From Sweltsa coloradensis (Eukaryota > Arthropoda > Insecta > Plecoptera > Chloroperlidae), in contig JAMZAV010000778.1 in assembly GCA_024449915.1 (NCBI GenBank), positions 124,001 to 188,000 on the forward strand: a stretch of DNA of 64,000 nucleotides, in the 5' to 3' direction. The number at the start of each line of letters is the position of its first letter. Within the stretch, counting starts at the first letter, position 1. The notes beneath the pieces are model-generated. The model ran no database searches and was not told where the DNA came from. It was given only the letters and a program-made list of their open reading frames with translations. The position numbers were made by a program, and so were the translations under genes. Shown here piece after piece: positions 1-64,000 of the stretch.

Positions 1-231
1 AGATTAGTTCATGACAATGATATTAATTTGTGGAATAATTTTGTAAATGATACATTGGCAAACTGTCACTTGATGTAAAATGAAAGTAATTGTTAACAAT
101 TCTGGATCAAGTGACACAGTTTGAAATGTCAATTGTCAATCAGTTTAAAGTTTCAATCATTAGTTGATATCAATACAATAGGAGATTAACAATATTATTG
201 ATAGATATTTTAAAATAAATAAATAAATTAA

Positions 232-353
232 TTAATTGTATTTAGAGTCTACCCACTCAGTTATATAACTGATTTTCAGTGGGGAACAGTAAATCAAAGC
301 GACCAAGCCAACCCTGTAGGCCCCGACGCAATCGACGAGTGAGCGATAACCAT
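232..353 (-). mobile_element. SINE-A, 3' fragment
   Basis: This is a reverse-orientation copy of the 3' part of the SINE found complete at 20250-20657: the ATTTAGAGTCTACCCACTCA end, then the GACCAAGCCAACCCTG and CGACGAGTGAGCGATAACC blocks. An (AAAT/ATTA) tract at 213-237 is its 3' tail. The copy is truncated at its tRNA-like 5' side. Confidence 0.7.
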
Positions 354-406
354 AAAAAAATGTTTCCCGTGGCTTCGTAATAACGTATAATTTCTTATTG
401 TTCCAG

Positions 407-646
407 GTGAATTTCGGCGAAGTGTTCATCCCCCCCAACATCGACGTTCCCAAACCTCGCATTCTCCCCGAGTTCAAACGACTCGCTCACGGTCTACGCT
501 CGGGCAACATCTCGGTGCTGGACGCCAAGACCCTCTACATCCCCAACCTGCACTACGACGGAGCCGGCCCCGACGCCTACTTCTGGGTGGGCAACGGCAG
601 CGAACCCAGTCAGCTGGGCATCAAGGTGCCCAAACGAGATGAGCAG
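407..646 (+). CDS. Skeletor-like exon a: end of first DM13 and start of second DM13
   Basis: The exon follows a TTCCAG acceptor and ends CAG before GTACCA. It holds 80 codons, phase 0 at both ends. It reads NFGEVFIPP (end of the first DM13), then RLAHGLRSGN and TLYIPNLHYDGAGPDAYFWVGNG, the core of a DM13 domain. It is far more GC-rich than the flanking intron. The reading frame runs open upstream of the acceptor for only three codons, so the preceding exon must lie before the window. Confidence 0.88.
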
Positions 647-3600
647 GTACCACTCGACTAAATATTACAAATTACAAATTTCATGAAAAATTACAATGAT
701 AAATATATTAATTACTACAATTCAGAAATTAAAAAAGTCCGCCCCAACCGGGAATCGAACCACGGATCTCCCGCATTCCAGACAGGCGTCTTAACCACTA
801 GACCATCAGGACGGGCTACAATTCAGAGCTTAAAATGTACCCGTCCTGATGGTCTAGTGGTTAAGACGCCTATCTGGAATGTGGGAGATCCGTGGTTCGA
901 TTCCCGGATGGGGCGGACTTTTTTAATTTCTGAATTGTAGTAAATAATATCAATTACACCTACAGGAGTGTTTCCCGACTAAACAAATCGAGAAACGATA
1001 AATAATTGTTTTAATTGCTCCTATGTGGCCATAGGATTGAACGTGACATGTAAGTGATGGTTAATTTAAGGTTGGCCTTCTGTGAAAGATGTCTTATTTA
1101 CAAAAACAAAAACAAAATATATATAAATTATATTATCAATCAATTTAAAAAATCAAAATTTGGTTACGGTTTAATGTATTGTGTTTCAATTAAAAAACCT
1201 AACTGTCTCGTTAGCTTGGAGCCTCTGAAAGGCTACGAGGGCCAGGACATTGAGATCGTGCTTCCTGGTAACCTGACGGTTCACGATATAGACTGGCTGG
1301 CAGTGTGGTGCGTGCAATACAGACACAACTTCGGTCACGTGATGATTCCTAAAGGGCTGGATGTTCCTCCCGCGCTTGGGCAGACCAAGATAACGGTGAG
1401 TTCGATATTTTTATATTATTACTTGGTTTGGGAATGGTTTCTTTCACTTGTTGGATGAGCGTAGCGAGCGAAGCGAAGATTCCATTTCACTACACTGGTG
1501 AAAAAAATCCGGAATGTTTTTTTTTTTTTTCGTTTTTTTTGTATTTTTGTCTGTTTGTCCACACGATTCCGGCTAAACCGATACTCCGATTGCGATGAAA
1601 TTTTATGGATGCCTTTGAAATTTCTAAACTTAGAACTGCCACGTTTTTGAGCGCAATCGGAAAAATTTTTCTCATGAAAATCGCAATTTTACGATTTTTT
1701 TCGATTTTTAAAAATTTTCTTCGACTTATAACACCTACATGCTTTATCCGATTTTAATGATTTTTGCACAGAACCTTTATTTTATGAATTAAAATATTCT
1801 TGTGAAATTTGAGCGCAATTAAAAAAATATTTATCATAAAAATCGAAATTTTTCAGGTTTTTTCTTTTTTTAAACAATTCTTTGACTTATAACACCTACA
1901 TGCTTTATCCGATTGTAATGATTTTTTCGCAGAACCTTAATTTAATGAATTAATATATTAGTGTTAAATTTGAGCGCAATCGAGAAATTATTTCTAATAA
2001 TAATCGCAATTTTACGATTTTTTTAACAATTACGATTAATTAAAAAAAATTAAAAAAATAAGTTAATTTTTAATTTAATTTAATTTAATTTAAAAAAAAT
2101 TTCAACTTAGTAATGATTTTGCCACAGAACAACAGAAAATTCGCATAACACATGGCAGCTCAATGCACCAATTACGCTCATCCAACAACGCGGCGGGACT
2201 TAAGCGTTTTCCTGTTTAATATTACACTGTTTTTTCTAGATGAATTATTCATTACTAGGAAAACGCTTAAGTCCCGCCGCGTTGTTGGATGAGCGTAATT
2301 GGTGCATTGAGCTGCCATGTGTTATGCGGATTTTCTGTTGTTCTGTGAAAAAATCATTACTAAGTTGAAGATTTTTTTTAAATAATTTAAATAAAATAAA
2401 AAATAAACTTTAATTTTTAATTTTTTTAATTAATCGTGATTTTAAAAAAGAAAAAAATCGTAAAATTGCGATTTTCATAAGAAATAATTATTCGATTGCG
2501 CTCAAATTTCTCACGAATATATTAATTCATACAATTAAACTTCTGTGAAAAAATTATTACAATCGGTCAAAGCATGTAGGTGTTATAAGTGAAAGAATTG
2601 TTTAAAAAAAAAAAAAAGTGAAATTTAGATTTTCATGTGAAATAATTTTTGATTGCGCTCAAATTTCACACGAATATCTTAATTCATAAAATTATGGTTC
2701 TGTGAAAAGCTCATTAAAATCGAAAATGCATGTAGGTGTTATAAGTCGAAGAAATTTTTAACAAATCGAAAAAATTCGTAAAATTGCGATTTTCATGAGA
2801 AATAATTTTTCGATTGCGCTCAAAAACGTGGCAGTTCTAAGTTCAGAGATTTCGAAGGTCTCCAGAAAATTTTATTGCAATTGGAGTATCGGTTTAGCCG
2901 GAATCGTGGTGACAAACACACAATAATACAGAAAAAAAGAAAAAAAAAACATTCCGGATTTTTTTCTCCAGTGTAGTGAAATGAAATCTTCGCTTCGCTC
3001 GCTACGCTTATCCAATTACTGTCTCGGACCTATTTAATTAATGTAAAAATTGTCAAGTTTTAAAGTAATTAAGTAATTTTATTTTGAATCAATAGACCAT
3101 CAAAGTTTTCAGAACAAATTTGACTGTAGTTTATAAATTTGGTATTGTCTTTAACAATTCTTTGTAGCAATACATAAAATTTTTAAAAAAAATGTATTTA
3201 GAGTCTACCCACTCAGTTATATAACTGATTTTCAGTGGGGGACAGTAAATCAAAGCGACCAAGCCAACCCTGAAACCCTGAATGCTTAATGAGCTAATTT
3301 TATATTAACTTTCCCAGTGCCCACACAGCACACAATATCTTATGGATATCCATGAATGATCTACAATATCCACAATATCCATATCCATTATAAATATCCA
3401 TAGAACGTCCAAGGGATATTTAAAAATTGCCTGCTTATTCTACAATATCTTATGGATATCCTGTGGATATTGTTCATTAACGATTATTTTTCTACGCTGA
3501 AAATATCTATTAGATGTCCATGCAATATCTTTCAAATTTTCGCAGTTTAGATTTTTATATTTAAAAAATAAATATCAAATTGTGATGCAAAACGTGAAAA

Positions 3601-6600
3601 TTTACCATTTTTGGTTGTTTTTTTTTTTTACTATTTTAGTTTGTGGCTGGTATAATAAATTCTGCAATATATGGTTTGCAGGTAGTATTTCTCAAAACAC
3701 AATTTAAAATGTGTTTTTACAATGCATTCAACAAATGCATTAAATTTTTATTTTGATTGAAGTACCGATTAAACTATACATTTCTCTAAAAACTTATTGA
3801 AATCAAGTCAAGAAATAGTATTCATAACTAGTTTCGTACAATTAACTAGGGAAACGCCAAAGTCGTTGTTAAACGAGTGAGTGAGCCATGTGTTGAGTAC
3901 CCGGTTACATTACTTTTCTTCCCCTACATTAGGCCTACCTAACCTACCATAGCCTAGAGAGGCGCATTGGTCTTACAGTTGACGCGCCCGTATACCTACT
4001 AAACTTAAAAAAAAAACATTATTTATACGAATATAAATATCAAACATAAATGCAAATGTTCCCGGGTACTCACCACATGACTCGCTCACTCGTCTAACAA
4101 CGACTTTAGCGTTTCTTAAGTCTAGTTGGCTAAAGCGCCCTTAAGGCCGCTTTACACGGAGAAGTTGAAAAAGTAAAAAGTAAAAAGTGAAAAGAACGAG
4201 TAGGAAGAGAAAAAGAAATCCCCTGGTCGGGAAAGATTTTGTAATTCCTAAATTGTATTTAAAAAATTATTAAACATGTTTTGAAATGCATATAACGCAG
4301 TGTAGTCTATCATCTGTGACAATACTATGGAAAACATAGCCAGTACGAAATACGTGAAAATATTGCAAGGTTTACTCAATCTACGAGCGGAATTTGGGGG
4401 TACCTTGACGTCCAACATTCGACAGACCTTGCATGGGCACGGCTTTTCACGGCCAGGCGAAAAACAAACAAAAAATATCTTTTCAAAATCTAAAACATTG
4501 TCGTTAAAATAATTTCTAAACATTGGAAGTCTATTTTTCAGTTTATCATTTCTTGTAGATTTAAATCGCAATGAATCTTGCTGATTTTGTTAGCAGTTCT
4601 CAATAAACTCGTACCGGATGTCTGTTTAAAATTTTAGCGCAATCTGTTCAGCGATTCGGCTGATTTTCAACGTACACACACACACACACACACGCACGCA
4701 CGCAGAAAAACAATTAGGGCCGTTTAAGTCGAATGGAAATCACTACGTTCGCTACGCTCACTCGTTCAATTAAAGTTTTTTGTGATGTATAACCTTTTAG
4801 CAATACATTTGGTGAATAGTCACAATAATAAACATTCTGGAAATCATGTTGTTTACATATTATTAAAGCATAGAAGAGTACAGCATACAATTTTCGTTAT
4901 CGATGTTTGCAATTACATATTTCTTTCGTTTAGTTATTTCAAATGTAATTGTTTACATCATTTTGTCCTTTGATTTGACATTTTTCTGATATTTTTTTTC
5001 GTTGTTTTGGAGGTTATAGTTTTATTTGTTCACTTTTTTATTCTTGTGATTTCGTTTTATTTTGTTTGGAGGATTTTTATTTAAAAAAAATGGATGATTT
5101 TGTTGCTCCTCTAGGCTTTCATTTATTCATTGTTATTGTGATTTTTTAAATATGTTTCTGTACGAATTTTACATTTTCCAACACATTATTTTGTATTATT
5201 GATTTGACGTGGCAGTAATTTTTACGTAAAATAAGAAAGTATTCAAAAATCTCCTACCCCGCTAGCCATAAAATCACAATAAAGAAATTAATAAATAAAT
5301 AAATAAATCAATCAATCAAATTAGTTCGAAAGAAGTGTCTATCTGCACAGTCACAGAACTGATTTTCAGTTATCAACTCGACCAAGCCAACCCTGCCGGC
5401 GCCGATACCATCAACGAATACTTATGAATGTATTATTCTATAATAAATCAATCTTGTAAAGAAGATTCTAATTTTAAATACCTATATTCAAATAAATATA
5501 TATTAAACTTATTATGTAATCTAACCATCATCGGCATCTAATTCTTATTTGAGTTTCCTCAAATATTCTCGTTTGAAATGCTAGCCAATAGGATTAGGCC
5601 TACTCTGTAGCCTTAGTCAAATGTCGCATTGCTATCATTAAAAATTCAACCGTAATTATTATGATTTATGAAGCATTTAAATATTTCATAATCAAAATTT
5701 TAAATGTGTGTGATATTATTTAAAATATCATTTATAAATGTATTCAACACATGTTTTACAAGTAAGTGAATTAATGCAACATAAAAAGTCCTCATTTGAC
5801 GGCATTTTCCGACATTTTTCGAACTGTAACGATGCGCCGCGATGGAGTGAAATGTTCAGTGTACAAAAATCACAGAAGTATTTAAAGGTACGTGAAAAAT
5901 TGATACAAATTTGTGTAAATTAATAGTTGAGCATGCCACGCATGTAGCTAGGTCACGAATAGCTCTGAGGCCCTACCTAGGGACTGGGTGGGTATGTAAA
6001 TAACATTGTTGACAACCTAACCTTACTTGTGGCATTTCTTTTTCATGTTTCAACGGGCCCTAGCCCTAGCTAGGCTAGCCTAGGCCCCTACTATTTATTT
6101 ACCTATGCCTAGGGCTTGAACTTGGGGCGTACTTACCCTTTGGTCCTAGCTACCTTGGCTTAAGGACCTGGGTCTAGGCCTAGGCCCTAGTCTAGGAATC
6201 AAATGAATGCAAACTGCTCATAGGCAAAGCCTAGCCCTGGGACCTAGCCCACGTCCACGAAGGCCTAGGGCTAAGCCTATGATCTACGCCCTAGCCTAGG
6301 GCCAATTCATAGATATTTAACCCTTTACACCCAACTCCCCTGGGCAAGTGCCTAGGCTACCTACCAAACCTAAAACATTGGTTTACATTTTAAAACTGAG
6401 TGAATTTAAAAAAGTTCCCCACTTCTTTAATTGGATAGTGTCAAATCCTTCGTAGTGTATAGTCGTTGGGTGTCTAGTGTTAGACCCCTAGACCCTACTA
6501 GACACCCAACGGTATAGTCGTACGGTCAGCCGTACGACAGATCGATTTTTATAATGACTCGTTTATCAGGCGAGCCAAGTTTAGACTGGCCCCGCCCGGG

Positions 6601-9600
6601 AGCTTTTATTCTGGACTGGTTTTGTACCCGGTAGGTCTACCAGCTCAGTCCGGACTGGAATCCCCGGGCTGTGATTAAATGATTAGGGCCTAGGCCTACA
6701 ACTTAGGCCTAATAAAGATGTTCGCAAGCTTGTTATTGAGCTTGCTTGCTTTTCAATTCAATTTATTTCCATTTGATTTTTTTAACAAAAAGAGAAGCCT
6801 AGGTCTATATTCACTATGCAGTCAAAATGGAAACTACTCTAAAGGCCAAGTAAACGGTATACCCCTGTCCTACACACACTTAAGGCCGATGCACAATTGC
6901 CCCGTAACGAGAACGGGAAAACGAAAACGAGAACGGGAAGAAAGTTGAATCACATGTTAACTTACGACACGATGCACAATAAAGCTTCCCGTTGCCGGTC
7001 GTTCCCGTATCCCTGCAACGACAACGGGAACATCACCAAGTTTTAACTTTCCGTAACGTTCCCGTTCCGTACGTTACCGGGAACCCAAAGGGGAATCAAG
7101 ATGTGCACGTCCTAAAAACTATTTTATCAGCTGATTGATGGTTTATATCCCGAGTAATATGCAAAATAAATTTAAAATAAACATGCGCGGAATAACAAAA
7201 TAACAAAATATAATCCACCACTTATTATTTGATTTGTTCCCGTCGGCTTGCTTCAGGGGCTGTTGTGCATCGAAGCCCTTATCGTTAGAGTCTTCCCGTT
7301 TCGGTTCTCGTTCTCGTTCCCGTTCTCGTTACCGGGCAATTGTGCATCGGCCTTTAAACTAGTCAAACCAGTTTATTTTGTGTCGGGCTAGGCTAGAGAT
7401 GGCACTTTGACGGATAAAATTTAAAATGACAATTGCCCCAAAAGTCAGTCAAATATAAAAAAATGATTTTGCTAGAAGTATATTGTGACAGAATACTTTT
7501 AGAGACATTTGTGTGCAACCTCGGTAATCAATATGATTAATGATCCCGGTTAATTGGGACGGACTTTTTTTATTTCTGAATTGTAGTAATAATAACAATT
7601 ACACCTACAGGAGGGGTTTTTCCCGACTAAACAAATCGAGAAAAAATGATGAACACGTTCAATTGTGATTGAAAATTATTGATGAAAATTGAGGAAGGGG
7701 TTAGGCCTCCCATTTCAGTGAATTGTCTAGATTTTAAATTTGTAAGGGAATATATGGTAACTTAAATCGAGTTATCTGTTCAAGAATGAGTGATGCCAAC
7801 TAAATGAGTAGGGCCTGGGCCTAAACAAACTTTGATCAATTATTTGACCGGCCAATTTCCCGGGCTTGCCATCCATGTATTAAATTAAATTAAATTTTTA
7901 TTCAGCACTTACAGTAGCCTACCTGTAGGCTACTGGAAAGGGTGATTGTTTCTTAGTTCTAAGATATTTGATTGGGTTTGCCTACCTAGTATTGAAGAGA
8001 ATCAAGAGATTTTGACATTAAAACATGTTTAGGCCTTCAAGCAAAGCAATAAAACATAGGCCTAGGGTAGGGCCCTACTTAAAACCAGTCATATTTGTAA
8101 TTTGTCTATAAAATATTTTAAAACTTGCAAGTTGCAAAAGGTCATTCAAGAGGTGTTCTAATAAAATTACTACCAGTTCAAAGGAAATTTTTTAGAGAAA
8201 TTAAAAAAAAACACAAATTGTTGTTTGTAGGCCTAGTTAGATTATTTTCAACTCTTAACTTTGTCTAGGCATGGCCCTGGGGCTGCCTTATTTATTTATG
8301 GGTTTTTTTCTGGCTGTCCCTTTGTTAGAACAAAAAGTGTCTGAAGTTCACTAATATTAGCAGTGTTATACCTGGGGCTAAGTATTTTCAATTAAATTCA
8401 ATTGTTTTATTCACCAAACTGAGCTTCGCTCTTTACAGTGACTTTTAGTTGTAGAATATTAGTTTCATGGATATTTTATTAGATACAGTAGGCCTACATA
8501 GATAATGGAGCTGCAGGTAGACCCTAACATATAGCCTATAGAAATTTACCTTGCTGCAATATATTTTATTTCATCTAAGATATCTTGGTTTTAAAATAAA
8601 TGCCACCTGCCAGGCTCATGTCATAAGTAGGCCTACCATAACCTGACAACCTCAAGCTAAGGCAGGGAGTTTTTTATATGGGGCCCATGTTTTGTTTAGT
8701 GCGCTTGCAATTCAACAACGATTTACCTTTAGAAGTAGAAATTATTACCTAAGGTGATTGTTTTTATTGTATTTAGAACTACAGTAATGTTTAAAAAATT
8801 AAAAAACATATGGTTGTGCAACAATAATTAATAACTTTCAAATTATCAATCTAGTGGATTCAAAGAAAATATAGGCCTACGGGTCTTAGGCCTGAAGCAA
8901 AATATCTTATCATCACTAAATAAAAATTGGGTATTTGGTTGTGTATGAATCAAGAGATTTTCCGAAGTGATTCCGATTTAACTAAATAGCAGACAGAATA
9001 GAAAGTATGGTTGGCACGTGTAAACGCTCTTGGTGGTTTAAATTTTTTAGTAATTTTGGGACTAAAATTAAACGTCTGTTATGCCAATCCCACTCTCAAA
9101 AACTGTGATTTCCCCTTCCCCCTTTCGATATCAAAGTAAAACCAAGATAAAAATGCGTGCCCCATTGTTATTTGACCCATTCAGTGTGGTTGTCGACTCT
9201 ATGTTATCACTGTATTACGCCTATATCTCAAAGTCAAACACTTGAAAGGGGGGAATATTTAGGAAAATTCAGTGTAATGGTTGGCATTTCCATTTGTAGA
9301 AGGATAGGCCTACACTTTTAAATGCGTTAGTAAAGTTGTTTAACGTTGAGTGAATTTAACAAATTGGACAGCCCAATAGAAATCGTTAGCATTTTACCGA
9401 TTGTAGAAAGAATGCGTGGAAATTAAAAAAACCCATGCGTTTTTAGTGTTTGGTCTCACGTCCCAGTAGCTTTTTGTTCTATTCATGGGCCCTGTTGTTG
9501 TAGGTTTGAAGGCCTATTAGAACAAAAAACCATGTACGCTTTGGGCCCTTGGCTAATTGTAGATGTAAGCAACAATTTTGTTCCTGGGTTTTAGCATTCA

Positions 9601-12600
9601 GCAAGACTGCCTGATTGCCCCCAATTCGAAATATGGAAGTGCTGCACCCGATCAAAATGGGAGTCAGACTTGGCTGCTGAATACTACCCCAGCCCAGTGA
9701 GAAGACAAAGTGTTGAAACAGGTATTTCTTTCAGTGAACTTGCAATTTTTCATAGCTCAATCAGTTATTATTGTTGGGATAAGAATAAATTTAAATCCCC
9801 TCCAGCAAGTGTTTGGGTTTGTAAATTAAAAATTTAAATTGAATTTTTTAATAGTATATATATTTATTGATATAGCCTACTAGGCCTACTATATCCTATT
9901 AGTTACTTATTTATTGAATGGAATTTTTATATTTGGGGACACAAATAAAAAGTTTCAATAATAATGTGCTCCCCTATTGAATATTAATTTCTTAAGTAGC
10001 GTTTTCATGTGGGCGAGCAAATAGGTTCTGGAGCTATCACAATGCAATGTTATAGCAGCACGCGAAAAGCGAAAGTCGCGACCAACATTAATGTAGTAGT
10101 TGAAACATGTCATGTCTGAAACGGGGTTTGCTTGGTCGCTTTGGTTTACTGTCGCCCACTGAAAATCAGTTATATGACTTGAGTGGGTAGACTCTAAATA
10201 CAAATTTATTTATTCGCAAGCACCATTTGCTCGTCTACATGAAAATGAGGCTTTGTGAAGGGACGGTTCTGCCCCTCAATCCTAATCCTACTTTAAACTC
10301 GCTTTTCCGCCAAATTTGGGAGAACCCGTCAATATTAGTTGTCCTAGGCCTATGATCTAGGCCAATACATGTTTTAATGTTGTGCTTTCGTGATCTTTTT
10401 AAATTTTTTTAATGTTTACAGTTTGCCATCTTCTACTATTGTAACTTTCTTTACCTCCACATAATAATAATATAATATTAATAATTTAGGCTTACTTGTA
10501 GGCCTACCCATATTCCAAGCAATGATTTTAATCAATGCCTTGGCCGGCACCTGGCCTTACTGTCACTGCCAGAAATGGTGTCAGATGGGTGCTAGTCAGC
10601 ACTCAGCAGGGTGTTTCTGTTAGGTCCGTGTTAAACAGACGAATAAATAGGCCTAACTTTGCCATGTTAAAATTAAATTTTAAATTAAATAAGGCGGCCT
10701 TAAATTTAAATTTAACGCAGCTCTTTGCAAATCACTCTGCAGGTATAGAACATGTTTTTGTGGAGTAATTTTTGTTGTTGTATTTTTTTGATTGGGATTG
10801 TGAAGGCTTAAATCAGATCAATGTACCGGGTTCCGATTGGCCTCTCGCTAACTCAACTCGCTAGAAAGTTTGAACAAGCTGGACTTTTTCGTGGCGCGCG
10901 AGAGCTCGCGCTCGCTGGCTCACCATCTGACAGCGAGGCGGCAAATTCCATTAAACGAGTGCGGCCAACTCCCAGAGAGCTACCGCGCGATTCTCTCGAT
11001 CGTCTGACAGGCGCTTTACTAATTGGCAATTTGTTTTGAAAATTGTTTTTTTTCTTTTTTTGTTTTTTTTTCTTTTTTGTGCATTCACAAAAATAAAATC
11101 ATAATTATTAGGGATTTACTTTTAGGCAACTTATTTTTATTTTTTAAATTAGGCCCTATAAAAATGCTATGAAATCTGACCAAATGCTACATTAAAAGGG
11201 TTCCCTGATGACCTGGTGCAGTTTATCAATTGTTTTGCATTCTTGGTTAGGGTGTGAATAGGGAACCCAACAGCATGCAGCTTTACCTGGGTTTGGGAAC
11301 TGCAGAGATCTTGTAGTTTAGATAAAAACATTAAAATGATTGAAGAAATACTGCACAAAAAATCGTTAAAAAACTGTTTGGCCGAAACAGTTTCAACGTT
11401 TTTTTCGTGTATGTTCTTTTTAATGTCATCTAACCTACCAAATCCTGCAGTTGTCAACTAGGTGTGTTGGGTTCTTTCTTCATTTCCCCTAACCAAGCAA
11501 TAACTAGCCGTTAGGCCCCTTCTATATCATACATTTGCTTTGCATGTTATACTCTTTATTAGTATGCTTTTTCATATTGATTTTATGGTTTTTGGTAATA
11601 TATCGTGGCCAATAATTATTAATTACTCATTGGGCATAATCTTGAGTTCATTAGGGTTGCATGCATTATCGTTGTCGAGTTGATTTTGCACGCACTTCCC
11701 TCTGCCCCAAACCTCTCAACACACAGTTAGGCGCAAGTGCACTTTTGAGGCGGTAGATAAATTGTAATACCCCATGACAATTGGCGGAAAGATCAGCTGG
11801 CAGTAGCTGAAATTTTCCCGTCATAATTGTACGACAAATATCACAAAATAATGCATGGGGATCATATACCAAGTACACTTGTGACTTTTATGCTAATTCA
11901 TATCAACCTTTATAATTCATACAAAAATGCATCCATTATCATGTTAGTTTCAATTTAAGTTGATGATGGGTTTATACTCGACTAAATGTGTGCATGTATT
12001 ATTAATAAAAAAATATTAGGTATAATTCAACTGTATTAAGTTTTAACAATAGTCAATGCTAACAAATATTTCATGATAATACAATTCAGAAGTTAAAAAA
12101 GTCCATCCCGACTGGGGTACGAACCCAGGTCCCCCTATTCCAAAGGTTTTGGCGCCTTTAAACCAATTCTATAGATGGCCGAGACGATAACATTTTTAAC
12201 TTTTCAATTGTAGTTGCATTATATAGATCCGAATGGGTTGACGGTAATTTTTTTTATTGATCCCAACCCTATAAATATTAGTTAGTGTATAGTTAGCGTG
12301 GGTGTAAGTAAGCACTTTTTTTCAGACCTACAATGTAATTAAGCATGATTGGTCGGGATGGATTTTTTAACTTTGAACTCGCGGACGGGGCAGCCAGCTG
12401 TTTCCCATGCAGTATATCCCGGGAAAGGTTTGTACTGTTTTATTTCTGTTCCTGGGTTAATACCCCCCCCCCCCCAAATCACAAAAAGTAACTTAACATG
12501 ATGGTATTGCAAGATGAATTTCTTCTTTGGGAAAGAATAGCTTAACTTTAACTCCCCTCGGTATACGTAGTTACCAATTGTAATAGTTGGCCTAATTTCT

Positions 12601-15600
12601 TTAATGAAAGAAGTTCGTTTTTTCAAGACTTACTCGACACATTTGGAATTGATATATCGTTCATTTAATAAGCCTATAATTTTATTGTCTTGAAAAACAA
12701 AAACTTTCTGCCTAAGGGGGGGGGGGGGGGTATGGATGCTGTGAACAATGTCCATAAAAGGGCTACACAAAATCCCGGTATGTCCCAGAAAGTCTGTCAA
12801 TGCTATACAACATCCCATGTGGATGGGTGTATGGATGATCTAAATATGGTTCCCAGGTGGGACATTGGATATCCACACAATATCCATAAGATGTCAATGT
12901 CCACTATTTGGAAAAATCCTGTGGGTGTTTCAATGTCCAAAAAAAAGAGGATATTTCATGGATATCCATTAACATTTTGGCTGTTTTGGGGGTCGTTCAA
13001 TTTAGATTTTTATCACTACTTGTATACCACAAAATGTTTGTGTTTAAGCGTTGTTAATTTCGATTTTTGCTTTGTTTATCATTTATGAAGTTATCAGTCA
13101 ATATGACGTTGTGTTTAAAACGATTCAGCATGGGTTTATGGCGTAGCACTTTTTTTATCACAATAATATTATGATCATTTCTTAATTCTCACTTCAAGGA
13201 GTAAAATTCAAATTTTTGAAATTTCTTTGGAATTTCATAAAAATTATAATTCTTTAACAATACGAGTTTAATACAAACATTAAATGTTTTACTTATTATG
13301 TTTTCAATATAGATACTATATAATAATATACATTAATATCATAATTCTCTGAAGAAAAGAAGTGAAAACTGAGATGAAACTTGATACATTAATCATATTT
13401 TTAAATATAATGTGGTAAAATGTTTGATCTACTTATAAGCCATCTCCATGGCCTTGAAACTTGAAAGTTTTCCACTGTCAAAAACAACATAACGAACTGT
13501 ACGTAAATAAATACTTCGTAGTCTTTGCTCTTGAATTCAAACATTGGTTTCAGATTCACACATTTCTTTTCCTAGCTTCATGAGAAAAACTTTCATATAA
13601 CTAGAAATATGTCCTTTATTTGCTTTCAAAACAATATTGCATAGTTTATATATTATTATATATATTTTATATTGATGATATAAAAAAAAATACCATGTTT
13701 CAATTCATTAAAGCAGTACTGAGCCACATCTAAAATGTCTGCACAATATAGATCTTGATCTTCTTCCAATAAACCCAGATTATATAAACTTGAAACCCCA
13801 TGTTAAACATTCCATTTCAGAACAAAGATGAAAATTTTCATTTCTTTACAGACACATTCAAAACTCTGTTTTCGGTTGACTTGCTCTGAATAAAAGTGAC
13901 TTCGTTCCTATTGTGTGGGAATGAGAGAGAGAGTGAATGAGTGAGAGAGAGAGATGGGTGTGCATTCGAGGGTTACTTCAGTGGATGAAAGGAAATGTGT
14001 GGGAGAACAGAGCTATTCTATAATGATTTGCATTTGCATTTGTATGTCTGTTCGTGGACTGTAGCCACCTTGGTGGTATAATCCGGTAAGCGAATTCACT
14101 CTCTACATAATACACATGATATTTAAAGATGAAACCCATATTATGTACATTCGAGATCTATGTTAGTGATAGACACCACATGGATCTATAATTTGTCGAT
14201 CGATGGCGAAATTCTTATGAAGGAATTTTGAATTCTTAATTATTGTGTTTTGAAATCCACATGTTGTCTTATTTTGACTTCTGTATACGTAATGGAAAAC
14301 TTGGTTCTCACCCATGGACTGTTTCTCAACAAAATATAAATATTTTATAGAATATTCTTGTGAATAGTCAATTGTAACATTCTGTAGAACGTCCCAACTG
14401 TCAAGACGATTTGTCATTTGATTTGCAATTTGAGAATTTGGACTTATTAATTGATTTTATAATGGAAGTTATAATATAAATACATAAGAATGGTTCAGAA
14501 ATGCTAAGAAAACGATGCATTTTTGTTTAATGATGTTTGCCAAATTTACATATCTATAATTTTCATTACAAAGAATAAACATAGGAAACATAATATCAAG
14601 TGCTTATTCATAAACAATTTAATTGTTTAGCAAAGCTTTTTTTACGTTTTGGAAACGACTTATTAAAGTTGAGAAATCAAGGTTTTAGAAAGCAATTATA
14701 CCTAATGTATTAAAGAAAATAATTGTTTTTTAAGTATTCAACTATAAAACGAAAATAGCAATTTCAAGTAATGGTTATCCGATAGCACATGACACCATGA
14801 TAAACGCATTAATTGATTGTATTTTTGACATAATATGGATCCTAAAAAGCAAAAATATTTGTATTTGAAATGAATACGATAACATATTTTAGTAGTGGTT
14901 ACATTTGGATACCAAAGTTGCTTTATTTTCAGTAAAAGTAGTGTGTGGCCAGAAATTCACTAATCATACCAAAACGACTGCACTTGTTCACTGTTTATAT
15001 ACATATACTGTGTACACTTCTGTTTGTCAATTCGTTTTGTGTTAGTTAAGATAAATTAAAGGTCTTAATGACCAAAGAGTTTTGTAAAAATAACTATTTG
15101 CCACAAAAATTTTAAAATAATTGTCCAAATATAATAATTTAAACCAATCACGTAAAAATGAACATTTATGAATTACTGATAGGATGCAATTGTAAAAAAA
15201 TCCAATATATTATATTATTATGTGTTTCCCAGACAAGCAGCACGACGCCCGATCCTATGGTGTCCAGCAACTGCCGACAACTACTCAACGACCGACTGCA
15301 GGTTCAGTGGGACATGCGCGGAGACACGGTGACCATCCAACTGGCAGCGAGGATACGCGACGACCAGTACATGGCCTTCGGGCTGAGTGGGGAGACGGGG
15401 AGGTACACACTCTTAAGCTGTATTTAGACGGTTCAATGTTTCGTTCAAACCCTTGAATTCAATGGCTTTAACGAAACATTGAACCGTCTAAATACATCTT
15501 TAGGAAAAATTACGAGTACCCGAATGTTGTACGGTATCTACAAATACAGACTGCCTGAATAGCGTCGACTGGCACAACGTCGACCACCTCGAGTGTAGTG

Positions 15601-18600
15601 TACTTTCTTTGTTCCTCCTAACCTCTCGTTGTGCAAGGCCTGTACAAACGAGGTGGTCGACGTTATTCCAGTCGACGCTATTCCGCGCTCCCTAATGCAC
15701 AGCCTATAGCTAAGGGAGAACTAGAATCTATTATAGCTATTTGTGACAACAGTTACTCATGTTTCAAAACAGTTACGTTACGTTTTTCGAGTAAAAGTAC
15801 TGCCTTTATTTAAAAGTAATAAATATACATGGAAACGTTTACCCTTTTTCGTTTTCACTTATCTGTAATAATATTTTAATGAAAGTAATTTAATTTATAA
15901 TTTATGTGAAATCGGATAAATGCTTGCTACCACTGCAGCGACGCAAACTATGTGTTTTAGAAGACGACCAGCATGAAAAGTGAGATTGTTATAAAACTAA
16001 TCTCAATGTGAATAGTCGTTTAAAATGAGCTTTGTGGTTACTTGTGATGAAAACAATCTAATATGCTTGTATATTCAAACATACAAATATGTAAAAATGC
16101 ACTTTACTGATCTTATAACGTTATCATACTGTGTTTTGGACATATTGGAAATAGAATAAAATGATTTTGATTTAATGACGAATGATTTTAAACGAGTTTG
16201 TACATGTTTCAGGTCCGAGATGGTCGGTGGAGACGTGGTGGTCGCCTTCCACGACACGGATACTGGGGCGTTCAGAGCGGTGGATTACTACATGTCAGCC
16301 ACTGCACAGGTGAGGGGGGGGTAACAGATGAGGGGAGCTTTCAAGCCTTGGGATACAAGCGTCAGAATATCTTTCAAAGCCGGAAACATTACAATGATGA
16401 TGATGATGATGACATACCTATTTTAGAGGGATTTTTTCCTGCAACCAATTGTCATCTGATTGATATGAAATTTTGTATGGTTGTCAAGCAAGGATATGGT
16501 CACTCTTCTATAGTCAAAGATTACTAAACATTATTTCAGATTAGCCACAAATAAATTCAAAATTGTACCATTTTTGATGATTTTACAAACATCCAAATTT
16601 AATTAAAATGTTACAAGTACCTGTGTGTTCTTTTAATGTACATCCATAGAACGCTATATATACATGGCCAAAATATATGTGCAAAGTTTAGTATCAATCT
16701 GATAAATACTGGCTTTAGGAAGTGGTTTTGAAAAAATTCACTAGGCTAGTAATGCAGTGAAATAAAAGAAAATTGTTAGTTATTTTAATGTGGAGTGACA
16801 ATGATTTGTTATATTATTTAAGAACATAACTGGGACCGACAAAATAAAAGATAAACCTTATTGCAACAAGAGTGTCCAATCACAAACTGTTGTTTGGTCA
16901 CAAACTCATTTGCTTCTTCGCTTACGTCACAAAATTGACAATTATTCTTACGGAACACTTTCCCTTGCAGTGTGACGGTAAGAACGGCGTATGTCCCGAC
17001 GAACGAATCGGAGGCAAGAACGACGTGGTTTTCATCTCCGGTTCTCGGAATAACGGTGTCACCATCGTCAAGTACAGCAGACCCCGACAGACCAACGAGC
17101 CGATCAACGACAGGGCGATTCCTATCGACAACGAGGTGAATGTGATCGCAGCCATTGGTCCGCTCAACAGCCGTAAGGAAGCCAACGCGCACGCCATTCC
17201 CGACAAGACCACAGGTGAGCAGGCTAGAATGTAGTGTTAACAGCCGTAAGGAAGCCAACGCGCACGCCATTCCCGACAAGACCACAGGTGAGCAGGCTAG
17301 AATGTAGTGTTAACTAGGAAAACGCTTAAGTCCCGCCGCGTTGTTGGATGAGCGTATATGGTGCATTGAGATGCCATGTGTTACGCGGATTTTCTGTTGT
17401 TCTGTAAAAAAATCATTACTTAGTCGAAGATTTTTTTTAATAATTAAATTAAATAAAAAATTACTTAATTTTTATAATTAATTAAATTAAATTAAAAATT
17501 AACTTAATTAATTGTTTTAATTTATCGTAATTTTTTTTTAAAGAAAAAAATCATAAAATTGCAATTTGCATAAGAAATAATTATTCGATTACGCTCAAAT
17601 TTAACACGAATATATAAATTCATGAAATTAAAATTCTGTGAAAACATCATTACAATAGGATAAAGCATGTAGGTGTTATAAGTCAAAGAATTGTTTTAAA
17701 AAAGAAAAAAAACGTAAAATTTTGATATTCATGAGAAATAATTTTTCGATTACGCTCAAATTTCACACGAATATCTTAATTCATAATTTAAGGTTCTGTG
17801 AAAAATCATTACAATCGATAAAGCATGTAGGTGTTATAAGTCGAAGAAATTTTTAAAAAGAAAAAAAATCGTAAAATTGCGTTTTTTATGTGAAAAAATT
17901 TCCCGATTGCGCTCAAAAACGTGGCAGTTCTAAGTTCAGAGATTTCGAAGGTCTCCATCAAATTTCATCGCAATCGGAGTATCGGTTTAGCCGGAATCGT
18001 GTTAACAAACACACAAAAATACAGGAAAAAAAACAAAACATTCCGGATTTTTTTCTCAAGTGTAGTGAAATGGAATCTTCGCTTCGCTCGCTACGCTCAT
18101 CCAATTATCAAGAAAACTAGTATGAATTCAAGGTTTTTAAGCATAAGCCCGCTTTGAGGACATTATTATTGAATCATAACAATTCTCGAAAAAGTTTGCC
18201 CCAACTGGGGATCGAACCAGAACCTCCAACTTTACGTACCGATGCGCTATCCGGGTCTTAGACAAACCTTTACTAAATTATTATATATTTATGATAAGAT
18301 ATAAATGTTTTTTAAAAATGTGGCGTGAGAGAAACTAGCTTAGGCTCAATTCATTCCTCTCTTCAGGTATCAACAATATCATATCAAAACTATCCCGTAG
18401 TTATTAAGTTAGCCGGCTCGGTGTCCGAGTGGTTAAGACGTCCACCCGGCAAGTAGGAGAACCGGGTTCAATCAACGGTAGCATCAAAATTTTGTTGATT
18501 CAGGATTTTATTACATATTATTTGCATTTAAAAAAATAAAAATAAATGTATATAGCAAATTCCCGGTTGTGTTTTTTTAAGTGGTCTCAATCCTTACCAT

Positions 18601-21600
18601 TCGCCGTTACGATAAGTAAAACGGTAAACTTTCAGTCATGATATTCAATAACGAGTATCAAACCTAATAACTCCCAAATTAGTATTGCGTATGACGCTTT
18701 CTGTTTGCTACAACTTTTTTTATTCATATATTATACAAACAAACATAATACATTGTTTCTCGATTTGGTTGATCGGGAAACACTCCCGTGGGTGTAATTG
18801 TTTTTATTTACTACAATTCAGAAATTAAATTTCTGAATTGTAGTAAATAAAAATAATACATTGTATGAAAGCTGATCGTTTAAAAGTATTGTTTCAATAC
18901 CATTTGATCACTAGGTGAGAACACGTAAGTCACGTCTGCAACCTCTACACTACGACCACAAATAACTGATTTGAGCTTTAATCAGCGTTTTGTAAACCGA
19001 AGTTTTATAAAAAACATACAAAAAATTTTTCATGTCTCTGTAAGACGATCGGAATAAAGATTAAAAGTTCCTGTAATCAAGTGTATCATAGAATCATTGC
19101 CGTTATCAAAATTCAAAACAAAACATAATTAGTATAAATTGTCATTAAAAATATGCTATTATAATATTAAGTAATGTTTTTTCATATTCGCATTAATAGC
19201 TTTGTGTACGTTGTAAATCAGTTTCATTGTTGATAATTTGTAATTAATATTGTGCCCATTTATAAAATAAATGTGGCATGTTTTTACTAAGAAGTCCGCA
19301 GAGGATAGGATAACTTCGGTGAAACGCTAACTGCACAGAATATTGTGTTTATAAATAAAACTAATATATTTTAAATTATATATAATTGTGTTGTATATAA
19401 ATAATGTTGGTCTTTACTGAGTGGAAGAATCGCATTTATTTACTCGAGTGACATTTGACATTCGCAGAGTACGCTTACCCGGCACCTCCACCAAACACAT
19501 ACCAAAAACCAACTGTCAGTTGTTTTATTTAGTAGATTTAGTTTTTTCCGTTATTGTGTACAATACTCGGTTCTTGGATGAAACCGCGTCAAAGTGATGA
19601 ACCAGTGCAGAGACTGGGCGTCCACCGACGTTTCGTCTGATCTACGTCAGACATCTTCAGGGTGACTGACTTCACAAAAGTTCGTCACAGTGGCGCGCAC
19701 GCGCGCGGACGCCTCCTTATATAGACCTGAATAGGTGCGGGGTGGCGAGGTCATATTGAATATCTACGTGAATGTTTTTTGTAATATTAGTATTTAGTAA
19801 AGAAGACATCATTATTTATTTTACACACACATACACAATATCCACAATCCATATGGATGATTCTCTTCTCTCTCCCCACAGAGGACATCCGGATAGACTT
19901 CAGCACCCGCAACGACCACTCGTGCGTGACGTCACTGTTCGAGGTGCCCGAAGAGAACTCGGTGCAACCCTGGCCAGCGGCGAGGATAACCGACGAGGCT
20001 GTCTTCTCTGCTCGCATCGGTCCCACCGGGGGCAAGCGGGGGTACACCCCCATCACCGGGCAGCCATCTTGGGGCATCGCCTGGTACATCAACGATATGC
20101 TCATCCCGGAGCTGTACGTGGAGAGGGGCCAGACTTACACCTTCATTGTGGAGGGAGGTGAGTTATAAGGCTGTTTTTCATCCTAGTTTACCCTAGAAAA
20201 AAAAATACAAAATTATCATGTGGTACATTTTGCTAGCAACATGTCACCTACAATATGTGGCTCGTTGGTCTTGTTGTTAGCGTATCTGCTTCCAATGCAT
20301 AAGGTCCAGGGTTCGATTCCCGTCAAACTCAGAAGTTTTTTAACTTCTGATTTGAACTTAAGGCCATCAGTTCGTGTCTTAGGAGTTTGTAAACGGTGAC
20401 TTTGGAGCCGTCCTAGCAACGAAGCACATAATACATTCAGAGTTGTTCTGAATCAGCCTGTTGATTCTGGCATTGATCCGCGGGTGTTCGCACTGTCCAT
20501 ACCACTGATTGCTATATTCTATAAAATATCGATCTTTGGTTGGTTATCGTCACTCGTCGATTACGTCGGGGCCTACAGGGTTGGCTTGGTCGCTTCGATT
20601 TACTGTCCCCCACAGAAAATCAGTTATATAACTGAGTGGGTAGACTCTAAATACAACTTATTTATTTGTTTGTTTCTCGATTCTTTCTTAAAGGGGCTTT
20701 ACTTACCGCTTAATCTATAGCGTAATACGACAATAAAAGTGCCGTTTAAAAAATATATATCTTATAACTGAGATTTGAAACGAATTTGTTAAGCTTTTTA
20801 ATCCTGCAAATTGAGCAAATTGACGATTTAAAGAATTTCTTTAACCTGCTTAACGTTTCTTCTTTGTTCCACATAGATACTAGAGCATCGTACCAATCTA
20901 AAATGGCCCTTTATATAACATCGTGTCTGGAAACTGTGAATGAGTGAATGCGGGTGAATGTGAATGCATATATGCCTAAATATGTATATTTAATATACAC
21001 TCAAACGCAATAATATGCATTCCGAAATTACATCCCTTCTTGGTAATCAGCATAATATTTTGACCTAACCATTTGCCCAACAAAGACAAAATACAGCGGA
21101 TTAACTGAAAGACTGACGAGTAAGTCAATAATGATCAAAGTTTTTGGATGTAAATCCTTCAAGGTCACGGTGCATAAAGATCGTCCGCTTTCTTGTGAAA
21201 GATTTTTGCAAATGGGATAGCTGACAATTTTTTTTACAGGTTATAGTGGATCCAATAATTTGTCTATCCAGTAAATTCATAACTAGTTAACCTGAATGAA
21301 ATTAGTTTTTAGGTTTAGCGGGTGAATACCCCTTTGAATGAAAATGTTAGTAAATTAATTGAATGACTATATTATTTATGTTTCAAAATAGTATGCAGTT
21401 CAGAGTTTAAGAGTAAACTTCCACCATTTATAAAGCGGTACTGTCATCGAGAGAGGCTAAATACTAAATAGTGTCCAACTCACTGGATGTTAGATAGATA
21501 TTAATCTTGATGAATGTTTTAGGCAACGACGGCACCAACCCTGCCCGGTATCACCCGTTCTACATAACCGACAGCAAGGAGGGGGGGTACGGACAGAAGT

Positions 21601-24600
21601 CCAACATTGAACAAGAGAAACAGCGTGTCTATGCGGGGGTTGGCTACGATGCGGAGAACTATCCGTACCCAACAGCAGGTGAATAAAAATAACTCATATT
21701 TAATAACTACAAAGATTAAATCTAACAAAAACTAAGGAAAGCTCTAAAGATTGTCCATTCATATTAAATAAAGAATTAAAATTAAATAAAGGTTAGTGAG
21801 TAAATATCAATATACCTACTTGCTCCAACGAGAGAATGCAGATGCTTTGTAGTGGTGAGGGTAGTATGTTTCGAGCTATCTGCATTCTTTCGTTGGGACC
21901 ACTATATCTTAGTATCCTATCAAATTTATTTAAGATGGGTGATGGGGAGTATTCTAAGGAAAATAAGATAATGAGAAAATGTATTTCAATTTACACTTCG
22001 TTCCTAATTTTATGTTGCAATGCACTTAATTCTGTGGTAACATTATGTTTTAATATTGAATTAATCTCAATTTGTAATTGTTTTTCGCTTTTGGCTAAAG
22101 CACCCAAAAATAGTTTTATTTTTTAATTTAATGTAAATCTTTTTTAAAGCATAAAACTCTAATTGAATAAAATAAGTTAATTTTAAAGTAGAAGAACAAG
22201 CAAAGTATCAAACTTGAAATAAATGCACACGTTTCAGCTGGCCGCTACTGCGAATGGGCGCATAAAAACATCGACCGGTCAATGGAAAGTGAAACGTTCG
22301 CCGCCTACTTCGAGACCCTGAGGTTGATGTGTGATGAAGGTGAACCTGCCTACCTGAACTGGACGGTACTACCAGACACCCCCGACCTACTGTACTATCA
22401 GGTACGTGCGTGCGATACGAGGGCTTAAGTCCATCAGGCTTAGGAATGTCTAAACGGTGACCTTGAAACCGTCCTAGCAACGAGACCCTGAGGGTTGATG
22501 TGTGATGAAGGTGACCCTGCCTACCTGAACTGGACGGTACTACCAGACACCCCCGACCTACTGTACTATCAGGTACGTGCGTGCGATACGAGGGCTTAAG
22601 TCCACCAGGCTTAGGAATGTCTAAACGGTGACCTTGAAACCGTCCTAGCAACGAGACCCTGAGGTTGATGTGTGATGAAGGTGAACCTGCCTACCTGAAC
22701 TGGACGTAATACAGATACCGCCGATATTCGTACCTATCAGGTACGTGCGTGCGATACGAGGGCTTAAGTCCATCAGGCTTAGGAATGTCTAAACGGTGAC
22801 CTTGAAACCCGGAAACCGTCCTAGCAACGAATTAGCCTTCAATTAGCCTGGTTGATTCTGGTACTGTCCGCGGGTGGAGTCGTGTCCAACTTGATTGATC
22901 GGTGTTTCCTACTTAAATACGCCGGTCTCTATTGGTCATTGTTCGCTCGTCGATGGTGTCGACGCCTACAGGGACGTTAGCTTACCTGCTTTAAATTTAC
23001 TGTCCCCCACTGAAAATTAGTTATGTGGCTGAGTAGGTAGTCTCTAAATACAAATATGTTTTATTTATAGTACATCTTATACAAGCATAATTTCCAAATA
23101 TAACTTATTTGTGTATTGTTGAAATAAAATGTTACTGGTTCCTTAAAACATTAAATAAATAAAATTAATGCGATATTTCGGGAATTCCCATCCCAATACC
23201 CTCTATAAGCAAGAATAAAAATAGAAATACTTGAAATATCGCATTAATTTTATTTAATTAATGTTACAAAGAACAAATAAAAGTCTTAAAATTGTATTAC
23301 AATATAACCTATCATTCTAATTATCTCAGCATGTATATGAATTAGTACTGTTTTTTTCTTCAATACAGCATTATTATTATTATTATTAGGTATACACTTC
23401 TACTCCGCTTTATCATATTATTATCTTATCACTCACCCATTTACTTATTTGCATTTTCAGTTTCAGTTTACTACTTTTTAAACACATGAATTTTAGTACG
23501 CTATTTCCCGTTTTGTATTGAAACTTAACTTATGCCGTAATATCGTTATTTTATATCGACATTGTACATACTATTTGTGTAATAAATACCTTTTGTGATT
23601 GGTAGTTTATAGGTTTTTGTACTAGTGAAAAAAAGTGATGGTTATTTTAATAATTAGATTTTAAAATGCCTATATTGTAGTTACGGTAAATTATTATTGT
23701 TGAAATGGGATATAATATAGTAGGGATGGGACGTTTAAACGTTTAGTGGACGGTTAGAGGTTATTAAACTCTCAAAACGTTTAGTAAAATAAAATAAAAT
23801 AAAATAAAATGTTATTTGCTATCACTTTCGGAGTCGACACAAACACGGGCTAACAAATTAGGCCGATAATTTTCTAAAAAAAGCTTACATTTGGTGGAGG
23901 TGCCGGGTCATTAAATGCGAGAGTGAGAATAAAACCGTTGTTAATTATTCGTCGGCCGGTCATAAGTACAAAATTACGATTTTTATTGTAAAACCTAGGC
24001 TTTCGCTTACCTAAAAAAAAAAATTGATATGGGCTTAAAACGTTTAAACGCGATTTTTTCAAGGGGTTAAACATTTAGGAAATTGAACGCTTTTTCCCAT
24101 CCCTATAATAAAGCTAAGCTATCGTTATTATAATGCTACCGATGTCATAATAAATATCATAATAATTATGATAAATAATTTTAAAATAATTCAGTATAAA
24201 TTTTGTAAATGGTTTCAGTGCTACACCCACAACAACCTAGGGTGGAAGATCTTCGTAGTGAACAAAGGTTTTAACTACTCCAAAAATAATTTTGAAAATG
24301 GGATATAATATAGCCAAGCTATGGTAATTATTTAAAAAATTATATATGATAATGCCGATTGTCATCATAATAATGTTAACACACGCACAAGCACACGCAC
24401 ACGCACACGCACACGCACACGCACACGCACACGCACACGCACACGCACACGCACACGCACACGCTTATTGTTTTCTGTCATTATGTAAATGTACATTTTA
24501 GGAATTTTATTGTTATGTATTGTTATTATGTTTAGATGCTCTTTTCTAGCAACCTATTAATAAGGTAATAAAAAAAGCTATTTCAAAATTTCTCGAAATC

Positions 24601-24945
24601 CATTCAGATCTTTAATACAATACAATTCAGAAGTCAAAAGGTTACGTTTCGGTGGTCTAGTTGGCTAAGGCCCCTACCTGGAATGTGGGAGACCCGGGTT
24701 CGAACCCCGGTCGGGAAGGACTTTTTTAATTTCTGAATTGTATTAATACTATTTTAAAATAATTCAATATTTGTAAATGTTTTCAGTGCTACACCCACAA
24801 CAACCTAGGTTGGAAGATTCACGTCGTGAACAAAGGGTTTCCCTACCCCAAAGTGCAGAGCGGGAGCAGCAGAAGCACAAGTGCTGCCGCCTACCTGACA
24901 AGCCTCCAACTAATATTCCTAGCGGTTGCGTTCTTAACCAGGTGA
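407..24945 (+). CDS. Skeletor-like: Skeletor/Knickkopf-like DM13-DOMON protein, 3' part, nine exons
   Basis: Exons 407-646, 1222-1395, 15233-15402, 16213-16309, 16971-17214, 19882-20157, 21523-21678, 22238-22401 and 24787-24945 join in phase (0,0,2,0,1,1,1,0) into 559 codons ending in TGA. Residues 1-20 look like the end of a first DM13 domain, about 21-138 are a second DM13 (LHYDGAGPDAYFWVG, DIDWLAVWC, HNFGHV), about 150-300 a DOMON (WDMRGD, YMAFGLSG, AIGPLN), and about 310-420 a plastocyanin-like part (WYIND, RGQTYTFIVEGG, HPFYITDS). The C-terminus is small-residue-rich then hydrophobic, as in GPI-anchored proteins. In insects, family members act in the extracellular matrix or cuticle (Knickkopf) or were described as a spindle-matrix candidate (Skeletor); whether either role applies here is unknown. 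The signal peptide and first exons lie before the window. Introns range from 0.6 to 13.8 kb and are TE-rich. Confidence 0.9.
716..1010. mobile_element. SINE-B pair in inverted orientation (tRNA-like cores)
   Basis: Two tRNA-like units lie back to back. One is on the minus strand (about 735-816), the other on the plus strand (about 837-918), with box A TGGTCTAGTGGTTAAGACG and box B GGTTCGATTCC. Each is bordered by AATTTCTGAATTGTAG. The plus copy continues into a tail ending TTTCCCGACTAAACAAATCG, which also occurs alone at 7557-7647 and 18767-18830. The pair forms a large palindrome within the intron after exon a. Confidence 0.7.
1222..1395 (+). CDS. Skeletor-like exon b: end of second DM13
   Basis: The phase-0 exon of 58 codons reads PLKGYEGQDIEIVLPGN, then DIDWLAVWCVQYRHNFGHV and LDVPPALGQTK, matching the C-terminal half of DM13. 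It ends ACG before GTGAGT. I chose the acceptor at 1220-1221 (TTGGAG) because it keeps phase 0 with the upstream exon. The alternative AG at 1213-1214 would need phase 2. The polypyrimidine tract is weak, so the first codon is the least certain part. Confidence 0.82.
1451..2213 (+). mobile_element. Helentron-like family H1, copy 1
   Basis: The 5' end is TTGGATGAGCGTAGCGAGCG. The 3' end holds the inverted copy ACGCTCATCCAA, then AACGCGGCGGGACTTAAGCG and TTTTCCTG, a mutated CCTAG. Inside are two to three diverged subrepeats of about 150 bp, each with TTATAACACCTACATGCTTT and ending TTTGAGCGCAAT. No coding region is visible. It faces copy 2 with a 41-bp spacer. Confidence 0.65.
2255..3015 (-). 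mobile_element. Helentron-like family H1, copy 2
   Basis: This inverted partner of copy 1 has its 3' terminus (CTAG read on the minus strand) at 2255-2258 and its 5' terminus at about 3015. With copy 1 it makes an inverted repeat with arms of about 760 bp, but the arms differ at many sites. They are therefore either separate insertions or an old foldback. Confidence 0.65.
3193..3276 (-). mobile_element. SINE-A, 3' fragment
   Basis: This holds the ATTTAGAGTCTACCCACTCA end and the GACCAAGCCAACCCTG block of SINE-A on the minus strand. It ends abruptly after about 85 bp. Confidence 0.65.
3310..3560. repeat. ATATCC/GGATAT-rich patch
   Basis: The stretch repeats TATGGATATCC, ACAATATCC and similar short words about ten times in both orientations. 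A related patch lies at 12730-12980. The rest of 3016-3845 is AT-rich intron with no other feature. Confidence 0.4.
3846..4769 (-). mobile_element. Helentron-like family H3, copy 1
   Basis: On the minus strand it starts TTGAACGAGTGAGCGTAGCG (4769) and ends CTCACTCGTTTAACAACGAC...GCGTTTCCCTAG (3846). The last 280 bp (3846-4125) are themselves palindromic, with arms of about 60-70 bp. A block near 4595-4670 (CCGGATGTCTG, GCGATTCGGCTGATTTTCAA) recurs at 38500-38580 in copy 2. An (AC)n run lies at 4676-4694. No coding capacity is seen. Confidence 0.5.
4782..5330. other. AT-rich intron without recognised features
   Basis: Short open frames here are chance AT-rich reading. I see no splice-bounded coding segment and no repeat shared with the rest of the window. 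Confidence 0.5.
5331..5420 (-). mobile_element. SINE-A, 3' fragment (degenerate)
   Basis: It carries GATTTTCAGT and CGACCAAGCCAACCCTG followed by a diverged CGATACCATCAACGA block, after an (AAAT/CAAT) tail at 5282-5315. It is shorter and more diverged than the other copies. Confidence 0.55.
5940..6400. repeat. Dense TAGGCC/CCTAGG palindrome-rich tract
   Basis: Within about 450 bp, the words CCTAGG, TAGGCC, GGCCTA and CTAGCC recur dozens of times. Smaller clusters of the same words lie at 34200-34450, 35080-35960, 46380-46460, 48215-48260 and 54900-55080. No unit length is fixed, so this is word over-representation and not a tandem array. Confidence 0.6.
6463..6512. repeat. Short inverted repeat (hairpin)
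   Basis: CGTTGGGTGTCTAGT is followed after about 18 bp by its exact reverse complement ACTAGACACCCAACG. It may be a decayed MITE. No target duplication is evident. Confidence 0.6.
6882..7354. mobile_element. TTA-flanked MITE with ACGGGAAC subterminal motifs
   Basis: The terminal inverted repeat begins AGGCCGATGCACAATTGCCC and both sides abut TTA, as in PIF/Harbinger elements. Inside, GTTCCCGT/ACGGGAAC words recur many times in both orientations, and the centre is AT-rich (GCGGAATAACAAAATAAC). The same family occurs, broken, at 46565-48212. No transposase is present. Confidence 0.65.
7390..7880. mobile_element. Diverged hAT MITE (GATGGCA family) with a SINE-B tail inside
   Basis: It starts GAGATGGCACTTTGAC and ends CCGGGCTTGCCATCC, paralleling the well-preserved copy at 58701-59156, with shared inner words AAAAGTCAGTCAAATATAAA and ATGAACACGTTCAATTGTGA. 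A SINE-B tail (7557-7647) is inserted in it. This copy is clearly older than the one at 58.7 kb. Confidence 0.6.
7881..9600. other. Intron sequence with scattered TAGGCCTA, no genes seen
   Basis: This is AT-rich intron of the Skeletor-like gene. I found no exon in phase with its neighbours and no recognised repeat beyond TAGGCCTA words. Confidence 0.5.
9602..9721 (+). CDS. Candidate orphan exon in the 13.8-kb intron
   Basis: A 120-nt stretch lies between TTTAGCATTCAG and GTATTT and is open in one frame (two bases, 39 codons, one base). It reads RLPDCPQFEIWKCCTRSKWE, then SDLAAEYYPSPVRRQSVET. Its length is a multiple of three, but that frame is phase 1, while the flanking Skeletor-like exons join in phase 0. 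It is therefore not an ordinary exon of that gene. I do not recognise the peptide. It could be part of a nested gene or chance. Confidence 0.25.
10112..10206 (+). mobile_element. SINE-A, 3' fragment
   Basis: Plus-strand copy of the SINE-A end: GGTTTGCTTGGTCGCTTTGG, GAAAATCAGTTATATGACTT and GAGTGGGTAGACTCTAAATA, followed by a short T/A-rich tail. Confidence 0.65.
10207..12084. other. Intron, no supported gene
   Basis: It includes a GC-richer island at 10830-11035 with an open 72-codon frame that has no recognisable family signature, a T-rich run at 11041-11080, and a 96-codon minus-strand frame at 11167-11457 of no known family. Nothing here is repeated elsewhere in the window as far as I can see. 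Confidence 0.45.
12085..12214 (-). mobile_element. Degenerate SINE-B (tRNA-like core with terminal inverted repeats)
   Basis: It begins ACAATTCAGAAGTTAAAAAA and ends TTTTTAACTTTTCAATTGTA. Between them a minus-strand tRNA-like core keeps a box B-like GGTTCGTACCCCAG. Box A is lost. Confidence 0.5.
12715..12980. repeat. Poly-G run followed by a GGATATCC-rich patch
   Basis: A run of about 14 G ends at 12730. It is followed by repeated ATGGATAT, AATATCCATAAGATG and TGTCCA words, related to the patch at 3310-3560. The open frame across it (12690-13088) is low-complexity reading and not a gene. Confidence 0.4.
13000..15232. other. AT-rich intron, no features recognised
   Basis: A (GA)n-rich stretch at 13923-13955 is the only notable simple sequence. 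I saw no exon or mobile element. Confidence 0.5.
15233..15402 (+). CDS. Skeletor-like exon c: start of DOMON
   Basis: The exon follows a TGTTTCCCAG acceptor, in phase 0, and ends GGGAG before GTACAC, leaving two bases. It encodes SSNCRQLLNDRLQVQWDMRG and AARIRDDQYMAFGLSGETG, the first strands of a DOMON domain. It sits after a 13.8-kb intron, and a perfect hairpin element begins 14 bp downstream of its end (15416-15499). Confidence 0.88.
15416..15499. mobile_element. 84-bp hairpin MITE flanked by TTA, just after exon c
   Basis: Two 27-bp arms (15419-15445 and 15470-15496, starting TGTATTTAGACGGTTCAATG) are perfectly complementary around a 24-bp loop. TTA lies directly on both sides (15413-15415 and 15500-15502), a PIF/Harbinger-type duplication. 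The element starts 14 bp after the end of exon c. Confidence 0.75.
15557..15683. mobile_element. 127-bp inverted-repeat element
   Basis: The left arm GAATAGCGTCGACTGG...ACGTCGACCACCTCG and the right arm CGAGGTGGTCGACGTTATT...CAGTCGACGCTATTC are complementary over about 35 bp with a few differences. No clean target duplication is seen. It lies in the intron between exons c and d. Confidence 0.65.
16213..16309 (+). CDS. Skeletor-like exon d: DOMON middle
   Basis: The 97-nt exon between TGTTTCAG and GTGAGG starts by completing the split Arg codon, then reads SEMVGGDVVVAFHDTDTG and RAVDYYMSATAQ. This is the DOMON segment in which many members carry a conserved 'GGDVVV' strand. It ends in phase 0. 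Confidence 0.88.
16971..17214 (+). CDS. Skeletor-like exon e: DOMON end, donor tandemly duplicated
   Basis: The exon follows TCCCTTGCAG and begins with CDGKNGVCPDERIGGKNDVV, then VTIVKYSRP and NVIAAIGPLNSRKEANAHA, closing the DOMON domain. It ends one base into a codon before GTGAGC. The last 47 bp of exon plus 26 bp of intron (17168-17240) are repeated exactly at 17241-17313, so a second identical donor lies at 17288. Use of that second donor would read through an in-frame TAG at 17232-17234. Confidence 0.88.
17168..17313 (+). repeat. Perfect 73-bp tandem duplication across the exon e donor
   Basis: 17168-17240 and 17241-17313 are identical. Each copy holds the last 47 bp of exon e, its GTGAGC donor and 26 bp of intron ending GTAGTGTTAA. 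The second copy ends exactly where H1 copy 3 begins (17314). Confidence 0.95.
17314..18104 (-). mobile_element. Helentron-like family H1, copy 3
   Basis: The 3' terminus (CTAGGAAAACGCTTAAGTCC on the plus strand) starts at 17314 and the 5' terminus ends CTACGCTCATCCAA at 18104. The asymmetric inverted copy TTGGATGAGCGTA lies at about 17345. It sits in the intron after exon e. Confidence 0.7.
18192..18260 (-). mobile_element. tRNA-like SINE remnant
   Basis: The minus strand carries GATAGCGCATCGGTACG and the box B-like GGTTCGATCCCCAGTTGGGG. There is no acceptor stem and no tail is recognised, so I call it a SINE head and not a tRNA gene. Confidence 0.45.
18413..18482 (+). mobile_element. tRNA-like SINE head (Ser/Leu-like)
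   Basis: It contains GTGTCCGAGTGGTTAAGACG (box A) and the degraded box B GGGTTCAATC. The anticodon arm is not credible and no paired acceptor stem is formed. Confidence 0.45.
18767..18850 (-). mobile_element. SINE-B tail ending in a palindrome
   Basis: Starting GATTTGGTTGATCGGGAAAC, this is the SINE-B 3' region on the minus strand. It closes with TACAATTCAGAAATTAAATT immediately followed by its inverse. The tRNA-like core is missing, as if it had been deleted between the two inverted ends. Confidence 0.55.
19882..20157 (+). CDS. Skeletor-like exon f: plastocyanin-like region
   Basis: The exon between CTCCCCACAG and GTGAGT is phase 1 in and phase 1 out. It encodes DIRIDFSTRNDHSC, SARIGPTGGKRGYTPITGQP, WGIAWYINDMLIPEL and RGQTYTFIVEG. 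In Knickkopf-type proteins a cupredoxin/plastocyanin-like domain follows DOMON, and the 'YTFIVEGG ... HPFYIT' run across this and the next exon fits it. Confidence 0.88.
20250..20657 (+). mobile_element. SINE-A, apparently full length
   Basis: The tRNA-like head (20256-20335; TGGTCTTGTTGTTAGCG and GGTTCGATTCC) is followed by a middle block (CATCAGTTCGTGTCTTAGGA, AACGGTGACTTTGGAGCCGT, CCTAGCAACGAAGCAC), a second block (GTGTTCGCACTGTCC) and a 3' block ending GAGTGGGTAGACTCTAAATA with a TTTATTTGTTTG tail. A matching full copy on the other strand lies at 60062-60478. Confidence 0.75.
20720..21500. other. Intron between exons f and g, no features recognised
   Basis: AT-rich sequence. No splice-bounded open frame and no shared repeat was found. 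Confidence 0.5.
21523..21678 (+). CDS. Skeletor-like exon g
   Basis: The exon between AATGTTTTAG and GTGAAT is phase 1 at both ends. It encodes NDGTNPARYHPFYITDSKEG, then QEKQRVYAGVGYDAENYPYP. It continues the plastocyanin-like domain begun in the previous exon. Confidence 0.88.
22238..22401 (+). CDS. Skeletor-like exon h, 3' half tandemly triplicated
   Basis: The exon between ACGTTTCAG and GTACGT encodes GRYCEWAHKNIDRSM, FAAYFETLRLMCDEGEPAYL, NWTVLPDTPDLLYYQ and ends in phase 0. From 22312 onward, the exon end, its donor and an adjoining SINE piece recur at 22482 and 22653. Reading past the true donor meets TAA within nine codons, so only the first copy can code in frame. Confidence 0.87.
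22312..22820 (+). repeat. 170-171-bp tandem triplication joining exon h end to a SINE-A piece
   Basis: The units start at 22312, 22482 and 22653. Each runs from GAGACCCTGAGG in exon h through the donor (GT at 22402, 22573 and 22741) into SINE-A middle sequence ending ACCGTCCTAGCAACGA. Copy 2 has one extra G. Copy 3 has diverged in its exon part (GGACGTAATACAGATACC). Confidence 0.9.
22424..23056 (+). mobile_element. SINE-A inserted behind exon h and caught in the triplication
   Basis: SINE-A middle sequence (GGCTTAAGTCCATCAGGCTT, AACGGTGACCTTGAAACCGT) starts about 20 bp after the exon h donor. It is repeated with the exon end, then continues after copy 3 into the usual SINE-A end (GGTAGTCTCTAAATACAAAT). 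The tRNA-like head is absent. Confidence 0.7.
23721..24105. mobile_element. hAT-type MITE (TAGGGATGGGA termini)
   Basis: It begins TAGGGATGGGACGTTTAAAC and ends GCTTTTTCCCATCCCTA. The flanking octamers TAATATAG and TAATAAAG differ at one base, fitting an 8-bp hAT duplication. Inside are ACGTTTAAACGTTTAG words, a (AAAAT)n run, and a GGTGGAGGTGCCGGGTCATT piece related to the 30.8-kb minisatellite. No transposase is visible. Confidence 0.7.
24219..24308 (+). CDS. Duplicate or alternative terminal exon of the Skeletor-like gene, no GPI tail
   Basis: A second copy of the last exon lies 0.57 kb upstream, with a good TGGTTTCAG acceptor in the same phase 0. It encodes CYTHNNLGWKIFVVNKGFNY, then SKNNFENGI and TAA (29 residues). 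Its upstream 35 bp also resemble those before the true last exon, so intron and exon were copied together. If used, it would give a protein lacking the GPI tail. It could equally be a decaying duplicate, since its coding part ends where similarity to the full exon is lost. Confidence 0.55.
   Translation, partial: CYTHNNLGWKIFVVNKGFNYSKNNFENGI
24366..24466. repeat. (ACACGC)n microsatellite
   Basis: About 15 near-perfect CACACG hexamers, an alternating purine-pyrimidine run. It lies between the duplicated and the true terminal exon of the Skeletor-like gene. Confidence 0.9.
24629..24750 (+). mobile_element. SINE-B with tRNA-like core and terminal inverted repeats
   Basis: The ends ATACAATTCAGAAGTCAAAA and ACTTTTTTAATTTCTGAATTGTAT are inverted copies. 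The core carries TGGTCTAGTTGGCTAAGGC (box A) and GGGTTCGAACCCC (box B), so it resembles a pol III promoter inside MITE-like ends. It lies 36 bp before the true terminal exon. Confidence 0.65.
24787..24945 (+). CDS. Skeletor-like exon i: terminal exon with GPI-type tail
   Basis: The phase-0 exon after GTTTTCAG encodes CYTHNNLGWKIHVVNKGFPY, a hydrophilic Ser-rich linker (SGSSRSTSAAAYLTS) and a final hydrophobic stretch (LQLIFLAVAFLTR) before TGA. Small residues followed by a short hydrophobic tail are the usual form of a GPI-attachment signal, which would place the protein on the outer cell surface. Omega-site prediction was not possible here. Confidence 0.85.
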   Translation, partial: CYTHNNLGWKIHVVNKGFPYPKVQSGSSRSTSAAAYLTSLQLIFLAVAFLTR

Positions 24946-25240
24946 AATCTAACGAATCCACACACTCTTGTTATTGTACCATAAAATGTTGGGTTCAAAA
25001 GTTAAGTACCTTGAAAGAGAATGTACATAAAAAGAAGAGGTGCAACATTAGGTCGTATAAGTATCGTAAGTGGTTGTACAAAATGAAAATGTGCAATTGT
25101 GTAACGAATGTTGTCTGTATGGATCATTAATTATTACTGAGGAAGTGTCGTTGTGAAAATACTAAAAAACTGCCGAAGAAAATGGTACAGCTTAAAAACA
25201 TACCAAAATGTTCAAAACTGTTGCCTGACTTTGGCAGATT

Positions 25241-25980
25241 CGACAATAAATTCAAGTATGGATATATTGGTAAGAGTGAGCTGGGAAGGATGGTAAATAA
25301 ACCCCATGCCTAGCTCACTAGTAGGCTTAAGTGGAGGGCAATGAGATATGCCATGTATGCAGACGTATATCCATTTTAAGTTAGAGGATGATTTTAATAT
25401 CTCAAGAAAATGGAAAGCAAATCAAATGTTGAAAACAAAACAAATCGCATCAATTAACTGGCAATAAGGTAACATGACAATAAAAGTGGGTTTTTATCGT
25501 AAATGTATCCATATCTGCAAAATTACGAGCTACAAGTTACGTTATGTTAGCTACGTGGACTGATCGTAGTAACATAACAATGTACACTGCACTGAATTCA
25601 TCCATTTTAAGTTAGGGGTATGATTTTAATACCTCAAGAAATAGGGATATGGAAAATAAAAAATGTTGGAAACATTAAATTGCTTCAATTAAGTGACAAT
25701 AAAGAAACATCGACAATAAAAGTAGCTTAATCATTGAAGGTAAATGAATGTTTGCAAAATGATTAAGGAAATTAAAAGTTACTACAATCGTACAATAACA
25801 TTATACACGTTGTGTCAGCTGACAATAAGTAATGTGACAATAAAGGCTTCATCAATGTAGACCTGCATATTTGCAAATAATTATAGAAATAAAAATTAAA
25901 ACAAAATGTTGAAAATGTATACACAAATTATGTATATTTACTGACCATCACAATTGACAATAAACAATTGCTTGAACTTC
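25241..25980 (+). repeat. Diverged tandem repeat rich in GACAATAAA, 3' of the Skeletor-like gene
   Basis: A unit of about 231 bp starts at 25369 and again at 25600 (both CCATTTTAAGTTAG...ATGATTTTAAT...CTCAAGAAA) and decays further on. GACAATAA words occur near 25242, 25475, 25694, 25711, 25821, 25836 and 25955. Several contain AATAAA, so this may be the 3' UTR or polyadenylation region of the gene ending at 24945. Confidence 0.6.
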
Positions 25981-28900
25981 CAGGGTGCACAATTTATAAT
26001 TATGTTTTTGGATTATGATTATTAAGTTTTTGAGGGTATAATATTTTACAGCGAGTTAAATGCTTTGCCCTAAGAGCAATGATAAAACAGTTTCTTAGAT
26101 AACTTGCAATTACAATATGAAAAGTCTGTATGATGCAGACCCAAAGATTTATCATGTTATAAATGGAATAACGATAAAATATAATCAAGGTTTTACTACT
26201 TTATTTGACCGGTGGATTTAATGGCGTCACGTTTGCAATTTACAGCATCTAGACTTAAATTTATCTTTGTGATTTTGTTAAATTTGTAAAGAGTACAGTG
26301 AAACATTTTAAAACAACAATATACAAAACATCCATGGTGAGCTTTTATTCAGATAGCATTAAATCAAATCGTCATTAAAGAGATAATTTTAATTTTTTTT
26401 TTAATTTAAAAAGTGGTCTTATCGGGCATGTTATAGATAAATAATAACAATAAGAAATTATGTGAAATATGTTAAATTATAACTGATTGGAAAAAAATAT
26501 TTCCTTTATGATATTTGAACCTTTTCTTGTATTTTTAACAAACTTGAATTTGTTATAATGGCATATGATATTAGCAATGCACATCATTTATTGAAAATTA
26601 AGAATGAGTATGCCAAAAATGATATGTTATAAAATACTGTACATGAAACTGTTATTTTTGTGTAGTCCTTAGTAATACATTTTGATTTCTGGTGGTTGTT
26701 CACAGTTTTGCTTTTGTTGCCATATTCTTCACAGCATTTATTATGTGTGTATCTTTATTTAAAAAATTAATTATTTTTATTTAAATTTGTGTAATTTATT
26801 TTAACTGTCCAATATACTAATCACTAACCAATAACCATTATCAAAATTCGAAATACTAATCCATATCCTCTTACATATCAATGTCAAAACCGAAATTATT
26901 ACACATATTCAAACGATGGAAAGGTGAAAAGCATTCAATCTTGTAAGTTGAAATTCCTAGTTACATCATTATTGAAAAGAGAGCTCATTTCATTTTTAAC
27001 TAAATCAAGCACTCAAGAAAACAGGCCTACCAAAAGCAATTCTCCAATAATGAAATAACGAGGCAAAGTTAACACAACCAAACTTCTGCTACTCTGGGAC
27101 GTTTATGATTCCACACATTAAAATATTTTTTAAACTGGGTATTTAAGTTTTAAATTATAAAGCCAGTTGAATATTATAATTTAAGTTATGTTTTATAGCA
27201 AATTAAACATTTCATACTCGTCAATAAATCACACGACATTTTTACAAGTTGGATTTGTGGGAGTTAAGTGTAATAGGTGAAAGTGTAACACTGAACATAC
27301 GTACGTAAGTCATACAAAACAACAAAACTCGCGAAGTGTCGGCTGAATGGGTTAAGGAATGCATGGGGAGAACAAAGTACAGTAGTGAAATTGTTTAATA
27401 AACTATTAATATTTAAACAAACTTGTATTGGTCCAAAAAATGTCGACAATATCAAATGTACCAGTACTGAATACTGAATTGTACCAAAATATTAAGGATA
27501 ATGTGTAATATATTAAATAATTATTATATACATTTGTGATTGATTATTTTTAACAAATAATCAAAAGAAACTGAAGGCTGTCTGGGAAAACCCGAAGTTG
27601 ACAATAGTTTATTATGTTTCAATAAACTATGCTGGTACAGATTTATGTACAATTTATTTACAGCTATTTAGTAAGTGGGGTTGATAATAAATTTAAGAAT
27701 GGGCTATTAATGATATGTTATTAAAGCTGATTAGTGACTATATACAATAAATATATGACGTGTAAGGCATGGCAAGGAGAAGTTACAATACCTAAATCAC
27801 ACTCTCATGTTATAAAAACCTCAAACTCGATGTATTGTAATATATAAAGACAATAATTTTAAACCATGTCTTTTTGACGCCCGTCTGTCCATAGGAAAAC
27901 TAGATATTGTGATGTTACCCAATTAATCTTTAAAGAATTGTTATTCAAATTTTTAACTTATAGACTGTCTTAATGTGTATTCATTTCCTGTAGATACATG
28001 AATTGAACTTCACAATTCAATACACTTTTATAAACTCATAATAATTATATTGTACTGTCAGTAAAAAATAAGCTCAACCATTTTATATATTAGCAACTAA
28101 CAAGATGGCAATTACCATGTACATTAGTTGCATATATTATGTGCATTGTGCCTAACCCTAACGTGTTGATAACCAAGGTAAGGGAGTGTTTTAGAGTGCT
28201 TTTCACAGCGATGAGTGGGAGAAAGTTGTGACCTGGTTGGCAATGTCGGGAGGTATTCCTTTCAAGATCGTTTACGACAGCTTGAATGTGTGACATATTT
28301 CCAATCAGAAATAATCAATACAAACCTACTTAGTCCAGATCTTAAATAGTTCAATGCACTATATAATAATGTTATCCTCCCGACCTCCGCGAGGTCGTTA
28401 ATCTGGCAAAATGTCTTGAAAAACATTTTGTAAGCCAAGTTTAATATTAGTATTGTTATTCATTTGTGATAATTACAATTAAAATATGACGCATTGCACA
28501 CATAACATGTCAAAAATCTGGATATGACAACTTAATGTGAAGTAAGGTTATAGGGGGTAATAATTTCAGGGAAGCAATTATAGGTTGAATTTGCAATATG
28601 ATTGGTCGTAGTTCAATTGCTATTACGCTAGATTGTCATCTCACAATAAACAACTTATTATCGTGAACCATCAGGACTCAGGTCTGGACTTCAGTTACGA
28701 CATGAGACCCTTCTTACAGGGTCAAATAAAATATCAGGAACACTTGTCGCTGTGAAAAGTATTGTGCTACCAATCGATTCTCATAGGATTGGTAAATGAA
28801 GGTGTTTATTAGCTAAACATGTCATAACAGATGTAATTTAATTTAATACATACATTATATTATACATTCTCACAAACAAACGCGGGAAAATAATCGATTG

Positions 28901-30745
28901 AGTGGGTATAACTATGGTTTCACTGTGAATAACGTAATATTTGCATATTAGACTTCAGTGCTGTGACATTAAGTTCTATGGGAACAAGAGATGGCATAAA
29001 CCGTTCAATCGAGTATAAAATATAATGCGATGTGGAGAGGATACACACACATACAAAATCAATGGAAGTGTAAGGTGCCATATCATACCACGCACGCACA
29101 TGCCATTTTTATTTATGTGGTACATTCACAAACAGCAAAAAAAAAACAATTGTGAAAGCTTTGTTATAATCTTATTTATTACATTTTAATTCATTATTAT
29201 CACAAATGATGATAATAGATTATAGAAAACATCTTTAGATAAAGGATTTAAGTAATATTTTGTACTTATTATATTCCAATGAATGCCTTTCTTATAAGAG
29301 ATGAATGGCAAGGTGGCACATAATATCAGTAATTAATTAAAGGTAAATAAAAATAAACTTATAAAATGTTATGTGGGAAAGACGTTTCAGAATGCACCCA
29401 CCAAAGATTATCATGTAATGAGCGGACATTTTAAACAAACACACTAATATTTCCGTGATAAAAAAAAACTATAAAACAACACTTCACCGAATGTGTAGCA
29501 AGTACTTCTATGAGAAGCTACAAACAAAATGTGGCTCATCATTTTGTTTTAAAAGGCAGCCAAAATATTGATTGTTGTCACCAAAAATGAAAATTACAAA
29601 TTCAACAATGTGTTCATTGAAAATGTCTGCCAATTTTCATTTGAAAATCGCAAAATTTATCATGTATTTTAAGTATAATATTTCAATCTTTTACTTTTAA
29701 AACATAATCGGCAAGAGCCTTTAGATAGAAAAGTATAATATATCGGAATACCTAACTTGGTAAAGTGTTGTTATACTTTAGTTCACGCACACAAAATAGT
29801 CTAAGTCACACAAGAAAAACATAACTTTAACAAAATAATTCCCACATATTATCAGTAAAGATAAAAGGGTAAATCGCTGACAATAAATTCAATACCAATT
29901 GAAAATGACAATAACGTAATTTGTTGGTGTAATTTAAGGTTGTAGAAATGAGTATTTCTATCAATATTGAGAACTGATGTTTTTAAAGTTAAGGTCCATA
30001 CTGGTAAGTTGCTAATAAATCAATAAATAATTATAATTACGTATTTAATTTATTATCAGCAATGCAAGATTGTGTAAAAAAATGTCAATTTAGAAAGGAA
30101 CTTATACATATTATTAAGGCATTTCATCCCAATAAATTTCTTTGATTTTACTCGAAATTAATAGTATGGGAGAATTTAGGAAATAATAAAGACAGTACTT
30201 ATAAATATGATGACAATAATAAACATTTCTAGATGTATGTAAATAAAAAGTATGTGTAATATTTATAAATCAATTTCTCAATAAGTGTAGTAATCAAAAA
30301 TAATGGTTGTGTGATTACTATGAGTGAATTATTTAGGGCTGCGGGAACACTGGATCTTTTGTTTTGAGTCAAGTTAACAGGCCAATCAAGAATAAAGTGC
30401 AAAATATTTGGTAGAATATTCGGTTCATTTTGATTTATTGAAGTTATATCTATGAATATTGAATACCAATGAGTTTATAATAAATCCATACAGTAACCTA
30501 GGAGCAACACTATTAATATTAATTATCATTTTGCTACGAAACTTAAACTAATTCAGTCGTATCACGTGTACAGCCCATGGAATGCTTTTGAGTTCCAAGT
30601 CATGAATGAGAAATATCTCAGTTCAGATTCGTAGTCCTAATCTCGCTACTTGGAACTAAATTCCAAATGTTATTTAACTTATCCGGCACCACACTTTTCT
30701 CGTTTCACTGACACCTTAACCAAAGTAGTAACTTTTGTCTTTTTC
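25981..30745. other. AT-rich intergenic stretch, no genes seen
   Basis: Only short frames with no family signature occur on either strand (the longest is at 28090-28296, minus). There are no recognised repeats except scattered GACAATAA words, and notably few of the elements crowding the rest of the window. Confidence 0.5.
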
Positions 30746-30970
30746 CTGGCACCTCTACCACATTCATCAACTTTCCCCAGGAACCGGCACCTCCACCACA
30801 TTGGTTAGTTTCCCCAGGAACCGGCACCTCCACCACATTGGTTAGTTTCCCCAGGAACCGGCACCTCCACCACATTGGTTAGTTTCCCCAGGAACCGGCA
30901 CCTCCACCACATTGGTTAGTTTCCCCAGGAACCGGCACCTCCACCAAAGTGGTCACTTTTCTCTTTTTGA
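30746..30970. repeat. 37-bp minisatellite (CCGGCACCTCCACCACATTG...)
   Basis: Units start at 30784, 30821, 30858, 30895 and 30932 (partial), preceded by a degenerate one at 30746. Each reads CCGGCACCTCCACCACATTG, then GTTAGTTTCCCCAGGAA. The perfect units imply recent expansion. Single pieces of the same motif lie at 19481-19497, 23884-23903 and 30682-30693. Confidence 0.9.
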
Positions 30971-33520
30971 CTTGAATTTAAAACATGGCATTCGATAGAT
31001 GAACACTTAATACCTCACATATAACGTAGGTATTATTGAATTAAATCCAGTGCGAACAGAATCTCCCAACTTGACTCGAATACAAAATCAGGTGCTCAAA
31101 CCCCCCTTGAATTATAGTTACTTGGTCGAATCTGTCAACTAACATACTAATTATTAATCACTCTCTTAATAGAATAACATTAATTTTGTTTCTTGATAGT
31201 TCAAACACATTTATCATGTTTTAAATTATTTTAGAATAAACTATTGAAAGTACAGAGTGCCTTCCACACTAAACTGTATGAATTACATTTCAGTGGTTGA
31301 AAATTATCAATCCATGCATATTCTCTAAGTGGATGACAATATGAATTTTATTACCGTACCACCTCCAATACGTATCAACATTTCTAACGTGTTTATTATT
31401 TTAATATCTATGAATAATTGACTAAATATTATGGCGTACGAATAAAACCAAAGATTATCGGAAGCTAAGCATATCTTGAACCAGAGTAGCGTCAAGTAAC
31501 CTGTTGCATCTGTGCAGCAGTTAAATGACGAAACTCTGAACTACTCTAACTTTAAGTATCTATGTGAATAATTGTGGATAGTCTGCCATTTTATATGTCT
31601 TATCATCTGATGAATACTGTGGGTGAAATAAACGACAATAAATAATGTACTTATATCAATTCCATTGTTAAGTATACTGAATAGATATCGATGTTAAATG
31701 GATTTTTTGACTGTTGCTAATATTAAGAGCTGCAGAGAGGAGTTGCATATTATATTATGTAGTAGTGGCTGTACAATAAATTATCAATGTAAAAAATATG
31801 TATTTATTAACAATCTACCCTTAGATATTTGAACTGTTTACTTTTAGTGTGACAAAAGCATTTGACCATTTTTGAACATTCCACATAAACACGCACTTTT
31901 AATTTTAAATGGGAGCGTAGTTAATGATTGTGATTGATAACGATGATTCAAATTCTTTGGGGAGAATGATTAAAAGAATGGGTACTGGGTAGGGGTCTGA
32001 TAGTCCAGACATTTTACTTGCAATACTCGCTCGACTCTTTTAAGACTATAGGCCTACTTCGATAAAAGACTCAATCCTAGGAATTTTAAGAACTAATTAG
32101 TGTGACCCAAAGGCCAAAACGTTATGTGCAACAACTAATCTAAACACAAAACACAAAAATTATTTGGTATTCGATTTTGGGTAGCACAAAATTTGACTTC
32201 AAGTGGATAGCCAAATAAATAATTGACTCGACGTCATTTCGAGTATTAGTACTAGGTCATACCACATGAAACACATTCTTAGAATGCTACGTACACATGT
32301 CAATATTTAACCGTCCTAGACCGGAGGATTGCAATGTCCAGGGAAATCAACAAGAGCAAACCAGGATCAGGCTACAAGAATAATAGTTCAATAAATCACT
32401 CAAATATTTGCTTTGTTGTATGTTACAAGTATATTTCATACCCATGTGATGTGCATCTTCATCGTTCATGGCTGCCCTTCCCATTGCCCGTACAAGTACA
32501 CCATCGGCCCTAAGTTAATCAAGAGATCGTTGTATCTAGTAACCCCTCAATTTACTTCAGGTCGAAGTGTACATCAGATATTGCCTACCCAATAGGTAGT
32601 GGTGGGCATTAAAACATAATAATATGATATTTGAGAATATAAAGAATGATGGGTTCATAGATGGATACTGATTTATTATTTATTTATTCTTAGTTGGACA
32701 TAACAAGACAAAATTATATGATATAAAACTCCATTGAAAGTTAAAATAGTCATGAGAGCTAAACCATATCCAATTCTCTTCAACAATTAACGTTTATCCA
32801 ATGGTTCACCAGTGTGCCTTGAATAGTTGAAAATAAAATAGTAAATAATAAGGTCCTAGTCACATCTTATCTTGTAGTCACTACATTTAATATTACGGAA
32901 CTTAATTTTTTGTTCCTCAAATTTTACATCCATGCTGCACCATGATAAAAGGAACTTTGGAACTTGATGACTACCACCAATAATAGCATAAAACATATTA
33001 GCAAATAATATTTATTCATTATTAGATGAAAACTAGTCGAGTCTCAAAATTTAAATCACCAGCAGTGGCGGCACTACGGGGTGCCCCCCCGTTCCCCCCC
33101 CCCCTCCGGTGTCAAATGCCTGCCGCACGCGAATATTACTAAAAATGATAAATCAAGTCACAAATTTATTTTTGGTAACATCTTAGGATAACGTCCATAT
33201 GTACCGGTAGGTAAAACGTAATCCCTTAAGTTGCCATTTTCAGTTTAAGCATGATAAAATAACTGTGGTATAGTTGAAAAATATCGGCGAAAGGGCCTCC
33301 GGCGGTTGTGTCTTTGCCCGCTGCCCGCCACTACTTGTCCTCTCAGTTTTTATGTTGCCCCTCATTTGCCCCAATTGTTTTTTTTGGCTGACGCCACCAC
33401 TGATTACCAGTAGGCATATTTTAAGTAAATTCAATTTAATGAATTAGCGGGGGAAAAATACTTGATTTTGTAGATAGAACAGTGTCCACATTTTCAGATT
33501 TACAACATATTTCAGCTTAC
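30971..33520. other. Intergenic, no genes seen
   Basis: AT-rich sequence with a C/G-rich spot at 33075-33110 and TAGGCCTA words. No repeated element was recognised. Confidence 0.45.
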
Positions 33521-33995
33521 CCCTTACAAAAATTTTACATCGTAAAAGCTTCGCCAAAACTTATCCAAAAGGTCGTCACTTTGCCAAAACATATTTAAAA
33601 ACCTATCTGAAACATATTCAGACACTGACTATGTTTTGGAAACCTTCCTGCAACCTTTTAAAGAGTCACAGGAACATCGCGAAAAGGTAGTCAAAAGCCG
33701 CCGTTCGCCAAAGCATCGCAGGAACATCGCAAGAAGGTAGTCAAAAGTATCCTTCGCCAAAACATCTCCAAAGCATCGCAGAAACATAGTGCCAAATTAA
33801 TTCTTATAGTCAAAAGTAAAACTATTAATTTTATGCAGGATAAGAAATTACATTTTTCCATTTCATTAAGATTTAACCATTATTTTTATTTAATTATTGA
33901 AATATGTTTACCGTAGTTTGTTCAAAATTATAATATAATGGTAATAGTTGAAATAGTTAATTTGACTTGAGCCAGGCTGTGCCAAGCTGTGCAAA

Positions 33996-34861
33996 ATGGC
34001 GTCTGTCAACACATGTGCTGATTGTGCTCGTCCTGGAAACAGTGTACCAGTCGCCTCGGTTTTGCATCGTTTTTGCACGCGTACAATAATTAGGTAAGTA
34101 ATTTGGGCTTTTAAAAGTAAATGTGTTCAATATTCATCCACTGTATTAAGCTCATATTCAGATCATGGTTGGTGCACTGGAGGTAGCCTTTGTTTTTAGG
34201 TTATGGAGGGCCTACATGCCTAGGTTATCTCTAGCTTGCCTAGGGCCTAGGCCTAGTGCCCGTGCCTGGGCAGGGATATTTAATACACAATGCCTAGGCC
34301 TAAGGCATGTAGGGGCAGGGTTCTAGCTTCTAACTTCTCTGCTAGGCATAGCCAGCCCTAGCTATGTTTGGGTGAAGCCCGGGCACAAGCCCACTGTTAT
34401 AAAATGGTAGGCTAGGCCTAGGCCTAGAAGTTAACATATAAAATGTTGATTAAGGTTAGGTCGGGCCTACTAAGTTAGGGATGATCCTGAACCGGTACTT
34501 ATTCGGCTAGGGGGGTCCAACTTTTATATACACTGTAACGTAAAGGATTTCGGGTGCGCTCTTATCGATTGTATCCTAGAACTAGCGCGGCGCACTGTAG
34601 CCAGCGGAAAGTTTGGCTAACCTAACGAAAGTAGGCCTAGGCTACACCTTTAACATAAGTAGTAACAAGGCGATATATCAGTGTTAACAAGGTGTATAAA
34701 AGTTGGACCCCCCTAGCCGAATAAGTGCCCCTGAACCTAGGACTAGGGTAGCTCTCAAGTTACTTTCTTATTTTCACAGGCCTTATACCAGTCATGTCAT
34801 TCGTCGAGGGAATGCAACACCTACGCCTGGGACCACACTGCTTCCCATTACAGATCCGTGA
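33996..34861 (+). CDS. Possible two-exon small gene, 59 codons, unknown function
   Basis: Exon 1 (33996-34093) starts with ATG in a GCAAAATGG context and encodes MASVNTCADCARPGNSVP, then HRFCTRTII. It ends AG before a perfect GTAAGT. Exon 2 (34780-34861) follows TTTCTTATTTTCACAG, completes Arg and adds PYTSHVIRRGNATPTPGTTL to a TGA at 34859. The splice signals are strong but the peptide is unlike any family I know. It lies within the 33521-37366 element, and its intron carries a MITE (34494-34729). It could be a captured 5' exon, a spliced non-coding RNA or chance. Confidence 0.3.
34494..34729. mobile_element. 236-bp MITE, GGTACT family, with 8-bp target duplication
   Basis: The ends GGTACTTATTCGGCTAGG and, inverted, GGCACTTATTCGGCTAGG continue GGGGTCCAACTTTTATA on both sides. 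The octamer CCTGAACC flanks it exactly (34486-34493 and 34730-34737). Its core (GGATTTCGGGTGCGCTC, CTAACCTAACG) is shared with 47543-47780. The TIR start and 8-bp duplication would suit Merlin-like elements, an inference only. Confidence 0.85.
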
Positions 34862-37366
34862 ACCAGTGCTAGAGACTAAATAATAATGTGGCAACCCCAA
34901 TCGCATACGGGCCCTTTAAACTCAAGAGATAAATTTAAACTTTGTCTAGGCTAGGCATACTTGTAAGGCTTCATGCCAAACTTTCACTCATATTTTAAAT
35001 GCTTTCAAGAAAGGAACAATAGTGCGAGTTGGATGTTGTTAGTGGTCTGGTCATTGGTCTGGTGTTGACATAGAGTTGTGAGATATATATATATAGGCCT
35101 ATCTGTGTTGTGTTGGTTTACGCGTGGTTTTTAAACGAAACTGGAGCCGGTTGTAACATCCTAACTCTACTGTATATAAACTACGACCAGGTAGCCTATC
35201 ATTCATGAGACTTCCGGGATCCGGGATTGTTGAAATTGTTTTGATTGAAAGAAAGACTGTACTATGATGAAAATAGTGTTGACATTGCTTGCTAACAAGT
35301 AAATTTTATTCCACAGAATACTAATACCATACAGTGTGTGTAAATATAAATTATACTGAAGCACAAATTTGCAGTTGATTAATTTGATTTGATAAAATTA
35401 AAATAGTAGAAAATGAGTAAGATTAAGCTATTATAGCAAATGTTATGTAAATATTAAACGGTTGTAATTAAATAAATATTATCACAAAAAGAAGAAATAG
35501 AATGTATAAATTGACACATTTCACACACAATACAATATACAATACACAATAGTAGCAAACATGCTAAATAAAGTACATTATTACATTACATCAATAACTC
35601 ATAGATGTTAGTTGTGCTAAATAATGCCTTATTCACTCTAGCACGATCACTCCGATCAGCCATTTGTCAATACAAGATCTGAGTAAGTGGGACATGGCCT
35701 AGCGGCTAGCCTATGTGAATTCTACTCCGGCATCCGACTTTCTTTTGTTTGCAACCTAGGCCTAGTGTAGACAAACCTTTGTCTTCGGTCGGTACGGGTT
35801 GGTTACGGTTAAATGCACATTTTGTCTCTCTAGGTACTAGGCCTACCTATATGGTATTGCCAAATAGTTAGGCACTAACTTATCAAAGTGCTGATTTAAA
35901 CCAACATCACTTATCTTGTACCTCAATTACAAATAACAGTTAGTTGATAAGTAGGCCTACCGTTCTAGGCTTGGTCAAAGGTATGTTCATAAAGGAGGAT
36001 CTAGACTTGCAATTTGCGAACTCAAACTCGGTTCAAACGTACCTACATACAAGTTCGGTTCGAGATCGAAAAATGGAACGTTCGCACACCCCTGGCATGC
36101 GTAGGCCTGCAGTGCAACATAAACAATTGTCAAGACTTGTACCGCTTTTGTATCTAGTGATTCTGGTTTGTGTTGCAACTTGCAATATCATAATATAAAT
36201 AAATAGGCCTATACGGTACGGTAGTATCCCATTCCATCATTACGCGTCTGCTAGCAATCGAGCAAACTTATGGGTACGGTAGGCCTATATGACATTGACA
36301 GGGTGTATTTTGCGTTTGATATTGTGATTGCAATTAATGTTGTGAACTTTGTGTAGACCTATTTGAATTCTACAGTACCGGTACCTATGAAAGTTTATCA
36401 AGTAAATTATACTATTAATTATTAAAATTATTAATACTATTATTATTTGGTAGGATTATCTTGTAGCAATCTGGCATTTAATTCTGGCAGTATGTTTGTG
36501 ACATACTCTATATTCTATGCTATCAAATTCTTTATCAAAGTAAATTTCTTTAATAGGCCTAGTTTTACCTTTGTTCTGCTGGGCATTTTTCTTTGGGGAA
36601 TTACGTATTTTGCCACCAACCTAAGCCTCTCATTGATTTCTGTCAATAGTTAGGCCTACATGCCACATAAACAAAATAGTAAATACAGGCCTACAGCCTA
36701 AAATTGCTGCATTTGGGGGCAGGGGGGGAGTTGCCAGCTGACTGACGTGTATCATTAGACACGAACGAGCACGAGATAGTAGGTGGTGTCCTCAATAAGG
36801 TGATGATTTGGATGAATATGATGACGTTAGTGATGCATATAGGTAAATGTGCATTGTGCAGGGCCACCCCAGATGTATTTATTGCCACACATGCCCATTT
36901 TTGTTATTTTTTATTTTCAAATGTCTGTGACAAAAATGTAATTAACATTAATTAACATAATGTAAATAACCTAAAATAAAGAACAATGTGTGTTATGTAA
37001 TTTTGATTTTTCTGTAGGCCCTAGGTCCCTAATACTGTTGACGATGTTTTCGCGATGCTTTGGCGATGTTTTCGCGATGTTTTAACTACCTTTTGGAAAC
37101 CTTCGCCAAAAGGTCGCGGGAACATCTTGAACTATGTTTTGGTGATGCTTTGACTGCAAAAGGGTCAAAGCAGGTAAAAATCCTTCTGCGCGAAACCTTC
37201 GCCCAAAAGGTTTTCAGGAACATCTTTCAACTATGTTTTGGTAAGGCGTATTTGTAAGACAAAATGATGTTTTGGTTGTGTGTGCGGATACTTTCTAAAA
37301 CATCGCAAAACACATCTCTGAGATATGTTTTCGCGATGCTTTCGCGACTAAAATTTTTTGTAAGGG

Positions 37367-38415
37367 ACCACACATTTCAGGTAACCAAATTCCCCAAATC
37401 TCCACGTTTACAGTTAGAATAAAGATTTGTCCAGTTTTATGCATTTACCTGACAGGGAATACCAAATATAAAGTCAACAAACCACACTAATTTTGCCCCA
37501 GAACAGCATGATTAGCTATGGTGGCATAGATGGGTCCAGCCACCATACAATCATCATACAATTACGGTACTAACATTAGATTTGATGGGTTTTAGTTTTA
37601 GAGTTTAGGAATATGGGAATATCGCAAAAATATCACTGAAATTAACGATTTACCAGACTTTTCCAGATTCTCTAGACAGCCTTGTAGACACCAGTAGAAA
37701 AGTGTTTTATTTGACAAGTTTTAATAAAATACTTCTCTAACTCAACTTACAAAAACACTTGCATGCACGTTTTAAAGGAACCGTTCCTTTATGAATACAA
37801 TCTAAAAGGACGGTATCAACACCAACAAACAATTTACACAATTAAAGGTAAACAAGTGAACCTTCTATTTTGTTGTCTTACCCAGCCGTCGAGGCTACGA
37901 CATTTTGATTTTCCAGATGAACTTCAATCTTCATATCTGAATCAGTTGACATTTTTGGATGCTCTGCTCAGGTAAATGTTTGTCCTTGTGCTGAAATAAT
38001 ACTATTTATTAAACAGAGACAAGAAAACAGCGCAGCCTTGGCATTTGGCATATGTACATAAAAGTTGGCTTCATTATTGTAATAAGAATTCATGCAAAGA
38101 GTAAGTTTATCTTTAAATTTATAACAAAAAGTCTTGTACAACACTTGCAACACATTTTACAAAAACTCTAAAATAGTGGTAGGTAATAAACTATATATGA
38201 ACAACAATGTTAAAGTTACTTGATGATACATGATTCACACTTCACAGAATTCACAGTTTAAGACATGTGATGAACAATAATCTAATACAAAATATAGAAA
38301 CAATAAAAATGAGTTAAAATCACACTTTGTGACAAGGCGCTATTGTTACTCATTTCATTGATTATCATTGATTAAAAATAGGACTTTGTGACAAATACAT
38401 TTTATTTTTAAATAA
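37367..38415. other. Intergenic, no gene supported
   Basis: A 70-codon frame at 37763-37975 ends at a CTCAGGTAAATG junction that could be a splice donor. It has no recognisable family and no partner exon. Confidence 0.4.
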
Positions 38416-39602
38416 TTAAACGAGGGAGCGAAGCAACTGAGTGTCTCCATTTAACTCAAACGGCGCTCATTCTGCGAGTCTGTGTGTGGGTCTGTCCGTA
38501 TGTACGTTGAAAATCAGCCGAATCGCTGAACAGATTGCGCTGAAATTTTAAATAGACATCCGGTACAAGTTTGAACTGCTAACAAAATCAGCAAAATTCT
38601 TTATTGAAAAATAGGCTGCTAATTGGATGAGCGTAGCGAGCGAAGCGAAGATTCCATTTCACTACACTGGAGAAAAAAATCCGGAATGTTTTTTTTTTCT
38701 TTCTTTCTTTTTTTTTTGTATTTTTGTGTGTCTGTTAACACGATTCCGGCTAAACCGATACTCCGATTGCGATGAAATTTTATGGAGGCCTTCGAAATCT
38801 CTGAACTTAGAACTGCCACGTTTTTGAGCTTAATCGGGAAATTTTTTCTTGTAAAAAACACAATTTTACGATTTTTTTCGATTTTTAAAAAAATTCTTTG
38901 ACTTATAACTCCTACATACTTTATCCGATTGTAGGGGGCCTAATGATTTTTTCACAGAACCTTGATTTTATGAATTAAGATATTCGTGTGAAATTTGAGC
39001 GTGATCGAAAAATTATTTCTCATGAAAATCGAAATTTTACGGGTTTTTTCTTTTTTAAAACAATTCTTTGACTTATAACACCTACATGCTTTATCCTATT
39101 AAAATTATTTTTTCACAGAACCTAAGTTTCGTGAATTTATATATTCGTGTAAAATTTGAGCGCAATCGAATAATTATTTCTTATGAAAATTGCAATTTTA
39201 CGATTTTTTTCTTTTTTAAAAATTACGATTATTTAAAAAAATTAAGTTACTTATTTATTTAATTTTATTTAATTAAAAAAAAATCTTCGGCTAAGTAATG
39301 ATTTTTTCACAGAACACCAGAAAATCCGCGTAACACATGGCAGCTCAATGCAACAACGCGGTGGGACTTAAGCGTTTTCCAAATGTGTAGAAATTATTTT
39401 AACAACAATGGTTTTGTTTTTGAAAAACTAGGGAAACGCCAAAGGCGTTGTTAAACGAGTGAGTGAGCCATGTGTTGAGTAGGACTACCCGGTATCATTC
39501 CGGCTAGATCCAGCCTTAGGTATAGGGGAGGAAAGGGGATGTTCCCGGGTACTCAACACTTGGCTCACTCACTCGTTTAGCAACGACATTGGCTTTTCCC
39601 TA
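38416..39602 (+). mobile_element. Helentron-like family H3, copy 2, interrupted by H1
   Basis: The 5' end TTAAACGAGGGAGCGAAGC and the block GAAAATCAGCCGAATCGCTG match copy 1 at 3846-4769. The 3' end is CTCACTCGTTTAGCAACGAC...TTTTCCCTA. H1 copy 4 occupies 38623-39380. The last 175 bp (39428-39602) are palindromic, as in copy 1. Confidence 0.45.
38623..39380 (+). mobile_element. Helentron-like family H1, copy 4
   Basis: TTGGATGAGCGTAGCGAGCG opens the copy and CAACGCGGTGGGACTTAAGC GTTTTCC closes it. The internal inverted copy of the 5' end has been lost (the sequence jumps from CAGCTCAATG to CAACAACG), and the terminal CTAG is mutated. Confidence 0.6.
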
Positions 39603-39609
39603 TTTTTAT

Positions 39610-40400
39610 TGTTGTGTTTTTATAACATTTGAAACTGGTCAATAAGAATCCCGTCTTATTTGACCAATTGATTGCTGACAAAGTAATCAGTCTAGTCATA
39701 AAATCAGGAGGAACATTGTCCAATGCAATCAATGAAAAGCTGGAACTCTTTACATTAGGCCTCACAACAGACAATGTAGGAATAAGAACATGCCAGCAAT
39801 CTCCTTTTCAATTCAATTTGTTTATTTATCAACAACAGCTGGCAATGCCCAATAATCAGTCGACATATTAAATGTTTTAAAGTTCAAGTAATTCAAAACA
39901 ACAAATTACAGAATTCTTTACTCAAGATAGGCATTCTATGATACATCCCTCTAATATTAGAGTTGTTTCACAAATCACACAGTGATTTCCTCTTCTTGTA
40001 TTGATGCATCAATTACTGTAGAAATAAATCTTGACTAGTATTCCGTCAGCATTCAACTAGAACACAAGAAGACTGAAACAAAGGGGACACAAAATGGAAC
40101 ATGTAAGCCTAGATAAAATGGCAAAATACAAGAGCAAAAAAAAAGGTGCAATTACAAAACAAATCACTAAACATCACAGTTGTTGACATAATTAATTGAC
40201 AAAGTTCATACATTGGTACTCGTAACAGATTAAGCCACCCAATATAATAAATCATGAGAATAATAAAAGGTAAGTAAGAGGAACTGGATTTGATCTACAG
40301 TTAGGGGAAATTTGCACAACATCGGACGAAAATAAGATTACAGCGGAGCGACATGGCATTTGGAATAGGTTTTTATAAAAATGAACAAGTAGGCCTAATA
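39610..40400. other. Intergenic between the H3 element and lin-52, no gene supported
   Basis: An 80-codon plus-strand frame at 39629-39871 begins with a non-ATG codon and has no family match I recognise. The rest is AT-rich. Confidence 0.4.
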
Positions 40401-40404
40401 TAAT

Positions 40405-40430
40405 TTTATTGTTTTCATGGTGATTTTATT
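40405..40430 (-). terminator. Candidate lin-52 polyadenylation signals
   Basis: Two AATAAA hexamers on the minus strand (40405-40410 and 40425-40430) lie 225-250 nt beyond the lin-52 stop, a plausible 3' UTR length. AT-rich DNA makes chance occurrence likely. Confidence 0.35.
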
Positions 40431-40654
40431 TGTCTACTTTCTAAAGACAGAATTTGTGTACACAATAAAATATGAGAAAAGATTAATAGCATACTTATTT
40501 AAATCATGCCTAAAATAATTTGCAGACCAAGGCATGGTAGTAGGTCATGCTTCATCTGTGATAGAACATTTATCAAAATGCCAAAGAGAAAAAATAATAT
40601 AAACTTGGATATTGGTAAAGTTTTGGGCACCTAGAATAGTAATCTAAATAACGA

Positions 40655-40809
40655 TTACAATGGATACCCTCGTTTTGACTTGGAATTGAAAATGTTAAGG
40701 TATCTTCCTCGGGTCATTTCCTTTGCTTCTTGGAGTCCCAAATTATATGCTGTATCATGGAGTTTCTTGATTTCCATAAGCAACTGATTCTGAGACATGT
40801 TGGCATATT
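40655..40809 (-). CDS. lin52: lin-52 exon 4 (terminal)
   Basis: After CTTACAG it encodes YANMSQNQLLMEIKKLHDTA, then YNLGLQEAKEMTRGRYLNIF and NSKSKRGYPL before TAA. The amphipathic helix and the LGL..(A/S)(K/R)EMTRG(R/K)(Y/F)LNI motif are the C-terminal mark of LIN52. It lies 7.46 kb from exon 3. Confidence 0.93.
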
Positions 40810-43800
40810 CTGTAAGAAAAATTAATTACTTAAAGAAAATGCACACTATAAAGAGGTAAATTAAGCTAGGGTATGTATTATAATAATAAAACTAATATAT
40901 CATAGGATAACAGGCATACCGGTACCGGTATGTAAAAAATATAAACAAGAAGTTGGTGGCGTCACAAAATGTCACCTGAAGACAATGCAATAAAATTAAT
41001 TTGGGTACTTGTTCATAAGAGGGACACCCCCCCGAAAAGCAAAGAAGGTTAGTGGGGTTGAGGGGGGGCCGCAAAGCGCCGTAGGGGGCCGTGGGGGGTA
41101 TAGGCGCTTTGCGATCCCCCCGCCCAACCCCACAACCTACTTTCCTTTTTGGGGGGAAGGGGGGCTTATAATGAACAAGTACCACAAATTCCTTAGGCCC
41201 ATGCATGGCACGCTCCGCTGCCATAAGAAGTGGCCGAATATCTCGATCTGATCAGAAATCAACTCTTCAACATTTAGCCTGGCTATATTTTGACTGTTTC
41301 TTAAACAAATATCGAAAACGAAGGCACCTCAGATAGAAAATACAACAAACTACAACATATAATAGGCCTTCATGAGCAAATGTAGGCAGGGCTCGACAAA
41401 TTTTTAAAAATCTACTGAAAAAAAAATCTACAACTGGGCAAAAAATCTACAAAAAAAAGAAAAAAATCTAAAAACAATCTACCAAAAAAATATAGGTACA
41501 GCGGTGCAAGTGGCCCAAAATTTTGTTGCCCAGACTCAATTCAAGGCTGACACAATAATTTTTTTTATTTTTACATATGTAGGCCTACGACAATTTTCTT
41601 TATTTTAACAATAGCCACGAATCAATAACTTTACCGACTTTACGTACCGTACCCGCTTTTTATCATACTCTCGGTCATATTTTACTTTTTTGGCAGGTTC
41701 ATTAGCTAGGTCTAGCCTAGGCAATGATAGGCCTATCTCATCTTCGTTAATTGTGAGTGGCTTAGTAGCCGTAGGCCGAGACGTTGAAGCTACTCCACTA
41801 GGCCTACAGTTAAATAAGTTCCGTAAATCCATTTAAGAGTTTTACTAGGAAAACGCTTAAGTAACGCCCCGTTGATGGATGAGCTTTTTGTAAGTTTTTA
41901 GTTTGCGTAGGACCACTTTTTCTTTGCAAGTGCTTTTTGAATGCATTGTAGGTGATTGTTGTAAAGTTTCTAAAATGTTACTTGTTAATTGTTATTATAA
42001 ACCTCAAAAAAACTCATATTAAAACCTTTATTCTATGGATTCTGGCTAACTTATTCAACTTTTTCTTTCGGAAAGCAATACATCACCATTACCTTAATGT
42101 CCATGTAAAATATGAACGTTGTAGCCCCACCCGTTTGGTCAGAATAGGCCCAAATGTCACAAAATAGTGCACTTAAAATCAAAAAAATCGTAAAAGAACG
42201 ATATTCATAAGAAATATTTCTTCGATTGTACCCAAAAACGTGGCAGGTGTAAGTTCAGAGATTTCGAAGGTCCTTTCCAATTTTCATCAAGTTCGCATAT
42301 GCCGTTTGCCCAATAGCGTGCAAACAAACAGACAGAAAAAAAAATCATTGGAGCTAAATGTTTTGAGGGTTCAGTGAAATTGAAGTCTTCGCTTCGCTCA
42401 GCCAATTACGCAATGGTTTTGAAGTGTCAAAAATGGTTGGAATGTCACGAAACGGGAGAAGGTAAACATGTCTCAGATCTCCATTTTCTTTACAGCTGTG
42501 AATACTAAATCATGGGTAAAGTCGATAGGTCGATAGCGATCGGAATGCGATTGGAAGTGATGCGTGGTGCAGCCTTGGCAAGTCTTGGAACTACATCGAG
42601 CGTCTGTCGCCTGTCGATAAAGTAGGTTTCTACTTAATGAAATCTTTCGCGATTCGAGTTTTTAACCAAATTTGTTGGGGCAACTAACTATTAATTATGG
42701 TTGACCATGCCTGGAGTGTTAGTTGCCCCGGGAAACTCGGGCATAGGAAATTTAGAGCCCTGGTAGGGAAATGTGTCAATAAACATTTACCGGATAAGCT
42801 ATAATGATAAATTAGTAGGAGTGGCAGAATGCACGCTGATAGGGCTGCCCAAGGATTAAAAAAATCATATCGATATCGATATCATCAATATCGTGATTCG
42901 ATATCAAACTTTTCAAGTCGAGTATCGATATTGATTTTTTTTAAACGTGTTATTACGTTCTTCGGCAATGTAGACATGCCACTGTCCATCCCAATCGAGA
43001 GCGGCAGATTCAAGTTTAAGATAAGGCCTAGGACAAGAAGAACAATCACAACAATACTTGCGGCAGCCCTGCGAAGAGATAGAAGCAAACTGATTTCTCT
43101 CTCTCTCTCTCTCTCTCTGTCTGTCTGACCATAGACATCCCATATAATTGGCTTGACTAGCAGTCAGCGGTCCACTTCCGGGACAATTGGAAGCCATCTT
43201 GAATGGGTGAGTGTGCATGTTAATTAGATGGGAGCGATTAATCGAAAAAATATTTTTAAAGATGGCCGCCTGTTTGGCAGGTGAGCATATCAGACTTTAA
43301 CACCAAATGATTACTAAATTCCCGTATGCAATAACTTTGCATTGTTTCTGTTTGTTCAATACCATGCTGCACAAGCTAAAACCATATCAAACAATCCAGT
43401 AAAGTACGGTACTTTATTGCATTAAAAAAGCATAAATTAAAACGCCAAGCCGCCATCTTGAATGGGTGAGATTGACGCCTCAATTTGGTACACTCGCGCC
43501 TGTGCGGAGGTATTGGAGACTGCATATCTAGCCTGCTATAGGTGTTAAGATATCTATGGTCTGGACACTGTAGTGTAACAACTTGAGCTGCCTTATGCTT
43601 TGCTGATATGAATGAGATTGCACATGAGGTCTTGTTATCTTATCACATAGGCCTAAGGCCTAACATAAATAAAACAAAGCAGCAAGAGTCTTGGCCCAAA
43701 GCCAAACTGACTAGCAAAACGCCTATGTAGTTGGTGGCGTGGGAGGGGGGGGGGGGGGGGACAGCGCTGCAGAACCATAACTTACTGCCACACCAAGCAT

Positions 43801-44857
43801 TTCTTGATTTTTAACAAAATAAAAAAATAAAATGAAAACGATCCTACATTTCCATATCGATATCGAATTATTTTCTTCATATTGATATCGTTGGGCAGCC
43901 CTAATGGCGGAATTCCGGTAGACTACATTTACCCTACTGGTAATTTGGTAAACCTACACTACACAGTCACAGATAGGTAATAAAGCTTGAGGGCTAGGCA
44001 AGCCAATGACTACGTATCAAGACGTTTAATTCGCATTTAACGAAGGCACTTTGGTTCAAAACGGTTTCCAAGTCTGATAGGGCCTATACATATCGAATTT
44101 GACCCAAAAAGATTTTGATCCAATTCACTTCAGTAAGCGAGTTAAAGTATTCGATTCACTTGGCTTGAACTTGATATACTACACTACCGGTACCGTACAC
44201 CACGCCCACGCCATCTCGTCACCTCCTGCGATCTGTTGTTTGTTTTTCAAGCATTGGAAGTAGGGCTGTAGGCTTCCCATTTTTGCTCACTACCTAAATT
44301 GAATTCTCAACCTTACGACAAAACAAGTGGGAAATAATATTAATTCAGAGACAAAGATGTTATGGCTGGCCTGCAATGCGGCCATTGGATCAACTTTGAA
44401 AGTAGTTTCAGCGAAATCAGTTCGGGTTGTTTGACATAAGGTGCGTATTTCAAACCGATTTCTTTCAAAGCGTTTTGAACAAACCGCTTTGGACGTCCTG
44501 TAAACGTAGCCTAGTCAATGATGCATAGGCCTATATCACGCACATTCAATGCGCTTTGGATGGAAGCCACTTGGTTCAAGCCAGTTGCAGGCTGTGATAT
44601 AGGGCCTAGGGGCTAGCCCTAAACCACGTTGAATTTGTAAGCGCTTCTGATCAGCTCGCTTTCAGAAGCCACAACCAAACCGCAGGCCTGTGACTTACGT
44701 GATACACTTCAAAGTGGTTTCGCAATGCGTGCGCATCCGGGCGTGCGCAACGGGTACTCTTTCGGTTGGCATGCCTAACACTGCGATGTTAGGGGAAAAG
44801 TAGGTTAGGGGAGCGGGAGAGGGGGGGGGGCGCGAAGCGCATGTTTTAATAATAATA

Positions 44858-44895
<38 letters not shown>

Positions 44896-47800
44896 AAATA
44901 ATAATAATAATAATCCGATGAGCAAAGCGAAGAGTTCAATTTCACCGACCCCCCGAAAAATTTAGACCTAGCTCGAGTGTTTTTTTTTTTTGTCTGTCTG
45001 TTCGCTCTCTAACGGGCAAAGGGCATGCGATCTTGATGAAAATTTGAGGGGACCTTCGAAATCTCTGAACTTAGACTTGCTACGTTTTTGGGTAGGCCTA
45101 CAATCGAAGAAATATTTCTCATGAATATCGTACTTTTACGATTTTTTTCGATTTTTAGTGCGATATTTTCGTGACATTTGGGCCGATTCTGACCAAACGG
45201 GTGGGGCTACAACGTTCAAATTTCACATGGACATTAAGGTAATGGTGATGTATTGCTTTCTGAAAGAAAAAAATGAAAAAATTAGCCAGAATCCATAGAA
45301 TAAAGGTTTTAATATGAGTTTTTTTAGGTTTATGATAACAATTTACAAGTAACAATAGAAACTTGACAACAATCACCTACAATGCATTAAAAAAGCACTT
45401 GCAAAGGAAAAGTGGTCCTACGCAAACTAAAAACTTTAAAAAAAAAGCGCACCCATCAACGTGGCGGGACTTAAGCGTTTTCCTAGTAATTTAGGCCTAA
45501 TTGGATGAGCGAAGCGAAGACTTCAATTTCACCGACCCCCCAAAAATTTAGCTCGGGTGTTTTTTTTGTTTTTTTTTCTGTCTGTTTGTTCGCTCTCTAC
45601 CGGGCAAACGGCATATATCCGATCTTGATGAAAATTGAAGGGGACCTTCGAAATCTCTGAACTTAGACTTGCTACGTTTTTGGGTACAATCGAAGAAATA
45701 TTTCTCATGAATATCATACTTTTACGATTTTTTTCGATTTTTAGTGCGATATTTTGTGACATTTGGGCCGATTCTGACCAAACGGGTGGGGCTACAACGT
45801 TCATATTTCACATGGACATTAAGGTAATGGTGATGTAGGCCTATTGCTTTCTGAAAGAAAATGTTGAAAAAGTTAGCCAGAATCTATAGAAATAAAGCTT
45901 ATAATATAAGTTTTTTGATTTTTTGTACGATATTTTCGTGCCATTTGGGCCAATTCTGACCAAACGGGTGGGGCTACAACGTTCATATTATACATCTACA
46001 TTAAGGTTATGGTGATGTAGTAGGCCTAACCTTTTGAAAGAAAAAGTTGAAAAAGCTAGCCAGAATCCATAGAAATAAAGCTTTTAATATAAGTTTTTTA
46101 CAGTAAATAATACCAATTGACAAGAAACAATAGAAACTTGACAACAATCACCTACAATGTGTAGGCAGCAAAACAAAGCACTTGCAAAAGTAAAGATATC
46201 TTACGCAAACTAAAAACTTTAAAAAAGCTCATCCATCAACGCGGCGGGACTTTAGCTTTTTCCTAGTGATATTGTAAAACATACCCGCTTTGAGCTCCTC
46301 CCCCCCCCCCCCCTCCCCCTAACCTACTTTTCCAACGTTGGGGCATTCCAACCGAAAGAGTACCGGGCCTAGGGCCTGTAGCGGCATAGCCTATTCTACA
46401 ACCGGCTTTGAAGAATGCGCTTACTAGGCCTAGTGTAGGCTAGGCCCCAGAGCCTACTAGGCTGCTAGTGATATATGGGCGAAACCCAAGTCGAATTCAA
46501 TGAAGTCGATTTCAACCAAGACGCTTTGGCGTGCGTGATAAATGTAGACCCAGGGCTTAAGAAGGCGGATGCACAATTGCCCGGTAACGATAACGGAAAG
46601 ACGCTAACGTTAAGGTCTTCGATGCACAATAGCCCGTGAAGCGGACGGGAAGAAATAAAATGTAAGGTTGGTTAGCATGTATTTTTTTTATTAATTTGTT
46701 GCACATTTGCATAGGCCTACACCACAGCCTTTCTGAAATACCTTCAGATGATACATTTATTGGATGAGCAAAGGTAAGACTTCAATTTCACTGACCCCTC
46801 AAAAAAAAAATTCCGATTTTTTTTTCTGTCCGTTTGTTTGCGCTCTACCGGGCATATGGGATCTTGATGAAAATTGGAGGGGACCTTCAAAATCTCTAAA
46901 CTTAGACCTGCCACGTTTTTGGGAGTAGGCCTACAATCGAAGAAATATTTATCACGAATCACGTAGGCTACTTTTACGATTTTGTTCGATTTTTAGTGCG
47001 ATATTTTCGTGACCTTTGGGCCGATTCTGACCAAACGGGTGGGGCAACAACGTTCATATTTTACATGACATTAAAGTAATGGTGATGTACCGTAAATTGC
47101 TTTTTGAAAGAAAAAACTGAAAAAGTTAGCCAGAATCCATAGAATAAAGGTTTAAAATATGAGTTTTTTTAGGTTTATAGGCCCTAATAACAATTAGGCC
47201 CTAACAAGTAACAATAGAAACTTGACAATCACCTACAATGCAATCAAAAAGCACTTGCAAAGGTAGGCCTAAAGTGATCCCACGCAAACAAAAAACTTAC
47301 AAAAAAGCTCATCCATCAACGCGACTAAAAAAAGCGTTCGCGAAGCGGCCTAGTTAAATTCCGTTTTTTTTAACACTGCTACACTTTTAACAGGCCGCGG
47401 ACATCTTGATTCCGATTGGTTCCGGTAACATACTGGACGGGAACAAACTTGGTGAAGTTCCAGTTCTCGTTACCGGGATACGGCAACGGGAAGCTTTATT
47501 GTGCTTAGTGTCGTAAGTTAGGCTAACGTGTGAGAAAACTTTGGTACTTTTTCGGTTGGTAGGCCTATGGACCGGTTTTTTAACACTGCTTTTTTCCAAT
47601 AAAAAACACTGTAAAACAACTACCGGTAGGCCAGTAGCCTAGTTTTGTAACAAAAAGGATTTCCGGTGCGCTTTTATAAAAAATATCATAGCTAACTAGC
47701 GCACAGGTAACTAGTCCGGAAAGGTCGACTAACCTAACGTTAGTTTTGTAAAACCAGTCCATACCAACCGAAAAAGTTCCTAAACTTTCTTCCCGTTATC

Positions 47801-48712
47801 GTTACCGGACAATTGCCCGGTAACGAGAACGGGAAGACGCTAACGTTAAGAGCTTCGATGCACAACAGCCCGTGAAGCAAGCCGACGGGAACAAATCAAA
47901 TAATAGGCCTAAGTAGGCCTATGTTAATTATATTTTGTTATTTTGTTATTCCGCTCATGTTTATTTAATTTATTTCGCATATTACTCGCGTATAAACCAT
48001 CAATCAGCTGATAAAATAGTGTCAGGCCGTGGACATCTTGATTCTGATTGGTTCCGGTAAGGTACTGCACGGGAACGTTACAGAAAGTTAAAACTTGGTG
48101 ATGTTCCCGTTGTCGTTGCCGGGATACGGGAATGACCGACAACGGGAAGCTTTATTGTGCATTGTGTCGTGTGTTTCAACTTTCTTCCCGTTATCGTTAA
48201 CGGTAACGTTATCGGCCTATAGACCTACCCTAGGCCTAGGCCCTAGGGCCCTAGTCGATGCTTTGTGACTCACTGTGTAAAAGTATTATGTCAGCTGTGT
48301 CCATTCCTTTTAGCCATGGTTCTGTGATACTGTCTTTTGGAGTACGTTGTGCCATATACTCAGAAACTCCTGGAACTAAAAGAGGTGTCAAAAAAGTCAG
48401 GGCTAGACCTATGTTTACTCAAAAACCAAAATAGTTCCCTTGGGCCTAGTAGATGATAAACTCACTTCTCTCAGGCCACAATTCAGGCGAGGTCCTGTCC
48501 AGTTTTTCAAGGCTCAGCAAACTTTCTTCTAACGAGGTGGTTCGAGTTTCAGCTGAAATAAATAGACGTATTACATATAAAATAGAAGCTTGGAAATCAT
48601 TGCTTACACATTTGAAGTATCAATGTTCCATTTTAGTATCATTTCTGTTACATAATATAAATATTGAGAGATTACCTTCTTGAAGTGACGCGGGAGTTAC
48701 ACTAGACGCCAT
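40655..48712 (-). CDS. lin52: lin-52: DREAM/MuvB complex subunit, complete, four exons
   Basis: Exons 48676-48712, 48466-48552, 48274-48375 and 40655-40809, all on the minus strand with GT-AG junctions, join in phase into 126 codons (the human protein is about 116). Hallmarks are LEESLLSLEKLDRTSPELWP, then PGVSEY and the C-terminal YNLGLQEAKEMTRGRYLNIF. In animals LIN52 is a small MuvB core subunit. With LIN9, LIN37, LIN54 and RBBP4 it links p130/E2F (repression in quiescence) or B-Myb/FoxM1 (G2/M activation) to cell-cycle promoters in the nucleus. The human Ser28 kinase site is followed by Pro; the equivalent region here reads DRTSPELW, so Ser-Pro is kept. The last intron is 7.46 kb and filled with elements. 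The gene diverges from BCCIP. Confidence 0.92.
41003..41183. mobile_element. 181-bp GGTACT-family MITE with GC-rich centre
   Basis: The ends GGGTACTTGTTCATAAGAGG and, inverted, GGTACTTGTTCATTATAAGC pair. The centre is a G-run/C-run palindrome around GGCCGCAAAGCGCC...GGCGCTTTGCGATC. It is in the last intron of lin-52. The terminal GTACTTGTTCAT is shared with 62298-62841. Confidence 0.65.
41845..42405 (-). mobile_element. Helentron-like family H2, copy 1
   Basis: It starts at CTAGGAAAACGCTTAAG on the plus strand (its 3' end), then GTTGATGGATGAGC. The 5' end at 42405 reads TTGGCTGAGCGAAGCGAAGA inverted. H2 shares its 3' hairpin and 5' opening with H1, but its body differs (GGTTTATAATAACAATTAAC, CCAAACGGGTGGGGCTACAA inverted). 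Confidence 0.6.
42840..43903. mobile_element. 1.06-kb hAT-like element (TAGGGCTGCCCAA termini) with nested pieces
   Basis: The ends TAGGGCTGCCCAAGGATT and, inverted, TAGGGCTGCCCAACGATATC pair, followed by ATCGATATCG words on both sides. The TIR is typical of non-autonomous hAT elements, but no exact octamer flanks it. Inside, ACCATAGACATC (43128) and GATATCTATGGT (about 43548-43559) suggest a second nested element, and CCATCTTGAATGGGTGAG occurs twice (43193 and 43452). Confidence 0.6.
44915..45485 (+). mobile_element. Helentron-like family H2, copy 2
   Basis: The 5' end is a diverged CCGATGAGCAAAGCGAAGAG after an (AAT)n run (44850-44914). The 3' end is CCATCAACGTGGCGGGACTT AAGCGTTTTCCTAG. 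Copy 3 follows after only 15 bp in the same orientation. Confidence 0.6.
45501..46266 (+). mobile_element. Helentron-like family H2, copy 3
   Basis: TTGGATGAGCGAAGCGAAGA opens it and CATCAACGCGGCGGGACTTT AGCTTTTTCCTAG closes it. Its second half holds an internal duplication of about 190 bp (TTTGGGCC...GACCAAACGGGTGGGGCTAC occurs twice). Confidence 0.65.
46760..47353 (+). mobile_element. Helentron-like family H2, copy 4, nested
   Basis: TTGGATGAGCAAAGGTAAGA opens it and CATCCATCAACGCG...AGCGGCCTAG closes it. The host sequence on either side belongs to the ACGGGAAC MITE family. Confidence 0.6.
47543..47780. mobile_element. 238-bp GGTACT-family MITE with 8-bp duplication, nested
   Basis: The ends GGTACTTTTTCGGTTGGTAG and, inverted, GGAACTTTTTCGGTTGGTAT pair. 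The flanks AAAACTTT and TAAACTTT match at 7 of 8 bases. Its core matches the MITE at 34494-34729. The interrupted host word is the AAAACTTT...CTTCCCGTTATCG part of the ACGGGAAC MITE. Confidence 0.8.
48274..48375 (-). CDS. lin52: lin-52 exon 3
   Basis: After CTCTTTTAG it encodes PGVSEYMAQRTPKDSITEPW, then LKGMDTADIILLH, and ends before GTGAGT with one base over. PGV and the Trp-containing WLKGMD segment match the family. Confidence 0.88.
48466..48552 (-). CDS. lin52: lin-52 exon 2 (LIN52 signature)
   Basis: After ATTTCAG it encodes ETRTTSLEESLLSLEKLDRT, then SPELWPER, and ends before GTGAGT with one base over. This carries the diagnostic LIN52 block with the conserved Ser-Pro phosphosite. Confidence 0.92.
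48676..48712 (-). CDS. lin52: lin-52 exon 1 (start codon)
   Basis: ATG at 48712-48710 in TTGAAAATGGCG context opens MASSVTPASLQE. The donor is GTAATC. It leaves one base (G) that with CT from exon 2 makes Ala. Confidence 0.85.
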
Positions 48713-49069
48713 TTTCAAAACATCGTCATTCGTCACAACTTCGCTTCGTCACCGCCCACTTCGAATTTTCGGGAGGTTTGAGTTGTTGTGGTTGTTGCTG
48801 AGTGAGTATTTCTTTCTGAGTATAAAAATTGTCTTTGCGAGTTTGAAAAATGTGTCCTACCCTATCCCTTAGCTTTATTATATAAACGCTAGCCCTAGTC
48901 AACGATTAGAACAATTTAATGTGGTCTTTGTAGTAACTGTTTTATTTTGTTTCATTTCAATTTTACCGCTGGAAAAGAAAAATGGGTGGCATAAGTTTGG
49001 TAGCATTTGAAAAACTGTGTTGATTTTGTACCCGATTACCGTTGGTAACAGTGCCTTATAAAAACAAAA
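48713..49069. promoter_or_regulatory. Shared lin-52/BCCIP divergent promoter region
   Basis: The two start codons lie 357 bp apart on opposite strands with no element inserted, in a tract otherwise packed with elements. The lin-52-proximal side holds repeated CGTCA/CTTCG words, GTCACCGCCC (48749-48757) and TTCGAA at 48760-48765. TTCGAA fits the TTYGAA CHR core bound by MuvB through LIN54. No TATA box is evident. Use as a promoter is inferred from gene arrangement. Confidence 0.6.
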
Positions 49070-49192
49070 ATGTCAGCTCCTCTGAAGAAACGTGGTGTCG
49101 CGAACGATCAAATAATATTAAAAGACAATGAATCTGGTAGCGACAACGAAAGCGGCTCTGATAATGAAAAAATGGAAGAATTCGGAGGAGAG
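49070..49192 (+). CDS. BCCIP: BCCIP exon 1 (start codon, acidic N-terminus)
   Basis: ATG in AAAAATGTC context opens MSAPLKKRGVANDQIILKDN, a basic then acidic leader. The exon ends GAG before GTATGT in phase 0. Confidence 0.88.
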
Positions 49193-52100
49193 GTATGTTG
49201 GTCTGCAAAAGTTCTGACTTGCACTAACCCTAGGGCTACGCACAAGCCGGATCACCGTAGGCCTAGGAACAGCATTGCTTTGTGGGGAGCTTGACAAATT
49301 TGTAGGCTGGGGAAGGGATATTAAATACACAAAGGCTGGGGCCTAGGCCCATTTGGCCTGACCGCCTAGGTCCTAAGGTGGCCTTAAGTTTTTTTTTTGT
49401 ATTTCATCTTCCTGCACCTAGGCCTAGCTAGGCTTAGCCTACTCTTTCAGTTGGCATGCCCCAACATTGGAAAAATAGGTTAGGGGGAGGGGGACGAAGC
49501 GCGTATGTTTTACACACCGCCGTCTGGATGTATGTAAGATACAAATAAGCTGCTTGTTGTGGCTCCGATTTCCCCATGTTAAATGATTAAAGCATCATTC
49601 ACATTCAGTTCTAAGTCGTAAGGCGCAAGGTCTAAGGCGTAAGTCGTAAGAAATGCTAGGCGTTTACAACAACCATACCATTTTTCATTGCTCCTGTGTA
49701 TTGCGCATGCGCGTACAGTCAGCTGTGGAGTTTCCTTGTTCGTGATTGGCTCGTCGTAAGAAACCGTCGTAAGAATTGGATTTTGGGCAATTCGTTACGA
49801 CATAAACCATACGCCTTGCGACTTGGGACGTGTTGTGAACGTTCTGATTGAAATACATACTCGGCATTAGCAATTCAAATTATTACGCCTTAGGCCTTGC
49901 GCCTTACGACTTAGAACTGATTGTGAATGATACTTGACATGCAAAAGGTAGAGCTTTGTCGGTCTGCCGCTAGATAGGGTTAGTTAAGGGGGGCGGAAGT
50001 AGAGAGCGTCTCTAGGCGAAAGTAGATTTATTTAAGGTTTAGAATTGGGCCTTATGGACTTTTAATTAATAAATAATAAAGATGATAATGATATTTTAAT
50101 TTAGTTGGAACGTTTTATATTGAGCAACTGTTGACTTTCCATGCATTATGACAACAAACTCAAGTAAGTAAAGGAAGTTTCACAGATTTAGTTCCAGCTT
50201 TGAACCATAGATGGTGTTAGTTAAGGGGGGCAGGAACTTCATTATCGACTGAAAGTTCACTGAAAGTCATGACCAAATTTTGTTGAGCCACGACAAGCAG
50301 CTTATTTGTATCTTACATACATCCAGACGGCGGTGTTTTTACACTAGGAAAACGCTAAAGTCCCGTCGCGTTGTTGAGCGAGCACCGGTACGTGCAACAC
50401 GACCCGAGTACGACATTCCCATAATGTTGCATACCAATAATAATCCTGTCAAATAAGAATTTTTGGAGGAAAAAATTGCGATGTCGCTGAATTTTTGCAG
50501 AGACCTTCCTTAAATGATACTTACTAGGAAAACGCTTAAGTCCCGCCGCGTTGTTGGATGAGCGTAATTGGTGAATTGAGCTGCCATGTGTTTTGCGGAT
50601 TTTCTGTTGTTCTGTGAAAAAATCAGAACTTTGTTGAAATTTTTTTTAAATTAAATCAAATTAAATAAAAAATTACTTATTATTTTTGATTAATCATAAT
50701 TTTAAAAAAGGAAAAAAATCGTAATATAGAAATTTTCATAACAAATAATTATTCGATTGCGTACAAATTGTACACGAATATATTAATTCATAAAATAAAG
50801 GTTCTGTGAAAAAATCATTACAATAGGATAAAGCATGTAGGGTTATAAGCAGAAGAATTGAAAAAAAATCGTAAAATTGCGATTTTAAACGGAAATAATT
50901 TTTCGATTGCGCTTAAATTTCACACGAATATATTAATTCATAAAATTTAGGTTCTGTGAAAAATTCATCATCTTCGGTTAAAGCATGTAGGAGTTATAAG
51001 TCGAAGAAAGTTTTTAAAAATAAAAAACATCGTAATACTACGATTTTCATGAGAAATAATTTTTCGATTGCGCTCAAAAACGTGGCAGTTCTAAGTTCAG
51101 AGATTTCGAAGGCCTCCAGAAAATTTCATCGCAATTGGAATATCGGTTTAGCCGGAATCGTGTTAACAAAGACAGACAAAAATACAGAAAGAAAGAAAGA
51201 AAGAAAGAAAAAAAAAAAAAAAAAAAACATTCCGGATTTTTTTCTCCAGTGTAGTGAAATGGAATCTTCGCTTCGCTCGCTACGCTCATCCAATCAACAT
51301 ACTAAAACTCCCCTACAATCGGACTGGAGCTTCGGCCGCCATATTGGAAAATGGCGGCCAAAAGTGTTTGTTATCGAATATCTCCAAATTTGTTTGAGAT
51401 AGACAAAATATCTCAATGGTAAAAATATTCCCCATTTAATTCCCTACAAAACAGGTGTCTTCTATAGTTTTGGTAGGGGCAAAGGTTACGTCACAAAATC
51501 GTGGTTTTTATGTTGCTTATTGGAGTACCAGCTAATTTCAAAATTTTCACGCCCAGCATCAAACAATGCCCAGTAAATCCGTAAGAAATCGATTTAAATA
51601 CAAAAGGACTTTTGTACGGGGTTCATGAAAGCTTCCATTAGTATTTTAAAAAATCAGTTCTGCGAAATCGGATTTTGCATTTACCGGAATTTGAGTTTTT
51701 CCATTGTTGGCATTTCCTAAAAAATGCCATATTTTACTGTCCATTATTAAGCACTAAATAGCATTGGAGGAAAAATTATTTCTACGCACATTGAAATGAC
51801 TTAAATAATGATCCGATTACAACCAAAGTTTAAATCCAATATGGCTGCTAATTCCTAATATTCACAATATGATTACTGTTTTCGTGCTGTTTTTACACTC
51901 TTTTTGCTACATAATTCACTTGTTTGTTGTGGATATTAGGAATTAGCAGCCATATTGGGTTTAAACTTTGGTTGTAATCGGATCATTATTTGAGTCATTT
52001 CAATGTGCAAAGAAAGAATTTTTCTTCCAATGCTATTTAGTGCTTAGTAATGGACAGTAAAATATGGCATTCTTTAGGAAATGCCAACAAAGGAAAAACC

Positions 52101-55100
52101 CAAATTCCGGGTAAATGCAAAATCCGATTTCGCAGAACTGATTTTTAAAAATACTAATGGAAGCTTTCATGAACCTTGTACAAAAGTCCTTTTGTATTTA
52201 AATCAATTTCTTACGGATTTACCGGGCATTGTCTGATGCTGGGCGTGAAAATTTGGAAATTAGCTGGTACTCCAATAAGCAACATATAAACCACGATTTT
52301 GTTACGTAACCTTTGCCCCTACCAAAACTATAGAAGACACCTGTTTTGTAGGGAATTAAATGGGGAATATTTTTGCCATTGAGATATTTTGTCTATCTCA
52401 AACAAATTTGGAGATATTCGATAACAATCACTTTTTGGCCGCCATTTTCCAATATGGCGGGCGAAGCTCCCGTCCGATTGTAAGGGAGTTTTAGTATGTT
52501 GATAAGTACTATCCTTTAAGGAAGGTCTCTGCAAAAATTTCAGCGACATCGCAATTTTTTCCTCCAAACGTCAATATAGGCCCGATCTTATTTGACAGGA
52601 TTATAAGTCTTTAAGGTCTTGACCGATTTAGCTGAAGATTTGTGAAATAGGAGAGAATGGATAAAATCCACCGCCATCTAGAGGACCTTGACATCATTTC
52701 TTGGGAAAACTATTTTAACTCTTTGATAACAAATAATACGCTTTGATAGTATTTTGATTACTTCTAGGTGGCAGTGCATAGTGACCAAAATTCTCGTTGC
52801 CATGGTAACGTCCTACTTTTGTTAGGTAAAATGTAATTGGATGAGCGAAGCAAAGACTTCAATTTCACCGACCCCCCCAAAAAATTTAGCTCCGTTGTTT
52901 TTTTTTTGTTTTTTTTTTGTTTTTTTTTTTGTTTTTCCGTCTGTTTGTTCGCTCTCTACCGGGCAAACGGCATATGCGATCTTGATGAAAATTTGACACG
53001 ACCTTCGTTTTCTCTGAACTTAGACTTGCCACGTTTTTGGGTACAATCGAAGAAATATTTCTCATGAATATCGTACTTTTACGATTTTTTTCGATTTTTA
53101 GTGCGATATTTTCGTGCCATTTGGGCCAATTCTGACCAAACGGGTGGGCTACAACGTTCATATTTCACATGGACATTAAGGTAATGGTGATGTATTGCTT
53201 TCTGAAAGAAAAAGTTGAAAAAGTTAGCCAGAATCGAGAGAAATAAAGCTTTTATAGGCGCTCCACGCTAAGAAAGGAGTTGCGCGCGCTTTTAACGGGT
53301 GAATTGTAGCCATTCAGCAGGCTCCAATTTAAAATAACGATCGCTGATTGGCCCGTCGAAAGCGCGCGCATCTCCTTTCTTAGCGTGGAGCGCCTTTAAT
53401 ATACGTTTTTTTACTTTTTGCGCGATATTTTCGTGCCATTTGGGCCAATTCTGACCAAACGGGTGGGGCTACAACGTTCATATTATACATGGACATGAAG
53501 GTTATGGTTATGTAGTACCTTTTGAAAGAAAAAGTGGAAAAATTTAGCCAGAATCCATAGAAATAAAGCTTTTAATACAAGTTTTTACGGTAAATAATAC
53601 CAATTGACAAGAAACAAAAGAAACTTGACAACATTCACCTTCAATGCGTAGGCAGCAAAACAAAGCACTTGCAAAAGTAAAGTTATCCCACGCAAACTAA
53701 AACCTTTAAAAAGCTCATCCATCAACGCGGCGGGACTTTAGCGTTTTCCTAGTTTCTATCTACACTACTTAAGGTCTTGACCAATTTAGCTGAAAATTTG
53801 TAAAATAGGAGAGAATGTTGTACTTATTGACCCTGCAAAATTTCATAACGATCGGAACATTTAATTTTTTTATTTTAATTTTTTATAACCAACGATCGGA
53901 TTTTTTTCAAAAACTATATAGCAACCCGCATAGGTGGTATGTACATGTGTGCAAAATTTCAGGTTGATCAGAGAAACGGTGCGACCTGTAGGCCTACCGA
54001 AGCAGTACCTAACAGAAAATAAGAAAAAAAACAGACATTCGAGCCATAAGAGTCAAGTGGAGACGCTCGCTAAAAAATAATCAATATTATTAAATTAGGC
54101 CTATAAAAAAGGGCCTACGGTAGGCCTATTATAAATTATTAATACATAGGTAGCCTATGCGCTTCGCATCCCCCCCCCACCCCGCTTGAAAAATTGGGGC
54201 ATGCCAACCAAAAGAGTACCTACCCAGTACAAGTGAGACCTGGGTTTACTTTTTCCCTAAAAGGAGTTTGTAGGGTGACGATGATTTTTGTTGCTTAACG
54301 TCTCATATTACTGCACTAATGCTACCGGTATTGGAGACGGTGAATGGTGATAGATGACGATGAAGGACATTTACTAAAAGCCATGTTTATGTGGGATTCG
54401 AACCCATGTCCTCATAGAGCCATAGCCTAGGTCAAACAACCTTATCAGTGTCGACACATTGCACAGCTTGATTCCATTAGGGCTAGGTACCGTACACTCA
54501 CTTCCTTGCAAACGAGTTGCCTGACAGTAACCCCACCGCGATGCGTGATAATGATGCGGCATGATGGTGATAATCATCAAGAAGGCAGTGACACCTACAC
54601 TTTGGAAATTATTAGTAGGCCTACCGGAGAGATTCTTTGTATGCACGTGACGTCACAAACATTGTTGGCTGACATAGGCCTATTGCTGTACGTCAGGGAT
54701 TGCCATCTCAATAATAGGCCTAGCGGCCATATTCCCATAGGCCTACATGAAGGCATTGTCAAAGCCTCAATCAGTGAGCAACAAGTGTTATCTCACTTTT
54801 ACTGTAACACAAGTCACAAGCTCAAGCTGACGATATGCTTGATAATATTATAGACCTATGTAAAAATTTGATTTATCGGTTGAGAACATTATTATGACTG
54901 GACATGCTATAGGCCTACATAGGGGAGGCCTACATATGATCAGTATACTAATTATTAGTTATTAACTTATTAGGTGGGCCTACCTACTAGTTTTTATAAT
55001 ATTAGGCCTAGGCTATTGGGCATGCTTGACAATGAAAATAATAATATATTTCCACTATAATATTATAATAGGCCTATGTAGGGGCTCTAATGTAGAAATG

Positions 55101-58100
55101 CAGGGCTCAAAAAATTTATTAAATGGCACATGCCCGGCTGGGCATTTGGAGATAATTTTACATGCCCAGACAGAAAACTTACATGCCAATTTTCCCTAGT
55201 GGCGTTTTTTTTTTCGAATTATAATGGCCTTTTTCATGCCGCCGACTTGTGGCAGTGTGTTGAGTAGCGCCCCCCCCCCCCCTCTCCTGCCTTAGCCTAC
55301 CACTCGCGATCTTCCAGAGATTATACTGTGTAATTAAGTACCATAACAATTGTTTTTAATCTGCTAGAAGTCAAAAACTATGTGATAACTGAAATTAAGC
55401 ACATGGGAATAGAGAAACTGCATAGGCTGGCCTTTCCTTATCTTGTTTACTGGCCAGCATTCGGGCTCCAGCCTCCCCCCCCCCCTGCCTTTATACATCG
55501 TGACCTTGACTAGACTGCATGACAAGATATAAAGGAACAGTGAGTGTTATCTTAATGGCCTGCAATCACAACCCATGGGACCTGTTACTGGATAAGTAGT
55601 TTTTTCCCATATAGTTACTCCTGCAGTTTAAGCATCATTCACAATTAGTTCTAAGGCGTAAGGTGTAAGTCTTAAGAAATGCTAGGCGTTTACAACAACC
55701 ATGCCATTTTTCATTTCTCCTGCGTATTGCGCATGCGCGTACAACAGCTGTGGAATGAAATAAGCAGGAGTGGGAAGTATTTTAGTCATTGATCTGTGGA
55801 CTTTCTTCCATGTGATTTGTGTGTATTAGTATTGTACTTGTTAGTTATGTAATTTGTAATATGTGTGTTTAAATTAGCTCAGAACTGTGATATCTTGTAA
55901 GAGTATGACTATTGCCTACAGGGTTATATACCCTTATTATAGTTTTATCTTGTTATTGACTTGTTTTACATTGGGAAACTTATTTGTACATGTAGGCGAC
56001 TTAATCATTGTAATGTATTTTACATTATCTTAGAAATGTGATATCTTGCAAGATACTGATAGGCCTATCCTAATTAGTTTTATCTTGTTATTGACGCTTT
56101 ACACTTGTAGAATGATTTGTACATTTATACTATTATAACCAGGTATTATATTCAACCACTCTTGATGACAACGTCTAATACTCGTCTACCATGTATACTT
56201 GTGTTGCACATGAGTGCAAAAAGATGGCTAATAAATATCAATATCAATATCAATATCAATTCCTTGTTCGTGATTGGCTCGTCGTAAGAAACCTGTTGTA
56301 AGAATTGGATTTTGGTCAATTCGTTACGACATAAACCTTACGCCTTGCGACTTAGGACGTGTTGTGAACGTTCTGATTGAAACACATACTCGGCAATACA
56401 ATTATTACGCCTTAGGCCTTGCGCCTTACGCCTTAGAACTAGTTGTGAATGATGCTTTACCCGCGTTTAGCGCAGGCGATAGTGAGATTTTCTACATGCC
56501 CGCCCGGGCATGTGGGAAAATAATCTATGTATCCGACCACTTTTTTTACATGCCCCGGGCATGTCGGGCATGGTATTTTTTGAGCCCTGAAATGTACCAT
56601 TGTTTGAATAGCGCATTGACGCTAAATAAAGACTTATTATTGTTATTTCATTGTAGCACAGTGACCTGTAACTTGACTTGGTTTTCAGTAGGCCTATGTT
56701 CCAAGGTATGTAACACCTAACAGTAACACCATTTATAATGGTAGGGTCTCGTCTACACGATCACATTCTGTTAACGCTACGGTACCCTCTTACATTTTCA
56801 GGAAATTCAAGTTGAATTTGAAGGAAGAATGCCAATTGATTCGGACTTTCATGGTATCAAACAGTTGCTTAACCAGCTGTTCCTTAAAGCTCACCTTAAT
56901 CTCACCGAGTTGACGGAGTTGATAATTGGACAGAACTACATCGGCAGCGTGGTGAAACAGAGCGACGACGGGGAGGATGACAGCGACGACGAAGCGATGG
57001 ACACGAACGATGTGTTTGGAATCACCACGGTCATAAATATCACAGACAAGCAGGTAATAAGCACAGGTTCTCACCGATTTAAAAAAATTACCTACTACCG
57101 GTACTACTAGTGGCCTATATCGTACAATCAGTACTTGGTGATAAAAGCCTACTGTCTACCTACCTTGGTTAGCTCGAGTCCATCTTTTAAATTGCTGCTT
57201 TGTAGGCCTACTTAGTCCCTCATATTTATTATTATTGGTCAATGGGAGCTCAGATAATCAAGGCCACCGCGTGCTCGTTTGTGTTTAGAATCTGGAGTGC
57301 ATACAGCAGCTACGCACCTTGCTCCTGGAAATGTGTGACAAGCACGCAACCGATGACGTGAGCAAGATTGTCCACTCCTTGCTGCAAGATGATAAGCGGC
57401 ATGTTGGGGTTCTTATCAATGAGCGATTCATCAACATACCATCCCAGATTGCAGTTCCACTTTTGGAAAATCTACAGTGAGTAGACCCTACCTGTGAGCG
57501 GTGACACTGACATAGAGTAGGCTTAGTAAAATTTACGGATTTGGTTCCGGCCATTCTCTGTCCAATTCGGATTATGGTGTCATTTCATCAAACCTAATTT
57601 GTAGAGGCATGAAAATTTAGCGTTTTAGGTTATTGATGCTAAATCAGTGAGAATAAATTCTTAAAAACGCTACAAAATGCTAAATTTACTGAAAATAAGG
57701 TTTACCTATAGGGCCTACCAATTGAGAATTGGTTTAGCATTGTATTCTAACGTTTAAAGTGACTACATTGAATTGAAATGTTCCTATGAAGCATAATTTG
57801 AATTCATTCCCCATTAAAAATACAAGAAACTCCCCACATTTGGGGTTTGGTGGAAAGAAGAAAATTAATGCTACAAAATGCTAAATTTGGAAAAATTAAT
57901 GTTAAATATTCAGAATATAAATGTTATTTTTTCATAGCTCTACTAATTTGTAATTATCAATGCTTCAATTTTGCATGAAACAAAATTTTGAAATGAAGGT
58001 CAAAATGTCTTTATAATTTATATATACCACATCAACAAACTAAAAATGACAATTTAAAGAATGACTAAGTCAAGCCTTAGAAACTTATCAACAGTTCAAT

Positions 58101-59838
58101 GAGTGAGCCACAAATTTGAACTGTCAAGTAGTTTCCATTGCCACAACTTTTTCATTATACTATATATTTGCAGAGTTTTAGTGCGTTGATGTTTAATCTA
58201 GTTTAAAATCGTAGGCCCTACACCCTAACCGAAGGAGATTTGAATCCTTGGCATAGACTCTACTCGGGTACCCTATCCGATGTCACCCCATGAGGGCCTA
58301 ATAATACAGTAGCCTACCTAGACTAGAGCGTAACACCTTTGGTTTGTTTCAGGAAAGAACTACAACGGGCGCGTGACAAAAAGATGCCGTTTGAATTGTC
58401 TCACTTTGTGATGATTTGCAAACTGTACAAGACAGACCTAACTGAGCCCAAGAAAATCCGGGGGAGCAAGAAGAAGGCTGATTCACCACAAGTAATCTGG
58501 TCAAACCAAGAAGAGGAAGTTATTGATAAGGTGGGAAGATAAGTGTGCATAGTCGCTTTACGATAGCCTAGGTCAGGGTTGCCAACACTCCTGTATTTCC
58601 CGCTTCTCATTCACTTTTCCTGAATTTCCACAATTGTGTGAACTGAGTAGGCCCCTACTGAATATGTAGGCTAATAAAACTTAAGTTAGTATTAGGGACC
58701 TAGGGATGGCACTTTGACCGGTCAAATAAAAAGTGGTCAATTGACCGGACAATTGACCAAAAGTCGGTCAAATATAAAAAAGGTACATTTTGCTCTATTG
58801 TGGCAGTATACTTACGAAAAAAATGTTTTTGCAACAAAGTTAGGCTAATCAATATACATGATGAACGTTCAATGGTGATAACTGATAATTATTGATGAAA
58901 ATGAGTGAATGAGTGTGAATGAGTGAATTTACTAAACTTTGTGTGCTCACTGTCAAAAAGTATTAAGGGCAACAACAGTGACTTGTCCAATTTCAAATTT
59001 GTAAGGGAATGTAACAAAAGTTGACTTTCCTTTGAAGAATGAGTGAAGCCAAATAAATTAGTACAAATATTATTTTGACCAATTATTTGACCGGTCAAAT
59101 ATTACTTGGTCAATTGACATTATTTGACCGGTCAATTGACCGGCTTGCCATCCCTATAGGGACCTGGTTTGAAAATGGTCAGATAATTGAAATTTAGATC
59201 TTCAATGCAGAGTTAAGTTGTTGGGAATTAGCTCTTCTGTGTCAAGAGTTCTACAATCATTTATAAAAAAGGATTCAAAGATGGATGGTACGTGATGCTA
59301 AATCATTTGACAAAATTAGTATGAACAATATTACTACTAAGTCAAACTTACACAACAAATTTATATTTACACTACCAGCTAACTGCTTTCTTTACAACAA
59401 AGTTGTTTATAAAATTAATACCTGATGTTTCTTCATATCCCATCTTGAAATATGTGGGTAGCTATATTTGAACACTAGTTTTATTTTTAAAAAATGCATA
59501 GATTTGCTCTAAAGAGATGGCCTTGATCCAATTTTTTTTTACAGGTCCCAGATTGCCTCGTCTGGTAACGACTTTGGTGTTTTCCTGGTTGTGTCTTTAA
59601 TCTCTAGCTAGACTCTTGGCAGTAGTAACCTAGTTTTCTGATGTTTCAGTTGGCCGAATGCAAGTTCGAGTTCAGCGTGAAGGCTGAATCAGACTCGGGT
59701 GTCAGCGGACAGTGGCGCGAGGACGACGAAGAGCTGACGCCCTACCGGAGAGTTCTCATCCTACGCGCCGACCAACTAGAAACAGTCGTCGACCAGATCA
59801 AGACATTCATTGAGACCAACGCTGCAAGTGCAAAATAA
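49070..59838 (+). CDS. BCCIP: BCCIP: BRCA2- and CDKN1A-interacting protein, complete, five exons
   Basis: Exons 49070-49192, 56802-57053, 57289-57476, 58353-58530 and 59650-59838 join in phase (0,0,2,0) into 309 codons (the human protein is 314-322). The acidic N-terminus (DNESGSDNESGSDNEKMEE) is followed by the BCP1/BCCIP fold: DFHGIKQLLNQLFLKAHLNL, GQNYIGSVVKQ, VFGITTVINIT, VGVLINERFINIPSQIAVPL and the C-terminal PYRRVLILRADQLE. In animals BCCIP binds BRCA2 and p21 in DNA repair and cell-cycle control; the yeast relative Bcp1 serves 60S ribosome (uL14) and export functions. The Asp/Ser-rich patch GEDDSDDEAMDTND matches the second acidic segment. Intron 1 is 7.6 kb of nested elements. Confidence 0.94.
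49516..50334. mobile_element. MULE-like TIR element with nested Harbinger-type MITE
   Basis: The roughly 50-bp TIR opens ACCGCCGTCTGGATGTATGT and includes AAGATACAAATAAGCTGCTT. The flanks are GTTTTACAC (49507-49515) and GTTTTTACAC (50335-50344), a 9-10-bp duplication as expected for Mutator-like elements. A second MITE fills 49591-49934. No transposase is present. Confidence 0.75.
49591..49934. mobile_element. Harbinger-like MITE (AGCATCATTCAC), copy 1
   Basis: The TIR runs AGCATCATTCACATTCAGTT CTAAGTCGTAAGGCGC at the left and its inverse at the right (GATACT is a mutated GATGCT). The inside is rich in GTCGTAAG/GCCTTACG words. Copy 2 at 55631-56456 has clean TTA duplications. Confidence 0.75.
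50442..52608. mobile_element. Long foldback element, arms about 700 bp, split by H1
   Basis: Left arm pieces 50442-50523 and 51294-51905 pair with about 51930-52608: CCTGTCAAATAAGA, GATGTCGCTGAA, GGAAGGTC, ACATACTAAAACTCCC, AATGGCGGCCA, CTCAAACAAATTTGGAGATA and AAGCACTAAATAGCATTGG all recur inverted. The loop is about 30 bp (CTTGTTTGTTG). H1 copy 5 is inserted in the left arm only. Arms differ at scattered bases. No coding frame is seen. Confidence 0.8.
50524..51293 (-). mobile_element. Helentron-like family H1, copy 5, inside the foldback
   Basis: CTAGGAAAACGCTTAAGTCC starts it on the plus strand (3' end), followed by TTGTTGGATGAGCGTAATTG. It ends CGCTACGCTCATCCAA. It breaks the foldback arm between CTTAAATGATACTTA and CAACATACTAAAACTC, whose intact right-arm counterpart is continuous. 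Confidence 0.75.
52837..53752 (+). mobile_element. Helentron-like family H2, copy 5, carrying a nested MITE
   Basis: TTGGATGAGCGAAGCAAAGA opens it and CATCCATCAACGCGGCGGGA...GCGTTTTCCTAG closes it. A 140-bp MITE is inserted at 53256-53395. It lies in BCCIP intron 1. Confidence 0.7.
53256..53395. mobile_element. 140-bp MITE (AGGCGCTCCACGC) nested in H2 copy 5
   Basis: The arms AGGCGCTCCACGCTAAGAAA GGAGTTGCGCGCGCTTT and the inverted right arm differ at one base over about 36 bp. It splits the AAGCTTTTAATAT word that is intact in other H2 copies. TTA/TAT flanks are ambiguous. Confidence 0.8.
53765..54075 (+). repeat. Repeat starting AGGTCTTGACC, second copy fragment at 52611
   Basis: AAGGTCTTGACC(A/G)ATTTAGCTGA and AAATAGGAGAGAATG occur at 52613-52660 and 53769-53816. 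The longer copy runs on to GAGACGCTCGCTAA at about 54072. Family not recognised. Confidence 0.45.
54297..54460 (-). mobile_element. SINE-C (tRNA-like), copy 1
   Basis: It shares AACGTCTCATATTACTGCAC, ATAGATGACGATGAAGGA and GGGATTCGAACCCATGTCCT with 61665-61830. The tRNA-like box B (GGGTTCGAATCCC) is on the minus strand. Confidence 0.55.
55631..56456. mobile_element. Harbinger-like MITE (AGCATCATTCAC), copy 2, split by a retroelement
   Basis: AGCATCATTCACAATTAGTT and its inverse ending GAATGATGCT are flanked on both sides by TTA (55628-55630 and 56457-56459). A 0.5-kb insert (55754-56260) interrupts it. Without the insert it is about 320 bp, close to copy 1. Confidence 0.8.
55754..56260 (+). 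mobile_element. Non-LTR retroelement 3' end with (TATCAA)n tail
   Basis: The insert ends GGCTAATAAA followed by TATCAA repeats, the form of many LINE 3' ends with short-repeat tails. Inside, GTGATATCTTG(T/C)AAGA...TTTATCTTGTTATTGAC occurs twice about 150 bp apart. No reverse-transcriptase frame is included. Confidence 0.6.
56802..57053 (+). CDS. BCCIP: BCCIP exon 2
   Basis: After ACATTTTCAG it encodes EIQVEFEGRMPIDSDFHGIK, QLLNQLFLKAHLNLTELTEL, IIGQNYIGSVVKQSDDG and VFGITTVINITDKQ over 84 codons, closing in phase 0 at GTAATA. Confidence 0.94.
57289..57476 (+). CDS. BCCIP: BCCIP exon 3
   Basis: After TGTGTTTAG it encodes NLECIQQLRTLLLEMCDKHA, then RHVGVLINERFINIPSQIAV and PLLENL, ending CA before GTGAGT (two bases over). 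Confidence 0.93.
58353..58530 (+). CDS. BCCIP: BCCIP exon 4
   Basis: After TTTGTTTCAG it completes Gln and encodes KELQRARDKKMPFELSHFVM, ICKLYKTDLTEPKK, a Lys-rich linker and WSNQEEEVIDK, ending in phase 0 before GTGGGA. Confidence 0.92.
58701..59156. mobile_element. hAT-type MITE (TAGGGATGGCA) with perfect 8-bp duplication
   Basis: The ends TAGGGATGGCACTTTGACCG and, inverted, TAGGGATGGCAAGCCGGTC enclose many GACCGGTCAA words. TAGGGACC stands on both sides (58693-58700 and 59157-59164). It is in BCCIP intron 4. Confidence 0.9.
59650..59838 (+). CDS. BCCIP: BCCIP exon 5 (terminal)
   Basis: After ATGTTTCAG it encodes LAECKFEFSVKAESDSGVSG, QWREDDEELTPYRRVLILRA, DQLETVVDQIKTFIETNA and SAK before TAA, the conserved C-terminal strand-helix of the family. 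Confidence 0.94.
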   Translation: MAECKFEFSVKAESDSGVSGQWREDDEELTPYRRVLILRADQLETVVDQIKTFIETNAASAK

Positions 59839-60040
59839 CTTTCATTATCTAAGCAAACCCAACCATTGTAAGTTTCAACACAAACATTTCATTTCAACAG
59901 ACCTGTTATTTGTATATTTTTTTATAACGTTATGTCCAAATTGTTTAATTTAAAGTCGGCCGATACTGTGGAGGAGAAAAAGTTTTGAAATGACTGACTC
60001 ATTTAAACCACATTTTTTATCTGGGATGTTAATAATGATT

Positions 60041-60046
60041 AATAAA
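60041..60046 (+). terminator. Candidate BCCIP polyadenylation signal
   Basis: AATAAA lies 203 nt after the BCCIP stop and just before a SINE-A copy. Chance cannot be excluded in AT-rich DNA. Confidence 0.4.
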
Positions 60047-60061
60047 ATTAAATTAAAAAAT

Positions 60062-60478
60062 AGTATTAAGAGTCTACCCACTCAAGTCATATATAACTAA
60101 CTGATTTTCATTGGGGGACAGTAAACCAAAGCGACCAAGCCCTGTAGGTCCCGACGCAATCGACAAGTGAGCGATAACCAACCAAAGATCAATATTTTTT
60201 AATATGAAATATAGCAATCAGTGGTATGGACAGTGCGAACACCCGCGGATCAACGCCAGAATCAACAAGGCCGATTCAGAACAACTTTAAATTTATTATG
60301 TGCCTCGTTGCTAGGACGGCTCTAAAGTCGCCGTTTACAAATTCATAACCCAAGAACATGACTTCAGTCCAAATCAGAAGTTAAAAAACTTCAGCGTATA
60401 GCGGGAATCGAACCTTGGACCTTCTGCAATCTGCATTGAAAGCAGAGACACTAACCACAAGACCAACGAGCCAATATC
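60062..60478 (-). mobile_element. SINE-A, apparently full length
   Basis: The order is the reverse of the copy at 20250-20657: AGAGTCTACCCACTCA end, GACCAAGCC, ATCGACAAGTGAGCGATAACC, GCAATCAGTGGTATGGACAG, CCTCGTTGCTAGGACGG, then the tRNA-like head (GGGAATCGAACCTTGGACC, ACTAACCACAAGACCAACGA). It starts just downstream of the BCCIP 3' end. Confidence 0.75.
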
Positions 60479-60642
60479 AATATCAATGAATTTCGATACA
60501 ATGATGATATCCTTTTTTATCAGGTACTACTACCTTTGTTTGTTAATTATTCATTAAATATTGATGGTGATAAATAGGGTGAGAATACTAGCCTACTGAC
60601 TTAAAATGGGTCATTTCAGATTTTATATTTTTATTTAGTTAA

Positions 60643-61351
60643 CCCATTGAGCCACCAGTTGATTTTGCTTATTTTGCCCGTACGGATCCAGTTAAATCCG
60701 TATTACGGGGGATGGCACCCGGCCGCACCCTGCCTACGGGCCGAAATCGCATTAATGCACAAAATTGAAGGCCTAGGCCTATTGTTTTTAGTCCATATGC
60801 TTTGCTCTTCTAGTTTATATTCCCGCCAGCCCTAGGCCTAACCCTACCTGTGTCATCGTCTTATTTTATCTTGGTAAGAAGGACTCGTAGTCTTTATCCA
60901 CATCATTATTATTGCTTGCATCATTTGCAAGCTAATCAACAACACTTCCTGAATCTCACAATATATCACGCTCATTGGAAATTCAGCACAATCGCCTTCA
61001 GATTCGCCATCTCGTAACATTCAGGAGCTTTACGTCAGTTTTACGAAGTAAACAACAGCTGAGAAGCCTATTTCTGTTACGGCGCACCGCCTTGACAATT
61101 TGTAGGCCATCATATTATTTGTAGTCATCTGTGAAATGGCCGTGTTCGAGAATTTATCGGGGAAAAAACTCAACCACGTCAGTAAAAGAGTCAGCCTCCA
61201 TATAGTGCTGCTATCTGTGTGAGGTTGACTGAACTACGCCGATTTGGCGCGAATTCAAAGACAACGGAACGGACACGGAACTGTTCCGTATGTCCCTTTT
61301 TGGGCCACACTCGTAGAATACGGAACGGTTCCGTAAGTCGGCTCCAATGGG
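60643..61351. mobile_element. piggyBac-like MITE flanked by TTAA
   Basis: CCCATTGAGCC and its inverse GGCTCCAATGGG abut TTAA on both sides (60639-60642 and 61352-61355). The left interior has CCCGTACGGATCCAGTTAAA and the right GGAACGGTTCCGTAAGTC. No transposase frame is found in the 709 bp. Confidence 0.75.
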
Positions 61352-61664
61352 TTAAGCCACCAACTATTATATTTTTTGTGTTTTCTCACTAAGTAATACT
61401 ACCGTAGGTATATGAAAGAAGCAAAGAATGTTTTATTCAAATCTGTGTGGTTAAAGGTATAAAATGGAACTTGAACTTTATAAAAGTTCCTTTTTAGGGC
61501 CTAAATTGATGAACTGAATTTTTTTTTAAAGTTCCTCTTCAAAAGGAACTTCCCCAAGTAGGCCTATGACTAGAAGCGGGCGCAGGCATTGGCTGAGCTT
61601 GTCAATCTCTAGTCCGCAGTAGATTAATCTAAAAAGCTTGGCTCCATTTTTTTTCTATTTCTTA

Positions 61665-61830
61665 ACGCTCATATTAATTGCACTAAGGCTATTCGAGACG
61701 AGCGATGAGTAGCCGATGACTGATGAATGATGATAGATGACGATAAAGGAGGATTACAAAAAACATGCCTTAGGCGGGATTCGAACCCACGTCCTCCTTG
61801 AGCTATACACTTGGGACCAGCGGACCCAGA
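61665..61830 (-). mobile_element. SINE-C (tRNA-like), copy 2
   Basis: AACGCTCATATTAATTGCAC, TGATAGATGACGATAAAGGA and GGGATTCGAACCCACGTCCT match the copy at 54297-54460. The box B is on the minus strand. Confidence 0.55.
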
Positions 61831-62297
61831 CGGGCAATCGTATGTGCCACCACGGTCATAATACTGTATTGTCCTAAATATAAACCTGCCTTTTTTTATT
61901 ATTTTAAGTCTCAAAGTCCCTTACCATCTTATATAGGTATACTATACGCATATGATTATGCTTTGGTTTTTCATATTTCAACAAGAAAAGTTAGGGGGTT
62001 GGCTTATATTCATTTTCAGCCTATATTCGGGACAATACGGTATCAAGCATGCCAGTGCGTCACTTGTTGTTGTAGGCCGATTGTGCATTGAGTTACCCCT
62101 CTTGGTAAGGTATGAATGTTATTATTGAGGGTCTATCCTAAACCTCCCTTTGCATAGTCGACTAGCCTAGTTGAACTAATTCAACAATGAAAGTGACGTC
62201 ACAGCTGGCAGCTGTGGGTTGGTAGACTAGGGGTTAGGCGGCCGACTTAAACAGCTTTGGATAGGCCTTCATACAGTCACCACAAGAACATGTTCCG

Positions 62298-62841
62298 ACT
62301 TGTTCATTAACGGGACCCCCTCCAAAAAATGTAAAAATTCAGTAAAAACATAACATTAGACAATCAAAACTACTACATCTACTCCATCTGAGTTTCATGA
62401 GGTCAGGAAAACACAATTATTTCAAACAAAGCCTCGAAAACATCCTTTCCGGCTACATGCTTTGCGACAGGAGTGACACGGCCTAGGCCAACATATTCCA
62501 CCTACAAAACCTTTAACGTCGCTATTTTAAATATAATGGACTGTCAATGGAAAAGTACTTTCGTTTAAAATAGCGACGTTAAAGGTTTTGAAGGTTCATT
62601 TGGTATCCGTGAACGTCAATGTCAGCTGCACGGCGACGACTGCTCTCATGTAGGCCTACGCATTCCAATGGATTATACTCGCCTGAGTAACGTTGAACGT
62701 GTGAGTCAAGTTCACTGTCAGAGTTATATTCAACTTCTCGCAAGTTGTAATTATTTATTGTAAACCGAAATAAGTAAAAAAAACGACGATGGGGGGGAGC
62801 AATTAACAAAAAATTGAGGGGGGTCCCGTTAATGAACAAGT
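62298..62841. mobile_element. GGTACT-family element (ACTTGTTCATTAACGGGACC)
   Basis: The ends ACTTGTTCATTAACGGGACC and, inverted, GTACTTGTTCATTAACGGGA are about 545 bp apart. The inside holds a second hairpin (62505-62589, arms CAAAACCTTTAACGTCGCTA). The long minus-strand frame at 62579-62938 crosses the element end and is probably chance. Confidence 0.7.
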
Positions 62842-63754
62842 ACCCAGTCTTCAATAGAGAGGCCGCGAGCTTAAACCATGGAGTTATAAATAGGTCCATT
62901 AGTGCTGGAGGAGTAGCTCTGTGGTCGGCGGTGTACAAGTTAGCACTTCAGGTCGGCAGACATTTGGATTGATTACTTTCAACTGACGCCTGGTAACCTA
63001 GGGCCTACCACAGTTCATGGTAGTAAAGATGAACCTGATGGTAGTGGCCTAGATTGTTCATCACAATCAAAATGGCCAAACAGGCACAAACCGGAAGTAC
63101 ACGATCGTGGCCGTGCTGTTCCATTTGAGCTAGACCTCCTCCCCATCCAGCTTTATGCTTAAATCATGCAAGTGACAAAAAATCGATCTGAGATACGACT
63201 ACCAGCAGTTGCGGCGGCGGCAACGTCGGCCGGTAAAGCTAGAAGCCACGCGTAGGTAGACTACTGCATGGTAATACATATTCGTTCAGTGTGGCGCAAT
63301 CTGTGTGCAAATTGGTGAACTCAAAGTGTATTAGTGACTAATACAGTATTACGACTTCAAATAGAACGGCGGGACCACGGCTGGCCGTGCGCGCATAAAC
63401 CGGGTAAAACACACACGGTTTATGCTCGCGGCCCCATAATTGTAAAAGAATGGGATTTGGTAAGGTTCCTACAGATGATAGTGTCGATCCCGATCCCACT
63501 GGTAACCGAGATAAACATTCTACAATATTCTCTCCCACGGTATCCCGAAATATGACTGGGTCAGCTGGGCTCTTGATCTCAGTTGAATGAAATCAAATTT
63601 AACTTGTTCGAACCTTCACTATAACCTTTTTGCTCTTCCAATGTTAAAACTAAAACTTACCATTATTTTTTTTGTTTCAAACTTAAAACATTTCAACATC
63701 TTTGAGACGTCACAATATTGCAATATTGCAGAACACTATGACAACTTACCGACA
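62842..63754. other. Intergenic, no gene supported
   Basis: I saw no splice-bounded coding segment and no repeat shared with the rest of the window. GGGCCGCGAGC words around 63375-63435 form a weak inverted pair (GTGCGCGCATAAACCG and CGGTTTATGCTCGCG). Confidence 0.4.
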
Positions 63755-63825
63755 GTGTTGGCTCGAGCGCTAAACGAGCAACTGATTCGGGTGGTCCCGG
63801 ATTCAAATCCCGTTGACACCGGCAA
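63755..63825 (+). mobile_element. tRNA-like SINE head
   Basis: GTTGGCTCGAGCGCTAAACG (box A-like) and CCCGGATTCAAATCCCG (box B-like) resemble a tRNA-derived SINE start. The sequence runs on to an AATGCAAATGCACGGGATTG segment. Not repeated elsewhere in the window, so support is weak. Confidence 0.35.
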
Positions 63826-64000
63826 TCCTGACTGAATTTTTTTTTCCAAAGCTTTCCTCAGTCGTTAATGCAAATGCACGGGATTGAGTCGTCTTAAACA
63901 GCCCTCAGACATCCCTTCACAATTGTTCTATCCGCAACATACCTAGGCCTACCTAGTTTACCTGAAGAGGGGTATACTACACCCTATAGACCTAACAGGT

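Follow-up and report, generated by a model that had tools for sequence, protein, structure and literature searches.

What kind of transposon is represented by the short repeats with related ends that recur along this stretch of the Sweltsa coloradensis genome (hereafter the window, meaning the whole 64,000 bp analysed)? An earlier note had taken them for non-autonomous elements of the Helitron2/Helentron-associated type. Pattern scans of both strands, along with repeat finding, identified 12 copies (Table 1), which fall, as the note had proposed, into three families with shared ends: H1 and H2, with five members each, and H3, with two. A fourth family, H4, is represented by an isolated 3' end. 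Each copy spans 427–924 bp, the nested H1d being counted apart from H3b, and the twelve together occupy 8,607 bp, 13.4% of the window or about one eighth, in agreement with the large share previously attributed to them. Repeats are indeed present at the starts listed in the note, but the two ends had been mixed: at 2255, 17314, 50524, 41845 and 3846 it is the CTAG end of a copy on the reverse strand that was listed, and for 44915, given as the start of an H2 copy, the 5' end is degenerate and begins one base earlier, reading TCCGATGAGC from 44914.

Table 1. Copies of the repeat families and associated sites within the window
Feature	Position	Strand	Remarks
H1a	1451..2213	+	5' TTGGATGAGCG; 3' end eroded (CCT, then GT)
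H1b	2255..3015	-	5' end at 3015, CTAG at 2255; neighbour of H1a, tail-to-tail
H3a	3846..4769	-	5' TTGAACGAGTGAGCG at 4769, CTAG at 3846
H3a palindromic 3' module	3846..4120	.	arms aligned over 61 bp
Empty site of H1d, paralogous	4480..4580	-	inside H3a
H1c	17314..18104	-	end patterns, inverted repeat pair
H3b	38416..39603	+	split by H1d; ends CTAT
H1d	38623..39383	+	lies within H3b; lacks the 3' inverted repeat, CTAG eroded
H3b palindromic 3' module	39428..39603	.	arms aligned over 53 bp
H2a	41845..42405	-	end patterns; weak inverted repeat pair
H2b	44914..45486	+	5' end degenerate
H2c	45501..46266	+	broken 3' stem
H2d	46760..47353	+	additional bases between 3' stem and CTAG
H4	50344..50384	-	lone 3' end: stem, CTAG, GAGCGAGC repeat
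H1e	50524..51293	-	interrupts one of the two arms of a long inverted repeat
Empty site of H1e, paralogous	52443..52566	+	other arm of the inverted repeat
H2e	52837..53752	+	end patterns, inverted repeat pair

Over aligned columns, identity within families ranges from 87 to 92% in H1 and from 85 to 93% in H2 (ten pairs each), and is 71% in the single H3 pair; the insertions are therefore probably not very recent. The bodies of the families had been described as different. For H1 and H2 this could not be maintained: unrelated bodies are ruled out by local scores of 131 and 135 over the first 260 bp, where 200 shuffles reached no more than 35 and 39, and the alignments indicate that their kinship extends past the ends, into the 5' parts. 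H3, on the other hand, seems at most weakly related to the other two, the corresponding scores being 31 and 31 versus H1 (shuffle maxima 29 and 28) and 21 and 22 versus H2 (shuffle maxima 24 and 33; 200 shuffles in both comparisons). All five H1 copies contain an internal tandem repeat, with a unit of 150–161 bp present in 2.0–2.4 copies. The H4 3' end at 50344 matches 8 of the 12 copies (five H1 and three H2) over 30–33 bp at 88–94%; its 5' end was sought by pattern and not found, with 5 matches where 9.2 were expected. As expected for an animal repeat, exact scans with the end motifs yielded no matches in viral contigs (four patterns) or in prokaryote genome contigs (one pattern).

Read in one orientation, 11 of the 12 copies start with TT, the exception being the degenerate H2b, which starts with TC. 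Nine copies end exactly in CTAG, a sequence eroded in H1a, H1d and H3b, and the end pairs may be written as TTGG...CTAG or TTAAACGAG...CCCTAG. The inverted copy of the start, placed by the note some 30 bp before the other end, was recovered in 10 copies, where the first 11 bases recur inverted, with 8–11 matches, 23–37 bp before the 3' end. In nine of these ten, an equal pair arose in no more than 6 of 500 shuffles, and in H2a in 49 of 500; all 12 copies were tested, and no recognisable pair was seen in H1d and H2b. Chance matches to the end patterns are rare: in five block shuffles, scanned on the plus strand only, four of the six patterns never matched, while the H3 5' pattern and the 11-base subterminal pattern produced 1.6 and 0.6 matches per shuffle, respectively.

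Between the inverted repeat and CTAG, nine copies feature an AACG/AACGC stem of 4–5 bp (stems were counted without a shuffle control). The end hairpin AACGC...GCGTT, reported as conserved between families, was thus retrieved in part: the stem recurs in these copies and in H4, but it is short, is broken in H2c, and in H3a and H3b another stem is listed, 17 bp from the end. When folded as DNA, four 3' ends proved no more stable than shuffles, so that support for the hairpin comes from recurrence and not from energy. A 5' hairpin was rejected, since none of the four 5' ends folded, out of twelve, did better than shuffles.

Further evidence comes from the insertion sites. The flanks of the 12 copies were joined and then matched; the matches of H1e and H1d were kept, the other spanning matches being dropped by eye as the copy's own flank, a neighbouring copy or weak AT-rich similarity. 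The empty site of H1e is the cleaner of the two, H1d having an eroded end. It aligns over 124 columns at 93.5%, with the join GTTGA|TAAG and a 3-base gap four bases beyond it. For H1d the empty site is provided by the equivalent segment of H3a; 102 columns are aligned there, with 75.5% identity, and the join reads AA|TG. At both sites an A is joined to a single T. At H1e no target-site duplication is observed apart from one ambiguous T: a 1-bp T duplication is indistinguishable at either site, because the element starts with T and a T follows it. A 2-bp duplication, AA, is possible for H1d alone, because this copy ends CCAAA instead of CCTAG. If the element is taken to be TTGG...CTAG, nothing is duplicated at either empty site.

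The flanks of the 12 copies give the same picture. On the left, T is found at -3 in all 12 (p = 9.5e-07), A at -1 in 11 (3.1e-05) and A at -2 in nine (0.003); on the right, T is found at +1 in 11 (2.6e-05), the twelfth being the eroded H1a, which bears out the T reported after CTAG. These are single-column binomial values, uncorrected for the 16 columns examined. The base after the target T is T in six copies, A in four and G in two. The target reads T-N-A|T, in contrast to the T-rich sites of Helentrons, and insertion between T and T, which the earlier note had proposed to test, is ruled out, because a single T follows A at both empty sites.

These observations bear directly on the proposal that the repeats are HINEs, that is, derivatives of true Helentrons (Rep-helicase-endonuclease) inserting in TT or T-rich DNA. 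Subterminal inverted repeats in 10 of 12 copies, the 3' stem, the central tandem repeats of H1 and the lack of a clear duplication would all suit such elements; we nevertheless regard this origin as improbable in view of the single T at the empty sites, of flanks featuring T-N-A|T and not T runs, and of the CTAG end, which is Helitron-like according to PMC4067079. Far more improbable still is an origin as MITEs mobilised by a DDE transposase in cut-and-paste fashion, whose inverted repeats would be imperfect and whose duplication would measure only 1–2 bp. The elements are short, non-coding in the frames scanned, with inverted repeats at both ends, and a duplication of one T, or of AA for H1d, is formally possible; yet the repeat is flush with the 5' end and, on the 3' side, recessed by about 30 bp, H1e shows no duplication of at least 2 bp, and the possible AA at H1d adjoins an eroded end. 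Moreover, the pairing of a CTAG end with A|T insertion has been published as the Helitron signature (PMC4067079, PMC4778049), and a 6-bp duplication is visible around a neighbouring element whose terminal repeats measure 52 bp, indicating that a duplication signal is readable in this window.

The A|T target and the CTAG end are shared with canonical Helitron1 elements, of which the repeats might be non-autonomous members, their inverted repeats being incidental. This we consider unlikely, since the start is TT, and not TC, in 11 of 12 copies, and since an inverted pair occurs in three families with sequences that differ between H1/H2 and H3, and yet match within each copy in 10 of 12. As for Helitron2, this class is defined by asymmetric terminal inverted repeats, whose distance to the end is 0–2 bp on the 5' side and about 20–30 bp on the 3' side (PMC3627910); repeats of this type are present, while folding of four 5' ends gave no hairpin overlapping the 5' repeat. 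The elements were filed outside Helitron1, Helitron2 and Helentron proper, because each class had one tested feature that they do not show. From the label originally given, non-autonomous rolling-circle elements with asymmetric repeats can be retained; the narrower Helitron2/Helentron assignment fails on T|T insertion and on the 5' hairpin.

H1–H3 combine traits of canonical Helitrons, namely CTAG and insertion at A|T, with asymmetric repeats of the Helitron2 type. Our best reading, to which we assign a probability of roughly 0.85, places them in the Helitron superfamily as non-autonomous elements whose mobility would be provided in trans by a Rep-helicase (HUH nuclease) with its gene elsewhere; the odds of the HINE and Helitron1 assignments overlap with this one, because both lie inside the same superfamily. 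By analogy with a reconstructed bat Helitron, for which AT insertion, circles and termination signalled by a 3' hairpin have been described (PMC4778049), a putative Rep would make its nick at A|TTGG, on the 5' side, with the helicase then peeling off one strand. The 3' stem, with the flanking inverted copy of the start, may mark the end just before CTAG; cutting at CTAG would then release a single-stranded, possibly circular copy, which would enter a T-N-A|T target between its A and its T with no duplication.

In the H3 family, the 3' module of both copies is adjoined on its inner side by an inverted repetition of itself, and H1d is inserted within H3b. The palindrome is likely ancestral in H3, since both copies carry it though they are only 71% alike. 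The module lies at the same end and in the same orientation in the two copies; past 39603, a continuation resembling the H3a body extends, as judged by eye, for no more than about 30 bp, and comparison of the joined H3b flank with the H3a interior gave one weak match (E 0.045), read as low complexity. That the palindromic module is part of H3, rather than an independent insertion, seems the more likely interpretation.

The traits of ends and target that are mixed in H1–H3 have each been published already, and so has nearly the whole mixture. The proto-Helentron-Pi of Phytophthora infestans likewise features a 5' TT, a 3' CTAG and A|T insertion, with an empty site and no duplication, a combination presented as a Helitron-Helentron intermediate (PMC4067079). 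It is, however, a coding element of about 14 kb, while those of the window measure 0.4–0.9 kb and gave no transposase match in the frames scanned; the account of it in PMC4067079 assigns it the structure of typical Helitrons and, where it describes the element, does not mention subterminal inverted repeats, which are present here. Similarly, Helitron-like elements of the oyster Crassostrea gigas share CTAG, the putative hairpin, the A|T target (86% there) and subterminal inverted repeats, the latter in 257 of 751 elements with a mean length of 1,092 bp, regarded by the authors as possible intermediates (PMC7992393). They differ in starting with TC and in belonging to a mollusc, and the passages of PMC7992393 that describe them do not mention a T at -3.

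Asymmetric inverted repeats, a TNAT target and the one-T ambiguity also recur in FoHeli1 and FoHeli2 of Fusarium and in their Chaetomium relatives (PMC5148889). The Chaetomium elements lack a 5' hairpin, as do the four 5' ends folded here. In contrast, FoHeli1 and FoHeli2 have hairpins at both ends, the 3' end reported there is ATTTT and not CTAG, and the base next to the target is given as A in the text and as T in a legend of PMC5148889, versus the mixture of T, A and G found in the window. HINE/DINE-1 elements, including the oyster Cg_HINE, are likewise short and non-coding, with subterminal inverted repeats, a 3' palindrome and central tandem repeats, but are reported at T-rich or TT targets, unlike the T-N-A|T found here (PMC4067079, PMC7492417).

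H1–H3 would thus add new non-autonomous families to the Helitron superfamily, within a type already known and intermediate in appearance. We advance only tentatively the further idea that they are a living animal intermediate between canonical Helitrons and Helitron2/Helentrons, sharing the TNAT target with the fungal Helitron2-type elements, with the H3 module perhaps offering Rep two exit signals. The co-occurrence of T-N-A|T, CTAG and asymmetric repeats in one animal genome bears on the kinship of Helitron1 and Helitron2/Helentron termini, and detectors set for TC...CTRR ends or for TT-flanked HINEs may miss families of this kind. In other respects, the transposon content is ordinary.

The coding content of the window was surveyed on a list of 220 open frames of at least 58 aa, low-complexity ones excluded. 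The 134 frames scanned against Pfam included no match to Rep, helicase or DDE transposase at E 0.01, the other 86, chiefly within repeats, falling outside the scan. Two open frames match BCCIP (best E 6.7e-23), and five other families, matched by one frame each at E 0.0014–0.0057, look like chance. One frame matches DM13 (45.2 bits, cut-off 25) and one matches DOMON just below the cut-off (31.4 of 32.7 bits); together they presumably point to a Skeletor-like gene. Judging from these genes, an arthropod would be the probable host. The open frame at 19791-20165 has no Pfam match; a protein search returned 119 relatives, the best being 72% identical over 75% of the frame. A few of these relatives carry DOMON, and one row corresponds to Timema poppense.

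Three matches to tRNA-Ser (GGA), listed in the table together with the tandem arrays and a further dispersed repeat, share the 3' extension GGACTTTTTTAATTTCTGAATTGTA, and partial relatives lie near positions 7555, 12100, 18800 and 60400; matches and relatives probably constitute a tRNA-Ser-derived SINE family.

Tandem arrays and dispersed repeats in the window
Feature	Position	Strand	Detail
tRNA-Ser (GGA) match	739-813	-	
tRNA-Ser (GGA) match	842-916	+	
tRNA-Ser (GGA) match	24645-24719	+	
Tandem array	22311-22809		171-bp unit, 2.9 copies
Tandem array	30748-30953		37-bp unit, 5.5 copies
Further dispersed repeat (3 copies)	221-316		
	3177-3272		92% identity to copy 221-316
	60053-60148		61% identity to copy 221-316

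Two short Helitron-like copies of the H1 family are arranged tail to tail at 1451-3015, about 40 bp apart. In both elements of the H3 family the 3' module is also present as an inverted copy, forming a palindromic 3' end (3846-4120 in H3a, 39428-39603 in H3b) whose CTAG-like ends point outward on either side.

The lone 3' end of a fourth family, H4, is adjoined by an element (49514-50336) featuring terminal inverted repeats of 52 bp, 98% alike, and a 6-bp duplication, TTTTAC, recognized by eye. A long inverted repeat, spanning approximately 50440-52612, contains the H1e copy within one arm; its inner part is 95% alike across 576 columns, and its outer ends, as judged by eye, share ATAATCCTGTCAAATAAGA.
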